A stretch of 64,000 nt of DNA, from assembly GCA_029964075.1 (NCBI GenBank), contig CM057130.1, positions 2,604,001 through 2,668,000 of the forward strand. The letters are read 5' to 3'. The notes under the pieces are model-generated. The model was not told the DNA's origin and searched no databases. It worked only from the letters and a program-made list of their open reading frames with translations. The position numbers and the translations under genes were made by a program. Origin of the DNA: Patiria pectinifera (lineage: Eukaryota; Echinodermata; Asteroidea; Valvatida; Asterinidae). Of this stretch, positions 1 to 64,000 are shown piece by piece; position 1 is the stretch's first letter; every line of letters starts with the position of its first letter.

Positions 1-92
1 TGTCCCTGCCAGTGGTCTTCCCAACTCTTCCTTTGTAACCATTGAGGGGGTACTTGTCTACGGGGGCCCATGACAAAAGTAGCGTAACGTAC

Positions 93-298
93 CTGGCCAT
101 GGAGGCATCGGACATCGCACTGCTCCCCATGCGCTGCAGCTGCTTCCTGCGACTCTGTAGCGCCCTCGTCTGGTTGGCCATGTTAATGATGTCCGTGTTG
201 GTGAGTTTCTTTTCAAGTTTTTTGCCCCTGGGAGGTAAAGACATTGCCAGAGTCATGACTGTGAGATCGGCCGCGTTGGATCTTTGGAAGGTTTTCAG
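93..298 (-). CDS. internal exon, unknown protein (coiled-coil-like, basic)
   Basis: Read on the minus strand, an acceptor (pyrimidine-rich TTATTTTCCCCCAAAG) is followed by 206 nt open in one frame and then a donor CCAG|GTACGT. The 68 codons give a basic, polar peptide with segments PPRGKKLEKKLTNTD and ANQTRALQSRRKQLQRMGSS, which could be part of a helix or coiled coil. It starts in phase 0 and ends in phase 2. It may belong to the same gene as the exons at 1,270-12,936, but the phase does not match the exon at 1,270 unless the alternative upstream acceptor TTGTAG is used, which adds five codons. The open frame on the opposite strand here is a shadow. I do not recognise the family. Confidence 0.42.
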
Positions 299-929
299 CT
301 TTGGGGGAAAATAACTACAATATACCATCGATGTACCAATATGCTTGGGAATATACACATGTAGTTCTGACAGAAGCCAGCACTGTCTACGTACCCATGG
401 GGGGCAGTACTAGCTTAGGCCAGTGTTGCGGCGTTTGCATGCCTAATTTCTAACTGACTAATCAATGGTGTCTCTGCTGTATTTTTCACTGTTGAAGGGA
501 TACTGTATGCGCAAAGTCCATACAAAAGTTACACTACAGTAGGATTAGCAGTAAAAGTGAAAGCATTATGCACAATTCATTTAATAAGAGCTCAACATTG
601 CTGACGGCACAAAATCAGTATCCACAATAAAAAATTATTTCTGAGGTGGTACCTTGCTCAAATGCAAGTTGCACACTTTCTCCAAATATGAGGTACGCAT
701 TGTATTTCAGTACTTTGAAAACAAAAACACCATTGGTCGGAGAAGCATTGCACATCCTCCGGTAACCTATGTTAACTGTGGTCGCCAGATAAATCTATAT
801 GCAGCAAACATTACGTACGTCTTGGAGTACGTACACATTTAAAAACTAACAAAACAAATAGAACATGTAACAGAAAACGTCCTACATCCGTGAACCGGTT
901 GCTGTGAAAACAATAATAATTAGACAGTA
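299..929. other. spacer or intron, no gene seen
   Basis: AT-rich sequence without an exon-like stretch or a clear repeat. Short open frames here have no coding character. Confidence 0.5.
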
Positions 930-1197
930 ATCACTACACACGTAGATGTGGAACCAGCTCTTGTGTAAGTTGTTTCAGGAACTGGCACAATAAGAAAACA
1001 AATTGGAGTTCAAGTACTATCGTAACAGACAATAAGAGGCTAGTCCTCTGCAGGGAGAAGCAATGAGTGACAAAGTGTCTTTGCCCACGGTCACTCGCAC
1101 CACAACCCGAGGCTGGACTCGAACCCACAACCTGCAGAATTACCTGCAGACTATGAGTTCAATGCTCCAGACCACGAGGCAACAGCGCTCCACACAA
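930..1197 (-). repeat. tRNA-derived SINE
   Basis: On the minus strand the segment 1,197 to about 1,110 resembles a tRNA head, with the box B sequence GGTTCGAGTCC. It is followed by a body of the kind seen in tRNA SINEs (GTGGGCAAAGACACTTTGTCACT). The 3' boundary near 930 is approximate. It lies just downstream of the exon at 1,270-1,394. Confidence 0.55.
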
Positions 1198-1269
1198 TGC
1201 CTACAACATGCCCCGAGCTAGGTCCCACCTAATTTTGTTCTCTAGGCTAGTCTATAGGGGTGGGCATGT

Positions 1270-1394
1270 TTACCCCGGGCCTGTGACTTGATTGGTCTTG
1301 GCATCCTCGCCTTTGCTGGACCCCGTGACAGACTCGGCATCGGCACCCAAGCCCAGATCATCGTCCACGCTGCGTGTGCCGCGCTTTGGGGTAC
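1270..1394 (-). CDS. exon of the unknown split gene, possibly the last coding exon
   Basis: A strong acceptor (TTGCTTCTCTCTTCAAG) precedes GTACCCC. In the frame fixed by the previous exon (3,805-3,999, which ends with one base G), the join reads GGT ACC CCA AAG and gives G-TPKRGTRSVDDDLGLGAD, then a Ser/Gly/Asp-rich tail and TAA, 40 residues in all. A possible donor GGG|GTAAAC overlaps the stop, so the exon could also be spliced onward to the exon at 93-298. The peptide is low-complexity and acidic, as in a disordered tail. A longer open frame here in another phase is a shadow. Confidence 0.5.
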
Positions 1395-2966
1395 CTTGAA
1401 GAGAGAAGCAAAATAATTGTCACAAGGAAACAATTTGGTTTGAAAAGGATCTCAAAGCATACAGACAGTCATCTGTCACAGGCTGTGTTGTTCTTCACGC
1501 GCCAAACATAAACTCCAAAAAGGCTAAGAAAATACATCTGCTGGCAGAATGCCCATCAAGGAAATTGAAGAGTTGCACTGTTTGTCTTAATGTGCACGCA
1601 CTTTTAGTGTTTACAATACAATAAACAATAAAGAACTACGAGAACTGTATAATGAAACAGCCTGGTCTAACAAATGAGGAAGAACACACGCTATTTCAGG
1701 GTTTTTTTAATTAACGCTGTCGAAAGTCATAGACTTTACACTGACAGTGATTGGAATTCCTTGATAAATGAGATTTTGCTTTGAGATGCGAACGGCAAAT
1801 AAGACGTAATCATTAAATATCTACCACATGCGTGCGCCTGCATTGAAGTTTGTGGAAGGCTGGTTTGATCAAGAGGGCATTCACATTGTGTACATTGTAC
1901 GTATAAAAAAATGAGAGTTTTCCTGTTTATTTTTCACACAGAAAATGCACACGAACAATGTACAAGTGAGAATGAATATAACAAGATGAGGAAACGCTAT
2001 TAAAACTGGTCCCAGACCGATTTGGCGTAACGGGTCTAAATCATCATCCAAGTCAATTTTTTGACAGTCAGTCACTGAGTCACTGAGTCGGCCAGCACAT
2101 AGAGAAATGTAGGCCGGCCCCCTAGAACCAGCACTAAATTCACTCTAACCAATATAGATTTCACAAAAGGCAAACAGGCGGTCCCTTTTCGAATAATTTA
2201 GTATCTGATTATTCGGAACTGCGTTTCACCGAATATTTGATAATTCAAAACTCTCTGATCAATTTTTACTCTCCTCAGCTGCAAATGCGTGCCGCGTCTG
2301 TCGAAAGTTGCACTCAAAACGTGGTGGTTAATTTTGCGTGCAGCAATCAATATTATGGACTGCTGGAGTGTTTTACATTAAGTATTTGAAGCATTCTATT
2401 AAGAGTCAAGGGCTTTAACCTGCTAAAAGTACGGGAACAACGAACCACCAGACAAAAAGAGTGGCATCTGACAATAAAGTGTACAATGTAGTAACTTTAT
2501 GATTAAAAGAACATCACAGTCATGTGTGCATGTGCGTAGGTTTCTTCTTTTTTTCAAAACCGGCAAAAGCTATTCGAATGTTCGTTTGATGATTGAATTT
2601 TCGGTACATTCGAGGAAGCCTTAAAGGCAAAAAAGAGATCCTGAGTATTTCCTCAGAAGAGGTCTTAGTACTTATTTGAAATAGTTTTATTTATTTAACA
2701 CAGATTAAAGACAGACCCAAACATGGCATTTGAAAACAGGGTAGGTAGAATTTTTTTGGGGGGCAATTTTTTGGTGTACGATCATATGGAGGTGTCTGCG
2801 TGTAGTCAAGGATAAAAGGAAGTAATTGATGATTCTTAGGGTTTTTTCCTTCTTTCCCCCCCCCCCAAAAAAAAATTCCATGTAGGGTAGGGGCTGTCAA
2901 AATTGGGTAGGTAGGGTAACCGGAAGCATAATTTTAATTTTTTTTGGACCAAGTCATTTAGATGTT
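1395..2966. other. intron-like stretch, no gene
   Basis: AT-rich spacer between two minus-strand exons. Around 2,740-2,880 there are T/G and C/A homopolymer runs in inverted order (a TTTTTTTGGGGGG run near 2,755 and a CCCCCCCCAAAAAA run near 2,865), probably a degraded small inverted repeat. Nothing else stands out. Confidence 0.45.
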
Positions 2967-3255
2967 ATGAAGCCCGGGAAGGGACAGGGTGGATTTTTTT
3001 TTTGGAATTTCCTAATTCGTTCGCATGAATTACTAATTCGTTCCCACGAATTACGAATAGGAATTCGTGCGAACGAATTAGTAATTCGTTCCCACGAATT
3101 AGTAATTCGTGCGAACGAAATAGGAATTCGTGCGAACGAAATAGGAATTCGTGCGAACGAATTAGCAATTCGTGCGAACGAATTACTAATTCGTGCGAAC
3201 GAATTTGGAAATTCCAAAAAAAATTCCACCCTGTCCCTTCCCGGGCTTCATAAGA
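2967..3255. mobile_element. foldback element with 22-bp dyad units
   Basis: Outer inverted arms: ATGAAGCCCGGGAAGGGACA at 2,967 and its reverse complement ending near 3,252, continuing as CAGGGTGGA and an A/T run. Between them lie about eight imperfect units of roughly 22 bp based on AATTCGTGCGAACGAAT. Each unit is itself a near-palindrome (ATTCGT...ACGAAT). Because the units and arms are symmetric, all frames stay open on both strands; these are not genes. No clear target duplication is visible. It sits in an intron of the split gene. Confidence 0.7.
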
Positions 3256-3804
3256 TGTCTATTTTATTTACTTTTTTCAAGTAAAAAAAATTATATATCG
3301 TCTGGTGGCACGACTGAGGAAAAATTCATGTAATTACTGTACATGTAAGAATGATTTTTTTTTTACCACAATTATATGCATGACCAAAAAGGGGTTGGAC
3401 TCCTTGTTTTAGGCGCCAGTATCATTGCTCATATCGTACATTTTGACCACCTGATATCTTTTTTTGAGGGGATGGAAGATGTGCGTTTTTCATTGTTTTT
3501 TTGTGGGTGGTGAGGGGGTTGTTTTATGTGGGTATAGGACTACACTGCGTTATAGAGAAGTTTTTTATTGTTAGGCAAATTAAGACCGAGTTACAATGTA
3601 TGAGGAATTTCTACTGTCTCTCCCCCCCCCAGTGTTTTCGGTCCGCAAAATAACATGTACCTCGTACAGACGAATGAATGCCCCCACAACTACGGAACAA
3701 GAATGTATGTTTTGGTGGGGTGTCTTGAATTTGTATTTTTGTTTTGTTTGATTTTGATGGGGGTATTTTTATTTGTTACCCCCTATTGCTACAGTGAAGC
3801 TTAC
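3256..3804. other. intron-like stretch with repeat debris
   Basis: T- and G-rich sequence. Positions 3,545-3,600 (GCGTTATAGAGAAGTTTTTT, then TTGTTAGGCAA and GACCGAGTTA) match, inverted, the stretch near 19,450-19,515, so both are copies of one dispersed repeat. Confidence 0.4.
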
Positions 3805-3999
3805 CATTGCCTGGATCAGAGATCTTCCTGCTGCCACTAGCAAATGGCAGGTTGCCGGTGCTGCGTCGGCGTTCCCCATTGGTCTGTCCAGGGATCAGTG
3901 TGACGTCCAAGTCCTCCTGACCGTCGATGGAGTCCACCCAGTGCTGGATGCTGTCCCGACTGGAAGAGGTGGACAGCTGGGAACAGGAGAAGGTGGAAT
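3805..3999 (-). CDS. internal exon of the unknown split gene
   Basis: The minus strand has an acceptor (TTTTGGATAG), 195 open nt and a donor CAATG|GTAAGC. The exon starts with the last two bases of a codon (AT) and ends with the first base of another (G). Joined to the exon at 12,268-12,936, which ends with G, it gives GAT (Asp). The peptide reads D-STFSCSQLSTSSSRDSIQHW, then a D/E-rich part and RRRSTGNLPFASGSRKISDP. It is Ser-rich with basic-Ser-Thr sites that look like kinase targets, typical of a disordered cytoplasmic region. No known domain recognised. Confidence 0.55.
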
Positions 4000-4260
4000 C
4001 TATCCAAAACAATGAATTAAAAAGTAAAGAGTCTGAAAGTCAGAATGGGGAACCATCAGAAAAACAAATGCCTTAAAGGCTTGGGCAGTTCCAAAATTAT
4101 TGGAATCGATTCCGATTCCATACCGGAGTCATGAATAAATTTGGAATTGAATCCATTTCTAAATATAAAAAAGCAATATGGAAAGACCTCCATAATTTCA
4201 CTAAAGAACACTGGTCAGTATAATACTTATAAATATACAGGTGTTGTTCTAAGGAGTTAA
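4000..4260. other. intron-like stretch
   Basis: A/T-rich with a short GAATCGATTCCGATTCCAT-type simple repeat at about 4,100-4,130. No gene. Confidence 0.4.
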
Positions 4261-4430
4261 GGCCGGTTCATACTTAGTGCAAACGTGAATGCGAACACGA
4301 ATTTGTGACATTGGGGCAAGTTTTTGTGCTGTGAAGTAGCAAAAAGTTTAACACATTTCAACTCCGGCGAATTTTGCAGTGAATGCTTCTTGACGTCAAA
4401 TTCGCATGGCATTCGCATGTATGAACTGAT
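4261..4430. mobile_element. small inverted-repeat element (MITE)
   Basis: The left end GGTTCATACTTAGTGCAAAC with GTGAATGCGAA is mirrored at the right end (reverse complement begins CAGTTCATACATGCGAATGC). Internal AATTCG/CGAATT words are also inverted. It has no coding capacity. The left end follows TTAA; no matching right-hand duplication is clear. The superfamily is uncertain. Confidence 0.5.
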
Positions 4431-7400
4431 ATATCTTGGAAATTTTAACTAACAGTCATTGATTATCCCATACCTCACAATGTTACATAAACATCTCATA
4501 AAACATTTAGCCTACAAAGCCCTGCATCACTTACAGCAAAATATACTTCAAAGAAAGAAATTGTTCCTTGCTAAAATTGAAATGATTTAAAAGAGAATTC
4601 TACCGCCGAAACTCCGTTTGTAAACAACCAGCATTTAACAATGCCCATTACTGATAATGGCAATTAAAAATTCCGCAAACAGGACAGGAACAATTAGGCA
4701 ACAGCCAATGCTCAATGGGGCCAATTATACATTAATAACAACATTTTTGTTGGTAAACATGTGGCTACATGTACGTTAGTGTCCTGCACAGAATGAAGTA
4801 AAGGGACAGTGAGTGAACTGTGCGAACATGCACAATCACTTTGATGAAAATATTATTGTACTAAAACGAGTTTGTTCAACATGTTATGCAAAACAGATGT
4901 TCTATCAGGAAATTATTCTTCCTCTTACAATGTATTTCATAAAAACCCACATTCTGCAAAAATTTTCACAAAAATTAAAATCACAAGTTGAAATTAAGTG
5001 TCGCAGTCTGGAACTGGCAAATTCATTCAGTTCTAACTAATTTGTTAAAAATAAATGTTGGATTTATTTTATTGGGGGTTCAATTTTTTCTTTAACCCTC
5101 CTATGCAAACACACATTCTAGCAAAGTGGTCCTTTCAGTTAAAATCAATCAAGTGACTGCTTTCAAAAGTTAAGACTAGAGTTAAGAGTTAAAAGCTCCT
5201 GAAGCAGGATTGACTGGCTGTGACTGCTGATGTAACTTGATACAGCTATGCTTTGACTCGAGGTGACTGATAAGCCAGCTGTGCCTACCGCTTGTCTGCT
5301 TTTGTCTGCTGACTGAATTTGACTAGTCAAAGTACTTGCTTAAAATATAATGTGCTGTTGGTGACTACATGTAGCTTGTGTAAAAGGCATGGCAGGGGAA
5401 GACTGTTGATTTTTGTTTTTTGTCTGTGACTGTTCAGACAGCAGGAGAGTTTATTTTTTTCACACCGCTATGAAGTACAGTCTTCGAGAAAGCTAAATGC
5501 CCTGTAATTCACATAGTTTTGCTGCAACATACAAACTTATACCCACAGGCCCTACATAAATACAAAAGCTTATTAAACAGACCCAATTTTGTTTTTAAAT
5601 ACCCAATCCTTAAAAAAAAATTCCTTTAAACAAATCCTTAAAACTTGATTTTCTTCCAATACGCAATTTTTACCACCAAAAACACTTTCACTTGGATGCC
5701 TCTTTCCAGTTAAGCACTGCATGGCCTTTGTACTGTATGTTGGGTGTGCAGGTGTGTTTACTGTGGCTTGCAAACTTCCCCAGCCTTGCCATGCTTGTGT
5801 ACACGTACATTTGTACCATAAGTCCATTATTTTCGAAAGACAAAAAGTAACCTTTCATGCCACAGTGGAATCTGCCTGACACATCTCAAAAAAGCACTGA
5901 TGTAAACACAATTTCTCCATTACCTTTACTGTTTACAACAACAACAACAAGATCTTATTTTTACCATACAGGTACATGTACATGTGCACTTAAATTTCAC
6001 ATCAAGTACAATGCATATTCCTACATGTTGTATGAAAGCTACAAAAGGAAAGATAAATTTTGTACATGTACACTAATGGAAAAGTTATCTCATTTTTTTT
6101 TTTTAATTTTCAAGCATTTTTTTAATTTTTGCGTCATCAGGTCCATTATCACTTTCTGTATCAGTCTCAGGGGGAGTGGTCTGAAAGTTCAACAGCTGTT
6201 TTGACAGAAGGTGAATAAACCTGAATGCATTCATCTTGAAGTAAATGTACAAACACGAACATTTGTACATTGTACACTTTAGGCCTACGTCTTTCTCCAA
6301 ATGTCACCATTTGAACATTTCAGTAAACCAATTATTTCTAATACAGGTACATGTAGACTGTAATCACAACTTGGGGCTTTCATTTGGAGCCACTACACAC
6401 ATTCACCCTTACCTTCCCAAATCCTTCCAAATCCTCTTTGCAAATTGAAGGATTATGTAGGATGATTTTAGAGGATGTACATGTACTGTGTCAAGATCTT
6501 GGGCTGGACCTACTGGCACTTCGTGTTGTTTATGCTCAGCTGTGCATAAATTTAGGCCTAGATTATACTTGAATCCTCCGCACTGCTCCAAGAAGTCACT
6601 GGCTCTGCCTCAACATAATGACAGTGATTGGTGGTGGATTTTGCAGGATTGAGGCAGTGGTCACCCCTCCAAGGACCAAATTCAAGAAATAATGGAGGAG
6701 TTCAAATACAGGATTGAGGTTGTGTGCAATTTTTGCATGCGAGGCAGTTGGAGGATTTTGCAGGACTGAGGTTACATCCTAGCAAAAATGCCTAGAGGGT
6801 ACCATGGTTAAGATTTTGACAACACTGTATGAATTCAAGGATTTAATACTGCTGGTACCCAAACAAACTTAAAGCGTGGTTTACAAATTATTTCCTCGGG
6901 ACATACATGTACGGTAGGCCCCTCTTTCCCTTAAAATACAGGGATGTTAGTCAACCCTGACATAGGCCGTATTAGTCTGAAATTGAGGTGAAAAAGAATG
7001 GCAAAAACATGTAGACCTATAGTGTCAGGAATGGAATAATAGTGTGGGTTAAAACTGGTTAGCAGTGTTTAGGGGACTGCATGGTCAACATCAGGGTCAT
7101 TATCGGTGACCAGGCCCTTAGCTGGTAACAAACCAGACATTTTAAAATGCTCCAGTTGACACACTATTAAACCCATTCATAAAAACACTATGGCGCTTGT
7201 AGAACTCTTAGACTGTACATTAGCCATTTCAGTAGGGGTGGGGGCAGGGGAGATCATTGCCATAGTTTTGCACAAAAAAAGTTGCAGTGCAACCCGATCC
7301 TACTGAGTCATTATTCCCTCCTTCGAGGTTTGAAACTAAGTCACGGTAGAAATCTACGGAATAATAACAGCATTGCTACCCTACGGACAAAAAGTCATCG

Positions 7401-9673
7401 TTTTAAAAATAGCCCAATCCCTTACTACATGTACATCAGTCTTTTAAATTCTCAGTAACCCTGGCCAAATCAACCTGTATAACGTGCTTTAGAGTGGTTT
7501 TATTGTGTAAATGGTAGTTACCAAATGTTCTTATGCAATTTTTACTGTTATGTTTGCAATTTTTGTTTAAAGTTTAACTTTAGTGTTGAAGTTAACATTA
7601 CGTATTAACGGTATGTCCACTTTTAAATGTATGTTAATGTTTTATCTTTGTTACCATGTGCAAAACAAGGCTGTAAGGCATTGAACATTTTTAATAAACC
7701 AGAATAACAATAATAACGTTCGACAAAATTCCGACTATGTTCTGTTCAACCATTTTGCACCATGTTGCAAGCCAGGTGTGCGTCGTGCGCGTGGACTGCT
7801 CAACATCTTCTCCACATGTGGAGATCATATCAGTGGGATACCGGTACATGTTTGCGGCGCATACTGCAAGCATATGTGTTTAAACAGCAGTTTGATACAG
7901 CCCATGTGACTGACTCTCGACCAATAGGAATTTGTAAATGGTCTCAGCTATATAAAATTGGTAAAAAGTCTCAAATCAGGCAATTACAAGACAGTAGGAC
8001 TTGCATCCCTTGAAATAAGACAAGATACATGTACAGCCACAATCTTGCTGCCGCAGGAAGATATGAAAGTGCAATTCACCTGCTGCTGTCGTGTGTCATT
8101 AGCGCTCCGATGGAGAGAAAAAATGATGAGGTCATTCAGGCCTGAAGGTTGTGTACAATGTACAAACGTGTACACGTATGTTTGTGCTGGTGAGGAGACC
8201 AGGGTGACTGTAAGGTCATAGCCAAATCCTGCTAAATGCGATTCAAAAATCTGTCAGATTTGTCAAAAATCTGCCAAATTCCCCAGAATTACTCTAAATA
8301 CACTATAAACACTTAAAATCACACGCAGATGTTGTAGTGTTTGCCTTGATTAAGGTTCAAAGTAAATTATAAAGAATCTATAGTCATACATGTATAAAGA
8401 TGTTATGAAATTGTGTAAATTTCAGGCAAAACGCGATTGTGTCACGACAAAGTCCCGTTCCCAGTGAACCTCAGCACCTAGACCAGCCTACCTGTCCCAT
8501 TATGCAAGGGTTTGTTTGAAAAGATTGAAGCTTTTTTAAACAAAAAATGTACCATTTGTTTTAATTTGCTGTTTTTTTGTCAAATAACCATTTTTGCAGA
8601 ATTCTGCTAGAAATCTGCCCAAAAAATCTGTTCTGTCTAATTTTCTGTCAAACTCGTATTTTAACAAAAAAATCTGTCAAAGTTAGCCGAAAATTGGCTA
8701 AAACGGTCACCCCGGAGGAGACTGTGGGACTTGGCAGGAGATCAAAATGGCACAGCTTGAAGGACAATATCACAGGAAAAGTGCATTACACATGTGCAGA
8801 TCTTTCTCAGAATCACACAAGTCACAAAAAGATGGAATTTCCAAGCTTGACAATACTCTCATTAGTGTTTCTATAAATTTGTAATGACATAAAAACATGA
8901 CAAACGAAGGGAGTAACAGAAGAATCAATTAGCTGGTCCAAGAAAACGTTGCATAATAGTATGCCTGCTTTTGCGAAAATGTGGCCATCGGATATCCGAT
9001 TTCTTTTTCCTATTAAAAATGATCTTTGTTTGACAAGGACAAATATGTACGGTTACAACGGTACGTTCGAAAAGGCATGGAAATTTATGCACGGTAAATG
9101 TTGAACAGCATGTTTTTTATGAAGGCCAAGTCTTCTCACTTCAACTGTTACAGTCAGAGCTGTATAATCAGGGGAAAAAAGTAAATTAGAAGAAATGTAA
9201 TTTGAACACAAACTTTCTATGAATTCATATTGAATTCCTGAATTTGAATACCGTCATGTGGTTGCCTCATTACGGGTGGTGTATCAACTTCCACAATTCC
9301 TTTTGATGGATGAATGAGCATCGTTATTCAAATTTCAAAACAAGAGCTACAATGTACGTTGTACATCCCTTGCTTTGTCGGTTTGTCATGTCCTTGCATA
9401 AATCGTACATGTACATGTACATAATGTTGTTCAATTAACGCACAATCCACTATGATGCCCTTTTTTTTAGGCAACTCATCTCATCACTGAGTCAGGCCAA
9501 TTAAAGAGTTTCTGTCTTTTTTTCCAAAACTGTATTAGGAAGAAAGTCACAAAGATATAGAAAGCTGATAAACCAGCTAAAGGATTCTACCGTACTGACA
9601 GTTTCCAAGTTCAAAACTTAGAAATACTGATTGTTGTTTTTTCTTATTACGTTTTAATATGGAAACACCATTT
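4431..9673. other. long intron-like stretch, no gene found
   Basis: About 5 kb without an exon I would defend. It contains many short GTACATGTAC/ACATGTAC words, a (ACA)n run near 5,935, and a loose cluster of AGGATTTTGCAGGA-type words of both orientations at 6,400-6,780, perhaps a decayed relative of the GGATTCAGGAT repeat family. Open frames here are short and show no domain. Confidence 0.4.
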
Positions 9674-9858
9674 AAGTCAATTTATCAAAAATTATGTAAA
9701 CACTGCTGTATTTTTAAAGTTGATCAAAACATGCCAGTGTTTCTTGTGCAGTTCAATTTATGTAAACATTAACATTAAGTCAATTTATCAAAAATTATGT
9801 AAACACTGCTGTATTTTTAAAGTTGATCAAAACATGCCAGTGCTTCTTGTGCAGTTCA
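9674..9858. repeat. direct duplication, period 103 bp
   Basis: A segment of about 82 bp beginning AAGTCAATTTATCAAAAATT at 9,674 recurs at 9,777 with one clear mismatch, separated by about 20 bp. It is a recent local tandem duplication with no gene in it. Confidence 0.8.
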
Positions 9859-10788
9859 GAGACTTCCTGTGGTCCTCTCCTCTATCTTCAAGAACAGTTA
9901 AATGTGTCATGTTGGTACATACATGTATAAAAAAACATGTACATGTAGTGTGATCGAAAGCAACATCTTCAAGGGTGCCCCAGCACTTTATGAAAACAAA
10001 ATTCCGTGAGTTTTCCCTGATATTTCCCTGAGAAATTTCCAAAATTCCATGAGAAATATTTTTACTTTAACTTTGTTACCGGTTCTACCGGTAGGAAGTC
10101 ACTGCATCTAACCACTAAAAAGCCACCATTAGCATGATTAGCCAGTCAGTCAATGGACACAACTTAAAGGAACAAGATGACATATTTGCCAAACTGGAGA
10201 AAACATTTCCCTAATGGGTCACTGTCAAATTCCCTGAGTTTTCCCGGATTTTTTGTGTTTTTTTCCCTGCTTTCCAGAGTGGCTGGAAGCCCCGACATAA
10301 GATCACCATCACAAATACTGACTAAACAAAATCCATCGTGTTCACACGTCTGAGGATTATCACCCATGTTTACTTAAAACACCTGTAAATTTGTTATTCC
10401 GCTCGCAACTGTAGAGTAGAAAAAACACTTGTGATACATGTAGTTTTGGTGGAAGTCCCATGTGAGACTCAGCTGAATAATACACACATTGCATTCAACT
10501 CTGTTATGCACATTATAATTGATGTTTGATAATCGTCACAGTGTACAAAGCAGAAATGCATGTCAGCCTTCATACAACTAAAAAAAATCTAAAATGTAAT
10601 AAACATTTGTGTAGTGCATGTATAAAATGTTTTTAATATTCACTTAAAAAGAAAATTCTGAGAATAAATATTGAGATCTAAAAATGGCTTTTATAATGTG
10701 TATTCAAAGTAAAAAAGGTTTAAAGGTACTGGTATGTACATGAAGGATCTCAAAAGTACCTACTGAAGTATCAAAAAACTTGCTTTGA
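9859..10788. other. intron-like stretch
   Basis: No gene seen. TTCCCTGA-type words recur (10,010-10,260), suggesting another decayed short-unit repeat. Confidence 0.35.
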
Positions 10789-11770
10789 TTAACCCTAACG
10801 TACCTAAATCCATCAAAATCCACCCCCCTGTTTCGGGGGATTTGGGCGGATTCAGGATACCTCCATATTGAACAAACTGGGGGATTTTGATGGACTCAGG
10901 ATTCGAAGCCTGGCGGAACTTGCGGATTTTGATGGATTCAGGATACCTCCAATTTGAGCTATTGGGGGACTTTGATGGATTCAGGATCTCAACAGTTTAA
11001 CTCTTTTGCAATGTTTGTGGTCAAGTAAATACTGCTGGCACTAGCCCTTCCAAGTCTGTCACATACTGTACAAACATGTGGTCATGTGCTGGAGGAAAGA
11101 TACAAAAATGCGCGAAAACGTGAGACGCAATGCCCTTTACGCAAAGAGCACCATGTGCATTGCTTATAATTAATTGAGCTACATGTAGGTCATGTGCTGG
11201 AGGAAAGATACATTTAGCTCCATTACTTTGCATTAATTTGTTGCGCGCCTACGAGAGACAACAAAAATGGCGGAGATTTATTGCACAGTGAATGGGTGCG
11301 TGTGGACGCGCTGCCGATCTAGTCTTTTCATTCTATCTATGGTTTACGGGCTGAAACACGCGCTTATGTCTTTCACACAAATTTTGTGCGCAAGATGTAT
11401 TCACTTATGCTGGGGTCACCATGCATTGGTGTATTTTGATGGATCCTATGCAACAACACACATCACAATTTTCATGTGAGCATGGTATCCTGAATCCGCC
11501 AAAATCCACCAGAAATTTAGGTGATGGATTTTGAAGACTCTATGGAAAAACATGCTGTATTTTTTTTTATGCCACCATGGCATCCTGAATCTGCCAGAAT
11601 CCATCAAGACTTTTGCTGGTGGATTCTGGCGGATTCAGGATACCTCCAAAATGTACACTTGGGGATTCTGATGGATTCACTGATACCAGCATTTTTTGCA
11701 TGACAAAATTGGTGGATTTTGGCGGATTCAGGATACTTTCTAGTAAAAGAGCCCCAGGAGTTAGGGTTAA
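10789..11770. mobile_element. TTAA-flanked repeat element with GGATTCAGGAT units
   Basis: It begins TTAACCCTAACGTACC and ends GGAGTTAGGGTTAA, so short inverted termini CCCTAAC/GTTAGGG sit against TTAA on both sides, as expected for piggyBac-type target sites. The ends (10,789-10,999 and 11,485-11,770) are packed with direct and inverted copies of about 20 bp containing TTTTGATGGATTCAGGAT. The middle (11,000-11,480) is unrelated and contains a 30-bp direct repeat (GGTCATGTGCTGGAGGAAAG at 11,082 and 11,189). Shorter relatives lie at 21,705 and 26,292. It encodes no transposase. Confidence 0.6.
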
Positions 11771-11903
11771 AGATCATACCGGTACTAAACACCCCGTAAA
11801 ATTATTCTATCTGGCTTGCTGTCATTTAGAATATCAAGAAACATAAAGTGGTTTCCAACGATCAGTTGATTGACTAATTTTTGGAAAGAAAAAGTAGTGA
11901 AAA

Positions 11904-12028
11904 AAAACAGTGAAAAACCATACACAACTGTTTAAAACATGATTTCGTCCATAGCATTCTTTTGGAAAGAAAGAATGCTATGGACGAAATCATGTTTTAA
12001 AAAGTTGTGTATGGTTTTTCACTGTTTT
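11904..12028. repeat. near-perfect long hairpin
   Basis: The arms of about 58 bp (AAACAGTGAAAAACCATACA... and its complement) are separated by a loop of roughly 8 nt centred near 11,966. I see a single internal mismatch. No terminal duplication is evident. The near-perfect arms imply a recent origin, a maintained function or a cloning/assembly fold-back. It lies 240 bp downstream of an exon donor, inside the intron, and in either transcript orientation would fold into a long stem. Confidence 0.85.
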
Positions 12029-12267
12029 CTTGAAAAGTGTAAATTATCCACTGAGCTGAAACTTCAACAGGTTAGGTTTCAGACACTCGTGACCGTAATT
12101 GGATTCTGAGTGGTGTTATTATTGGCAACAAACAAAATGCATGAAAAGCAAATGATCCTATCTGCCTTTAAAAATAATATAAACGCCTGTATAAATACGT
12201 GAATATAAATTGCATACATTTTCTTATGCAAGTTTGTAAGGTATAAAACGATACATATTGTACTTAC

Positions 12268-12936
12268 CGGAACTGACCGTGGTTATCCTTTGCCGTGGTG
12301 CAACTCCATCACTGGACCTTATCTCCCACGGTAAACGCTCGCAACCGGTTGACCACAAACGCCTGCGTTTAGGATCCTGCATGCGTCCGCCCTCGCCAGG
12401 GAGTGGTTTCGTAGACGGCAGTCCGTGCACGTAATCGGCAACTCGCTTCTTCCAAGACCGCTGCGTGCTGTCCAGCTCTTGCAGTCGACTGTTGATAATT
12501 TTGGCTTTTTCTTCCTCTGAGGCGGGCAGCGCGAACACCTCGCCCGTGTCTGAGGCCATCGGCAAGGAATGGCCAAATGTCCGGCCGGAGTCCCTGGTCT
12601 GCTCCGAGTCCATACGACCGTGGTGCCGGTGCGTGTCGATCATGGTGGCGCTGCGAGGCCGCGTCACATAACCGTCCGCCAGTTCATCTGCTGCGCCAGC
12701 AGCATGACCGACGCCGCTGCTGTTCCAGTGCTGCTCTGTAGTACTGTAAGCCTGGGCTAGCGCTCGAATGGAGTCCAGATATTCACTCTGTGATTGTACC
12801 CTGATGGGCAGGGAATTGGAGCGACTTCGCCCAATGACTGGGCCCAGACTAATCCTTTCATCTGTGCTGCTACCTGATGAGCCTATTGAAGCCGTGAAGA
12901 GCCGACTGCTTCTGCCTGTGTCGTTTCCAGTCACAC
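12268..12936 (-). CDS. large internal exon of the unknown split gene
   Basis: The minus strand has acceptor TTCGATCAG|G, 669 open nt and a consensus donor TTCCG|GTAAGT. The exon starts and ends in the same phase (phase 1). Its 222 full codons begin VTGNDTGRSSRLF. They include an SRSNSLP motif (a basic-Ser site of the 14-3-3 or kinase-target type), then EYLDSIRALAQAYSTTEQHW, and in the second half a charged helical stretch SEEEKAKIINSRLQELDSTQ with RSWKKRVADYV. The next part is Pro/Gly/Arg-rich with KRRR, a possible nuclear signal. Base composition is clearly more GC-rich than the flanks, and the exon contains no repeats. I infer a cytoskeletal or scaffold-type protein with disordered stretches, but the family is not recognised. 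Confidence 0.62.
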
Positions 12937-14519
12937 CTGATCGAATGAAGCCACAGACGCATTATCAAACATCATTAACATGGCTTATCAACTCACGCAG
13001 AGTAACACTGACACAGCCAATGTATTAATCAACACAGGCTCAGAATGTATTACGTAACATAAGAAAACATGACATTTTCAGTTGTAAATATCACCGATAC
13101 TTTTATCTTAGTCAATATTGGGCACGGGACTGCGACTGATGTGTTAGCAGAGTAAAGTTCAATGCAGATATGTGTACAGGTTTGCGTGGGCAGGACCTCC
13201 GATGCAAAGCTACTGTACAGACCTGTTTGAATGCTGCAGAGTAAGAGATACTGGTGGCAGGCTGGTCACGTACAGAGAAGATGGAACGTAGAGTCTCCGA
13301 GCCTCAAACTTTAATGGGAATGGACAATGCCTAGGAATGCGGGTGAACATGCACCAGGACTGCAAGCCTGACTTCATAAAAAGCTCATTATCCCCTTAAT
13401 TAATTATCCCCCTCCACACGCCATGCTTGATTAGTGTCAATTGTAAGTTTGAAAGCGAAATTTGACTTACTTAATATAAAAACATGCTGAAAGAAAAACA
13501 GTAATTGAAATACTTCACTGAATGCAGTGTACATACATGTACATACCGGTACATGTATGTATGTACAGTATGTAATTTGATTTGAAATGTTAATTAATGT
13601 TTCGCATGACATTTACTACTCACTGCAGAGGATGAGGCAATAAATTACATATGCCTACCGGTACATGCATGCACATGTTACTTGCATACAAAATGACTGT
13701 TTTGTTTGAGGTACAAATTTTGTACATTTTATGTATAGCTCACCATGAATATTTGGTTAACATTGATTTTGGGAAGGAAGGGGGCAACATCAAAACATGT
13801 GCATCAAATTCAGAAATTTGATTGAAAATAGAATTAAGTCTTTGCACAAGATCTGGCACATGCTGGTGAACAAATGTATCCATGATGTACATTGTATTGG
13901 TAATGCTTAGGATGATAACTTAACTATGTACGCATGTATAATATGAATTTCATCCATGCATGGCCCGTCACTGCGAAATGAGCATAAAGGCAGAAATTGC
14001 CATTTTGCAGTACTGTGGGGCAAAGCCTAAATTTGCAGGGGTGGTTGATTTTTTGCATTTAGGTTAACCTCAATCTGTAAGTCCTGTTCTATCTTTTCCA
14101 TTTGTGTTTGATAGTATCACACATCTTTAAAATCTGTTTCCTTCTCATTTTATCAGCTGGATTTTTTAAATTACATTTTCTCACACACGTTATTTTTGTT
14201 TTCAGTGTAGAAAGCTCTTGTTCTGCAGAATCTGGAAATATCTCAATTCTTGAAAAGTCTGACTTTATATGCTCAAATTTTACGGAGCCATGTCACATAT
14301 GAACTAGTTATTTACATGTTCATGTGACATGAAGATGTACATTTGTACATGGTCTGAATAAAATATCTGGGCTATTTAGTCAACACACATGACAACCCCA
14401 AAGGAATAAATAAAAATGCTGGTACCTAAATGCCTAGAAAATATCCAGGCTACATGATTGTGTGTCCTATGTGTGGGCAGGTCTGTACTGCAATTAAAAA
14501 TACCGTTCAAACATCATTA
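12937..14519. other. intron-like stretch
   Basis: No exon recognised. Contains runs of TACATGTAC/GTACATAC words (13,525-13,565) and ordinary AT-rich spacer. Confidence 0.4.
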
Positions 14520-14887
14520 GGCCAAAAAAAAAAGTCTCCGGTTTCTGGTATGGAGCTTGCCCAAAAAGTAGTGCGGCGACACGGCTTTTTTTTTTTTTTG
14601 CTGATTTTTTTGCTTCAAATGTCAGCTGATGACTACAAATGGTGCCCGACTAAACTTAGTGCAAATATATGGGAGTCCAGAGAGGCCACATAAAGCTTAT
14701 TCTCGACCACAACCCAGTCTAAAAACACGTTCAAATTGTGCAGCAGCAGGATTCCAGTCAAACCAGTGAGTTTGGCGGTTTTGAGACATCATCTTTCAAT
14801 GAAAAAAAAAACTTTTTCATTTTGCCGACGCGCATGGCTACGGCGACGCGCGCGCATACCAGAAACCGGAGATTTTTTTTTTTGGCC
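14520..14887. mobile_element. Harbinger-like MITE
   Basis: Inverted ends of about 33 bp (GGCCAAAAAAAAAAGTCTCC plus GGTTTCTGGTATG at left; mirrored at 14,855-14,887) are flanked by a 3-bp direct duplication TTA (14,517-14,519 and 14,888-14,890). A 3-bp TWA target site is the hallmark of PIF/Harbinger elements. The 368-bp body has no transposase frame. Confidence 0.65.
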
Positions 14888-16530
14888 TTATGGAAGTTTT
14901 GATTGGAGATAAAAAATAATGACATTTACATGTACACTGTACATTGTAAGTGTAACTACATGTATGTACATGTATGAGAAGATAAGGCTAGGCTTGTCTA
15001 GTTGAGCTGGACCCAAAGGCCCCAGTTAAGGACATCATTTATTCTTGGTTAGTTTGTCAGTTGGTCGGTGCTAGTACCGGTAAGTCTATCAGTCGGGGAG
15101 TCAGTTAATTAGTCAGTCAGTCCGTCCTAGAGGTGTGCAAAAACATGGGTGTATCTGGGTATGCAGGTACCCGCTCAAGAAACCCAGTGCCAAAAAGCTG
15201 CTGCTCAGATCGTTTAGAAAGGTCCACACAATAACACTACATTGGTGCGTCGATCAGCAAAACTCAAGTGTGTACTCTGTACATTGAGCTTCATAGCTTT
15301 ACACTGAAACTGCAACTTTATGGAGCATCAGTAATGTGAAATCTGTTTTGTTTTCCATGTAGCCTGGTTTACATTTTAAAAATTCCCCACAAATGACATC
15401 CAAAACCTTTCTTTTGCATTAATTGTCTCAGAAGTTACAAAGTAACTTGCTAAGTTGGTTAAAGCACAGAGCTAGGACCAAGCTCTATGGTTAAAGGTAC
15501 AAAAATTTTACCCGATCCCACAATCTTGAACCGGTTCCTACCTGGCATCAGCGGTCGGTCAGGTACTCGGGTACCCGGCTCAGATACACAGCCCTATAGT
15601 CAGTCAGCCAGCAAAAATATAGAACCCGATAAAAACCCTCTTTTTATTGCCCCCCTTGTGAAGCAAACAGAGGAATACCTGGTGCAAAATTAGCATTGAG
15701 TCAGAGTTTGCAAACTTCCCTGGGGCTCTGTAAAACATTCCTCCATTACGGATGCAGATGACAGTAATGGAAGGTGAATCATTTGCATTCAGGAAAATCG
15801 GGAGGGGCAGCACGGAAGCCTCACAAGGGGGCCAAAAGAAAGTCATTGTTGAGCGGACTCCTGAGTCCTGAGGTGGGCTGTTCCAAGGGGGACTGAGCAG
15901 GGTCTTGCCTTCCAGGGGCCAATATGTTAAACCTGCAAACTGTCATGCAGTGTGTGTACAAGTTGTGAGTTGTGCTGTTGATGAGCTCATTTTCAGCAGA
16001 ATATATTAATTTTCACACCAAGTTCTTTTGCACAGCTGTTCTATGACACACATGCATGCACATGTACCATGTAGGTACAATTCAAACATGACGTGACAGT
16101 CTGCTAAGCGTCTACATACAACTTTCACTTTGAAAAACACATTACCAGCCAAATTTGTCATGTGACGTGTTCCATTTGTGACTGTGCTACATGTATACTC
16201 TCTTATTTCCGAAAAATGAAACTAAAGAGCGAACTAAAGACCAGACCAATTTGAAAGTGAAAATCATTCTCATTTTACTCTGAAAAGTGTAATTCCAGTA
16301 GAAACTCAAGTGAAAACTTGAGCTATTCGCTTGAATGAATTTCTCTCTAAAACGTCTGGTAACTAGTTTCAGTTGGTGGGAGTGAATTTGCACTCAAAAA
16401 GATTACATTTTCACCCTCTGGAAATCAAGAGGGTAACATAGACATCTTATTCAAAACAGACTATGCCACCAAAACATTTGCCTAGAAGGGGACCAACACT
16501 TTCACTATAAAATATGAATATGTGTAACGC
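14888..16530. other. intron-like stretch
   Basis: No gene. A run of short CAGTCAGT/GGTCAGT words at 15,045-15,125 is a degenerate simple repeat. Confidence 0.4.
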
Positions 16531-17021
16531 TTAAAGGTACAGTCCATCATTTGTACAGTAAGTTGTGCACTTCGTCGTTTGAAGCAACAAAAGTGCTCGA
16601 AATCTAAAGAAGGGTGCTGAACAACTAAACCTGATGAAGTTTCAGCTCAGCTTCAATTCAGCTGTATATTACGAGAAAAACAGTGTTCTAGGATTTAGAT
16701 TTCAAATCAAAAGTTGCTAAATCATGTTTTGAATTGGGCCTGAATTCAGCGTCCGAGACACATTCTCACTGAGCCGATTGCAGCTACGCCATGTCGCGCA
16801 CCGTTCCGACGAATTATAGCAACCGCGCGCGCATGTGCGTCGTGACAACGCTTGCACGCGCTTTGCCGAATAAAACAACGAACTACTTGGAAAGGCCTTC
16901 TTCCGCTGATTTCTTCAAAACGACAGTATGCAAGAAAGAATAATTTCACAGGGAGTTTAGTCCAACAATAATTACGTCAGTTACTTTTTGGAAGGCTGCA
17001 AATGGTGGACTGTAGCTTTAA
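16531..17021. mobile_element. TTAA-flanked inverted-repeat element, family 2
   Basis: Starts TTAAAGGTACAGTCCATCAT and ends with the mirror image ATGGTGGACTGTAGCTTTAA. The body has a GCAACAAAAGTGCTCGAAAT word and a mirrored GGAGTTTAGTCC region. TTAA on both sides suggests a piggyBac-type target. Relatives lie at 18,231-18,808 and 60,712-61,001, and a fragment at about 11,780-11,850. No transposase is encoded. Confidence 0.6.
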
Positions 17022-17034
17022 TTCGTTAATTTAC

Positions 17035-17074
17035 CTCCGGACATCATCCCGCAGCTTTCTTTTCATTTCAGACA
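17035..17074 (-). CDS. candidate small exon of the split gene
   Basis: Forty nt between a weak acceptor (CGTGTGTAG) and donor CGGAG|GTAAAT read VSEMKRKLRDDVR, which looks like coiled-coil coding sequence. Its phase (1 to 2) does not join directly to the neighbouring candidates, so another exon would be needed. It lies 14 bp from the end of a transposon. Weak evidence. Confidence 0.25.
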
Positions 17075-17703
17075 CTACACACGTACGTCACTCATTTTAG
17101 ACATCTATATTTGGAATGTGGATGGGTGTCTAACGTTCGTACAGTATGTAAGCCCTGTTGTTCACGCTACTGACAATTTGTACGGAACAAAAGCATTTCA
17201 GGCGTTCTTTAGTCATAATGTTTTTAACTTTATACTTGATTTCCAGCATGTGTGTATTGTCCTGCGGTTAGTGACCTGTCCTACTGTATATTATGAACGT
17301 ACATGTAATAACACACACAAATGCATTTAATCGTGTCTATTCACAGAACCACATTCCAACTTATAATCCGGCGCAGCAAGCAAAAATAAAATGTAAAAAC
17401 TGCCAAGTTATTGCTGCCTACTGCAAAGTGAATTTTTAATTGTGGGATCAAACAAATAGATGCAAGGTGAGATCCAGAACCTTTTTTTGGGGGGGGGGGC
17501 CCAAGGTGGACTTCATTTGATGCAAGGAGACACTCTTCCCTCCCCTCCCATCCTCCCCAACTCCCTCAAAATCTATCCTCCTATTTCAGTGAATTTGGAA
17601 GGACTTGGTCCTGCAGGCCTGGTTTGACTAAATATGGATGGAGTATGATGGACTTGGGCATTGGAAGCAGTGTGATTGATGGTTTTTGGCGGACTCGGTA
17701 GTA

Positions 17704-17839
17704 ATAAACAGTAGGGAGTTGGGTTAATATGTTACGTGCCAGCATCCGGGGTGCGTTACGTGTCCGGATGCTCCGGGTACGGGCGCGTGGGACTTGACTA
17801 AAGGCTATAAACAGTAGGGAGTTAGGGTTAATATGTTAC
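17704..17839. repeat. direct repeat, period 103 bp
   Basis: ATAAACAGTAGGGAGTT(A)GGGTTAATATGTTAC occurs at 17,704 and 17,807. The second copy ends in GGAGTTAGGGTTAA, like the right end of the TTAA element at 10,789-11,770. The preceding 17,540-17,700 has loosely related GGATTT/GGACTC words. Probably the remains of another copy. Confidence 0.5.
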
Positions 17840-18052
17840 AATCCATAGAGAGAAAGAAGATGAAAAGCACTGAATAAAAAAAAAATCCTACTCATCCCCC
17901 TTAAAAATAAATTGACTTTTTTGTGATGGGGGGGGGGCAGAGGAGATATCGTCTTTTCCTATGACTTTTCTTCATAATCTCACTTCTGCATCACTTCTGG
18001 TGAGCCAAAGTGAGCATTTTAAATTTTCTGGCAACATGATTTCTTGGCTTAC

Positions 18053-18107
18053 CTGGAGGGTGCCATCTTTCCATGCCTTGAAGCATCTAATCTTCACAGT
18101 TTGAAAA
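18053..18107 (-). CDS. candidate small exon of the split gene
   Basis: Acceptor TTTGTTACAG, 55 nt, donor CTCCAG|GTAAGC. The only open frame reads FQTVKIRCFKAWKDGTLQ and needs two bases from the previous exon. A candidate exon at 23,702-23,746 could supply them (it would end in TG). The composition fits a folded domain, but I cannot name it. Confidence 0.38.
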
Positions 18108-18230
18108 CTGTAACAAACAAAAGCATAAATGCAATATATAGTACATGCAGCATGCACACATACATGTAAACACAAAATGACACCACCAAGAAAACAGTAC
18201 AAAACAGTAAACTTTAACCATGTTAACCAG

Positions 18231-18808
18231 TAAAGATAGAGTACATCATTTGCAGCTATTCCAAAAGTAACTTTACAATTACTTTTGAAAACATACTTGG
18301 TTTAAAAATTGCACTTGGTACTAAACTCCCCGTGAAATTATTCTTTCTGGCATGCTATCATTTTGCAGAAAACAACATACATGTAAGAAGGCCTTTTCCA
18401 ACCATGCGTCTAAAGATGCATTTTTGGAAATTTCCGTTAATAGTTTGTTCTTTATTGGCGAAGTCACGAATGAGTGCGCGCAAGCATTGACACGACACAA
18501 ACACGCGCACTTTTACTATTTTTTGACAGTTCAGCACGTGACATCGTGTACCGGTAGCTGTAATGAGAACACATGTCCCGGATACTGATTTCGGGTGCAA
18601 TTTAAAACATGTCTCTGCAACTTTTGAATTGAAATCAGGATCCTCGAATAATGTTTTCTCTGAATGTACAGCATTCACTGAGCAGAAGGTTCATCAGGTT
18701 AGTTAATTTGTTAAGCACCCTTTTTTAGATTTTCAGCACTTTTGTTGAGCACTACAAATGGAAAAAAATGCACAAATGACAAATGATGTACATGTACTCT
18801 ACCTTTAA
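18231..18808. mobile_element. inverted-repeat element, family 2
   Basis: The left end TAAAGATAGAGTACATCATT is mirrored at the right by ATGATGTACATGTACTCTAC followed by CTTTAA. The body near 18,320 (ACTAAACTCCCCGTGAAATT) is shared with 11,785 and, inverted, 16,960. It is the second copy of the family at 16,531. Confidence 0.5.
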
Positions 18809-18895
18809 CAAAACAAAACAAAATAAATACAAAACAAAAAAGACATCAACATGTAAATTCAACAAAACCAAAGCTGAATCTTTAACAAAATAAAA

Positions 18896-18970
18896 AGGAT
18901 AGCTTAGTTGGTAAGAGCAATGGAACGGTTTTATATCCGGAGGTCGCAGGTTCAAGCCCCGCTCCAGTCA
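18896..18970 (+). repeat. tRNA-like sequence (tRNA pseudogene or SINE head)
   Basis: Box A TAGCTTAGTTGG and box B GGTTCAAGCCC are both intact and correctly spaced, and a T6 run (Pol III stop) follows at once. The acceptor stem pairs only partly and the anticodon arm does not form a clean 5-bp stem with a 7-nt loop, so I do not call a working tRNA. Confidence 0.55.
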
Positions 18971-18975
18971 ATTTT

Positions 18976-20540
18976 TTCGTTCAACTTTTGAACTTTTCAA
19001 AAAGGAAACCAAAAATGAAACGCATCCAACCAGACTTATCAAAATCCGTATTATTGGGATTTTATGTCCCAGTTTATGCTCCAAATTGGACATGCACAAA
19101 GCATTTAAGCAAATTGTTTTATTGAGTGTGGTTAATAAAATTATAAACAAAACAAGAAGGAAAGCAATTCAAAACATGCCGCTGTCCAAGAGCGCCATGT
19201 GCAAAAAGTATGATAAAAACAAACTTATATCAACAACAAAAATGTTCAACAAACAAAAACAACACAATAAAGCAACACAAATTTCAGATGCCTTAAAAAA
19301 ATCATTCGTTAACACGTAAATAAAATGATCAATAAAAGTCTGGTTTTGCATGTACACGTCCACACATACTTGTACCGTAGTCATGGTAGTTGTTGGGACT
19401 AAACACGAGTTGTCCCATGGTATTAAGGGGACCAAAGATGCTGTGGGGACAGCAGAAAGTCCCCATAACTCGGTCCTAACTTGCCTAACAATAAAAAAAA
19501 CTTCCCCATAACGCGGTGACAGCCCGCCCACAGATACGTACATCTGTCTGTGTTCCGTACTCATTAAGAGAGTTAGAGTGCAGGCAGAGATCTGATAATC
19601 TGTGAGGATTTGAACCAAATTTGTGAGGTTTATGATTCCAAACAGCTGATGCTATTGCCCGACTGAAATGACTTCCTCCAACTGACTGAATGGATTTCCT
19701 GCCCCAGTCCCCTGTTTGCTTACTTGTCTTCCGTATCAGCCGACAACCCGCTGAATTCCCACTCTGCTGGCCACAGACAACGTGAAGAACCCAAACCGAA
19801 CAATATCTTCATCTGGTGCCGTTGGGCACGGAAATGACGAGTGAGACACGACCAAAAGAAAGCAATCCCAATAACAAGTACGCAGTCAATCAGACACGTC
19901 TTAGAAGTGTCACGTCCAACTGATAAACATTCGCACCGAAGGAATTCCAGAAATTAAAACAATAATATTTCACAGAGCTATCAATTTTTTTTTTGCAGTT
20001 AGTGACGTACTGCACAATATTGTTACACTATTTGACGTGCAGGCCTGTAAGCAGGGGGTCCCCCCCCCACCAAATCGGCTGCAGGTCCATTTTTTCCTCA
20101 CGATTGACATATGAGATTTTTCCTGCATCCAAAGGAACTCAAGAATACATTTTTGAAATTTAGAATTTCATTTATTATTTTTGGTCCTAATTTACTGGTT
20201 TCATAACATTATAGTCAGCGACTAAGCGTGACTTTAAAAAAATAATCTAGAGATACTGGTAGAGTGTACATGTGTAAGTGTTTTCCCTGTTTAAAATTTA
20301 CATACATTGCACATGCACCTGCAGTTCTTGGAGAATCATGTTTGTGTCATGTGTGAAATGTACATGTACAAACAGGCAACTGACAGCTACTGCATAAACA
20401 GCCTATCCATAACTTCTGCCGAAAGTACAATCAGCAATTACACAGTGTAGGCTACAGTTTGTGGATTGGACCTGAGGTTCAGGGTGAATGGTTGGACTCA
20501 TCAGCTAGTGTGCATCCATGTACATGTGTACAAGATGCAC
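18976..20540. other. spacer or intron, no gene
   Basis: Open frames are short. The stretch near 19,450-19,515 is a copy of the dispersed repeat also seen at 3,545-3,600. A C9 run lies near 20,060. Confidence 0.35.
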
Positions 20541-20559
20541 AATGTACATGTATATCCGG

Positions 20560-20630
20560 TATAATAATAATAATAATAATAACTGGATTTATAGAGCGCC
20601 AAATTGCCAAAGGATACAAGGCGCTGAAAC
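20560..20630 (+). repeat. (ATA)n microsatellite plus interspersed-repeat tail
   Basis: About eight ATA triplets followed by ACTGGATTTATAGAGCGCC and AAGGATACAAGGCGCTG. This tail is a common end of interspersed repeats in invertebrate deuterostomes. The open frame across it contains a run of isoleucines from the microsatellite and is not a gene. Confidence 0.5.
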
Positions 20631-20640
20631 AAAGAAAGAA

Positions 20641-21704
20641 GAACTACAGAAAGAACAACAGAAAAACAACAAGGGCGTACGACCAGCTATGGGAACGTAT
20701 CTTTTACTCGATGGGCGAGCAACTTTCTCACTCCATCCACGTCAACATGTGTGACACATTTAAGGACTTGTCCCCGATTCCCGAGTACTTCACTGATTTG
20801 AATGTATTCATTCTGGCAATGTGCCAATTGAACCCTGGGAACTATAACTGTCATCAGGACACTACCCGTAGGTCAGTAGGGATGCTATGGATGCTACAAT
20901 GTCCACGTGCAGTGAACACATGAATCTTCTTGGGAGATGACAATGAAGGAAATGACAAACTGTGGCAGAGGGAAGGGGAGTGAAATTGAAAACCCGTTTG
21001 ACCATAAATGGACTTGCAATCACAGCCATTAGTTGAAAGGGTTGAACTGGGGTCACCTGAGGTACATTGTACGTGTACCAACTGCATGCACTATATGGAT
21101 ATGACATAACTGGGTTAACTGTACAGGTTGCACTGTTAAAGCATACATGTAGCTTTGTAACCACGAAAGCCATACCCGCACAACATAAACTGAATGCACA
21201 CAAACCAAAAGTACATTCACTTTCGTGTAAGAGATTCAAGCACTAATGTTTTAGTTTTCATCTAAACACCTTGTTCAGTTGTACCACTGTGCTCAGTGTG
21301 CTGGTCGAGTTCATTGTCTTGTTACTATAGTGGGCATATCTACAGGTGTATCTGTTCCCAAGAATGAAATAAGAATTACCGGTACTTGTTTTTGGTGATA
21401 TCCCAGAGCAGGCCAGAGATACCCTCTGTCTACCTTGTGCACTGACTTCTTACCACTTGTGAGCTGGGCAGTGCTGTCATGTAGGATTACTCTGTAACGC
21501 CAATGAATGAGCATGATGGGGCAACATTGTAAATCCAGCCCATCGTGACATACACAGATGCAGGAAAAGACCAGTGAAGAGCCCTTGAAAGACTTGAATC
21601 TACCTGTACTGAATAGATTATTGTGGGCTCTAGGAATATTATAGCTCTACTAGTTTGCCTTGTCTTGTCCATCAGTGCAATACCTCGTACACATAGCCAA
21701 TGAG
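20641..21704. other. spacer or intron, no gene
   Basis: No convincing exon. A short donor-flanked stretch near 21,430-21,449 was too small to call. Confidence 0.35.
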
Positions 21705-21900
21705 TTAAACTGTTGAGATCCTGAATCCATCAAAGTCCCCAAACTTCTCAATATGGAGGTATCTTGAATCCATCAAAATCCTGCAGTACTGCTAAGCTTA
21801 CTGACCTGAATCCATCAAAATCCCCTACTTTTTAGGAGGTATCCTGAATCCGCCGAAATCCTCCAAAACAGGGGTGTGGATTTAGGTACGCTAGGGTTAA
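21705..21900. mobile_element. TTAA-flanked element with GGATTCAGGAT units, inverted copy
   Basis: TTAA at both ends. Inside, about five units containing ATCCTGAATCCATCAAAATC, i.e. the reverse complement of the units at 10,789. The right end GGTACGCTAGGGTTAA mirrors the left end of the 10,789 copy, and the left end TTAAACTGTTGAGATCCTGA mirrors position 10,999. So a unit of about 200 bp is the compact form of this family. Confidence 0.6.
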
Positions 21901-22960
21901 TAACATGTTTTTTTTCCTTTCTTATTAGAATTGTTTCCTTTGTGGTTTATATTACAGTTGGATTCTGTAAGAAGCTTGAAAAAAAATATGCTCGCAAAGA
22001 GATTGGGTCAGGAAACTTTGACATACACATCAGCATTATCCGTCATCCCAAACAGTCACGCACAGAACGTTCATCCAACATCTACCAGATATTTTTCTGA
22101 CAGTGTTATATGATTAGTGATCAACTTCCGTCTTCCGTCGACCCATCAACGGCAGCAAGCCCTCAGAGATTCCTGCCCAACTACAACTTAGGCATGATTC
22201 ACTCAGTGCATCATGGGTAATAGACGTGGGAGTTGTGAGTATTCCTAACTAAACTCCGCAGGGCAGTTTTGCCGTAAGCCTCCCGAGTCCTCAAGAATCT
22301 TCCACTGTGCAGATTATTGCACTTCTTTGTTCGTTACCTTTCAAAGTGAAAAGTGTGGGTTCTATATTCTTTGATCCTGCAGAATCCTCCACAACACCCT
22401 GGTGGATAAACCTAGGGTTTTCCTACTTGTAGTGAGACATTTACTGCACATCCATGTTCATGATCACCCACACAGGGAAACATGCTCACCATGAAACACT
22501 GCTTTGAGAAAACACAATATACTGTACATCTACAGACTAGTGTATTCACTTTGATAATTTCCTGTTCACCGGTGGCTTGTACAAATCCTACTTCTTGCAC
22601 TAACCGGGAGCAGGTGGTCGCTTAAATACAACTTCCGGAAGTGTGTCGCTCAACCCTGGGACACACATGGAGCTGGGGACTAATGCTCACGTTGTATTGG
22701 CGTATGCTGTCAGGTGTTGAATTTCTGGACAAATCAATATGGCAGACATCAATGCATACATGCACGCGTAAACAAAATGTAAGAAATGTAATGTAGGAAC
22801 ATTTCAGAAACTAGAATCTGTAGCCAGAAAAATGTCAAGCATAAATTTCTTTTACATGTAGACAACCTTTCAGTTCCGAATATTTCAGACATTCTAGACA
22901 ATCATAATAACGACCCACTTTCGATTGCAAGCTTTTTGGACATACTTCTGTGGGTGACTG
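21901..22960. other. spacer or intron, no gene
   Basis: Nothing recognised. Short open frames only. Confidence 0.35.
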
Positions 22961-23094
22961 CTCTATGTTCCGACACCCCTATGTTCCGACAACCTAGATT
23001 GTGTTACTCCCGGTTAGGGTTAGGGTTAGGGTTAGGGTTAGGAATAGGAATATGTGCAGTCGGAACATACATGTAGGGGTGTCGGAGCATAGAG
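22961..23094. mobile_element. foldback with 16-bp arm units and TTAGGG core
   Basis: The left arm has two tandem units containing ATGTTCCGACACCCCT. The right arm (23,059-23,094) is their inverted copy, with a short ACATGT insertion. In between lies TTAGGG repeated four times exactly, then TTAGGA (23,014-23,043). The telomere-like repeat is thus the core of an inverted-repeat element rather than a lone internal telomere remnant. A second element of the same design lies at 48,104-48,260. Confidence 0.7.
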
Positions 23095-23987
23095 GTGTAA
23101 CCCTTCTGTGAATGAATTACACCGTGTACAGGTAAGAAGCAAATTGACACCTGTAGGCCTATCAAATCAGAAGTTACAGAGAAACAACTGTAACCAAGTC
23201 ATTCGAATGAGGAGGATGTGAAAACAGTTACATGTAGTCTTCTCTGCCCATGTCAACAATCATGAGTCAAATCTTAAAGCTTTTCAACATTTGATTGTAC
23301 CAAGAAACTAAAATGCTTTAAAATTTATTAACTACATGTACAATGTATGTACAAGCTATAGTAAACGGGAAAATCATGGACTTCGCGCATCAGCAGCAGT
23401 TGGTGCTTCGACCATACACTCATTACTAGCACTCTGTGCGAGTGGCACTTTGGTGCTCACATCGTTATGGGAATGTAATTGTATAAGGCATAAAGTTTGT
23501 GCAATGAATTTTATTTTGAATGAGCAGCAGCTGTATGATGCAATAATGTGTTCAAGAATCCGTCCTACATGTAAATATAACCAAGTTCATGGGAACTTGA
23601 GCATGGAGTTCATAGGTGAATCTTGTTAAAGAATATATCTAAGCAAGTGAAGATAAATGTGTACAGTATAGAGACCTTTACAAGTTTTTTCAAGAACTCA
23701 CCATACATGTAGCATGCAACCATTGCTGGTGACAACACGATTTATACTGATGACCAAAAGTGAAACTTCTTCCCAAGGTTTTTCTCTCAGGAAAAAAAAA
23801 CAGCGGCTGTTTGTACAACTCACTCTGAGGGTACCCCATTTAGGGAGAGGGGTGGGGAGGGGGGAGAGGTGACCGGACATCCCCAGACACTGTCCATACC
23901 GCACATGTCCCTATAGACACTCTCTCCGCTTGGATCAGCAGCTTACCCATTGATTCACAATTACTGAGCCTTGGCATTGCTACTTAC
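23095..23987. other. spacer or intron, possible tiny exon
   Basis: No firm gene. On the minus strand 23,702-23,746 has an acceptor (TTTTGGTCATCAG) and donor CATGTATG|GTGAGT around 45 nt that are open in two frames. It could precede the 18,053 exon but is too short to be sure. Confidence 0.3.
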
Positions 23988-24042
23988 CAAGAGCTCTACG
24001 TGCGGTTCCGTCTGCCACGAGAGACTTGGGTCAACCATGGAG
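23988..24042 (-). CDS. candidate small exon of the split gene
   Basis: Acceptor GTGTTTTATAG, 55 nt, strong donor CTCTTG|GTAAGT. The one open frame reads SMVDPSLSWQTEPHVELL after one leading base. Its phases (2 to 0) do not chain directly with the nearest other candidates. It is more GC-rich than its surroundings. Confidence 0.28.
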
Positions 24043-26291
24043 CTATAAAACACATGGGTCAACAAAACCGCAAAAATATACCATGGTGTCCTGTATACAT
24101 GAAGCAGGAAGTACTGAATACTGTGGTGGTTCTACATGTACATGTATGTACAAATAATGTTCTACATGTACTTCTAGTACTGGAACTGGTGTGTACATTG
24201 TGTACATGTGCACAGTCACCAATTTAGTAAGTCAGGACTGTGGTCTATAGTTACCACCGTCTATACCGCAAAAGTAAACCACATTTCCTCCTGGAGGTCT
24301 GTAATGTAAAATTCGTACCCTAAAGGCCTAAGCCTGCTGCTTCTAAAAGGACAATGCTGAACCTCCCATTATCTGAAAAACGTGCTACATTATGACTACA
24401 TTACATTGTACATGGTGGTGGGATTAAAATGTGGATTTTTAAAAATTCAGCTGGCATTCCATTAATTTAATCGGTTTGGATTTTGGAAATCGGTTGTTCG
24501 AAGCCAACCTTAGAAAAATTTAAGCCTTCCATTTTTTGTGACACAAGCCAAAAAAAAATATCTCGAACATCCCCCCGATTTGATCCATTGTCTTTTTGGT
24601 TGAATAGCTTGTTCATTTGACTGATTAGAGAGTTCTCATTACAGGTACATATTTTCACCATTTCAACTCTCCAGTGTTTTTATAAAGGGGAAGTGGTCAA
24701 CTAATCTCGCAAACCATACCCATAATTGGGAGGGCATTGCACGTGGCAAGTCGTCACTTTTTGTTGGCACAACTGTGAGCCAAATGGGAACTTCTGATGA
24801 AATCAGATTACTATTATTCAGTTAGAAAAAAACTTAGGACAACCGGATTTTAAAATCTCTGATTTCTCCCACCATTAGAATGTACCCTTGTACACGGTAG
24901 AGATGTCATGGTCGGGATCCCATTTAATCCAACAAGATCCAAGAGACAGGGGAACACAATCTACTGTAGCTCATGACGCTAACAGAAATTGCCTGACATG
25001 AGGGCCGACTGTAGACTACACGTATTTTTAGTATTTTGGTTTGTAATTTTTGAGCTTAGAATCAGGACTCAACACAAACGCATGAGTATCTTAAAACCAC
25101 TTTTCAAGATACACTATTAATTTATCTAATAATATTATGACTCTCGGAAAATGATACACTTTTCTGACAAATCCATTTTCTAAGACAGATACACCATGGG
25201 GGAAGGAACACAAACAGTGTTCTTTCCTCCATGGATGGACACAGCAAGAAATCATGACCAAGGTCATCACTTTAACAAGTCAGCAGCCTTCTTCCAGCTC
25301 TTTTGTTGATTGTATTCGTGAACACTACACTCATCTAAAAGGTGACCATGCTCAACTAAGCCTCACATGGATAGTTACAGAGCAACCCAGCACAGGTTAG
25401 TTGCTGGGACAGCAAAATAAACAAAACAGGTACATTGTACATTCACAGGTGTACTGTATATTAGTACCCACCAAAACCCAGCGTAGTGGTCAAATAAATT
25501 ATACAGAACTTCAGTGGATTCAGGACTGTATAGAACCCAACCAACGTGAAGAACACTTTTGAAAGAATAGCCCACACCCTTGCGTATCATTGACCTTTAT
25601 TGTGTCTGGTCAATAGCTTTATCCAATTAAATGAAAGGGCCTTGTAATCTCAATGATACATGTGGGTAAAATACCACAAGAGGTGAAGGTTAATTTTTAA
25701 TTTTTTTTTCTATAAAAAAAAGTTTAAAAATCCTGGCCAAGCAGACCATGCTGAGATATGATATGACTGGAGACCCAACATGTGAAAGCTCCAGTCAGTG
25801 GACTTAGGAGTATCGGGGTTGAACGGTGTAAAGTTCTGCAAACTTCTGTTTCTTTCCTTAAAACCAACCACAAAGTAATACCGTGTTTCACACTATGACT
25901 GTGCATGGCTGGGTGTAGGTACACAGGTTATGGAAACTAGGTTGCACTATAACCAGTGTGAACCATCTACAAACAAGACAAGCCCCTACTGTGACAATAG
26001 GCCACTTGATAGGGAGTTGCTGATCATTGGCAACCGGCAAGAACAAAACATACATGACATTTTTCTCTCTCTGTTGGCACCACACCCCCGTCATTCCTGA
26101 AATTCGTAGCTTCTAAGTTTATGCAGTAAGCTACAGGTTCATGCAGCTGAGGAAATCGTTCGGTACATTCATGAGATTACTTGTTTTCTTGCTTTTTTTC
26201 CTGATGTTTCCTTAGTGTACAAAGAGTTTAATTCCAAAACGCCATTCAAAAAAAAATGAACAATTTGCAAGGTTATGAAACTTTAACCTAA
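24043..26291. other. spacer or intron, no gene
   Basis: AT-rich, with several ACATGTACATGT runs (24,133; 24,163). No exon or repeat boundary that I can support. Confidence 0.35.
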
Positions 26292-26541
26292 TTAACGTAC
26301 CTGAATCCATCAAAATCCATACTCCTGTTTTTTTGGTGGATTCAGGTTCCCTCCATATTAAAAAGGGGCAGGGGTGAAGGATTCAGTATGGTAAGCCTAG
26401 CAATTCTGCGGGATTTTGATGGATTCAGGATACCCCATACTGAGTAGTCACCAACACAAAACATTTGTGCATGACACAATAGGTGGATTTTGGAGGATTC
26501 AGGATACTTTCTAGTAAAAGTGCTCAAGAGGTTGGGGTTAA
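26292..26541. mobile_element. TTAA-flanked element with GGATTCAGGAT units
   Basis: Starts TTAACGTACCTGAATCCATC and ends AGTGCTCAAGAGGTTGGGGTTAA-like, closely matching both ends of the 10,789-11,770 element (CTTTCTAGTAAAAG near the right end is shared) but only 250 bp long. It carries four to five short units of both orientations. An internally deleted copy of the same family. Confidence 0.6.
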
Positions 26542-27175
26542 AGAATAAAACTGTACACACCAAAGTGTCGAAACTGACTTTGGGCAGCAAGATTTTAGGT
26601 AACAAAATGGCATTGTCACGTTTTGAGAAATTAACCTATTATGCACAATTTAAAAATTAGTGCATTGACCATCTGTGATTTTGCGTTCTTGTTTACAACT
26701 GAAAGCCTGCAACATCAAAATTCACTTGGAAACCATCCGAATGTTTCCTATTAACAATCTACATGTACACTGTAACATAAGATCCATATTATGAAATGGG
26801 AACTATTTTTTTCACTAGCATTGAATGTTTGCAGATATGTACAGTGAGGAGTTTATTCAAAATATTATTAAAAAGAAAAAAATGCGCTAACCCAATGTAC
26901 ATGTACTGTGTGTCACAGCTTTTCTACACGAAAATGCCAATTCAACTTCAAGACGAGTTACTCACAGACATGTACACACATGCCAGGTAAAAATGCATCA
27001 CCAAAGCCCATGTTTTGCACTGACATAGGCCTACTGATGTACATTACCATACAAAACACAGAACTTTAACGAAACAATGCCGAAAAGAAAAGTAAAGTAA
27101 AGAGGCAGAAGGGGAATACTGAGAAAAGAGCTTCGTCTTTGAAAGTTCTTGCGTACTTTCTGGTTTGCATATTAC
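26542..27175. other. spacer or intron
   Basis: Nothing recognised. Confidence 0.35.
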
Positions 27176-27235
27176 CTGCAAGGCCCTCGTACTGTGCCTA
27201 GAGCCTTCATGGTCAATGAAGCATGTAAAGTCAAA
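27176..27235 (-). CDS. candidate exon of the split gene
   Basis: Acceptor GGTTATCTTTTATAG, exactly 60 nt, donor TTGCAG|GTAATA. It reads FDFTCFIDHEGSRHSTRALQ in phase 0 at both ends, which fits directly after the possible first coding exon at 29,382-29,399 (also phase 0). The peptide looks like a folded-domain strand and loop, but I do not recognise it. It may be a 5' exon of the same minus-strand gene as the exons further left. Confidence 0.35.
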
Positions 27236-29381
27236 CTATAAAAGATAACCTGCTAGTCAACATATGCGTAAGTGAAAGCAGTGGCGAAAAGAAAGATGTG
27301 TTGCAATCCCAGTCAACACCCCCCCCCCCCCGGAAATTTGCGGTATACATGTAAATGACCTTGGTTAACGGTTTAACAAAAATTGCCACTCCCTCTGTTA
27401 CATGCAGCCGTCCCACTTGTCTCCCTGTGGTGAGAATCCTGGCTACCCCTGAGTTAAGGCTGCATCATGGTTTAAGATTTTACTTGATTATCTTGCTAAT
27501 AATATACTTTTTTGTCCAGTAAATTTAAAGTTGTAAATTCCACTACTTCAAAAAAAATACTCTTTCAAATTTTTGCAAAAAGACGTCTTTAGACTCTGGA
27601 GTCTTGCTGTAACAGTCTTACATGAAATTACAAGTTAGTGTAGTTACTACAGTTCTTTCTTGTAAACTACTCTTCACAAAACTTCACAAATTCACCAGGT
27701 CCTGGTACAGGAAGGTATTTCTACACAAATCCTGGTTCTTTGAGACCCTATGATCCAATTGTTGTGTTTTTACAATACCATTCATAAGTGTGCAGTCAGT
27801 TAGAACTGGCAGTACAGGGCACATGAATGAGGCCAGAGTACGTGCATTAAATTTACATACATGTACATGTACATGCTTCCCTCACAGGCCCACATGTTTG
27901 GAGCCGGAAATTAACTAAAGGGGTTGAATAAAGAAGTAAACTTCAACTAGACTAGTCATGAGGGCATTACACGGCAATCTTTGAAAAACTCACCCTGAAA
28001 CATCATATCGTACATTGTACACTGTGTGGCTAACAAAATCATGATAAAATCAAAACTTGATCAGGAGTGATTCTTGCCTTTAACTACGTGTATAGGTTAT
28101 CCTTATGAGGAATTATTTATCATAAATTGCAAACACTTGTGACAAACATTTTTATTTCAGGAAAATATGGATGGACTTTTCAACAAAGTCTTCATACGCT
28201 GATTGTTGAAAAGACAAAAAAAAATCTAGTTTGGGGGTAGGATCATGGGGGGGGATGCTAATGGGACCACTTCCCAATTGATAAAATTAATAAATGACAA
28301 AACTTACAACAAAATCAAAGTATATTTATGTACATGTGTACATAAAAAGTACATTTGTAGGCCTTGGCCTAATTAGGTCTATATGAGAAAATGATGACGT
28401 GTTTGGTGGCCAAGGCAGAGTAATTCCTTTCATACAACTCGCAGTCACACATAAAAATGTACAACTACAAGATCATGAGTGTTGGCTACATGTAAACACA
28501 CTTGTACATGCAGATCATTACCCCCATAAAAGTGTCTCACATACTGGAATTCCTCGGTACTGGTACCGTATGAATGGACAGGCGCGGATCCAGAGGGGGG
28601 GGTCAAAAAAAAAAAAGCTCTGTCCCCCCAAAAAATTATCATACAAATTCCTAAAAAATAAGTCGAAACATGCAGGTCATTTTCACAGATGTGTGGGCAC
28701 TGTTTTGAATTTTTGAGGGAAATGTTGGGGTAAATTGACGACAAAATGCAACACGAAAATAAAGATGGCGATCATTGCGATGTACGGGGAACATGCAATA
28801 CCGCGTTGAATCGCACGCGGCACCAACAGTAAAACCTGTACAAAAATCGTAATTTCTGCCACAACAAAATGTTTAAAAAAATCACCAAAAAAGGTGTCGT
28901 TAGAAATGAAAGAAGTCTGTTTTAGGTTGAAGGTCATTTTGAAGTTATGAAATAACAACCTGGACTCTAATTTAATCAAAACTAAAGAGGGGCCCTACAC
29001 TAAGTACACGATCGAACGATTTTATGACAATCGCCAGGCAAAACATTTCATAAACATGATAAAAATGTATGTATAAACCTGAACAAAATATCAGGAAAAT
29101 TGCCGCGGGAAGTCCTGGACAGAACGAAACAATGCATGCAAAGTAGTTCCAAATATTGAACCGTTCACAGCACCAATATACATGTACATCTGGCCGATTC
29201 CACCATAGAGATTGCACACTGGCAGTGGTAGCACACACACAGTAGTAGTCAGTACAGTTAAGTCACAGTCAACAAGTTGCGTGCATGCAGTGTGCAATGT
29301 TGTTGTAGTCGGTCAGTTCCTGTTCCAGACATCAACCGTCACACTGCTCAAACTTTGCTTTTAAAAAAAATCCCAACTTAC
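27236..29381. other. intron-like stretch with repeat fragments
   Basis: Position 28,579-28,675 (GGCGCGGATCCAGAGGGGGG, then TTATCATACAAATTCCTAAA) is a dispersed repeat, present inverted at 47,945-48,010. A C14 run lies at about 27,320. From about 28,750 CpG dinucleotides become more frequent, as near a promoter. Confidence 0.4.
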
Positions 29382-29399
29382 CATAAGCATCTGCCTCAT
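29382..29399 (-). CDS. possible first coding exon of the split gene
   Basis: A consensus donor CTTATG|GTAAGT on the minus strand follows a short open start, ATG AGG CAG ATG CTT ATG (MRQMLM), in phase 0. The region upstream (29,400-29,650) is relatively CpG-rich. Two short upstream ATGs with early stops lie before it, so the exon might instead be untranslated. Confidence 0.22.
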
Positions 29400-30359
29400 T
29401 CCTTGACTAACGTTCCCATTCGAGGTTAAGTCAGCAGACACAAGGAGAAGTCAAACATTCGAAAGACATGGTAATTCGGATAACCCATGGTGATCTACGT
29501 ACACCTGTTTCGTTGAGTGGTTGCGTGTAAATGTAGTCTGAGCCCCAACTCGTTCGCTTGCACTGATATCGAGTCGGGAATAAGATCACCCAAAAAGTGT
29601 TTAGTCATGTGACCTTGACTTTTGGCTAGCGCACGCATGGAGTGGCATTCATATCTTGTGCCCAAAGCCGCCAAACCACTTTTTACCTCTCGAGAAAAGT
29701 CATTAAATTATGTTCCCCGTGCAATTTCGAGGTTTTTTTTTACGAAAAATATGTTCCGTTAATCAATTGCGATTTTTCTAGCAATTATTCACTATTGAAT
29801 GAGACATCGACCGAAAAATCGAATTTTATTCACTTCTCGCGGGATAAGATGTCCCCCCCCAACAATTATTATTGAGAGTGTACGGACCGGGAGCCAGTCT
29901 GCTCCAAAGTGAATCGTTCATAGGTGTAGCCAGCATGGGGTGGGTAAGGGGTCCCCCCCCCCCCGCCTCCAAAAAGAAATATTTTGTACAGACTGCTCTT
30001 TTCCATTCAACGCCTTTTTTCACAAGCCCTTACCCCCCCCCCCTTTTTCTGAACGAGTGCCCTTTTGAAAAAAGTAGTCGCACCCTTTTTTGTGCCATTG
30101 GGCGTCCGGGTTCCGGCGTCGGAGGCGTCGTGACTTATGGGCCTTTATTTGGTTGGGGGATGCGATTTTGTTGGACGTATGCGGCGTCGGTCGGACGTAA
30201 TGAGGCGTCGGACTTAATATGAGCGGACCACGTACAACCCCTAACCCCACAAGCGGACATTATCACTGCGATATTTTTTTTTGGGGGGGGGGTTCAGAGC
30301 AGGGGGAGCTTTCATGTTATTTGTAATATTATTTATAATATGGGGGTGGGTTTCGACAA
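29400..30359. other. spacer; possible promoter region and polyC-rich repeat
   Basis: 29,400-29,650 may hold the promoter of the minus-strand gene (inference only). 29,915-30,250 has C-homopolymer runs and GGCGTCGG words and looks like a mobile-element fragment. Confidence 0.3.
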
Positions 30360-30556
30360 CTTTCTCATATTTTCTTTGTCAAAAATGATGATTCAGCTAA
30401 TCAGATTAAATTGATGCGCGATCGTACTCGCGATCGCAAATGTTGAAAACAAAATGAACTAAAACACTTTGGCTTTTCTACCGTAGCGTAGCGTAATAGG
30501 TAATACGAGTTTCGTAAATTGGCAAGATTCTGTGATTTTTTTTGTTATGTTGTAAC

Positions 30557-30995
30557 TTAACCCTAAAGGGGCCGGGGGCGGAATCCGCCCCCCCCCCCTC
30601 AACATTTTTTGATAGTGATAAAAAAAAAAAATTGTTCCCGAGCTGAGCTGTTATTTTTAGCCTCGAGCTTTGCTTTTCATCTTTGATAAAAAAAAAAATC
30701 GGACCACACGGGTTGCCGCAGCGCAAAAATTTTCAGCTGCGCTACCCGTGAAATTTAATTTTCGCGTATACGTCGTGTACAAAAAAAAAATTGCCATGCC
30801 ATTATGAATAATAAATAATTAATAATTCCAAAAAAAAACCCCTTGACCTACTGAAAATTTCTTGGTATGTTTAGAAGAGGTGCTCTTATGAATGCCGAGT
30901 TTTTTATTTTTTTTTCACTCGATGGCCGAGATCTTTGATCTTTGGGCGCCCCCCGCCCCCAAGATGGAGAAATAACCCGGCCCTTTAGGAGTTAA
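30557..30995. mobile_element. TTAA-flanked inverted-repeat element
   Basis: TTAA duplicated at both ends. Inverted termini CCCTAAAGGGGCCGGG and CCCGGCCCTTTAGGAG (about 15 bp with one indel). It is absent from the duplicate segment around 57,150. A piggyBac-like MITE is the simplest reading. The body contains G, C and A homopolymer runs and no transposase. Confidence 0.6.
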
Positions 30996-32280
30996 TGCCA
31001 ACCCCCGGACTCGGAAACTATTATGAAAATGGTACAGAAATCATTAGGCCTACTGAAATCCTTCCCTGCTTTCCCGCGTGGCCGGGGCACAGCTCCAAGT
31101 TTGTTTGTCATTCTAAAAAATTTATTCATTAGATTATTCAGAAATTGTTCGAAATTCGTATGTCTTGCGAATCTAGTTACCTATTACAAAAGGAGGTCGA
31201 ACGGAATAGCTGGTACATGTATAATCTTTAGAGCCTAACTTTAATCTGAAAAACCGCCACCATATTTTGCAGAAACAATAGGATGTACGATAGGCGTATG
31301 TCTGTATAAATCACCATGTAGATGAGCAATTTATTAATATATTCAGCAGCATGGTGATAATTTTGTAAGTTAAATATTGCAAAATTTGGGCAGCGGAATA
31401 TTTGTACCGTATGGTAAAATAGCATGCCCATTGCATGCAAGGCGCCAAGGTGCGGGTGTTTCATAATTATGAAGGCCTAGCTAGAATAAAAAGAAATCGC
31501 CAAATTTCATAATAATTTTGGACCCCGTCGAATTACGTCACGCCAAGCGGGTGTAGAGTATCTCTGGGGGTTTTGTAATAATGCAGGGGTGGATTAAAAC
31601 TCCATATGCTGTGGCGTAAAAAATTGGGTCGTACACATGTATTTGTTTTGAAAGAGAAAGAAACAGTCTATACCGTCCTCATTTTCTGGAGGGGCATTCG
31701 ATTTCTTCTTCAAATTTGAGTTCTTCTTATACCCATTGTGTCTATAATAGTTGTGATATTTAACCCTATATCAAGACCGGTATATTTTATGGTCTTCTCC
31801 GAGGACCGGGGAGGGGGGGGGGGGGGGGGCGCACAAAGTTATTAGCCTAGTTATTTCTAAAGCTAGGACCCCGACCACTTGTCTTTTAATGTACCGCACG
31901 CTCATTTCTCGATAGAGGGCGTTCTGAGCCGTAAAGCTGAAACGCTGATCCGCAAACCTAGACACGCGGCCTGTCACGTCGGGAACATGACGAACAGAGT
32001 GGCGGCGTTAGGGGGGGGGGGGGCGCAAGGGGGATTCCTCCTCCCCAACCCACCTGCCCCCTTTTCGATATTTCCCACGGCTGGTGATTTTTCTATATGT
32101 CCCCCTCTACATTTATTTCTGTGCCCCCCAATTATACTTCCTCACCCAGTAGAGTTTAGCGCCGCCAATGGATAGAATTAAATGAACCGGTCGGATTCTG
32201 GTGAAGAACATTGGTAAGATAACTACAAGACTTAGTAGTTAGACATGTAGGCGCACCGTTTTGCTTGCGCCTATACCGAC

Positions 32281-32758
32281 CACTGATCTCTATATAAAGA
32301 CTGGATAGCGGATATGCATACAACATTCACACAGTAGACTTTGCATATTGACCAATTCGCCCCCGGTCTCACGAAGATGGCCGCGTATAATACGAACGTT
32401 CTACGCGTATATACGCGCGCGTTGTATCAACAGTTTACGCGCATTTTGGTCACGTACACATATTATGATGTTCCAAAAGGGACACATTTCCGTAGTGATT
32501 ATTATTTCAAAACGCCGAAAAGTGATATTTGCGGCATTTTAGTAACCACGACGTTAGAAAAATTGTAGTTAACCTTGGTCAGTGATGGTGGTCAAAATAT
32601 AAGTCAAGTGAACCGCGACGTTACAAAAGAAATCACGCTGTCTTTAAAAACGGCAACTTGTCCTTTGTAGATCACCAGCCGGTCTCACCAATATGGCGTC
32701 AAGTTCGTACATTATGCGGCTCTTTATTAGCTATCCAGTCTTTATATAGAGATCAGTG
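32281..32758. mobile_element. hAT-like MITE with perfect 8-bp target duplication
   Basis: A 29-bp perfect inverted repeat, CACTGATCTCTATATAAAGA continuing CTGGATAGC, stands at both ends. Direct duplications ATACCGAC flank it at 32,273-32,280 and 32,759-32,766. An 8-bp duplication and CA.TG termini fit the hAT superfamily. The 478-bp body is non-coding. The termini contain TATATAAAG, which resembles a TATA box. Confidence 0.8.
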
Positions 32759-33189
32759 ATACCGACACGGGCGTCGCCACAAGGGGAGAGGCCGTTCCAT
32801 GCGTCCTGTCGGCTAAATATTGATTTTGAGGCGGCTGAGTGACCGGCGACAAAGTTTCCTGACTATCATACAGCAGGTACGGATCGATTGCCTTTGGACA
32901 AATTTGTTGTCAACCCTCCCCCAATTTGAATTGATCTGGCGACGCTCCTGCTCAACGTGAAAAGGTATAATTTCACAAAAAGGGAAACCCCGGCTACGAT
33001 TATAACTGTTGGTATAAATACTCCTAAAATCTAGAATTAACGGACCAGTTGAAACGTTACGAGAGATTATGCTAAAGACTTTATTCACCAGTCAGCCATA
33101 CATTGAAAGCGGCGAGGTAAACTCTTCATTTTGGGAACTTGCGGATAAAAATTTAAGCAATGAAATAAAAATTCATTACAAATTGATAC

Positions 33190-33431
33190 CAGTGGCGTAG
33201 CTACGATTTTTAGTTGGGGCATGGGGGCACATATCGCACACGTCCTACTGCAGTTTTTCCCACTTGGGGCCCCATTATTTCGCTATACAAGAAATTGCAA
33301 ACAGTAAGCCTTTGGCTAACTGAAAAAAATAACTTACAAAAACCCTTTTTGGTTGGGAAAGGAAAAGGGGCATTATCAGTATTTTGACGGGGCACCTGGA
33401 GGGGAGGGCACACCTCGTGACTACACCACTG
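33190..33431. mobile_element. hAT-like MITE (CAGTGGCG family)
   Basis: Termini CAGTGGCGTAGCTACG and CGTGACTACACCACTG. Flanking 8-bp repeats ATTGATAC (33,182) and ATTAATAC (33,432) differ by one base. The duplicate segment near 57,940 has the uninterrupted sequence ATTACAAATTAATATGCTCA, i.e. an empty site. 242 bp, non-coding. Confidence 0.75.
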
Positions 33432-34080
33432 ATTAATACCATTGTGTTCTGATGAATAATTAAACATTTGTGGATAAACATACAATGAAAATGAGGCTTG
33501 GAACAAAGGAGATATAAAATGTAGAAACTCGTCGATAAATTAGCGTCGAAATAAGCAACAAGCTTTCTCTTTCCGTCAAGTTCAGTAACAAACAGGCACA
33601 GCACACTGTAAACTTCCTCCATCATCAAATATGTTAACCATAAATGCATGTGTGTCACTCGTAATTCACTAATGAGATGATAATTTATGCACTCATCTGA
33701 ACGTACCAGACCTTTTGTTTATAAAAATTGAGCTTATATATACAGCCCGCCGCCGCATCACAAAAAGATTTCAACTCGCACGTATTGCAAACCTGCACCA
33801 ATTTATTTATTTAAAAAAACCCAATCCAATTAAATGACGGAATTCACTTTAATTCTTTGAAGAAATAAAATTCAAAAATTCAGAATATATTAAATGAACG
33901 AATTTTTGACTCAATAAAAGCTGAAAACTACGAAAGGTTGCACATTAACGACTCCCAAAAAATGGTACCGTATAACCTCGACTTAATAAAAATTTATGAC
34001 TGATAATGACTGAACGCTTAATACAAGATAATGGCGTTTCTCGATGACGTCGTCAGCTGTACAGACAAAAGCAAATATCC

Positions 34081-35460
34081 TTTTTTAATATAGCACCGTA
34101 GGTGTGATGCCTGTCGTTACGCGGTGTGATATCTGTCCGCGCGGCACGATGTCTGTCCTTACGCAGCGTGGTGTGTGGGAAATACTATTAAACCAACCTC
34201 GTCCCCAGTGCTTACTTTATTTCCAACCGCGTTTCCAATAGTAAACCCTGGATAGGAAACTTTCTTCCTGTATCCTGATTGGATACCGCAATTGGCTAGT
34301 AATGGATTTTTATCGTGTACTTGGTGCTATTATTCACAACGTGCAGTACGTGTTTTCGCGATCATTCGTCCACGCCTTCTCGAAAATACTAATTTCCTTT
34401 CCAATTTGCTCATATTAATATGAAATATGATACTGCATGTTGTCTCGATAAGATCGTAACAGTTTGATTTCAAAAATCGTGTTTTCGTAACTCACGCCGT
34501 GCTCGCGCTGCTACGAATTGACTCTGTTTTTACCCCAGACACCATACAAAAACAAACGCTAATGTGTAACGCATATCCAGGCACCAGACTGTTCCTCATT
34601 TGCATACGTGTTCAAAAATCTTGCACATGCAAATGATCCAATACCAGGGTGAGAGAGCAGGTAGTGGTGGGCGCGTACTGCTCGACACCCTAGGTTGCTA
34701 TTGAACAGTATACAAATATAACATGGTTTGAGGGTGGACAGTCGATATTCGCTCCCCGAGGTATTGGAAGTTGACAAACTAGTTCAGTTCAATACCGAAG
34801 AGAACTCCGCTGTCCACCATGTCCATATTTGTTTACTGTTACTATTACATATTTATTTGCAGTTATTTTTTTTTTTATTTATTATTATAAAAAAAAATTA
34901 TGGGAAAATAAACAGCTCAACAAAAATTTTCAACTTCAAACTACAAAGATTCTTCGTTTGCAATATAATACAGTTACTACAGTTGTGCGATGTTCGCGCG
35001 TGCGTACTACCCGTGCGACAGTTCTTCCTCGATTGCTCTGTAAAGCGCATGCGAGACTGCGCACGGTAAACCCATGTTAGTCAGACTACTACGCATGCGT
35101 ATTTACAATGTGCGTGAATCCTCGCGCGCGCGTTTGGTAAACAGCAAGAATAACATCTGGCACGTGATGGTGAATTGACCAGTGAACGTTCGGCTCTCGA
35201 TCATGAATATGTATGAGGTATAGTAATTAGGATCATTCTTGTTCCATGACGCGGTATTTGTGTGCAAATGCATGCTGGTGTGCGCGTTCAGCGTTGCGCG
35301 TAGCGCGTATTGTTCCAAAGAGCCAGCGCTACAGCGTTGGGTTCAAACATTTTCGTGAAGGGGTGGTTTGGAAGAGAGAAATACATTTTTCACCAATTTT
35401 GTATTGAAATAAAAGTTCAAATATATCAAATGACAAGGATCTATATGTCAGTTTTATAAA
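34081..35460. other. spacer with a short 22-bp tandem repeat
   Basis: Three imperfect units of 20-22 bp (GGTGTGATGCCTGTCGTTAC type) at 34,101-34,164. The rest is unassigned; several CG-rich stretches (34,990-35,330) give short open frames only. Confidence 0.4.
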
Positions 35461-35624
35461 ACAAATATTGAGTGGCTTTAAATTGTGAAATGGGAGGAAT
35501 TTTATCGCTCGGTAAAATCTGGACTTTTCCAGTTCACTCGGCTTCGTCTCGTGAAACGGAAAAGTCCATATTTTACCTTGCGATAATATTCCTCACATTC
35601 CACGCTGATCCACTCAATATTTGT
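35461..35624. mobile_element. foldback MITE, about 165 bp
   Basis: Left arm ACAAATATTGAGTGG through GGTAAAATCTGGACTTTTCC, right arm its inverted, slightly diverged copy ending CCACTCAATATTTGT. The centre CACTCGGCTTCGTCTCGTG is also partly symmetric. It lies 190 bp beyond the stop codon of receptor 1. Confidence 0.65.
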
Positions 35625-35810
35625 ATACTAGAACACTAGAACACATTCGTATACTAAATTTTGGTACTATGCCCAATAATACATATACAGGCCTACAAAC
35701 CCCAGCAGAATTCCGGCGGAAATCAAATGGTGAAGGAATTGAACTATTATATCAAGAAATATAACCAAATTATAAGTCCACACTCATCAAATTATTTTTT
35801 TATCCTTTTT

Positions 35811-36728
35811 TTATCCCATGGTTTCGGTATTTTGCTGGACTTCGTAATGAACCATTTCTCCAAATTCCTGATTCTGAGGCAGACAGCGACAGAATAGTGC
35901 TTTGAAGCCCTGCCTGAAACCATCCAAACGCCACCAGTAGATTAGCGGGTTGATAGCTGGAGACAGACAATAAAAAAAAGCGGTAAACGTGTTGTAGTTA
36001 TTGGAGGTATCGTCGGAGATTGTGCTCTGACCAGTTTCGATGAAATACTCAATTATCTGGCCGATGTTGTAAGGGATCCAACAAATGAATGATGTCACAA
36101 GAATGATGGAGAAAGTGACCAACAAGCGACGGGTCTGACGAACACGAGTAGCGGCCTGTTCCGAGTCATCAGGGATTGAGAGACCTGGGCTTGATGCAAG
36201 CGGGGGAACGTAGCTCTTGATCTTACTGAAGACGAAGAAGTACAGCACAGCGGTCACGATCCACACAGCGATTATTAACGGAGATCTAAACCACGCTGAC
36301 AGAATCAAGCGAACCTCGTCAGTTGCCACCAAGATTACCGGCAAGTGAAGTGCGAGGGAGAAACACCAAAGGAGAAGGCAAACCACTACCAGGCGGCATC
36401 GCGTCACCAACGCGTCATAGCGAGAGGGCGGCGTGATAGTCAGTGCCAGGTAGCGGTTCACAGCCACTGCTAAAATCGTCAGCACGGAAACGAAGAAACT
36501 CGACTGGAGAAGGGCAGAAAGGAATCGTGCCCTGTTGATGGAAAAGGCAATTGCCATCACAGAAAACACCAGGTCGGCCAGGGCGAGACTGAAGACGAAG
36601 GCGAAGTACTTGATGCGGAGATGGCTGGTTTTGGCTAACACCACCATCACCAGCAGATTCTCCAACACAGCTAGGACTGCAATAACAGCTATAAAATAAT
36701 TGATTACGGTGGCGAAGGAAGAACCCAT
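35811..36728 (-). CDS. class A (rhodopsin-like) GPCR, copy 1, subfamily A
   Basis: A seven-helix membrane receptor of 305 residues in one exon. Visible landmarks: N24 in TM1 (ENLLVMVV), LALAD 48-52 in TM2, NRY 91-93 at the end of TM3 (in place of DRY), W121 in TM4, CWIP 216-219 in TM6, NPLIY 260-264 in TM7, then a helix 8 ending FCRC (C280, C282, possible palmitoylation). It should sit in the plasma membrane and signal through G proteins; the ligand is unknown. The N-terminus before TM1 is only about 8 residues with no glycosylation site. There is no cysteine in residues 1-110 or in the second extracellular loop, so the usual TM3-loop disulphide is missing. I start at the ATG at 36,728 because a conserved acceptor (TTTTATCTGTGCAG) lies just upstream. 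The longer open frame (14 more residues) reads through that intron. The third loop (PPLASSPGLSIPDDSEQAAT) marks subfamily A, with copy 4. Confidence 0.9.
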   Translation of the reverse strand: MGSSFATVINYFIAVIAVLAVLENLLVMVVLAKTSHLRIKYFAFVFSLALADLVFSVMAIAFSINRARFLSALLQSSFFVSVLTILAVAVNRYLALTITPPSRYDALVTRCRLVVVCLLLWCFSLALHLPVILVATDEVRLILSAWFRSPLIIAVWIVTAVLYFFVFSKIKSYVPPLASSPGLSIPDDSEQAATRVRQTRRLLVTFSIILVTSFICWIPYNIGQIIEYFIETGQSTISDDTSNNYNTFTAFFYCLSPAINPLIYWWRLDGFRQGFKALFCRCLPQNQEFGEMVHYEVQQNTETMG

Positions 36729-36810
36729 TGTCGATTGCCTGCACAGATAAAACAACATGATCAATAACACTTAATTTAGGCGATCTAACTAATTAACGTG
36801 TCGTCACCGA

Positions 36811-37870
36811 CACGAAGTAACACCCAAGTGTTACTTCGTAAAAACCGCAAAATGACAAATGTTGGTTTCACCATAATTAGGGAGAAATAAAACATAATTC
36901 TCCATGGTTTCACGAAGTATTACACTCGTGTGTGCGCGCGCGCATCGGACACTTGGGGAAACGATTTTCGTTTTTACACTATTAAGGAAATACTTTTTGG
37001 ATTAAAGCGTTTTAAAACGGTTGACAGGAATGTAATTTATACATAATTCTTGTAGGATAACAGAAAGCCTTCAAACTGGTGAAATAAAGATGACTGTTTC
37101 TTCGTGAAAACGAAAATGACCGACTCAGCGCACAGTACATGAGTGCATGGAGCTATATAGGGTGTTTCAATAAAGAAGAACCAGTACGGACAGACTAAAT
37201 GTTTACTGGCTATAAAACTGTTATCATCTGAAAGCGTAATCTCTATGCTTTTCAATGATACCTTGTTTACATTTCCAGGGTCATGCATCACTGAGCGCCA
37301 CTGTCATGAGATTTTGATGAAAAATTGCAGTTGGTACACTTTCATGTCAACATAGGTACGGTGTGCATGAGAATATGTATTCAAGAAGAAGAAACGAGTG
37401 CATAAAAAGAAACCAAAAAACAAGTCGGGTTGGTTTCAAAACTGGATTTTATTGTTCGTCATGAATTTCTCGTTTTGACCAAGCCACGTTCAAAACAATG
37501 TGCCATTTTCCCGAGGATGAACAATCAAGCCATTTTACAGACATTTTCGTAACAATAGGCACACCGTGCCCAGTGGTGTTTTTGTTATGAAAGTGAACCA
37601 ACTGCATTTTTGCATCCAGTTTTCAAGACAATGATGCTCACTGATGCATGACTCAGAAAACCTAAACATAGTATCATTGAAAAGCATAGAGATTACGCTT
37701 TGAGATGATACTAGTTTTATAGCCAGTAAACATATCGTCTGTCCATACTCATTCTTTGAAGTTGGTTTTCCTTTTTTTTAAACACCCTGTAAAACACGTG
37801 TTACTTCGTGAAAACAAAATCGCTCATTTTTCTACGCGCGCTCTCAAGTCCACTTGGGTGTTACTTCGTG
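36811..37870. mobile_element. inverted-repeat transposon in the receptor 1 intron
   Basis: A perfect 20-bp inverted repeat CACGAAGTAACACCCAAGTG is at both ends, with weaker symmetry (CGTCA) just outside. The left end adds a nearly palindromic GAAGTAACACCCAAGTG/TTACTTC. The related word ACGTGTTACTTCGTGAAAAC recurs near 37,796. Copy 4 (63,181-63,200) has the uninterrupted AATTGACGTGTGGTAAAATG. The likely target duplication is short (CGTG, uncertain). No transposase frame. Another foldback (37,159-37,788) is nested inside. Confidence 0.7.
37159..37788. mobile_element. nested foldback, AGGGTGTTT termini
   Basis: Ends AGGGTGTTTCAATAAAG and its diverged mirror ending AAACACCCT. The inversion extends deep inside: GTTTACTGGCTATAAAACT, GTAATCTCTATGCTTTTCAA and GCAGTTGGTACACTTTCAT all have inverted partners, so nearly the whole 630 bp folds back. 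Flanked by TA-containing sequence (TATA/GTA), compatible with a mariner-like target. It lies entirely inside the 36,811-37,870 element. Confidence 0.6.
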
Positions 37871-38232
37871 GTTTCACTGACGGCGTGGTAAAATGGAACA
37901 TGTCAAAGTATGCTGATGAAACATTTTGGGAATCAATTCCGCCGTTTGTCCGTGTACATATTAAAAGTAACAATTATGATATTTTGGAACCATTCCCAAA
38001 CATTAATACGGCAATGTTTTTTTCATAGACAAAGGTATATTAATAAAATAATTTTAATTGGTTATTCCAGTGGTAACTCCACCGTCAATGTAAATCTCAT
38101 TTCAAAATGATTCGATGCAAGTGTTGGGCCTGGTACATAAGATAGCCACCCTATACCGTGTTGTAATAATGCTGTAATGTCCTATGCTTGCATCATTTCA
38201 GATTATCCTATTATACACCGCTAGTTACAAAG

Positions 38233-38683
38233 GGGTCCGCCCGATAGTCCAAAGGTTTGATAGTCCGAATATAGGCTGTGTAGTCCGGAGGTTCGGTAGT
38301 CCGAATGCACAAAATTCCCTTTAGCGGGGGCCCGTTAGTCCGAAAATGAAATAAGGTTCGTTAATCCGAACATTTGAAGCAATAGTCCGAAGGTTCAATA
38401 GTCCGAAGGTACATTGGTTCGAAGGTTCGAAAATTCGGTAGTTTGAATTTAGTATAAGGTTAATTAGTCCGAAGGTCCTTTATTCCGAATTGAAAATAAG
38501 GTCCGATAGTCTGAATCGACAATGGTCCGATATTCCAAATCGACAATAAGGTCCTATTGTCAAATTTGGACTATCGGACTTTATTGTCGATTCGGACCAT
38601 CGGACCCTATATCGTATCTTCGGACTATCGAGCCTTCGGACCATTGAACCTTCGGAATAAAGAACCTTCAGACAATCGGGCTG
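38233..38683. mobile_element. foldback with 16-bp units and 7-bp target duplication
   Basis: A 451-bp element flanked by TACAAAG at 38,226-38,232 and 38,684-38,690. The unoccupied paralogous site in copy 4 (63,527-63,533) has a single TACAAAG. The left arm is a string of about 16-bp units (CAATAGTCCGAAGGTT type), the right arm the same units inverted (CTTCGGACTATCGAGCC), with a palindromic centre near 38,560. Termini are roughly GCCCGATAGTCC. It has no coding capacity. Confidence 0.8.
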
Positions 38684-38746
38684 TACAAAGCGTGGACCTG
38701 AACATTAAATGGAATTCAAGTCGAAGTCGATGTTGCCTTTACGTAC

Positions 38747-39100
38747 CTATCCACAGGGCAAATCCGAAAACAAACTTCGTCCAGATGATCGAGTCGAAAA
38801 TGGGAAGAAACTGAAGCAGCAAGTCGTCTCGCAACCAAAACAGCGAATGAAACCTTTTAGCTCAAGGAGAGGTGTGAAATTATACAATGAATGCATTATT
38901 TATGTCATAAAACAGAAAGAAGAAACCTTATGGCATATTGAATGCATAACACTGCATAAATGTGTACAAATTAATAGAGGATTAAAGCCGGTGGAAAGTT
39001 CCAAATGCAAATTACTCACGATACAGTCGCAGTGTCATGCAGTCGTGCATGCTGTACACTTCCCTCGCCAGCAAACACATGCTGGATCCGAGTTCGGATT
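38747..39100 (-). promoter_or_regulatory. predicted untranslated first exon and promoter region of receptor 1
   Basis: This block is conserved upstream of all four receptors (38,690-39,110; 48,545-48,860; 54,960-55,240; 63,534-64,000). It has a donor at the same place in each (GTACGT in subfamily A, GTAAGT in B). In copy 1 the exon frame joined to the receptor frame meets a TAA without an ATG, so here it is most likely 5' UTR. The transcription start is not located; no clear TATA box. Confidence 0.45.
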
Positions 39101-40525
39101 TTGAGTTTGTCTTGCCCACACACATACACGTTTGTATATGGTGTAAATCGAGTTTTTTTTTTTATTGTTCCTCTTCCCTTTTCCTTTGTTTATATACTAT
39201 AACTTTTTTTGTAACAGCTCTCATTGGTTTTGTACACGTTTTCTAATCGAGGTCGTCCTCGGTTTGGTTCCTGTCTTTTCAATACTTCATCGATGATGTT
39301 GCACGTGTGTGTCCTCGATTTACACCATAAACAAACACAATTTGGCGAGTTTAACTATCAGACGTTCGGTAGTACATTTTGTAGCGTGTTATTATTCACA
39401 AAAGTAGGTTATTGTTTAGTGCTACTACAATACAACTGTCCTATTCAACGAAAGCAGTTTTATTAGATCACTGTTTGCCGACGACGACTTTTTAAGCCGA
39501 AAGTACCAACAAGAGCTGTCAGTCAAACCAAGTGACAAGCTTTGACATTCCTTTGCCACTGTTGGTTCAATCAATCTAATGAAGACTAGGACTGATCACA
39601 GAACTTGGGAATTAACTCGATCACATCTTGAGAAATCTGATAAGTCTGCATCAAATCACCGACAAAAAATGTACTCCATTGTCAGATCAGAAAGACAGGA
39701 AACGGCAGCGTATTTTTTTGTCAGCATGCATCGCTTTTTAACCAATCACATCACGCACCCTGACATGAATATTTATCACGCTGTGTGGTTAGAAAACACT
39801 ATTGGTTCTCATATGGTTGATTACTCGTATTTGTAAATATAAATGTTTGTCGTGTGTTTCAACAATGTATTTTCCTTATGAGTTTAACTTTTGCAGTATT
39901 TAATGATTTGTTACGTATGCAGGGCCCCACGGAAAGTAGTTTTTAACTGTTTGGGCATACCAGTGGAATTTATAAATAAATAAGTGTATGGGGGAATATT
40001 AATTTGTTTATGTCCTTGAATTTATCATACGCTAATCAAGGGATGAAGGTGGCATTGTAATTTATTCGGTGTGATGGCAAGGATTTATGAATGAATATAA
40101 TGGCGAATATTAAACAAACACATACGATGTTTTATTTACATCACCATCACGTACAAACAGTCGTGTTTTACTATACTCTCGAGGACAAGGCATTGTCTTT
40201 CTCCTTGTCCCTTTAATATAACGCTTTCCTATAGACCGAGACACAGAAACTCAAACACGAGGACAATGTTCAACAAACAATGAACTACAACAAAGGATCT
40301 GTTGTTCTCCCTTTGTCTGTCCGTCCTCGGGGTGTTTTACGGTCTACACAATTTACACGTATCGTTCTTTTCCTGAAAGCAAAATATAATTTCCCATAAC
40401 GTATTGTACGCCCGCAGCGGGCAATAATAATCTCAACCTTCTGATGAAAAAAAAAATCATAATTGAGTTATTCTTGGTATGTAAATTTATCTCTGCACTC
40501 ACCACAGGCGTATTTAAGTTCCTTA
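39101..40525. other. intergenic, duplicated spacer
   Basis: No gene. 39,131-39,152 and 39,314-39,337 form a short inverted repeat (TATATGGTGTAAATCGAG). 39,480-39,640 is similar to 55,670-55,790 upstream of copy 3, so the duplicated receptor unit extends at least this far. Confidence 0.45.
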
Positions 40526-41199
40526 TGTAACCTGGATATATGAAACACTATGTGAAGTCGCACTAAAACACTAAAACTAATTCAACTAAGCCGTCAGGAT
40601 CTTTGAAGGAAATGGCGCGAGGAAATGGAATAATAGAGACACAGACACAAATTCTAGATTTCAAACCCAAAAAAGGACTAAAAGAATTTATTAAAAAGAT
40701 CTGAAAATCAAAATCAAAATTACCAAATAATTATAGAACCAAAACCGCGAAAACCAAGACTAAAAGTAAAGACTAAAATCGACCTAAAAACAGAAACTTC
40801 AAACCAAAAACCAATTAAAATAAAGACTTATTACCCTAAAACCTAAAACCAACACAGTGTGAATTAATGGACCTTATATACACTCGGGCAGAAAATCAAT
40901 GACTCTAGCAGACAAGACACACCACTCCTCCTATAGGAGGAACATATACCCGGTATACTATTATGAAGTTGTCTCTGTTGATCTGCTGGCTGAACTAAAG
41001 TTGGACCATGTGGCAGGATGATAGGGGGACTCGTGGGCTAAAGTAAACAAACAGGGGGACACACTACCGAGAAAGGGGGGGGGGACCATCTAAGTTAACA
41101 CTAAAATGATTTCCTTTTTCTAAGGGGAGCTAATCCTATTCAATCCACACTATACATTAAATACATAAAAATATACCAGATAAACTTGGCCCTGCCACA
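40526..41199 (-). mobile_element. solo LTR, probably Gypsy type
   Basis: On the minus strand it starts TGTGGCAGGGCCAAG and ends CCAGGTTACA (TG...CA with short inverted ends). The 4-bp direct repeat CTTA stands on both sides (40,522-40,525; 41,200-41,203). A TATA box (GTATATAAGG, 40,872-40,881) is followed about 180 bp later by AATAAA (40,687-40,692), as in an LTR with U3-R-U5 order. No internal retrotransposon sequence lies next to it, so it looks like the product of LTR-LTR recombination. Confidence 0.5.
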
Positions 41200-41594
41200 C
41201 TTACACAATAATGGAAACAAGACATGATTCTGTTTGCAGGTGAATTTTTTTGATAAACGTCACAGTTTTGACTTTGTCTTTTTGCGATAGAGGAGGAATT
41301 CCCGAAGCAGAAGCTTCGCTAAACAAAACCACCAAATCACAAGAACATAATTTGAGGGGATAAGTTGATTCCTCGTAAAATTATTGTCGCTGATGTTTTT
41401 TTGCTGATTTTAGTAGTAATATGTGCGCAATCATAAAGCATGCGTACAAGCCTACGAACTCAACCAGATTATTGTCGGGAAACAAATGGTGAAACATTTG
41501 AAACATTATAATATGGTTACATCATGTGAAATAATGGTCAGATTGTGAGCCAACACTCAACACACTTCATTGATTTTTGTTGGTCGATGTTTTG
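41200..41594 (-). other. conserved 3' flank of receptor 2
   Basis: Matches the sequence after receptors 3 and 4 (for example AACGTCACAGTTTTGACT, TTTTTGCGATAGAGG and GAAGCAGAAGCTTCG at 53,160-53,225). Probably 3' UTR and downstream duplicated flank. Reading frames differ between copies, so it is not coding. Confidence 0.55.
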
Positions 41595-42518
41595 TTACAT
41601 AATTGTTTCGGTATTTTGCTGGTCTTTGTTACCATTAACCGTTTCTCCGAGATCTTGATTCTGAAGCAGACAGCGACAGAACAGTGCTTTCAAGCCCTGC
41701 CTGAAACCATCCAAACGCCACCAGTAGATTATCGGGTTGATAGCTGGAGACAGACAATAAACCAAAACGGCAATCGTGTTGTAGTCATCAAATGCATCGT
41801 CGGAGATTGTGCTCTGATCAGTTTCGATGAAGTATTCTATTATCTGGCCGACGTTGTAAGGGATCCAACATATGAACGATGTCACAAGAATGATGGAGAA
41901 AGTGACCAAAAGCCGACGGGTCTGAAGAACACGAGGGGCGGCCGGTTCTGGGTCATCTGTGCGGACAACTTGGTTTGATGGAACCGTGGCAATACATCTA
42001 TATCTATTGATCTTTCTGAAGACGAAGAAGTACAGCACAGCGGTCACGATCCACACAACGAGTACTAACGGAGATCTAAACCACGCTGATAGGATCAAGC
42101 GAATCTCGTCAGATGCCAACAAGATTACCGGCAAGTGAAGTGCGAGGGAGAAACACCAAAGAAGAAGGCAAACCGATACCAGGCGGCATCGCGTCACCAA
42201 CGCGTCATAGCGAGAGGGCGGCGTGATAGTCAGTGCCAGGTAGCGGTGCACAACCACTGCTAAAATCATCAGCACGGAAACGAATAAACTCGCCTGAAGA
42301 AGAGCAAGAAGAACTCGTGCCCGTATAAGGGCATAGGCAATTAGCATCGCAGCAAACGCCAGGTCGGCCAGGGCGAGATTGAAGACGAAGGCGAAGTACT
42401 TGATGCGGAGATGGCTGGTTGCTGCTAGCACCACTATCACCAGTAGATTCTCCAACACAGCCAGGCCTGAAATCACAGCTCCAGAATACGTGATTATAGT
42501 GCTCAAGGTAGAACTCAT
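41595..42518 (-). CDS. class A GPCR, copy 2, subfamily B
   Basis: A 307-residue seven-helix receptor. It keeps ENLLVIVV (TM1), LALADL (TM2), CWIPYNVG (TM6), NPIIY (TM7) and FCRC after helix 8. TM3 ends HRY instead of NRY/DRY, and there is no cysteine before the second intracellular loop or in extracellular loop 2. The third intracellular loop (CIATVPSNQVVRTDDPEPAA) differs from subfamily A and is shared with copy 3. The ATG at 42,518 follows a conserved acceptor (TTATTTGTGCAG). If the predicted upstream exon is used, an in-frame ATG there would add a few residues (MTLQST). The gene appears intact. Confidence 0.9.
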   Translation of the reverse strand: MSSTLSTIITYSGAVISGLAVLENLLVIVVLAATSHLRIKYFAFVFNLALADLAFAAMLIAYALIRARVLLALLQASLFVSVLMILAVVVHRYLALTITPPSRYDALVTRCRLVSVCLLLWCFSLALHLPVILLASDEIRLILSAWFRSPLVLVVWIVTAVLYFFVFRKINRYRCIATVPSNQVVRTDDPEPAAPRVLQTRRLLVTFSIILVTSFICWIPYNVGQIIEYFIETDQSTISDDAFDDYNTIAVLVYCLSPAINPIIYWWRLDGFRQGLKALFCRCLLQNQDLGETVNGNKDQQNTETIM

Positions 42519-42654
42519 TGTCGATTGCCTGCACAAATAAAACAACACAACACCTTAGCGATCTTACAAATATCAAATTAATTGCGAAAACGGACCTTGT
42601 TTTGCCGGTGAAGCGTTCTGGGGGTACACTCCATCACCGTTCGTACAGTTAGCA

Positions 42655-43480
42655 AACCATTGCCAAAGCCGCTCTATTCGATTTCGATTTCATTCACTAA
42701 TCAATTTCATCCATTCGGCTTCATCATTTCATCATTTCCATCATCATCATTCGGCGATCATTCCATTCATTCCATTCGAGTTCATCATTCCATTCGCAGT
42801 CACATATTCGGCGTTCACCTTTCATTTATCCTTCATTCTTAGTTTTTCGCATTTTGATTTATCTTTTTGGCTCTCGCCTTTGTTTCGTTCTCTTTTGCAC
42901 TTCTATTTATGCAGCGCAGCCATTTTTTATTTTATTTTAGCGCCCGCATTTTGTCCATTCTAAAGGGCAGCGTAGCGTTCAAAACAGAAAAAGCATAAGG
43001 AATAGAATAAAAGTTAACATAAAAATAGACAATTATTATGATCATTATACTTATATTGTATATACAGATATAGTCATGTCATAATTATGATTTTAACAAT
43101 TACTAAGTCGTAATATTATGATTTCATATATGACTTAATAGTCATTATTATATAAGATATACATAAATAATGACTTAATAATAAACTAAGACCAAGACCT
43201 TTTTTTTTTTTTGTCTTATGTCCCCCCTTTAACGCTTCCGTACGGATGGACGCTGCGAACCGAATGAAATACGGAATAGCCGCATGAAATGCGAATGAAA
43301 GCGAAAAAAAAAATAGCATGAATAAGTGCAGCAAAAGGGGCGAAATTGAAATGAAGAATGGCTAAATCAAATGCATGGAATTATGGAATCGCCGAATGGA
43401 ATGATGAAATCGCCGAATGGAATAATGAAATTGATTATGGAATGAAATCGAACTATAGAAGGCGGCTTTGGCGTTCCATA
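42655..43480. mobile_element. foldback, GCCAAAGCCG termini, ATTCCATTCGGC units
   Basis: Left end TGCCAAAGCCGCTCTATTCG with TTCGATTTCATTC; right end GAATGAAATCGAACTATAGA, then GGCGGCTTTGGCGTTCCATA: an inverted pair. Both arms carry short CATTCCATTCGGCGATTTC-like units. The core (42,850-43,330) is AT-rich with TAATGACTTAATA repeats. The right terminus matches that of the larger satellite foldback at 58,950-60,455, so they belong to one family. Confidence 0.65.
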
Positions 43481-43938
43481 TATATACCGGCACAAAATAT
43501 TATTAAAATCATATTCCGTCGGTGCAGCAGCGTATCCACCATTTTGTTTTGGCTCATCCGTGCTGAAATATCGATACTTGACCCCCGTAAAATCAAATAG
43601 TGGGATGGGGTGGGGGTGGGGTAGTTGAGGGGGGGGGGCGGGCTGGTACCATCTTTTAAAAGGAGGCGGTCTTCAAAATCGGCCATTATGCAATCTATAC
43701 GCATTATGTGGCCATTATGTGCCCTTAATTCGCATTATATACAGGGCGCATTGTAAGGGTTTTGGGGCTTGATTTTCATATTTCTCGTTCATATCAGAAG
43801 TCTCTTTACCATTTTGGGAAATAGTTACTGAAAATAAAATATCCGCAATTTGAGGGCAAGTTTTGTTATCATATCGAGGGACACATTTGTGCTGGAGGGG
43901 GCACATTAATGTCCGCAAGAGGGCAACTTGGGCAAGGA

Positions 43939-44442
43939 GTCTTTCCAAACTTCATTATTGATGAGCATCAAACTCATCAGGTTGCTTACTGGCACAGTTG
44001 CCCCATTAAAACTTTATAGAAACAATCATGTGAACAATGATACCATTGTGATATTTAGCTCAGCAAACAAAAATGGGAAAACTAAGCTTAAATTAGGGGA
44101 AGGGTCGCCAAACGTGGGAGACTTGAATAAGTTTAAAGAAATCCCCCCCCCCCCAAAAAAAATTGCTTGCAATTATTATGTCAATGTCAGTGTGTTTTCT
44201 TTCCATTTATTTTCTTTCCAATTATTTTGGGAATTTCCTTAAACTTTTTTTCAAGTCTCCCACGCGTAAGGCCACCCTTCACTATTAGGCCAATTAACAG
44301 ACACCTCGTTTTTCCCCGTTTCTGTTTGCTGGGCTAAATATCACAACTTTATCATTGTGAGCATGCTTTTCCAGAAGGTAACTGTGCCACGGTAAGCAAC
44401 TTGGTGAATTTGAAGCTCATCAATTCTAAGGTTTTGCAAGAC
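43939..44442. mobile_element. long foldback, about 500 bp
   Basis: Arms of roughly 200 bp are inverted and diverged. GATGAGCATCAAACTCATCA at 43,961 pairs with the region near 44,410, GTTGCTTACTGGCACAGTTG with 44,385-44,405, and GGGAGACTTGAATAAGTTTAA with 44,230-44,262. The centre has a C12 A9 run. No coding capacity; target duplication not resolved. Confidence 0.6.
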
Positions 44443-44849
44443 TACTTGAAGATATCTGGAAACAAGGTAAATGCGCGCAATTTGTTTGGTAATAGTAGCC
44501 ATTTGGGATCGTTACTATGTCCTCATCAATATTCAGTCACTTAGAAAATGCTATTGAAGGATGTGTAAGTAGAATCACCAAAATTTAATTTTCAAATATT
44601 GAAAAATACAAAATATACCCAAAATGGGGAACAAATATACTACACTGCAGGGATTAGTGATTTATGCAAATTAGGTATATTTAGGGTCAAAATTAATGAT
44701 GACATCCACCCACATTTTGTTTGTTATGGTTCAAAGAATTGATCTGGCAGCTATTACCCAAAAATTCTGTGAAATTATTATCTAGAGAACTTTTCCACAT
44801 TTGGCTGGCCTCCTAATACTAACTCAACCAAATCAGACCAGTAGTTCTG

Positions 44850-45470
44850 TAGATATGGACCATCAAAATATGTACCTTTCTTGTGACGTCAAGTGGGACG
44901 TGATGACGTCATGATGACGTCTATGTTCGGCACACATCTGCAAATGAACTAGATGTATGTTTGTGGACTACTATTGCTGTTCTGGTAATATTACATGTGC
45001 AATAGAAAATTGCAGAGTAATATGGACAAATAGTTACATGTATGGCGTAGAAAAATGCCCATTTAATGTTACATCACATGTCATGTGATGACGTCATTAT
45101 GACGTCATTTCAATTCTTATCTATAACACATCCCGGTCTAGGTACATACCAACTTTCAACCCAATCAGACCTGTAGTTCAAATAACAATGCACGTCCAGT
45201 TTCAACCGGAAGGAAGGGTCACGTGATTTTGCACGTAACATAAAAAATAAAGATCCTGGATTATTCTATGAAATCCCGTTAAAACGAAAGTCAGATCTCT
45301 GATCACAGTTGATTTTATATTGATTTTCAAAGATTAAAAATATAGAACTCTTTGGTTGCTTGTAATGTGAAACTTGATGACGTCATGGTAACGTCATTAC
45401 CAGATGTTTGACAGCTATATTAACTTTGCGATTTGAAGCAATCATCTTGATTAAATCTCTCGCGGTTGAT
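44850..45470. repeat. repeat rich in TGACGTCA palindromes, left of the LINE
   Basis: Contains several copies of a phrase ending CAATCAGACC(T)GTAGTTC preceded by TGATGACGTCATNATGACGT. The word TGACGTCA or a close variant occurs at about 44,883, 44,905, 45,090, 45,105 and 45,378. The same phrases reappear right of the LINE at 47,612-47,800. TGACGTCA equals the CRE consensus; a regulatory role is not shown. Confidence 0.55.
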
Positions 45471-45539
45471 TTTTCAGCATTTTTTTTTAAGGTTTAAAGG
45501 TATTTTCATTGTAACTTCCGGTCTGGTGAATCTGCCCCT

Positions 45540-47610
45540 CAACTTGTTCTTAGCATGAAGTTGGTTGTATACAACAAACATTATAATGATTTCAGCAAAC
45601 TTCGTCACACTCTTCAGATGATTATCAATTTTAATTCATATGATTATCAACCTGCCGCTAAAGGTCCTGACCGCTTTAGTCCTGGGTATGACATTAAACT
45701 GCATCCCGGAGCTCAACTGAGTTCAAAATGGCCCGGTTGATAGCACTCCGAAGGGCCCCTGCCAGGGTTACGGCGAAGCTCTGGGCAGCAGCAGAGTGGA
45801 TTGTTCTGGTGGGTGCTGACGCCTCAACTGTCTACCCAGCCACAGAACATGGATATCTGGCGCGCTTTGTAGATATCACAAGCAGCGGCAGGGATCAACC
45901 AGCTCGAATCAGGAAAGCACGGCGACCATAGCACGGGGCAGCAGCCGTGATAAAGCTGGCCAGCCAGAAGAGGCCACTCCACGGCCCAACGACTCTCCAG
46001 AGTAATGGGGGCTGCACACTGGTCACCCAGCTGTGGACTCTCATCATTGCGCTCCACGTCTCCCCTGTCCCAAGGAGACGGAGTACCAAGGGGCACCACC
46101 CAAACCACCATGAACAGTTATCATAACACCAGGGTTAGAGTCCCTGCTTTTCCTCGCCCCGTAGTACTAGTACCGCATCACGCACGACCAGTTAACCTGC
46201 GACATGATCGTATGACGTCTGCCTCCTCAAGCCCTTCTCTGGACGGTGTCAGACCGATTGTTGGCACTACCTCGGGGCACTTGATATGCGCTCGTCTCTC
46301 CGAATCGCCACCTGGAAGTCCTCACCATGTGCCACCAGGGCTATCCAGAAGCTGTCGCGAGCGAGCTTGTACGATACCTTATTGACATCGGCGGGGTCAC
46401 TGAAACGCGCATTCCAGGTAGTGGATCTGCTTATATCAATGAATACACCATGTACCACGTACTCCGAACCGAAGACAAGGCGTTGTTCTGTTTCTTCAAT
46501 CTAAAGTTGCTCAATTCTTGACTGGCTGGAAGCCAGTCTCCAGTCGTATCCTGCAGCCGCTCAACCATGGATACCGTGCTTGCTCTACGGCTTCTCTCGG
46601 AACTCCATCGCGGATTCATGAGGCTTCTCAATGTGGCCTATATTGACATCAAGGCTGCATTTGACTCCGTAGACAGGAGAGCTATGTGGAAGGCTGTGGT
46701 GGCCTCCGGAACACCCCCTTTCTACTCAACCTTATCAAGGATCTCCACAACGGTACTACATCAAGAGTTAGGCTTGGCAATGACGTGTCTCAAGCCTTTT
46801 CAACATCTTCAGAAGTTCATCAGGGATGTATCCTTGCTCCTACACTCTTCCGTCGCGCCATCGACTGGATCATTGATAGTTGTCAGGGTAATTTAAGAAC
46901 CGGCCGGATTACGCAGATGACGCGGCTCTCTACACAGATAACCCTAACCAGTGGTCATCCAAGCTTCTAAGGTTTGAGGAAGAGGCTGCTACCATGGGTA
47001 TGCATATTTCCTGGGCCAAGACCAAGATCCAAATCACTGGTTCAGGACCATCCCCTGATTCCATCACTGTGGCAGGGCAGGCAGTTGATGCAGTGGAGAA
47101 ATTCACATATCTTGGATGCGACATTCACTCTAATGGATAGTCCTCACAGGATATCCATCGTCGAATTGGTTTGGCTTCTTCAACCATGGGCCAGCTGGAT
47201 CGTGTCTGGAGAAACAAACGCCTCACTTTCCGTACCAAAACCCGGATCTACACCTCCTGTATCATACCGATCCTCTTATATGGATCTGAGACATGGACGC
47301 TGCTCAAGCTCAAGAAGGATGGACGTAGACTTCAAGCTTTCAATATGCGTTGTCAACGCCGCATACTTGGGGTGAGATGGTCTGATTGCATCACCAACGA
47401 GGCCATCTCTCAGAAAACTAGGCTGGAGGATATTCGCTGCATCATAATCACGGCGTCACTCCATCTTCGGGCACATTCGTTGACTCCCTAGCAACACCCC
47501 AGCACACACCGCCCTCAAGCTGGCCGTTGATGCATATACAGGAGTCAAGCCTGATCCTGGTTGATCACGACCACGCGGCCCACCCCGAAATACGTGGGTC
47601 ATGTTCAGGT
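45540..47610 (+). pseudogene. degenerate non-LTR retrotransposon (LINE)
   Basis: Plus-strand fragments in shifting frames. Endonuclease pieces: SLRIATWK at about 46,290 and GGVTETRIPGSGSAYINEYT at about 46,390. Reverse transcriptase: AYIDIKAAFDSVDRRAMWK at about 46,640, SSEVHQGCILAPTLF at about 46,810, DYADDAALYTD at 46,917 (the catalytic YADD), EKFTYLGCDIHSNG to 47,138, then KTRIYTSCIIPILLYGSETW and MRCQRRILGVRWSD near 47,350. Tail RPRG..RNTW at about 47,570. Frameshifts and stops break it in several places, so it is inactive. The exact clade is not certain. It lies in the predicted intron of receptor 2, in the opposite orientation. Confidence 0.85.
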
Positions 47611-47611
47611 C

Positions 47612-47850
47612 TTTCACAGCTGATTTAATATAGATTTTCAAAGATTAAATATATGAATCTTTAACGTAACGCCACGTGACCAGTGGTGACGTCATCATGA
47701 CGTCACTTCCTTTTTCACCTATAACACATCCCGGTCTAGGTACATACCAACTTTGAACCCAATCGGACCTGTAGCTCTGGAGATATAGGCTTTCAAAATA
47801 TGCACATATTACTGGCACATATTTCAATAGGGGGCGCTGTTCAAATCCGA
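47612..47850. repeat. right-hand copy of the TGACGTCA repeat
   Basis: GATTTTCAAAGATTAAA, GGTGACGTCATCATGACGTC and AACACATCCCGGTCTAGGTA match 45,310, 45,090 and 45,125. The LINE therefore sits within, or was inserted into, a tandem repeat of this kind. Confidence 0.6.
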
Positions 47851-47919
47851 CGATTATTAACACTAGATTACAAAATGGTGTACCGTATTTTGAACAGGCG
47901 AACATTATACCAGTGTAAT

Positions 47920-48060
47920 TTTTTTTGGGGGGGGGGTGTCACAGGGGGGGGTTCGACTTATTTTTTAGAAATTTGTATGATAATTTTTTTTTTTGACAGA
48001 GCTGGGGGGGGGGGGGTTGACCCCCAAAACCCCTCTTCTCTATATGCGTCTGGTAAACAA
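47920..48060. repeat. polyG/polyC dispersed repeat
   Basis: Runs of G and T around TTCGACTTATTTTTTAGAAA; an inverted relative is at 28,579-28,675. Fragment of a mobile element. Confidence 0.45.
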
Positions 48061-48103
48061 AACTACCACAACCCCTATCCCGCCCTGCGCGAGACGCATT
48101 GAC

Positions 48104-48260
48104 GTGGGTGTCTACCCGATGTTCCCCAATACCGATGTTCCCCAATACCGATGTTCCCCGGCCCCGAAATCCTTAGGACTAGGGTTAGGAGTAGAGTTAG
48201 GGTTATAGGGTAAGGATTTCGCGGAACATCGGTATTGGGGAGCATATAGGTATTCACCCA
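48104..48260. mobile_element. foldback with 16-bp arm units and TTAGGG-like core
   Basis: The left arm has tandem CGATGTTCCCCAATAC units (two full, one partial). The right arm has one inverted unit, and the outer TGGGTG.CTACC/GGTATTCACCCA also pairs. The core 48,171-48,217 holds TAGGGTTAGG and TTAGGGTTATAGGG. Same design as 22,961-23,094, including the ATGTTCC unit start. Confidence 0.65.
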
Positions 48261-48544
48261 TTGACGTGCATAAAGGGGTTGTATATTTTTTTTACTAGTT
48301 AACCCCAGATTTCCGTTAACAAAACCTGCAATCTGTCTACTACATAATTATGGCTGTTGTTTGTTTCACTTCAGAATGTTGAATAACAAACAACTAACAA
48401 GTAGACAACCATGGTGAAAAGTGTCCTAAACTTCACAATCGCAGCAAAAGAACAAAACTTAGTTTCGGCAAGTTGCTGAAACGAAACAGCCAATAATGTT
48501 TTAGGGGTTACAAGCAATACATAACACTGTTACTGCGTCATTTC
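48261..48544. other. intron-like spacer
   Basis: From about 48,500 it becomes similar to 54,930-54,960 in copy 3. No gene. Confidence 0.4.
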
Positions 48545-48639
48545 AAATTGTCCCATATCATACAATGCGAAGCGTTGACCCGAACAATAAATGGAATAAA
48601 TTCAAGTCAATGTCGATGCTGCCATCTTAACTTACTTAC

Positions 48640-48870
48640 AGTGTCATCCACCGGGCAAGTCCAAAAAGAAAAACACAGCCTCCGTGGTGATTGGTCAAAG
48701 AACTGGACAGAACTGAAGCAGTGCGTTGTCTCTGATCGCAACGTACCTTGAACATCAAATACGTTTTAGCTCGAAGAGGGATCCGAAATTCACACTATGA
48801 ATGTATTATTTACGCCATAAAACTGCTAGAGGAATGGCATACTGAAGGCAATACGGCTCGAAGGTTAACT
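48640..48870 (-). promoter_or_regulatory. predicted first exon and promoter region of receptor 2
   Basis: Conserved block with donor GACACT|GTAAGT. In subfamily B the exon ends ATG ACA CT|, in frame with the receptor when spliced, which would add MTLQST. No stop separates this ATG from the receptor ATG. Start site not located. Confidence 0.42.
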
Positions 48871-49009
48871 ATTCTTTCGTTTGAGATAAACCAAAATGGC
48901 TGATAATGCATCAGTGCACATATATAATTCTTACACAATAGTCGGACGCTGCACTGTACATACACATAATGAACGGCCATTGGCTCAACAGTATGAAGTT
49001 ATCGCAACT

Positions 49010-49093
49010 CTATATACGGCTCTGGCACAAAAACACCAGACCCTGGAGGTCACTATATACGGCTCTGGCACAAAAACACCAGACCCTGGAGGT
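49010..49093. repeat. tandem duplication, period 43 bp
   Basis: CTATATACGGCTCTGGCACA with AAAACACCAGACCCTGGAGGT occurs twice in direct succession without mismatch. Confidence 0.85.
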
Positions 49094-52000
49094 GTGGTTG
49101 CTAGTGTAACACAGGGCATATAGGGTATAAACTAACCAACCCTATAGAGTCGTGGTTACTATACTGATGTGAAATGGGATTTAGACAAAATGTCTCCACG
49201 TAGGTAGCCAGAGCGGACAGAAACAGTTTAATACATGTAGAAGTGACTCTGAAGAAATAAAACTACTGACAAGGATAATCGGGTCTATGAGGTTTATTGG
49301 CAACACAGACTAATATCTCTTGACAGAGAGTTGGTTCTGGTGGAAGTTCAGAAGAGAGAGACACACACATTGAAGACTTTGGGGGAAGATGGGCTGATTA
49401 AATACAGTAATGAAGCATACGGAGTGTGTGTAAGTCCATTAAACATGTGACAGTAAGTTTTAGGAATAGGATGTGGTTTAAGTTCCACGACCAAGCTCAG
49501 TGTAACCTCACAAAATTGAGATAGAGTGTCTATGGGAACTGTCTGTGTGGACCACAAAGCAATTTGAAAGAATCATAAAGATATCAACAAGGGAAGCTAT
49601 AGATATTCGAACTTAGTGGAAGAGAATGTAAATAAAAATAATTGAGTGATTGAAAGAGCTATTAAATCTAGACTTATGTTTCAAGCGCGGGTATAGAGCT
49701 TAAATAATGACACGAGTTTGACACAGATTATAACTTTATGGAAGCAGCCCTGTTTCTGAGAATGATAACCTTTGTACAGCGCCCCCTGTTGGCTAAATGG
49801 TGCAAGATAATGAAGGTGTATATAGGTTGCAGACCAGTAAATGGGTCCGAAATTGCCTGCGCCGGCCAAATCACGATTTGCATGCCCTCAAAATCTTCAG
49901 TATTTAAGCATGCTGTGGGCCATGAACTTGAGGGTTTGTAAAAAATATGGGTGGAAGCCGTACACAGCACTGTGAGCTTGTAGTTCCGTTCAATTTGGAT
50001 GAAATTGGGGCCCTTAAAGCGCTTGATTTTGCAATGGAGTGTAGGCATCGTTTTTCAACATGGCGATGGGCTTCACGACTATTTTCAGGGGTGATCATCT
50101 TCGGATGGAAATTTTTCCTAAAAGTCATCAGTTTACCACCCGAAAATTGAAATGAAAATGAAAGATGATGAAATAAGCTTTAATTTGATGTGTGTCTCGA
50201 ACACCTTGGAGAGTTGTGAGTATTTTTCCCGAAATTCTAAAGTGTGAGCATTTACCATTGGGGTCTAGGAAGTTTATTTACTGATCTGCTACCATATATT
50301 GTTACAGCTTACACTAGCATAAGGCTTGCCCCGAATCACGTGATATGCATGTACAGACAGTGAAAGGGGTGCGGGGGGGAACACTCGAAAGGTTGGGGGA
50401 AACAAAATTTGACGCTTGGAGGTGCTGTTCGTAAATGGGTATTATAGTCGAAGTTATGTGCAAAAAAGCGTTTTAAGATCCTTCGGCTGTCCGTACTGCT
50501 AGACATACATAAACTTAACATACATAAGACACAAGTTTACCCATTCCTAATGATCGAGAGCCAGTCACGTGGCCAGTTTGAAATGGTTGAACAAAACTAT
50601 GCAATAATGTTTTAACAGCCCACATACGATTATTAAATTCCTTTGTATGTCAGAAAAAAAGGAGAATAGAAATAGCACGGGAAGACAATGGGGTGAACGT
50701 CCCCCTGCCTCAAATCACATGTTGTGTTCACGTGACGCTAATTTTCTCCTGAAAAAAATGCAAACCGATAGATTTTCAATTGTATGTTTATCACTGGAAA
50801 TATTGTTATACATGTACATATACATGTATATATAAAAAAAAAATGTAAGTTACTTGCATGTTTTTAGTGTTTTATGATAAACAAAATGAGGCGGAGGAGT
50901 CGGGGCTGCAGAGGCGAGACTAGGGCTAAGCTGCTAGGGCACTTGGGGTGCACCAATTTTGCAAGGTGGCACTGAGGGCAACGTACAAATTGTGTCTGTG
51001 CAATTCAAGTCTTTAAATGGAGGGGGAGGACACCCGGAAAGACACCGCTCGGGGCACGTACCTCCGCTGGGGGAGGGCCCGTATAGTCACGCCACCAAGC
51101 GGCTGTTTACCCCGGCCGCATGCGCATGCACACCGTTGGCATATACGATTCTAATTTAGAATGTTGTCGAGGACAGTGTCTTCTTTGCAATCGTGTGGAG
51201 ATTACCCAATAGGCATACTAACTGTGCCTAGGGACTACGAACAATTCGGGGGCCTACGAACAATTCGGGGGCCAACGAAAATACCGCAGTGTGCCATAAA
51301 AGACATAGGCCTACCCACACCACAACCACGTGCACAGAAAAGTTTTTTTTTTAAATGCTAGGGTCTCTCTCACAATTTTCGATATCACCAACTGACACTG
51401 TACAGCAGGCCCCACGTATACAATTTACGTGTAAAGTCTGTCGTTCTGGGCTTCGATCGGTTGGGGCGGGGGGACATGTCGTTCTCTGAATAAATAATTC
51501 TCTGAATAAATAATTGTAGCCTACATTTGATTCTGTAGCTCAGAATAGCTGATGCAATGACTCAAAACTCAAAAATGATGGTTAAATGAGGATCTTTAGC
51601 TAAGACCTTGTCACATTTCCTCAGAACGCACCCAGAGCGTCTAGAATCCATTTTTTTCGCCGGGCCCTTCCACTTCGTTTAGGCTTCGTACTCGAATTAG
51701 CTCTCATCAGGATACACATGTTTGTACCCTCACTTCTGAGAAGCGTTTGACGCCTTTGGTTCCAACAGGCTTTCAGAGCTAGGACCTATACCAATTTGGC
51801 CTGGCTTGATTTATACAGTGCTTTGTACGCTAAATTTGGTGCCGGTGGCTAGGGCGAAGTAGGGCCTATGGTGCCTAGGGCCTACGAAACACTTACTCCG
51901 GGCCTTTGTGGAACATCCCTACTACAATAAGCAAACAAGAAACAAAGATACCACAAACGCCTAATAATAGATCGTATCGAATACCCCCATATTGGCATAT

Positions 52001-52100
52001 AGCAACAGCGCAGCGACGTACGCACCGCCATGTTGTAGGACGATGTTATATATTATATTATATAAAACATTCAAAAAGAACATTTTAATGTATAGAACAT
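49094..52100. other. intergenic stretch, no gene
   Basis: About 3 kb without a supportable gene. Small direct repeats occur, for example ACGAACAATTCGGGGGCC at 51,236 and 51,255 and CTGAATAAATAATT at 51,486 and 51,502. Open frames are short and lack motifs. Confidence 0.4.
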
Positions 52101-52535
52101 TTAAATGCCTCACATTATTTTGACGTTTTATCAGGTCTGTTAAAGCGATATTATAAAAACTGTATTACCAACTGTTTTAACAGGATTAATGGAGGAAATA
52201 TCACGAGATATATACAAAAACATTGTAATATAACGTGATTTAAATGCCTCAAATATGACTTTTCTCAGGTATGTTAAAGTGATATTGTCAAAATGTTATT
52301 GCCAAATCATTTAAACAGGATTTATGAAGGAAATGTCACGATATATACAAAAACATTTTAATAACGTGATTTAAATGCCTCAAATTTGACGTTTTATCGG
52401 TTATATTAAAGTGATATCATCAAAACGTTTTTATCAAACTTTTAAACACGATTTGTGGAGGAAATATCTTGACATAAACAAAAACATTTTAAAAAAAATG
52501 ACTTAAATGCCTCAAATGTGACGATTTATCAAAAG
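52101..52535. repeat. tandem repeat, period about 132-138 bp
   Basis: TTAAATGCCTCA recurs at 52,101, 52,239, 52,371 and 52,503. Within each unit TATTAAAGTGATAT, TTTAAACAGGATT and GAGGAAATATCACG-like words keep their order. About 3.3 diverged copies, a small satellite block. Confidence 0.75.
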
Positions 52536-53481
52536 TTGTACAAATTTTCCTACATTATTACGCTTTTTAACCAAAAACCCCCCAAAGGGAATAAAAGACT
52601 AGTGACTCGGTCTTAAGCGGCCGTTTAAAACCCTTGCCTGGTCATGGCTGTGATGACTTGCAGGTCACAGGTCACAGGTCATGCAAAATCTACCCTATAG
52701 GCCTTTCTTTTGTTTGTAAACATTGGCGCCATTTTGTATGGGCTGCCGTAAGCGCATAAATTGAAGCCGTGGTTGGCAACATATTTTTCCAAAAAAAGTC
52801 CTCATAACGCCATCAACACATGGTAAAAAGGCATATGTGGGAATTATTTTGTAGCTTTGTTGAAAATGTTGTATTTTCAAGTATCAAATAATATTTTGGT
52901 GATCTGTAATAACTCTTCTTCATTTTTGCAGTGTTGGACCTTCCATAGTTTTGCAGGCCGTGGTTGGCAAAATATGCAGTTTGCCAACCAAGTGCAGAAA
53001 GGTCTATCAGAGCGTAATAAATTCATCAGCCTATCCCAGCTTCCTTTTTGCAGGGCGGTGGGTGGGGGGCATTTGAAACATCAAGACTGCATCCGAGAAC
53101 ACCAGTCCGAAAACTAAACTACCGTGTGAAATGTAAGGCGAATTAAAACATATTTTGATAACGTCACAGTTTTGACTATGTCTTTTTGCGATAGAGGGAA
53201 GAATTCCCGAAGCAGAAGCTTCGTTAACAAAACAAAACAAAAAACACAAGAACATAATTTGAGGGGAAAAACTAATTCCTCGTGCGGGTAAAATTATTGT
53301 CTCTGATGTTTCTCTGCTGATTTTGTCGGTAATAATGTGCGCAAACATAAAGCGTGTGTACAAGCCTACGAACTCTACCAGAACACCGTTGGAAATGAAA
53401 GAATTGAAACATGGTATGGATAGCATGAGAAATAATCGTCAAATTTGAGTCAACAAACAACAAACTTTTTGTCCTTTTTTT
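52536..53481 (-). other. spacer and conserved 3' flank of receptor 3
   Basis: From about 53,080 (GACTGCATCCGAGAACACCA) onward the sequence matches the 3' flank of receptor 4 (61,785 onward) and from 53,160 that of receptor 2. The two reading frames that look alike between copies are interrupted by frameshifts, so this is probably 3' UTR and flank. 52,536-53,080 holds nothing recognised. Confidence 0.5.
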
Positions 53482-54405
53482 TTACATAATGGTTTCGGTA
53501 TTTTGCTGGTTTTCGTTACCATCAACCGTTTCTCCGAGATCTTGATTCTGAAGCAGACAGCGACAGAACAGTGCTTTCAAGCCCTGCCTGAAACCATCCA
53601 AACGCCACCAGTAGATTAGCGGGTTGATAGCTGGAGACAAACAATAAACCAAAGCGGCAATCGAGTTGTAGTAATTCAATGTTTCTTTGGAGATTGTGCT
53701 CTGACCAGTTTTGATGAAATACTCCATTATCTGGCCGATGTTGTAAGGGGTCCAGCAAATGAATGATGTTACAAGAATGATGGAGAAAGTGACCAAAAGC
53801 CGACGGGTCTGAAGAAGACGAGGGGCGGCCGGTTCTGTGTCATCGGTGCGGACAACTTGGTTTGATGGAATCGTGGCAATACATGTATATCTATTGATCT
53901 TTCTGAAGACGAAGAAGTACAGCACAGCGGTCGCGATCCACACAGCGAGTACTAACGGAGGTCTAAACCACGCTGATAGAATCAAGCGAACCTCGTCAGA
54001 TGCCACCAAGATTATCGGCAAGTGAAGTGCGAGGGAGAGACACCAAAGGAGGAGGCAAACCACTACCAGGCGGCATCGCGTCACCAACGCGTCATAGCGA
54101 GAGGGCGGCGTGATAGTCAGTGCCAGGTAACGGTGCACAGCCACTGCTAAAATCATCAGCTCGGAAACGAACAAAAACGCCTGAAGAAGGGCAAGAAGAA
54201 CTCGTGCCCGGTGTAGGGAAAAGGCAATTAGCATCGCAACAAACGCCAGGTCGGCCAGGGCGAGATTGAAGACGAAGGTGAAGTACTTGATGCGGAGATG
54301 GCTGGTTGCTGCTAGCACCACTATCACCAGCAGATTCTCCAACACAGCCAGGCCTGAAATCACAGCTCCAGAATACGTGATTATAGTGCTCAAGGTAGAA
54401 GCCAT
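53482..54405 (-). CDS. class A GPCR, copy 3, subfamily B
   Basis: A 307-residue receptor, close to copy 2: same HRY at the end of TM3, same CIATIPSNQVVRTDDTEPAA third loop, same tail QQNTETIM. Differences include CWTP instead of CWIP in TM6, an acidic residue in TM3 (FVSELMIL) and EYFIKTG rather than EYFIET(D/G) in the last extracellular loop. As in the others, no TM3 or loop-2 cysteine. The start ATG at 54,405 follows the acceptor TTTATTTTTGCAG. An in-frame ATG in the upstream exon would add MTLLST. Intact. Confidence 0.9.
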   Translation of the reverse strand: MASTLSTIITYSGAVISGLAVLENLLVIVVLAATSHLRIKYFTFVFNLALADLAFVAMLIAFSLHRARVLLALLQAFLFVSELMILAVAVHRYLALTITPPSRYDALVTRCRLVVVCLLLWCLSLALHLPIILVASDEVRLILSAWFRPPLVLAVWIATAVLYFFVFRKINRYTCIATIPSNQVVRTDDTEPAAPRLLQTRRLLVTFSIILVTSFICWTPYNIGQIMEYFIKTGQSTISKETLNYYNSIAALVYCLSPAINPLIYWWRLDGFRQGLKALFCRCLLQNQDLGETVDGNENQQNTETIM

Positions 54406-54415
54406 CGTTGATAAC

Positions 54416-55032
54416 CTGCAAAAATAAAACAAGGTCAACAACACCTTAACGGTCTTACAAAAATAAAATTAATGGCCTGTAAAACGGAACTTGTTTTGCC
54501 GGTGAACCCATTGACTATACCGGCAAAGCTTTTCCTATGGACAAAATTATAATAACAAACTCATATCCTGATCAGTTATCCAAGTAGAATCTCTATCAGG
54601 GATGTGAATCTCAAGTTCAAGCGATCAGATACAGGTACACATGGATACAGCATCTCAGGGTGTCGGGTTGGTTAACGGTACTTTCCTCACCGCTGTGACC
54701 TGGGTTCGAGTCCCACCTGGGCCAATGTGGATTGGGTTTTCAGTCCCTACCCGATTCCGTGGGTTTTCCTAAGAATATTGTTCTGGTGTTTTCCTCCCAC
54801 CCTATAAATCTGTAATTTCTTCTCATTATCCTCTCTCTACATGTTCCTACAGTGTCCAAGGCGCTTTCTCAGGAATCCTTGGTTTCATGACCAGAAATAA
54901 TTGATAAAATAATAATATGGGGCAACACGCGTCACCGTATAACAATGTTGTTGCGTCATTTCGAATTGTCCTATAATATACACTGCGAAGCGTAGACCTG
55001 AGCAATGAATGAAATAAATCTTCCGTACTTAC
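54416..55032 (-). other. predicted 5' intron of receptor 3 (617 bp)
   Basis: Acceptor TTTTGCAG|G and donor GACACT|GTAAGT. It contains a SINE (about 54,660-54,900). Without it about 390 bp remain. Confidence 0.5.
54660..54900 (+). repeat. tRNA-derived SINE
   Basis: A tRNA-like head with box B GGGTTCGAGTCCC at 54,709, a body with GTGGGTTTTCCT and TTTTCCTCCCACCC, and a tail with CAAGGCGCTTTCTCAGGAA that resembles the tail of the repeat at 20,560. Absent from copy 2, so inserted after the duplication or lost there. Confidence 0.6.
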
Positions 55033-55260
55033 AGTGTCATCTACCGGGCAAGTCCAAAAGAAAAACACAGCCTCCTCCGTGATGATTGGTCAAAGAACTG
55101 GAAGAAACTGAAGCAGAGAGTCGTCTCTCAATCTTGAACATCGAATGCGCTTCAGCTCGAAGAGGGATCTGAAATCCATGCTATATTCTGTCATCAAACC
55201 GAGAGGGGAATGGCATACTGAATGCATTTACTCGCATAAAATGTGTACAAATTATTATAT
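55033..55260 (-). promoter_or_regulatory. predicted first exon and promoter region of receptor 3
   Basis: Conserved with 48,640-48,870, including CGGGCAAGTCCAAAA and GAAACTGAAGCAG. In this copy the exon frame has a TAG one codon before the ATG ACA CT| that joins the receptor frame. This supports a start at that ATG or at the receptor ATG. Confidence 0.42.
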
Positions 55261-55979
55261 GCGATCCGGCTCGAAGGTCAAAGGCAAATTACCAAGATAC
55301 TAATCATATATACATTGGTGAAGAGCATACACTGATATACGTGTACATTCTGTTAGGCAGTTCACCCACTCAACTGACTACCAAAGAAAGAAAAGTAGTG
55401 CATTTTGTATGAAGTTATTGTTTAAAGGGAAAAAAAGTTCGTTAAGAAAGGCAACACTGGCATCATGGTAGGCTATGCAAAGGTTGTATTGAACGATAGC
55501 AGGGCTTTTTATTACTATTTGCTGATAACTATTTTTAACCCGAATAACTTGTATTATATAACACCCCAGTCAATCCTTGTCATATTTTTGATTGGAGGAT
55601 TGTAGGTCACGCGGCTTTCATTAATCGAACCATCTTCAAGTGTTATCAATCAAGTGCATCTGAAGCCACGTATAACAAGCGTAAACATTTATTTGCCATT
55701 GCTCAATCAATCTAATTTTAGACTTTAGAGCTGATCATTGAACTTCGGAATTTAACTCAAGATCATATCTTGGGAAATCAACAGGTCTGAGTGTAACACA
55801 GCTGTATAGGAAAATGTTTATGTCCATTAATAATAATCGAAGAACTGAATGTTGCATTGGACATTTTTGGTTTGGATTGATGAAGACATAGTGAATATAC
55901 AAAATTGTATGTTTGACATGTTTGTATATGTCATCATAAACTGCACCATCGAATGGTGTTTTTATGATAGGGTTTATGA
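55261..55979. other. intergenic, partly duplicated spacer
   Basis: 55,670-55,790 is related to 39,540-39,650 (TCAATCAATCTAAT, GAACTT.GGAATTAACT). No gene. Confidence 0.4.
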
Positions 55980-55987
55980 CGAACTCC

Positions 55988-56352
55988 CAGGGGCGTAAAT
56001 CCCGGGGGATGGGGGTATATATCCCCCAATTTTTGACCAGGGGGATAAGCTATTGAATCGTCCCCCCCCCCCTCTTTTTCGTGATGAGAGAAAAAAATGC
56101 GGATTTTGAGGTATTTTTCGAACATCCCAACAACCAAAATGTATTCAATGTCACTGAAAAGTGGAGAAATATGGAAAAGCTTTTAAAATGCGCCGTTTTG
56201 ATGTTAGCGCGAGTATCTATATCCTGAAGGGCGCCTTTAGTCTAATTTGCACCCCCCCCCCGAATTTTCGAATTTCCACGGCCGAGCAATTTTTTTGGAT
56301 TTTGGTCATCCCCATCCTCTCCCCCACACGCCGGCACAGATTTACGCCACTG
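55988..56352. mobile_element. hAT-like MITE (CAGTGGCG family)
   Basis: Termini CAGGGGCGTAAATC and GATTTACGCCACTG; a perfect 8-bp duplication CGAACTCC at 55,980-55,987 and 56,353-56,360. The 365-bp body has C12 and C9 runs and no transposase. Confidence 0.8.
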
Positions 56353-56360
56353 CGAACTCC

Positions 56361-56949
56361 AGAGGTTTTTGTTAATATTTACAAGTCATATTTTTTTGTT
56401 CTTTCCTATATAATTTTTTGGAGATTCAAAGATATTTGCTCGTCAAATAAATGTACTTCCCCAAATATACTGTGAAGCAAAAGCAATAACGATCTTTTGA
56501 AGAAAATAATGATTTATTTTCAACCTATTCTTCACTAATAAATCTACCTAAGCATTAGGTAAACAATAAACCACAAGTGTACAATGTGTTTTTTAGTTTG
56601 AAAAGAAAAGAATCCATTTCTAACTTGCAATCAAAATTTTGACTCCCGTTTAATTTGAAGCTGACCTCGGCTAGTGAACCATTACTGACATAATTTATGA
56701 ACTCCTTGATCCTATGATAAACTGTCTCGGGAGACACAATATTCTAGACAAGCCAGGCAAAGTTGTCCGAGGAGACACAATTTCCGGGGAAAGAATAGCT
56801 CCGAGTTGGTTTCTCTGAATTCCGAGTGGAGGCGCTATTTGTGCATGAGGGAGGCACCGACGCACGGTGTTGAGGAGGCCCCGTCCCCCATGCGCCCCTC
56901 CCGCTTTACACTGACAGCAAAATGTCAATGCACTTATAAAGTCAACTGT
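56361..56949. other. intergenic, no gene
   Basis: Nothing recognised. Confidence 0.35.
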
Positions 56950-57318
56950 GTTTCTCATATTTACTTTGTCAAAAATGATAATTCATATAATCAGATTCAA
57001 TTGATGAGCACGCGATCGTACTGTTGTTTCAAGCAAATGTAGAGAACAAATTAAATTAAGGCCCAGCTTTTTCCATCGTGGCGTACCCCATTAGATAATC
57101 CAATTTTCGTAAATTGGCAAAATTCTGTAAAATTTTTGAAAGGTTCTAGTTGTTGGATTCTGAAACTATTATGAAAAGGGTACAGAAACCATTCATGAAA
57201 TCGTTCGCTGCTTTCCCGCCTGCCGGTTCATAGTTCCAAGTTTGTTCGGCAGTCTGAACATTTGATTTCGATCATTAGCTTTTTCAGTTCGAACATCATA
57301 CGTCTTGCACAAACTAGT

Positions 57319-57632
57319 CAGTGGCGCACCCAAGGGGGGAGCCTCGGGGGCTTGAGCCCCCCCCCCCCAGAGGTTTAAAAAAAAAGTACTTTTTTTAGTC
57401 CCACGATTTGACATTGGTGATATGTTTGTGGCCTATTTTCGAGTAGTACGGTATAATAGGGGTGTTAGTGGCGCCACCAACGTCAAAAAAGTGCCCCCCC
57501 CCCCCAAGAAAAAAACCCCACTTTTTTACTGCTGCCAAAATTTTTGGCATAATTTATTGGAAAAGTTTTAACTTCTACAAAATTTGAATAAAAATTGTGA
57601 GCCCCCCAAGCCAAATCTTGGTTGCGCCACTG
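57319..57632. mobile_element. hAT-like MITE (CAGTGGCG family)
   Basis: Termini CAGTGGCGCACCCAAG and TTGGTTGCGCCACTG; a perfect 8-bp duplication AAACTAGT at 57,311-57,318 and 57,633-57,640. The A1 segment near 31,160 reads CTTGCGAATCTAGTTACC without the insert. The 314-bp body has C10-C11 runs. Confidence 0.85.
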
Positions 57633-58234
57633 AAACTAGTTACCCATTTTGAAAAGTTTAAAATACTCACTTTACTCGAACCGATTTGGCAGAAAGTTCA
57701 AAGGAATATGAACGGGTATATTTTTACAGCCTAACATTATAATCTAGAAAATCGCAGGAATGAAAGGATTTTGTACTGTTCGTAAATCTACTCCTAAAAT
57801 CTGGAATTAAAGAAAGTTGAAAAGTTACGAAAGACAGGCTAAGGACTTTACTCACGAGTCGGCCATATTGAATTGAAAGCGAGGTAAACTCGTCATTTTT
57901 GGAACTTGCAAATGAAAACAATAAATTAAAGTCTATTACAAATTAATATGCTCAGATGAATATTAATTTAACATTTGTGATTAAACTTATCCATACTGCT
58001 TTAAGCCCCATTTGAAGAAAAAAAATTAAAGTGATATTTAATGAACCAAGGAGATATTAAATCGAAATTCACTTTTGAGATAATAATTAATAAACACTCA
58101 CCTAAACGAACAAGACCGCTTGTTTATAAAATTGAGCTTATTTTACAGTCCGCCGCAGCATCACAAAAGGATTTCATTGTTCAAAAGTGACCAGGCAGAC
58201 AAAACTCGCGCGCGTCGCCAAAATGCACCAAATA

Positions 58235-58370
58235 AGCCTCTGTACTGATGACGTCACACTTTGTTTACGTGTGTGCTTTCCTATGGTGCTCACTGGACCG
58301 TGCCCCCCCCCCCCGGCTCCAAAGGAAAGTGCACGTGTAAACAAAATGTGACGTCATCAGTACAGAGGCT
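58235..58370. mobile_element. 136-bp hairpin element with TA target
   Basis: Arms AGCCTCTGTACTGATGACGT (continuing CACACTTTGTTTAC) and their mirror, around a C12 run, flanked by TA at 58,233 and 58,371. The A1 segment near 33,800 lacks it (GCACCAATTTATTTATTT). TA targets fit the Tc1/mariner group. Both arms contain TGACGTCA. Confidence 0.7.
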
Positions 58371-58949
58371 TATTGATTTAGTAAAAAAAAACAATCCAAG
58401 TAAATGCCAGAATTCACTTACAATTCTTCAAAGAAACAAAATTTTAAAATTCACAATACATGTATAATAAACGCCTTTTTAGCTCAATAAAAAGCTAAAA
58501 ACTACGAAAACTTGCACATTAACGACTCCCCTTAATTATGGTAACGCAACCTCGACTTAATAAATATTAATGACTGATGAGTTAATACAAGATAAATGAC
58601 ATTTCTCGATGACGTCGTCAGCTGTACAGACAGAAATAAACTCTGGTAATTTACCCAAAAGTGTCGTTCAACTCATGTTAGATCCACATTTACAATCATT
58701 ACCACAAAAAATCAAAGCTTGCATGACCAACTCACGTACTTCCGAGTTTATAACGAATTAAAGTTGAAAAGCGCAGTGAAACTCGTTTGCGTCACAGAAT
58801 ATATATAGGCCTAATCGTGTTTTGGATTATGTGGTTGGATAATATTATAATAATTGTTTATCATAACTTGCACTTGGAAATTTCTGTGTAATATCTGACT
58901 TTCAGGCCTATCAGAAAAGCAGAAAAAAAAGGAAACGTCTAAAACGATG
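58371..58949. other. spacer; end of segmental duplication
   Basis: The homology with A1 ends near 58,640 (after GTCGTCAGCTGTACAGACA). The remainder shows no gene. Confidence 0.4.
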
Positions 58950-60455
58950 GAATGGTTTCACTCAATTCGTCAGATTCACAATTCCATTCGGCAAACTCAT
59001 CATATTTTTGCTTTGAATTCCTCGTTCTTTTCTGCGAATTCCTTTTTCTAGCTAGTTCAGCACTCTACTCGGCAAATGTATCAATCCATGCGTCAATTCT
59101 ATCGGCTCATTCTGTAAATTCATAATTTCATTCTGCAAATACAGATTTCATCATTTTTTTCCCGCCGAATTCATCCTGATGAATTCGCCGAATAAATCGC
59201 CGAATTTAATATGGAATTCGCCGAATGAAATGGTGTACTCGCCGAAAAAACATGAGGATTTTGCGGAATGAAATGATGGAAATGGCAAAATTTGCAGAAA
59301 CTGGCGAATTTGCAGAACGGATTGATAAAAATTGCCAAATGAAATCATTATTTCGCCAAAAGGACTAATGAATTCGCCGACAGGAGTGATGAATTCCCCG
59401 AATAGAATGATGAATTCGCCGAATGGAATGAGTTGCCCGAATGTATTTGCCGAATTGAATGATTACTTTGCCGAATGGAATGATGAGTTTGCCGAATTGA
59501 ATGATGATTTTGCCGAATGGAATTATTAGTTTGCCGAATGGAATGATGAGTTTGCCGAATGGAATGATGAGTTTGCCGAATGGAATGATGAGTTTGCCGA
59601 ATGGAATGATGAGTTTGCCGAATTGAATGATGATTTTGCCGAATAGAATTATTAGTTTGCCGAATGGAATGATGAGTTTGCCGAATGGAATGATCAGTTT
59701 GCCGAATGGACTGATGAGTTTGCCGAATGGACTGATGATTTTGCCGAATGGAATTATTAGTTTGCTGAATGGAATGATGAGTTTGCCGAATGGAATGATG
59801 AGTTTGCCGAATGTAATTATTAGTTTGCCGAATGGAATGGTGAGCTTGCCGAATGGACAGATGAGTTTGCCGATAGGAATGATGTGTTTGCCGAATGGAA
59901 TTATTAGTTTGCCGAATGGAATGATGAGTTTGCCGATAGGAATGATGTGTTTGCCAAATGGAATTATTAGTTTGCCGAATCGAATGATGAGCTTGCCGAA
60001 TTGAATGATGAGTTTGCCGAATGGAATGATGAGTTTGCCGAATGGAATGATGAGTTTGCCGAATGGAATGATGAGTTTGCCGAATGGACTGATGAGTTTG
60101 CCGAATGGAATGATGAGTTTGCCGAATGGAATGATGAGTTTGCCGAATGGAATGATGAGTTTGCCGAATGGAATTATTAGTTTGCCGAATGAAATGATGA
60201 GTTTGCCTAATGAACTGATGAGTGTGCCGAATGGAATGATGAGTTTGCCGAATGGAATGATTTGTTTGCCGAATGGAATGATTAGTTTGCCGAATGGACA
60301 GATGAGTTTGCCGATAGGAATGATGTGTTTGCCAAATGGAATTATTAGTTTGCCGAATGGAATGATGAGTTTGCCGAATGGAATGAGTCTGACGAATGGA
60401 ATGAGTCTGACAGTGGAGTGATATGAACTATTGAAGGCAGCTTTGGCGTGCCATA
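58950..60455. mobile_element. foldback carrying a 21-bp satellite
   Basis: The left part has the unit inverted (ATTCCATTCGGCAAACTCAT near 58,980, preceded by TTCGTCAGATTC). From about 59,430 to 60,390 about 45 tandem units of 21 bp follow, containing TTTGCCGAATGGAATGATG. The right end has CTGACGAATGGAATGAGTC and GGCAGCTTTGGCGTGCCATA. The last word matches the right terminus of the 42,655-43,480 foldback. Because 21 is a multiple of 3, reading frames stay open on both strands (391 codons on the minus strand); these are by-products. Confidence 0.75.
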
Positions 60456-60711
60456 CTCCCCCTTGTCCGAATTTTTCAGTGGCCGGTTTGCTGCCGTGTC
60501 GGTTGTTTCGCTTGCTTATCGAATACAGGACTGATGTCATCAGTCCGCAAATTAGAAAATGTCTTCTCGCTTCGCTCCTTTCGCAGATCAGACGACGAGC
60601 GAGGACAAAGCTGCAGTGTGGATGTCTATTGTAATAAACGACTGTTCCATGTTACAAGAAGGTTATAGACACAACATTGCACCATGCATGTTGCCATTAT
60701 GAAACGCCTAC
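60456..60711. other. spacer
   Basis: No gene; GC is somewhat higher than around it. Confidence 0.35.
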
Positions 60712-61001
60712 GTTAAAGGTAGAGTATAGATCATTTGTCATGTGTGGATTTGTTTCGTTTGAAGCAACAAAAGTGCTCAAATCTAAAGACGGGTGCTTAA
60801 CAACTTGCAGCGGCGTAGCTAGGGGGGGGGGGGGATAGGATGAGAACCCTGGCTACGCCGCTGTTGAATTGGTGGAGCTTTAGCTCTGTGTATTCCGAGA
60901 AATCAATTTTGAGATCTCGATTTCAATTCAAAAGTTGCCGAGTCATATTTTGAATTGCGCCCTAAATCAGCGTCCGGAACAGGTTCTCATTCAGCAACAC
61001 A
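60712..61001. mobile_element. partial element, family 2 (TTAAAGGTA ends)
   Basis: Begins TTAAAGGTAGAGTATAGATC and follows 16,531-16,770 collinearly (GCAACAAAAGTGCTC, then TCAGCGTCCG). A small palindromic insert (CAGCGGCGTAGCTAGGG...CCCTGGCTACGCCGCTG, 60,808-60,863) interrupts it. The right half is missing or displaced by the next element. Confidence 0.55.
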
Positions 61002-61459
61002 GGGCGTTTTCGAATCCCTGTTCTTGACAACACTCGGGTTAACCCGACACGAGAACAGCGGTCTCGAAAGACACGAACAGACCCGAGAGGGCGTTCGCGA
61101 ATCGATTTTTTTACTCCCCGGTTGATGGAGGGTTCGGCGAGGTGCAGCTTGAACAAAATGGCGGACTGTGCAGATTCGTAAATTGTTTTGTGGTTTGTTT
61201 CTTTTTTGCTAATACCCTAATGATTGGAATAAAAATACCATTATAGTGCAGGTCTGCAATTTCATCCCCGCATGTCCGGTTTTGCAACAGGCCTATTCCA
61301 AATGAACGAGGACGACTAAGTACAAATTCAGACGATTGTCGGCCATTTTGCATTGCTTCATATCGATGCGACACGCACCCGCGCGTTCGTAACAACCAGC
61401 TCGAGAACACGTTCTCGTGTTACACGCGTGTTGTCAAGAACAGGGATTCGAAAACGCCC
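61002..61459. mobile_element. element with perfect 32-bp terminal inverted repeats
   Basis: GGGCGTTTTCGAATCCCTGT with TCTTGACAACAC is repeated exactly inverted at 61,428-61,459. The 458-bp body holds further symmetric words (ACACGAGAAC/GTTCTCGTGT) and no transposase. No target duplication recognised. The perfect ends imply recent activity. Confidence 0.7.
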
Positions 61460-62173
61460 GCGATGTCACGCATTGAACCGACGCGACATACGACGGTGTG
61501 ACGCGGCCGGCAACGGAAGGAGCGACGTTTACACACAACAAGATGGGAAGGACGACGTGACAGCAGAATGTGTACAAAAGCAATGAAGACGCGACGGAAC
61601 GACGCAACGGAGCCATCGTGCCGTCGCAGTGTGTCGTCAATAGTACACCATACCATACATCAGCCGCACACTGCAAAGCGATGACATTTGCAAAGTGGGC
61701 GACGTTTTGCAAGTCAGCTCTTGCTACCTTTTGAACGTTGGCGTGTGACTTATGAAAGTCGGCGGGCGACGAATGGAACACCAAGACTGCATCCGAGAAC
61801 ACCACTCCCAAAACTAAACTACTGCGTGTAATGTTAGACGAATTAAAACTTATTGTTGACTTAACTCCACAGCTTTGACCTTTTTTTGCGATAGAGGACT
61901 TTGTGCTTAAACAGGAATTTGCACGAGCTTCGTTCAAAAAAGAGGAGCATATTTGAGGGAACAAAAATCGATTCCTCGTGCGGGCAAAATGATTGTCACT
62001 GATGTTTCTTTGTAGATGTTGATAGAAGTTATGTGCGCAAACATAAAACATGTATATATACACGCCTACGAACTCCAGCAAGATACCGGCGGAAATCAAA
62101 TGGTGATAGAATTGAAACATTAAATGAAGAAAAATAACCAAATTATGAGGCGAGTCAGGCGACACTCAACAAA
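61460..62173 (-). other. spacer and conserved 3' flank of receptor 4
   Basis: 61,460-61,640 is rich in CGACG/GACGC words. From 61,785 the sequence matches the 3' flanks of copies 2 and 3 (GACTGCATCCGAGAACACCA, GCGATAGAGG) and from 62,040 that of copy 1. A 243-codon frame here is not kept between copies. Confidence 0.5.
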
Positions 62174-63118
62174 CTATTTGTTGTAATTTTTTATCCAATG
62201 CGTGGATTCGGTATTTTGCCGGTCTTCGTTACCATCAACCGTTTCCACAAGTTGTTCTGGTTTCTGAAGCAGACAGCGACAGAACAGCTCTTTGAAGCCC
62301 TGCCTGAAACCATCCAAACGCCACCAGTAGATTAGCGGGTTGATAGCTGGAGACAGACAATAAACACAAGCGGAAACCCAGTTGTAACTATTGAAGGTAT
62401 CGTCGGAGATTGTGCTCTGACCAGTTTCGATGAAATACTCAATTATCTGGCCGATGTTGTAAGGGATCCAACAAATGAATGATGTCACAAGAATGATGGA
62501 GAAAGTGACCAACAGGCGACGGGTCTGACGAACACGAGTAGCGGCCTGTTCCGAGTCATCAGGGATGGAGAGACCTGGGCTTGATGCAAGCGGGAGAACG
62601 TAGCTCTTGATCTTTCTGAAGACGAAGCGGTACAGCACAGCGGTCACGATCCACACAGCGAGTATTAACGGAGATCTAAACCACGCTGATAGTATCAAGC
62701 GAACCTCGTCAGTTGCCACCAAGACTACCGGCAAGTGAAGTGCGAGGGAGAAACACCAAAGGAGAAGGCAAACCACTACCAGGCGGCATCGCGTCACCAA
62801 CGCGTCATAGCGAGAGGGCGGCGTGATAGTCAGTGCCAGGTAGCGGTTCACAGCCACTGCTAAAATCGTCAGCACGGAAACGAAGAAACTCGACTGGAGA
62901 AGGGCAGAAAAGAATTGTGCCCTGTTTATGGAAAAGGCAATTAGCATCGCAGAAAACACCAGGTCGGCCAGGGCGAGATTGAAGACGAAGGCGAAGTACT
63001 TGATGCGGAGATGGCTGGTTTTGGCTAACACCACCATCACCAGCAGATTCTCCAACACAGCCAGGACTGAAATAACAGCAGCAGCATACTTCATTACGTT
63101 GATCAAGGTAGAACCCAT
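62174..63118 (-). CDS. class A GPCR, copy 4, subfamily A
   Basis: A 314-residue receptor very close to copy 1: NRY after TM3, the same LPLASSPGLSIPDDSEQAAT third loop, CWIPYNIG, NPLIY and FCRC. It differs in the N-terminus (MGSTLINVMKYAAAV), in TM5-loop residues (LYRFVFRKI) and in a longer tail (NTESTHWIKNYNK). It has no TM3 or loop-2 cysteine. Start at the ATG at 63,118, ten bases after the acceptor ATATCTGTGCAG. In this copy the upstream exon is open in frame from an ATG at 63,730 and would add a 47-residue leader plus RQST. Copy 1 has a stop and no ATG there, so I prefer the short form. Intact. Confidence 0.9.
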   Translation of the reverse strand: MGSTLINVMKYAAAVISVLAVLENLLVMVVLAKTSHLRIKYFAFVFNLALADLVFSAMLIAFSINRAQFFSALLQSSFFVSVLTILAVAVNRYLALTITPPSRYDALVTRCRLVVVCLLLWCFSLALHLPVVLVATDEVRLILSAWFRSPLILAVWIVTAVLYRFVFRKIKSYVLPLASSPGLSIPDDSEQAATRVRQTRRLLVTFSIILVTSFICWIPYNIGQIIEYFIETGQSTISDDTFNSYNWVSACVYCLSPAINPLIYWWRLDGFRQGFKELFCRCLLQKPEQLVETVDGNEDRQNTESTHWIKNYNK

Positions 63119-63128
63119 TGTCGATTGC

Positions 63129-63590
63129 CTGCACAGATATAACAACATGATCAATAACACCTAATTTAAGCGACCTTAACAATTGACGTGTGGTAAAATG
63201 GAACATGTCAACGTATGCTTGTGAAACGTTTTGGGTAATATTAAATTCTACCGTTGGTATTATAAAAATAACAATTATGATGTTTTTGGAACCATTCCCA
63301 AACCTATATACTAATGCCAATGTCTTTTTTCTGGACAAAGTTACATAAACCAAATCATATTTTGATTGGTTATTCCAGTGGTATCCATCAAAAATCTGAA
63401 TCTCATGACAAAATGATTACATGCAGGTGTGAGGCCTGTATATATAACCACCCTTAACCGTGTTGTGACAGTGTAGAAATGTCCCTTGTTAGCACCATTT
63501 CAGATGTCTTGTCACACACTGCTAGTTACAAAGCGTAGACCTAAACAATAAGTGAAATTCAAGTCAAAGTCGATGTTGCCAATTACGTAC
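63129..63590 (-). other. predicted 5' intron of receptor 4 (462 bp), unoccupied
   Basis: Acceptor CTGTGCAG|G and donor TGTAG|GTACGT. It is collinear with the copy 1 intron but lacks both transposons, including the empty target TACAAAG at 63,527-63,533. It serves as the reference for the ancestral state. Confidence 0.6.
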
Positions 63591-64000
63591 CTACATACAA
63601 TTTCGTCCACAGGGCAAATCCGAAAACAAACTTCGTCGAGATGATTTAGTCGAAAATGGGAAGAAACTAAAGCAGCGAGTCGATCGTCTCGCAACCAAAA
63701 CATCGACTCTGAAACCTTGTGGCTCAACATGAAAGGAGAGATATGAAATTATACGATTAATGTATTATTTATGTCATAAAACCGAAAGAAGAAACCTTAT
63801 GGCATATTGAATGCATAAAAATGCATAAATGTGTACAAATTAATAGAGAATTAAAGCGGAAGCGAAATTCCTCATGCAAATTACTCACGATACAAACATG
63901 CAGTTTACTCGTGCAATGCCGTTCAATGCCTTTCAATTCATTCAGTATACGCCATGAAAACCACACAGTTGGATCCGAGTTCGGATTTTGAGTTTGTCTT
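63591..64000 (-). promoter_or_regulatory. predicted first exon and promoter region of receptor 4
   Basis: Conserved with 38,747-39,110 up to the window edge (GGATCCGAGTTCGGATTTTG at both). An ATG at 63,730 opens a frame that would splice into the receptor in frame (see that gene). The unit runs out of the window. Confidence 0.42.

Follow-up and report, generated by a model that had tools for sequence, protein, structure and literature searches.

Six loci in the window, by which we mean the whole 64,000-nucleotide stretch of Patiria pectinifera DNA analysed here (contig CM057130.1), possess inverted arms composed of short units. Those at 2,967, 22,961, 38,233 and 48,104 belong to dispersed families and are non-autonomous foldback transposons rather than local satellites; these families are new variants of a known foldback kind. 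The three loci with 16-bp units (22,961, 38,233 and 48,104) share one plan, and we interpret them as non-autonomous MULE foldback elements on whose units the transposase would dock and whose arms would grow by whole units; we assign this explanation, taken jointly, a probability of roughly 0.7. What had been a visual pattern can now be described as transposon families for which dispersed copies, ends and target duplications are known.

Inverted Arms Composed of Short Units

The presence of short-unit inverted arms, put forward in a preliminary description of this DNA, was borne out at the six loci outside the TTAA set by an inverted-arm scan, DNA folds, alignments and unit counts. With half-windows of 150 bp, the scan gave scores of 169 near 3,100, 77 at 38,550, 49 at 48,200 and 43 at 23,050; the top score among 3000 control pairs of halves, subjected to a plain base shuffle, was 29. 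DNA fold z-scores were −25.6 for 2,967, −11.7 for 38,233, −7.1 for 22,961 and −6.2 for 48,104. Units were counted by a Hamming scan of the window, as matches inside and outside each locus. The unit families had been described as unrelated, but not all of them are: 22,961 and 48,104 are sister families. The loci 42,655 and 58,950 belong to one family. With the TTAA set standing separately, there are fewer independent kinds of element than had been claimed.

Families with 16-bp Units

The 38,233 element (38,233–38,683, forward strand) consists nearly throughout of 16- and 26-bp units, with 20 unit matches inside and 15 outside, the outside ones carrying 4–5 mismatches. It is flanked by an exact 7-bp repeat, TACAAAG (left 38,226–38,232, right 38,684–38,690, forward strand), and an empty site for the insertion lies in a tandem paralogue at 63,515–63,536 (forward strand). 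Judging from the family rule, the original duplication may have been AGTTACAAA, followed by an 8-bp loss on the right side. The family is dispersed, with at least 252 matching pieces in the genome (40 scored of 727 candidates). At least seven of nine flanking bases match in 5 of 19 copies and in none of 336 mismatched pairs, the other 14 copies falling below this level. The two ends differ: GGGGGCC is exact on the left in 8/19 pairs and GGTTACA on the right in 13/19, the latter figure being partly a product of the end filter, which required near-TACA.

The 22,961 element (22,953–23,102) carries 16-bp units in a 2+2 arrangement and an 8-bp target duplication, CTTCTGTG (left 22,945–22,952, right 23,103–23,110, forward strand; P = 0.004), known from the window copy alone. 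Its unit has 4 matches inside and 21 outside, the latter with 3–5 mismatches. At least 76 matching pieces were found genome-wide (40 scored of 1087 candidates), many of them beginning at query positions 1–7 and finishing at 157. The 48,104 element (48,107–48,258, forward strand; units 3+2) is bordered by a 10-bp flank repeat, CATTGACGTG (left 48,097–48,106, right 48,259–48,268, forward strand; P = 0.0015); the remaining P value among the flank repeats of the window is 0.012. Here the unit counts are 5 inside and 26 outside, again with 3–5 mismatches outside, and at least 92 matching pieces are dispersed in the genome (40 scored of 1014 candidates). At least eight of nine flanking bases agree in 13 of 27 copies, compared with 4 of 702 mismatched pairs, and 14 copies remain below that threshold. 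Target duplications of 8–9 bp thus occur in the 38,233 and 48,104 families far above the mismatched-pair controls. Arm composition varies by whole units, 3+2 in 11/27 copies of the 48,104 family and 3+3 in 13/27. The units of 22,961 and 48,104 had been described as the same; their length of 16 bp is indeed common, and the unit words are related but different.

Both sister elements enclose a telomere-type loop, (GGTTAG)5 at 23,012–23,042 (forward strand) in 22,961 and a TTAGGG-type tract near 48,173–48,212 in 48,104. Every one of the 27 copies of the 48,104 family for which both ends could be located has this tract in its hairpin loop, always in one orientation, a less expected result. We found no published case of MITEs carrying telomeric repeats among reports judged by title and the start of the abstract. 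Tentatively, and with the odds against the reading taken as a whole, these elements could be MULE-type hairpin vehicles that carry the tract as a constant component and seed interstitial (TTAGGG)n across the genome. The tract would then be kept for a function at the hairpin tip (forming a G-quadruplex, recruiting telomere proteins or healing an opened hairpin), and the arm units would be transposase docking sites that co-evolve and split into sister families. As a possible origin of interstitial telomeric repeats, the loop can be tested.

A MULE Transposase Element of the Same Build

The same genome contains a 4.2-kb element (C4:15,726,121–15,730,316; L089) with a 605-aa open reading frame in which a MULE (Mutator-type) domain scores 56 bits. 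This transposase frame lies between inverted arms of 16-bp units (138 bp aligned at 85%; alignment score 172 versus at most 41 in 500 controls). Arrays of 16-bp units occur at both ends, together with a 19-bp array on the 5′ side. The unit words differ from those of the window. At one end the element has GGTAACA, resembling the GGTTACA of 22,961 and of 13/19 copies of the 38,233 family, although this GGTWACA match comprises only seven letters and occurs at 17 places in 128,000 window positions. The like arms and end suggest that a MULE may move the window elements 22,961, 38,233 and 48,104. Short-unit foldback arms thus coexist in one genome with a MULE transposase of the same arm build, a link seldom permitted by non-coding copies alone. 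As to the common transposase whose search the preliminary description had recommended, a MULE element with the same arm build was found, whereas no window-family ends were located within 1.5 kb of any of 30 MULE loci, a reach too short for a 4-kb element. The readings made of the target duplications of the MULE coding copies do not agree.

The absence of window ends at these coding copies also speaks for a different assignment, in which the 16-bp families are foldback elements of a different superfamily whose target duplications are 8 bp long (hAT or P/Galileo), the 16-bp-armed MULE being convergent. The 8-bp repeats at several copies are compatible with this, and the arms of Galileo, itself a P-type transposon, carry repeats and THAP binding sites. 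However, 9- and 10-bp repeats occur too, and the MULE elements of this genome have units of the same length as these families and resemble them closely at one end, so that we regard a hAT or P origin as unlikely.

Under the preferred MULE assignment, 22,961, 38,233 and 48,104 would be cut-and-paste elements with short, partly asymmetric ends, followed by arms of ~16-bp units and bounded by target duplications of 7–10 bp. A MULE transposase supplied by other genomic elements would, most likely, recognise the ends, and the units may serve as its repeated binding sites. Each arm would independently gain or lose whole units through slippage or unequal exchange, as the copies suggest. Such turnover could produce sister families with different unit words, and one arm may become a small satellite. 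The same build, with 21-bp units, is seen in the 2,967 and 42,655/58,950 families, the MULE class being proposed just for the 16-bp loci.

Comparison with Known Foldback Systems

Sea urchin TU elements have foldback arms with short tandem units. They had been likened to the window loci by arm design alone, as a matter of general knowledge.

A closer counterpart is Tm1, a Mutator/foldback family of root-knot nematodes with a MULE transposase, in which unlike 7-bp end motifs precede arms of 13–15 bp tandem units, unequal in number between arms, and 8–10 bp duplications accompany 45 of 53 elements (PMC3169594). The 16-bp families share with it the unequal inverted arms of short units, the 8–10 bp target duplications and, in the 38,233 family, the differing end motifs. 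They differ in unit and end words and in their unit length of 16 bp. A telomere-type loop is present here, while none is described for Tm1 in the part of its account available to us (PMC3169594). In addition, the arm-bearing MULE shows a weak PHD finger where Tm1 has FLYWCH. PHD fingers were detected in 3 of 11 open reading frames (L089 and L062, 21.6 bits each; L068, 23.2 bits), all under the Pfam cut-off of 24, and FLYWCH solely in L088 (21.4 bits; cut-off 23.6). The combination of FLYWCH and MULE domains typical of Phantom was therefore not found in L089.

Rehavkus, a MULE-related group, is described as having a PHD-finger transposase, a minisatellite by the TIR or in inverted termini, and 9-bp duplications (PMC6446971, PMC10218199). 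The C4 element resembles it in its MULE-type transposase and in the 16-bp arrays at both ends, with the reservation that the PHD finger here is below the Pfam cut-off. The unit of the beetle Rehavkus element, 164 bp, is far longer than those found here. Should the PHD-bearing MULE prove to be Rehavkus-like, the stated range of hosts, insects and annelids (PMC6446971), may widen.

Two further systems share the arm design. Galileo (P superfamily, THAP transposase) has long arms with tandem repeats of ~210 bp that bind the transposase, their number being unequal between the arms of one copy (PMC3688188, PMC3573991); the repeat length and the P-type THAP transposase set it apart from the window families. 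Tetris is a non-autonomous foldback element with unit arrays in its arms, 8–10 bp duplications and units expanding into satellite arrays, with 220-bp units, no transposase having been found (PMC4079207). The 58,950 element may show likewise satellite growth from arm units. The whole-unit length classes and lopsided arms of the window families show growth of arms, perhaps of satellites. Arm building is most simply explained by each arm gaining and losing whole units, as known for Tm1, Galileo and Tetris.

TTAA Elements

Three loci form a separate, piggyBac-like set: an element at 10,793–11,766 with TTAA on both flanks, a shorter copy at 26,287–26,537, likewise flanked by TTAA, and a partial copy at 21,691–21,905 (reverse strand). 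Insertion at TTAA, as in the two flanked copies, is a piggyBac trait, as are CCCTA-type ends. In place of the ~20-bp units ascribed to them, these elements contain 24-bp cores, spaced mostly 42–44 bp apart, with mixed orientation at 10,790 and no plain tandem; the locus at 21,705 corresponds to the partial copy.

The foldback-type mobile elements with unit-built arms proposed at the outset are supported, at the loci tested, by dispersal, an empty site and target duplications, but a single process building the arms of every family, the TTAA set included, is not, because that set sits at TTAA. Such a process might be invoked by the many unit words in one window. Likewise, five of seven independent arrays (period 14–26) overlap inverted-repeat loci against a random mean of 1.2 (P = 0.002), a test biased in that arrays helped define some of the loci. 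Yet target sites and ends differ between families, and whole-unit gain or loss within each arm suffices, leaving a common arm-building process very improbable.

Families with 21-bp Units and Other Window Features

The genome-wide search that had been advised returned dispersed families for 2,967 as well as for 22,961, 38,233 and 48,104. The 2,967 element (2,966–3,252) has an outer inverted repeat of ~45 bp followed by nine palindromic 21-bp units (3,013–3,205), not the 22-bp units first reported. Each unit being itself a palindrome, the array gives 18 matches inside the locus, read on both strands, and 1 outside. The borders agree with many genome matches spanning query positions 12 to 298, and at least 178 matching pieces are dispersed (40 scored of 523 candidates).

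The 42,655 element (42,658–43,474) has 21-bp units near its ends and an AT-rich middle, with 42,662–42,732 pairing with 43,396–43,472 at E = 4.8e-11; no empty site was found in the paralogue near 54,506. The 58,950 element (58,948–60,457) has its right end and unit in common with 42,655, the unit giving 59 matches inside the two loci and 1 outside. On its left, 58,958–59,003 pairs with many units of the right-arm array. The element is lopsided, 45 units lying on the right (59,446–60,404) and few recognisable ones on the left. A search of the window for a flank repeat of 58,950 found none.

This mainly one-sided array, with no flank repeat, is what favours local satellites or slippage hairpins formed in place and never moved, a scenario refuted for 22,961, 38,233 and 48,104, unlikely for 2,967, in part conceivable for 58,950 and overall of almost negligible probability, being excluded for the tested loci because of dispersed copies of four families, the empty site of 38,233 and target duplications.

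We rejected the idea that the 21-bp array is coding, since variation over the three codon positions was 29/19/15 and two frames were open, and an lpg1496_N Pfam match in its translation was taken as a repeat artefact. A helical phasing of the unit lengths was likewise dropped, for want of numbers. Searching four unit patterns against viral contigs and in one genome-contig scan, in collections of viruses and prokaryotes, gave 0 matches. ARAGORN predicted no tRNA in the window, and Rfam returned a single marginal tRNA match at 18,893–18,970. A Pfam search of 20 of the 85 stop-to-stop open reading frames of the window identified a rhodopsin-type receptor.

Inverted arms and unit families

The window corresponds to C2:2,604,001–2,668,000 in an assembly of 613.5 Mb and 1020 contigs, and every locus named in the preliminary description was read and tested. 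The inverted arms of short units proposed there are real. In a scan with 150-bp half-windows, inverted-arm scores reached 169, 77, 49 and 43 near 3,100, 38,550, 48,200 and 23,050, against a top score of 29 among 3000 pairs of base-shuffled halves (plain base shuffle). As single-stranded DNA, the four foldback loci (2,967, 38,233, 48,104 and 22,961) fold far better than their dinucleotide shuffles. Six further places in the window score above 40, one within a TTAA element (piggyBac-like) at 11,575, so hairpins per se are common here; it is the short unit that distinguishes the named foldback loci from other hairpins of the window. Five of seven independent arrays with a period of 14–26 overlap loci with inverted repeats, against a random mean of 1.2 (P 0.002), in a test biased by the fact that arrays helped define some of those loci.

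Unit matches inside versus outside the locus number 4 and 21 for 22,961 (3–5 mismatches of 16 outside, from 0 inside), 5 and 26 for 48,104 (4–5 outside, from 0 inside), and 20 and 15 for 38,233 (4–5 outside, from 1 inside). The counts are 59 and 1 for 42,655 and 58,950 together, and 18 and 1 for 2,967, the latter representing nine palindromic units counted on both strands. Cores of the TTAA family match 19 times inside and 8 times outside (6–8 mismatches of 24 outside), and are mostly spaced 42–44 bp apart. Two stretches at 17,704–17,839 with the end GGAGTT(G/A)GGGTTAA resemble TTAA family right ends.

Unit sequences were initially regarded as unrelated. For 38,233, the arms show no clear likeness to those of the remaining 16-bp loci (lowest counts of 1000 random segments: 16 and 40), but two pairs of loci are related. 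Between 22,961 and 48,104, the left arms are similar with a score reached by 1 of 1000 random segments, and so are the right arms (again 1 of 1000); both loci carry a TTAGGG-type loop. The other pair, 42,655 and 58,950, share their unit and right end (P 0.00025). On this basis there are about four kinds in the window besides the TTAA set.

Evidence for movement and dispersal

The window carries receptor genes within tandem duplicated blocks, which can act as empty sites. Four related open frames of 319–328 aa lie on the minus strand (35,811–36,770, 41,595–42,554, 53,482–54,468 and 62,174–63,160); the single frame scanned is a rhodopsin-type receptor (Pfam 7tm_1). The 38,233 element resides in a duplicated block and its site reads CTAGT TACAAAG (element) TACAAAGCG TGGACC, while the empty site in the paralogue at 63,515–63,536 is uninterrupted: CTAGT TACAAAGCG TAGACC. 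Taking the longest exact repeat with each border free by 4 bases and 4000 random controls, window copies gave flank repeats of 10 bp for 48,104 (P 0.0015), 8 bp for 22,961 (P 0.004), 7 bp for 38,233 (P 0.012), 6 bp for 2,967 (P 0.03) and 4 bp for 42,655 (P 0.27); 58,950 had no exact repeat with borders freed in the same way.

Genome-wide searches, as suggested earlier, returned matches for four loci: at least 252 pieces for 38,233 (40 of 727 candidates scored), 92 for 48,104 (40 of 1014), 76 for 22,961 (40 of 1087) and 178 for 2,967 (40 of 523), where neither pieces nor candidates equal copies, the former because arms match themselves. Many matches start or end at element borders (query position 10 for 38,233, 7–8 for 48,104, 157 for 22,961, 12 and 298 for 2,967), and others inside.

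The 38,233 family

We read 28 loci, including the window copy; ends were paired in 19 and unpaired in 9, with doubtful pairs in L007 and L020 retained. Four-letter ends were allowed at most one mismatch from GGCC or GTCC and from TACA, so the end counts are partly by construction: 8 of 19 copies have an exact GGGGGCC left end and 13 of 19 an exact GGTTACA right end (inward reading). GCCCGATAGTCC follows after both. At the offset implied by the ends, at least 7 of 9 flank bases match in 5 of 19 copies versus 0 of 336 mismatched pairs; four of the five are independent, since L002 and L005 derive from a single insertion by duplication. L014 and L019, left out of this count, have 8-bp repeats one base away from the implied offset by eye. 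The window copy matches in 3 of 9 bases at the fixed offset; by the rule that the family ends imply, its duplication would have been AGTTACAAA, with 8 bp lost later at the right edge, an inferred history that fits the empty site. Ten copies have 7–15 units on one strand and 4–17 on the other, mostly spaced 16 bp, with 26-bp steps in several.

The 48,104 family and its telomere-type loop

Both ends (at most 6 mismatches of 21 letters) were located in 27 of 30 loci, of which L036/L040 and L052/L053 look like duplicates. The copies measure 129–167 bp, many of them about 145 or 161 bp, and the arms contain 3+2 units in 11 copies, 3+3 in 13 and other combinations in 3. At least 8 of 9 flank bases match in 13 of 27 copies (4 of 702 mismatched pairs), and at least 7 of 8 in 10 of 27 (0 of 702); the flank match of L034 is inflated, as this copy is inserted in TTAGGG repeats. 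All 27 copies bear TTAGGG-type words, 6–16 on one strand and 0 on the other. GTTAGGGTTA occurs 9 times in the window versus 0.12 expected: in both loops (22,961 and 48,104) and at ends of the TTAA type, with one further occurrence at 46,939.

A MULE transposase within arms of 16-bp units

A Mutator-type (MULE) element with arms of 16-bp units exists in the same genome, but none of the 30 MULE loci has window-family ends as its own ends within 1.5 kb. The 30 genome matches to PF10551 come from 63 of 63 candidates scored. Single weak matches to window-family ends (7 mismatches of 24) occur at five of these loci, and a complete 22,961-family copy lies beside the match at L082. Arrays of about six 16-bp units are present in three of the 30, with the unit TCGTACCTTGGACAAC in L059 and L063 and TCGTACCCAGGTCGTT in L072, where 7.5 kb of sequence revealed no second arm.

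The L059 element (C4:15,726,121–15,730,316; 4,196 bp) contains a 605-aa ORF; one of its ends bears the array and the opposite end an inverted counterpart, 138 bp aligning at 85% (score 172 versus a top of 41 in 500 controls). Its protein scores 56.4 bits for MULE and 21.6 for a PHD finger, below the cut-off of 24; PHD also occurs in L062 and L068, giving 3 of 11 scanned ORFs. Coding copies on C3 and C14 start with the same GGTAACAGGTCATCTC as the C4 element. At the opposite end, C3 and C4 carry GCTTTCG-AGTCAACTCGTACC, whereas C14 has GTAGGCT before AGTCAACTCG. No target duplication was detected by script for the C4 copy, and none was clear for C3; the C14 copy has a 9-bp repeat, GGCTAGTCA, overlapping sequence that is element on C3 and C4. 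The C14 copy apparently also contains another MULE-like stretch (L093:478–3054), which is diverged and carries a 16-bp array of its own (CTCGTACCCGGGACGA type).

The C4 element shares the plan of the 38,233 family, differing in its end (GGTAACA versus GGTTACA). GGTWACA turns up at 17 of 128,000 window positions, so this likeness is suggestive, not proof.

Probable arm growth and relation to known elements

A MULE transposase most likely binds the element ends, and presumably the arm units as well, and inserts the element with duplications of 8–10 bp. More units would then mean more binding sites, which has been shown for Galileo (PMC3688188). Units are most likely gained and lost independently in each arm, as indicated by whole-unit length classes among 48,104 genome copies and by unequal arms: 3 versus 2 units in the 48,104 window copy, 12 versus 8 matches in 38,233, and a 45-unit array against few units in 58,950. 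In the 21-bp array at 59,446–60,404, a variant-unit block is apparently repeated 441 bp (21 units) apart, at 59,845 and 60,286, as if by block duplication (by eye). The literature describes repeat numbers unequal between arms in Galileo (PMC3573991) and Tm1, and arm units growing into satellites in Tetris (PMC4079207). The elements therefore call for no new mechanism of arm building.

Foldback elements with unit-built arms are already known; Tm1 is nearest by plan and Rehavkus by domain make-up. New, as far as we have seen, are these families, together with a coding MULE in the same genome with arms of equal unit length and the telomere-type loop. Open-licence literature, judged by titles and the opening of abstracts, gave no precedent for such a loop, and absence from print is not claimed.

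Other features of the window

The tandem paralogue close to 63,190 lacks about 1.08 kb that is present at 36,805–37,884, a segment with 20-bp inverted ends (36,811–36,830 and 37,851–37,870) in which an inverted repeat of 175 bp is nested (37,176–37,756). A 19-bp tandem array at 51,231–51,279 (CCTACGAACAATTCGG) had no inverted partner in the scan. One frame at 46,900–46,960 reads DYADDAALYTDNPN and appears LINE reverse transcriptase-like by eye; scanned ORFs nearby gave no Pfam match at E 0.01. A hairpin without tandem units at 58,231–58,374, with TGACGTCA in each arm and no clear target duplication in its flanks, has no counterpart in the paralogous sequence at 33,801. Two further near-perfect hairpins without tandem units lie at 11,901–12,031 and 35,461–35,624.
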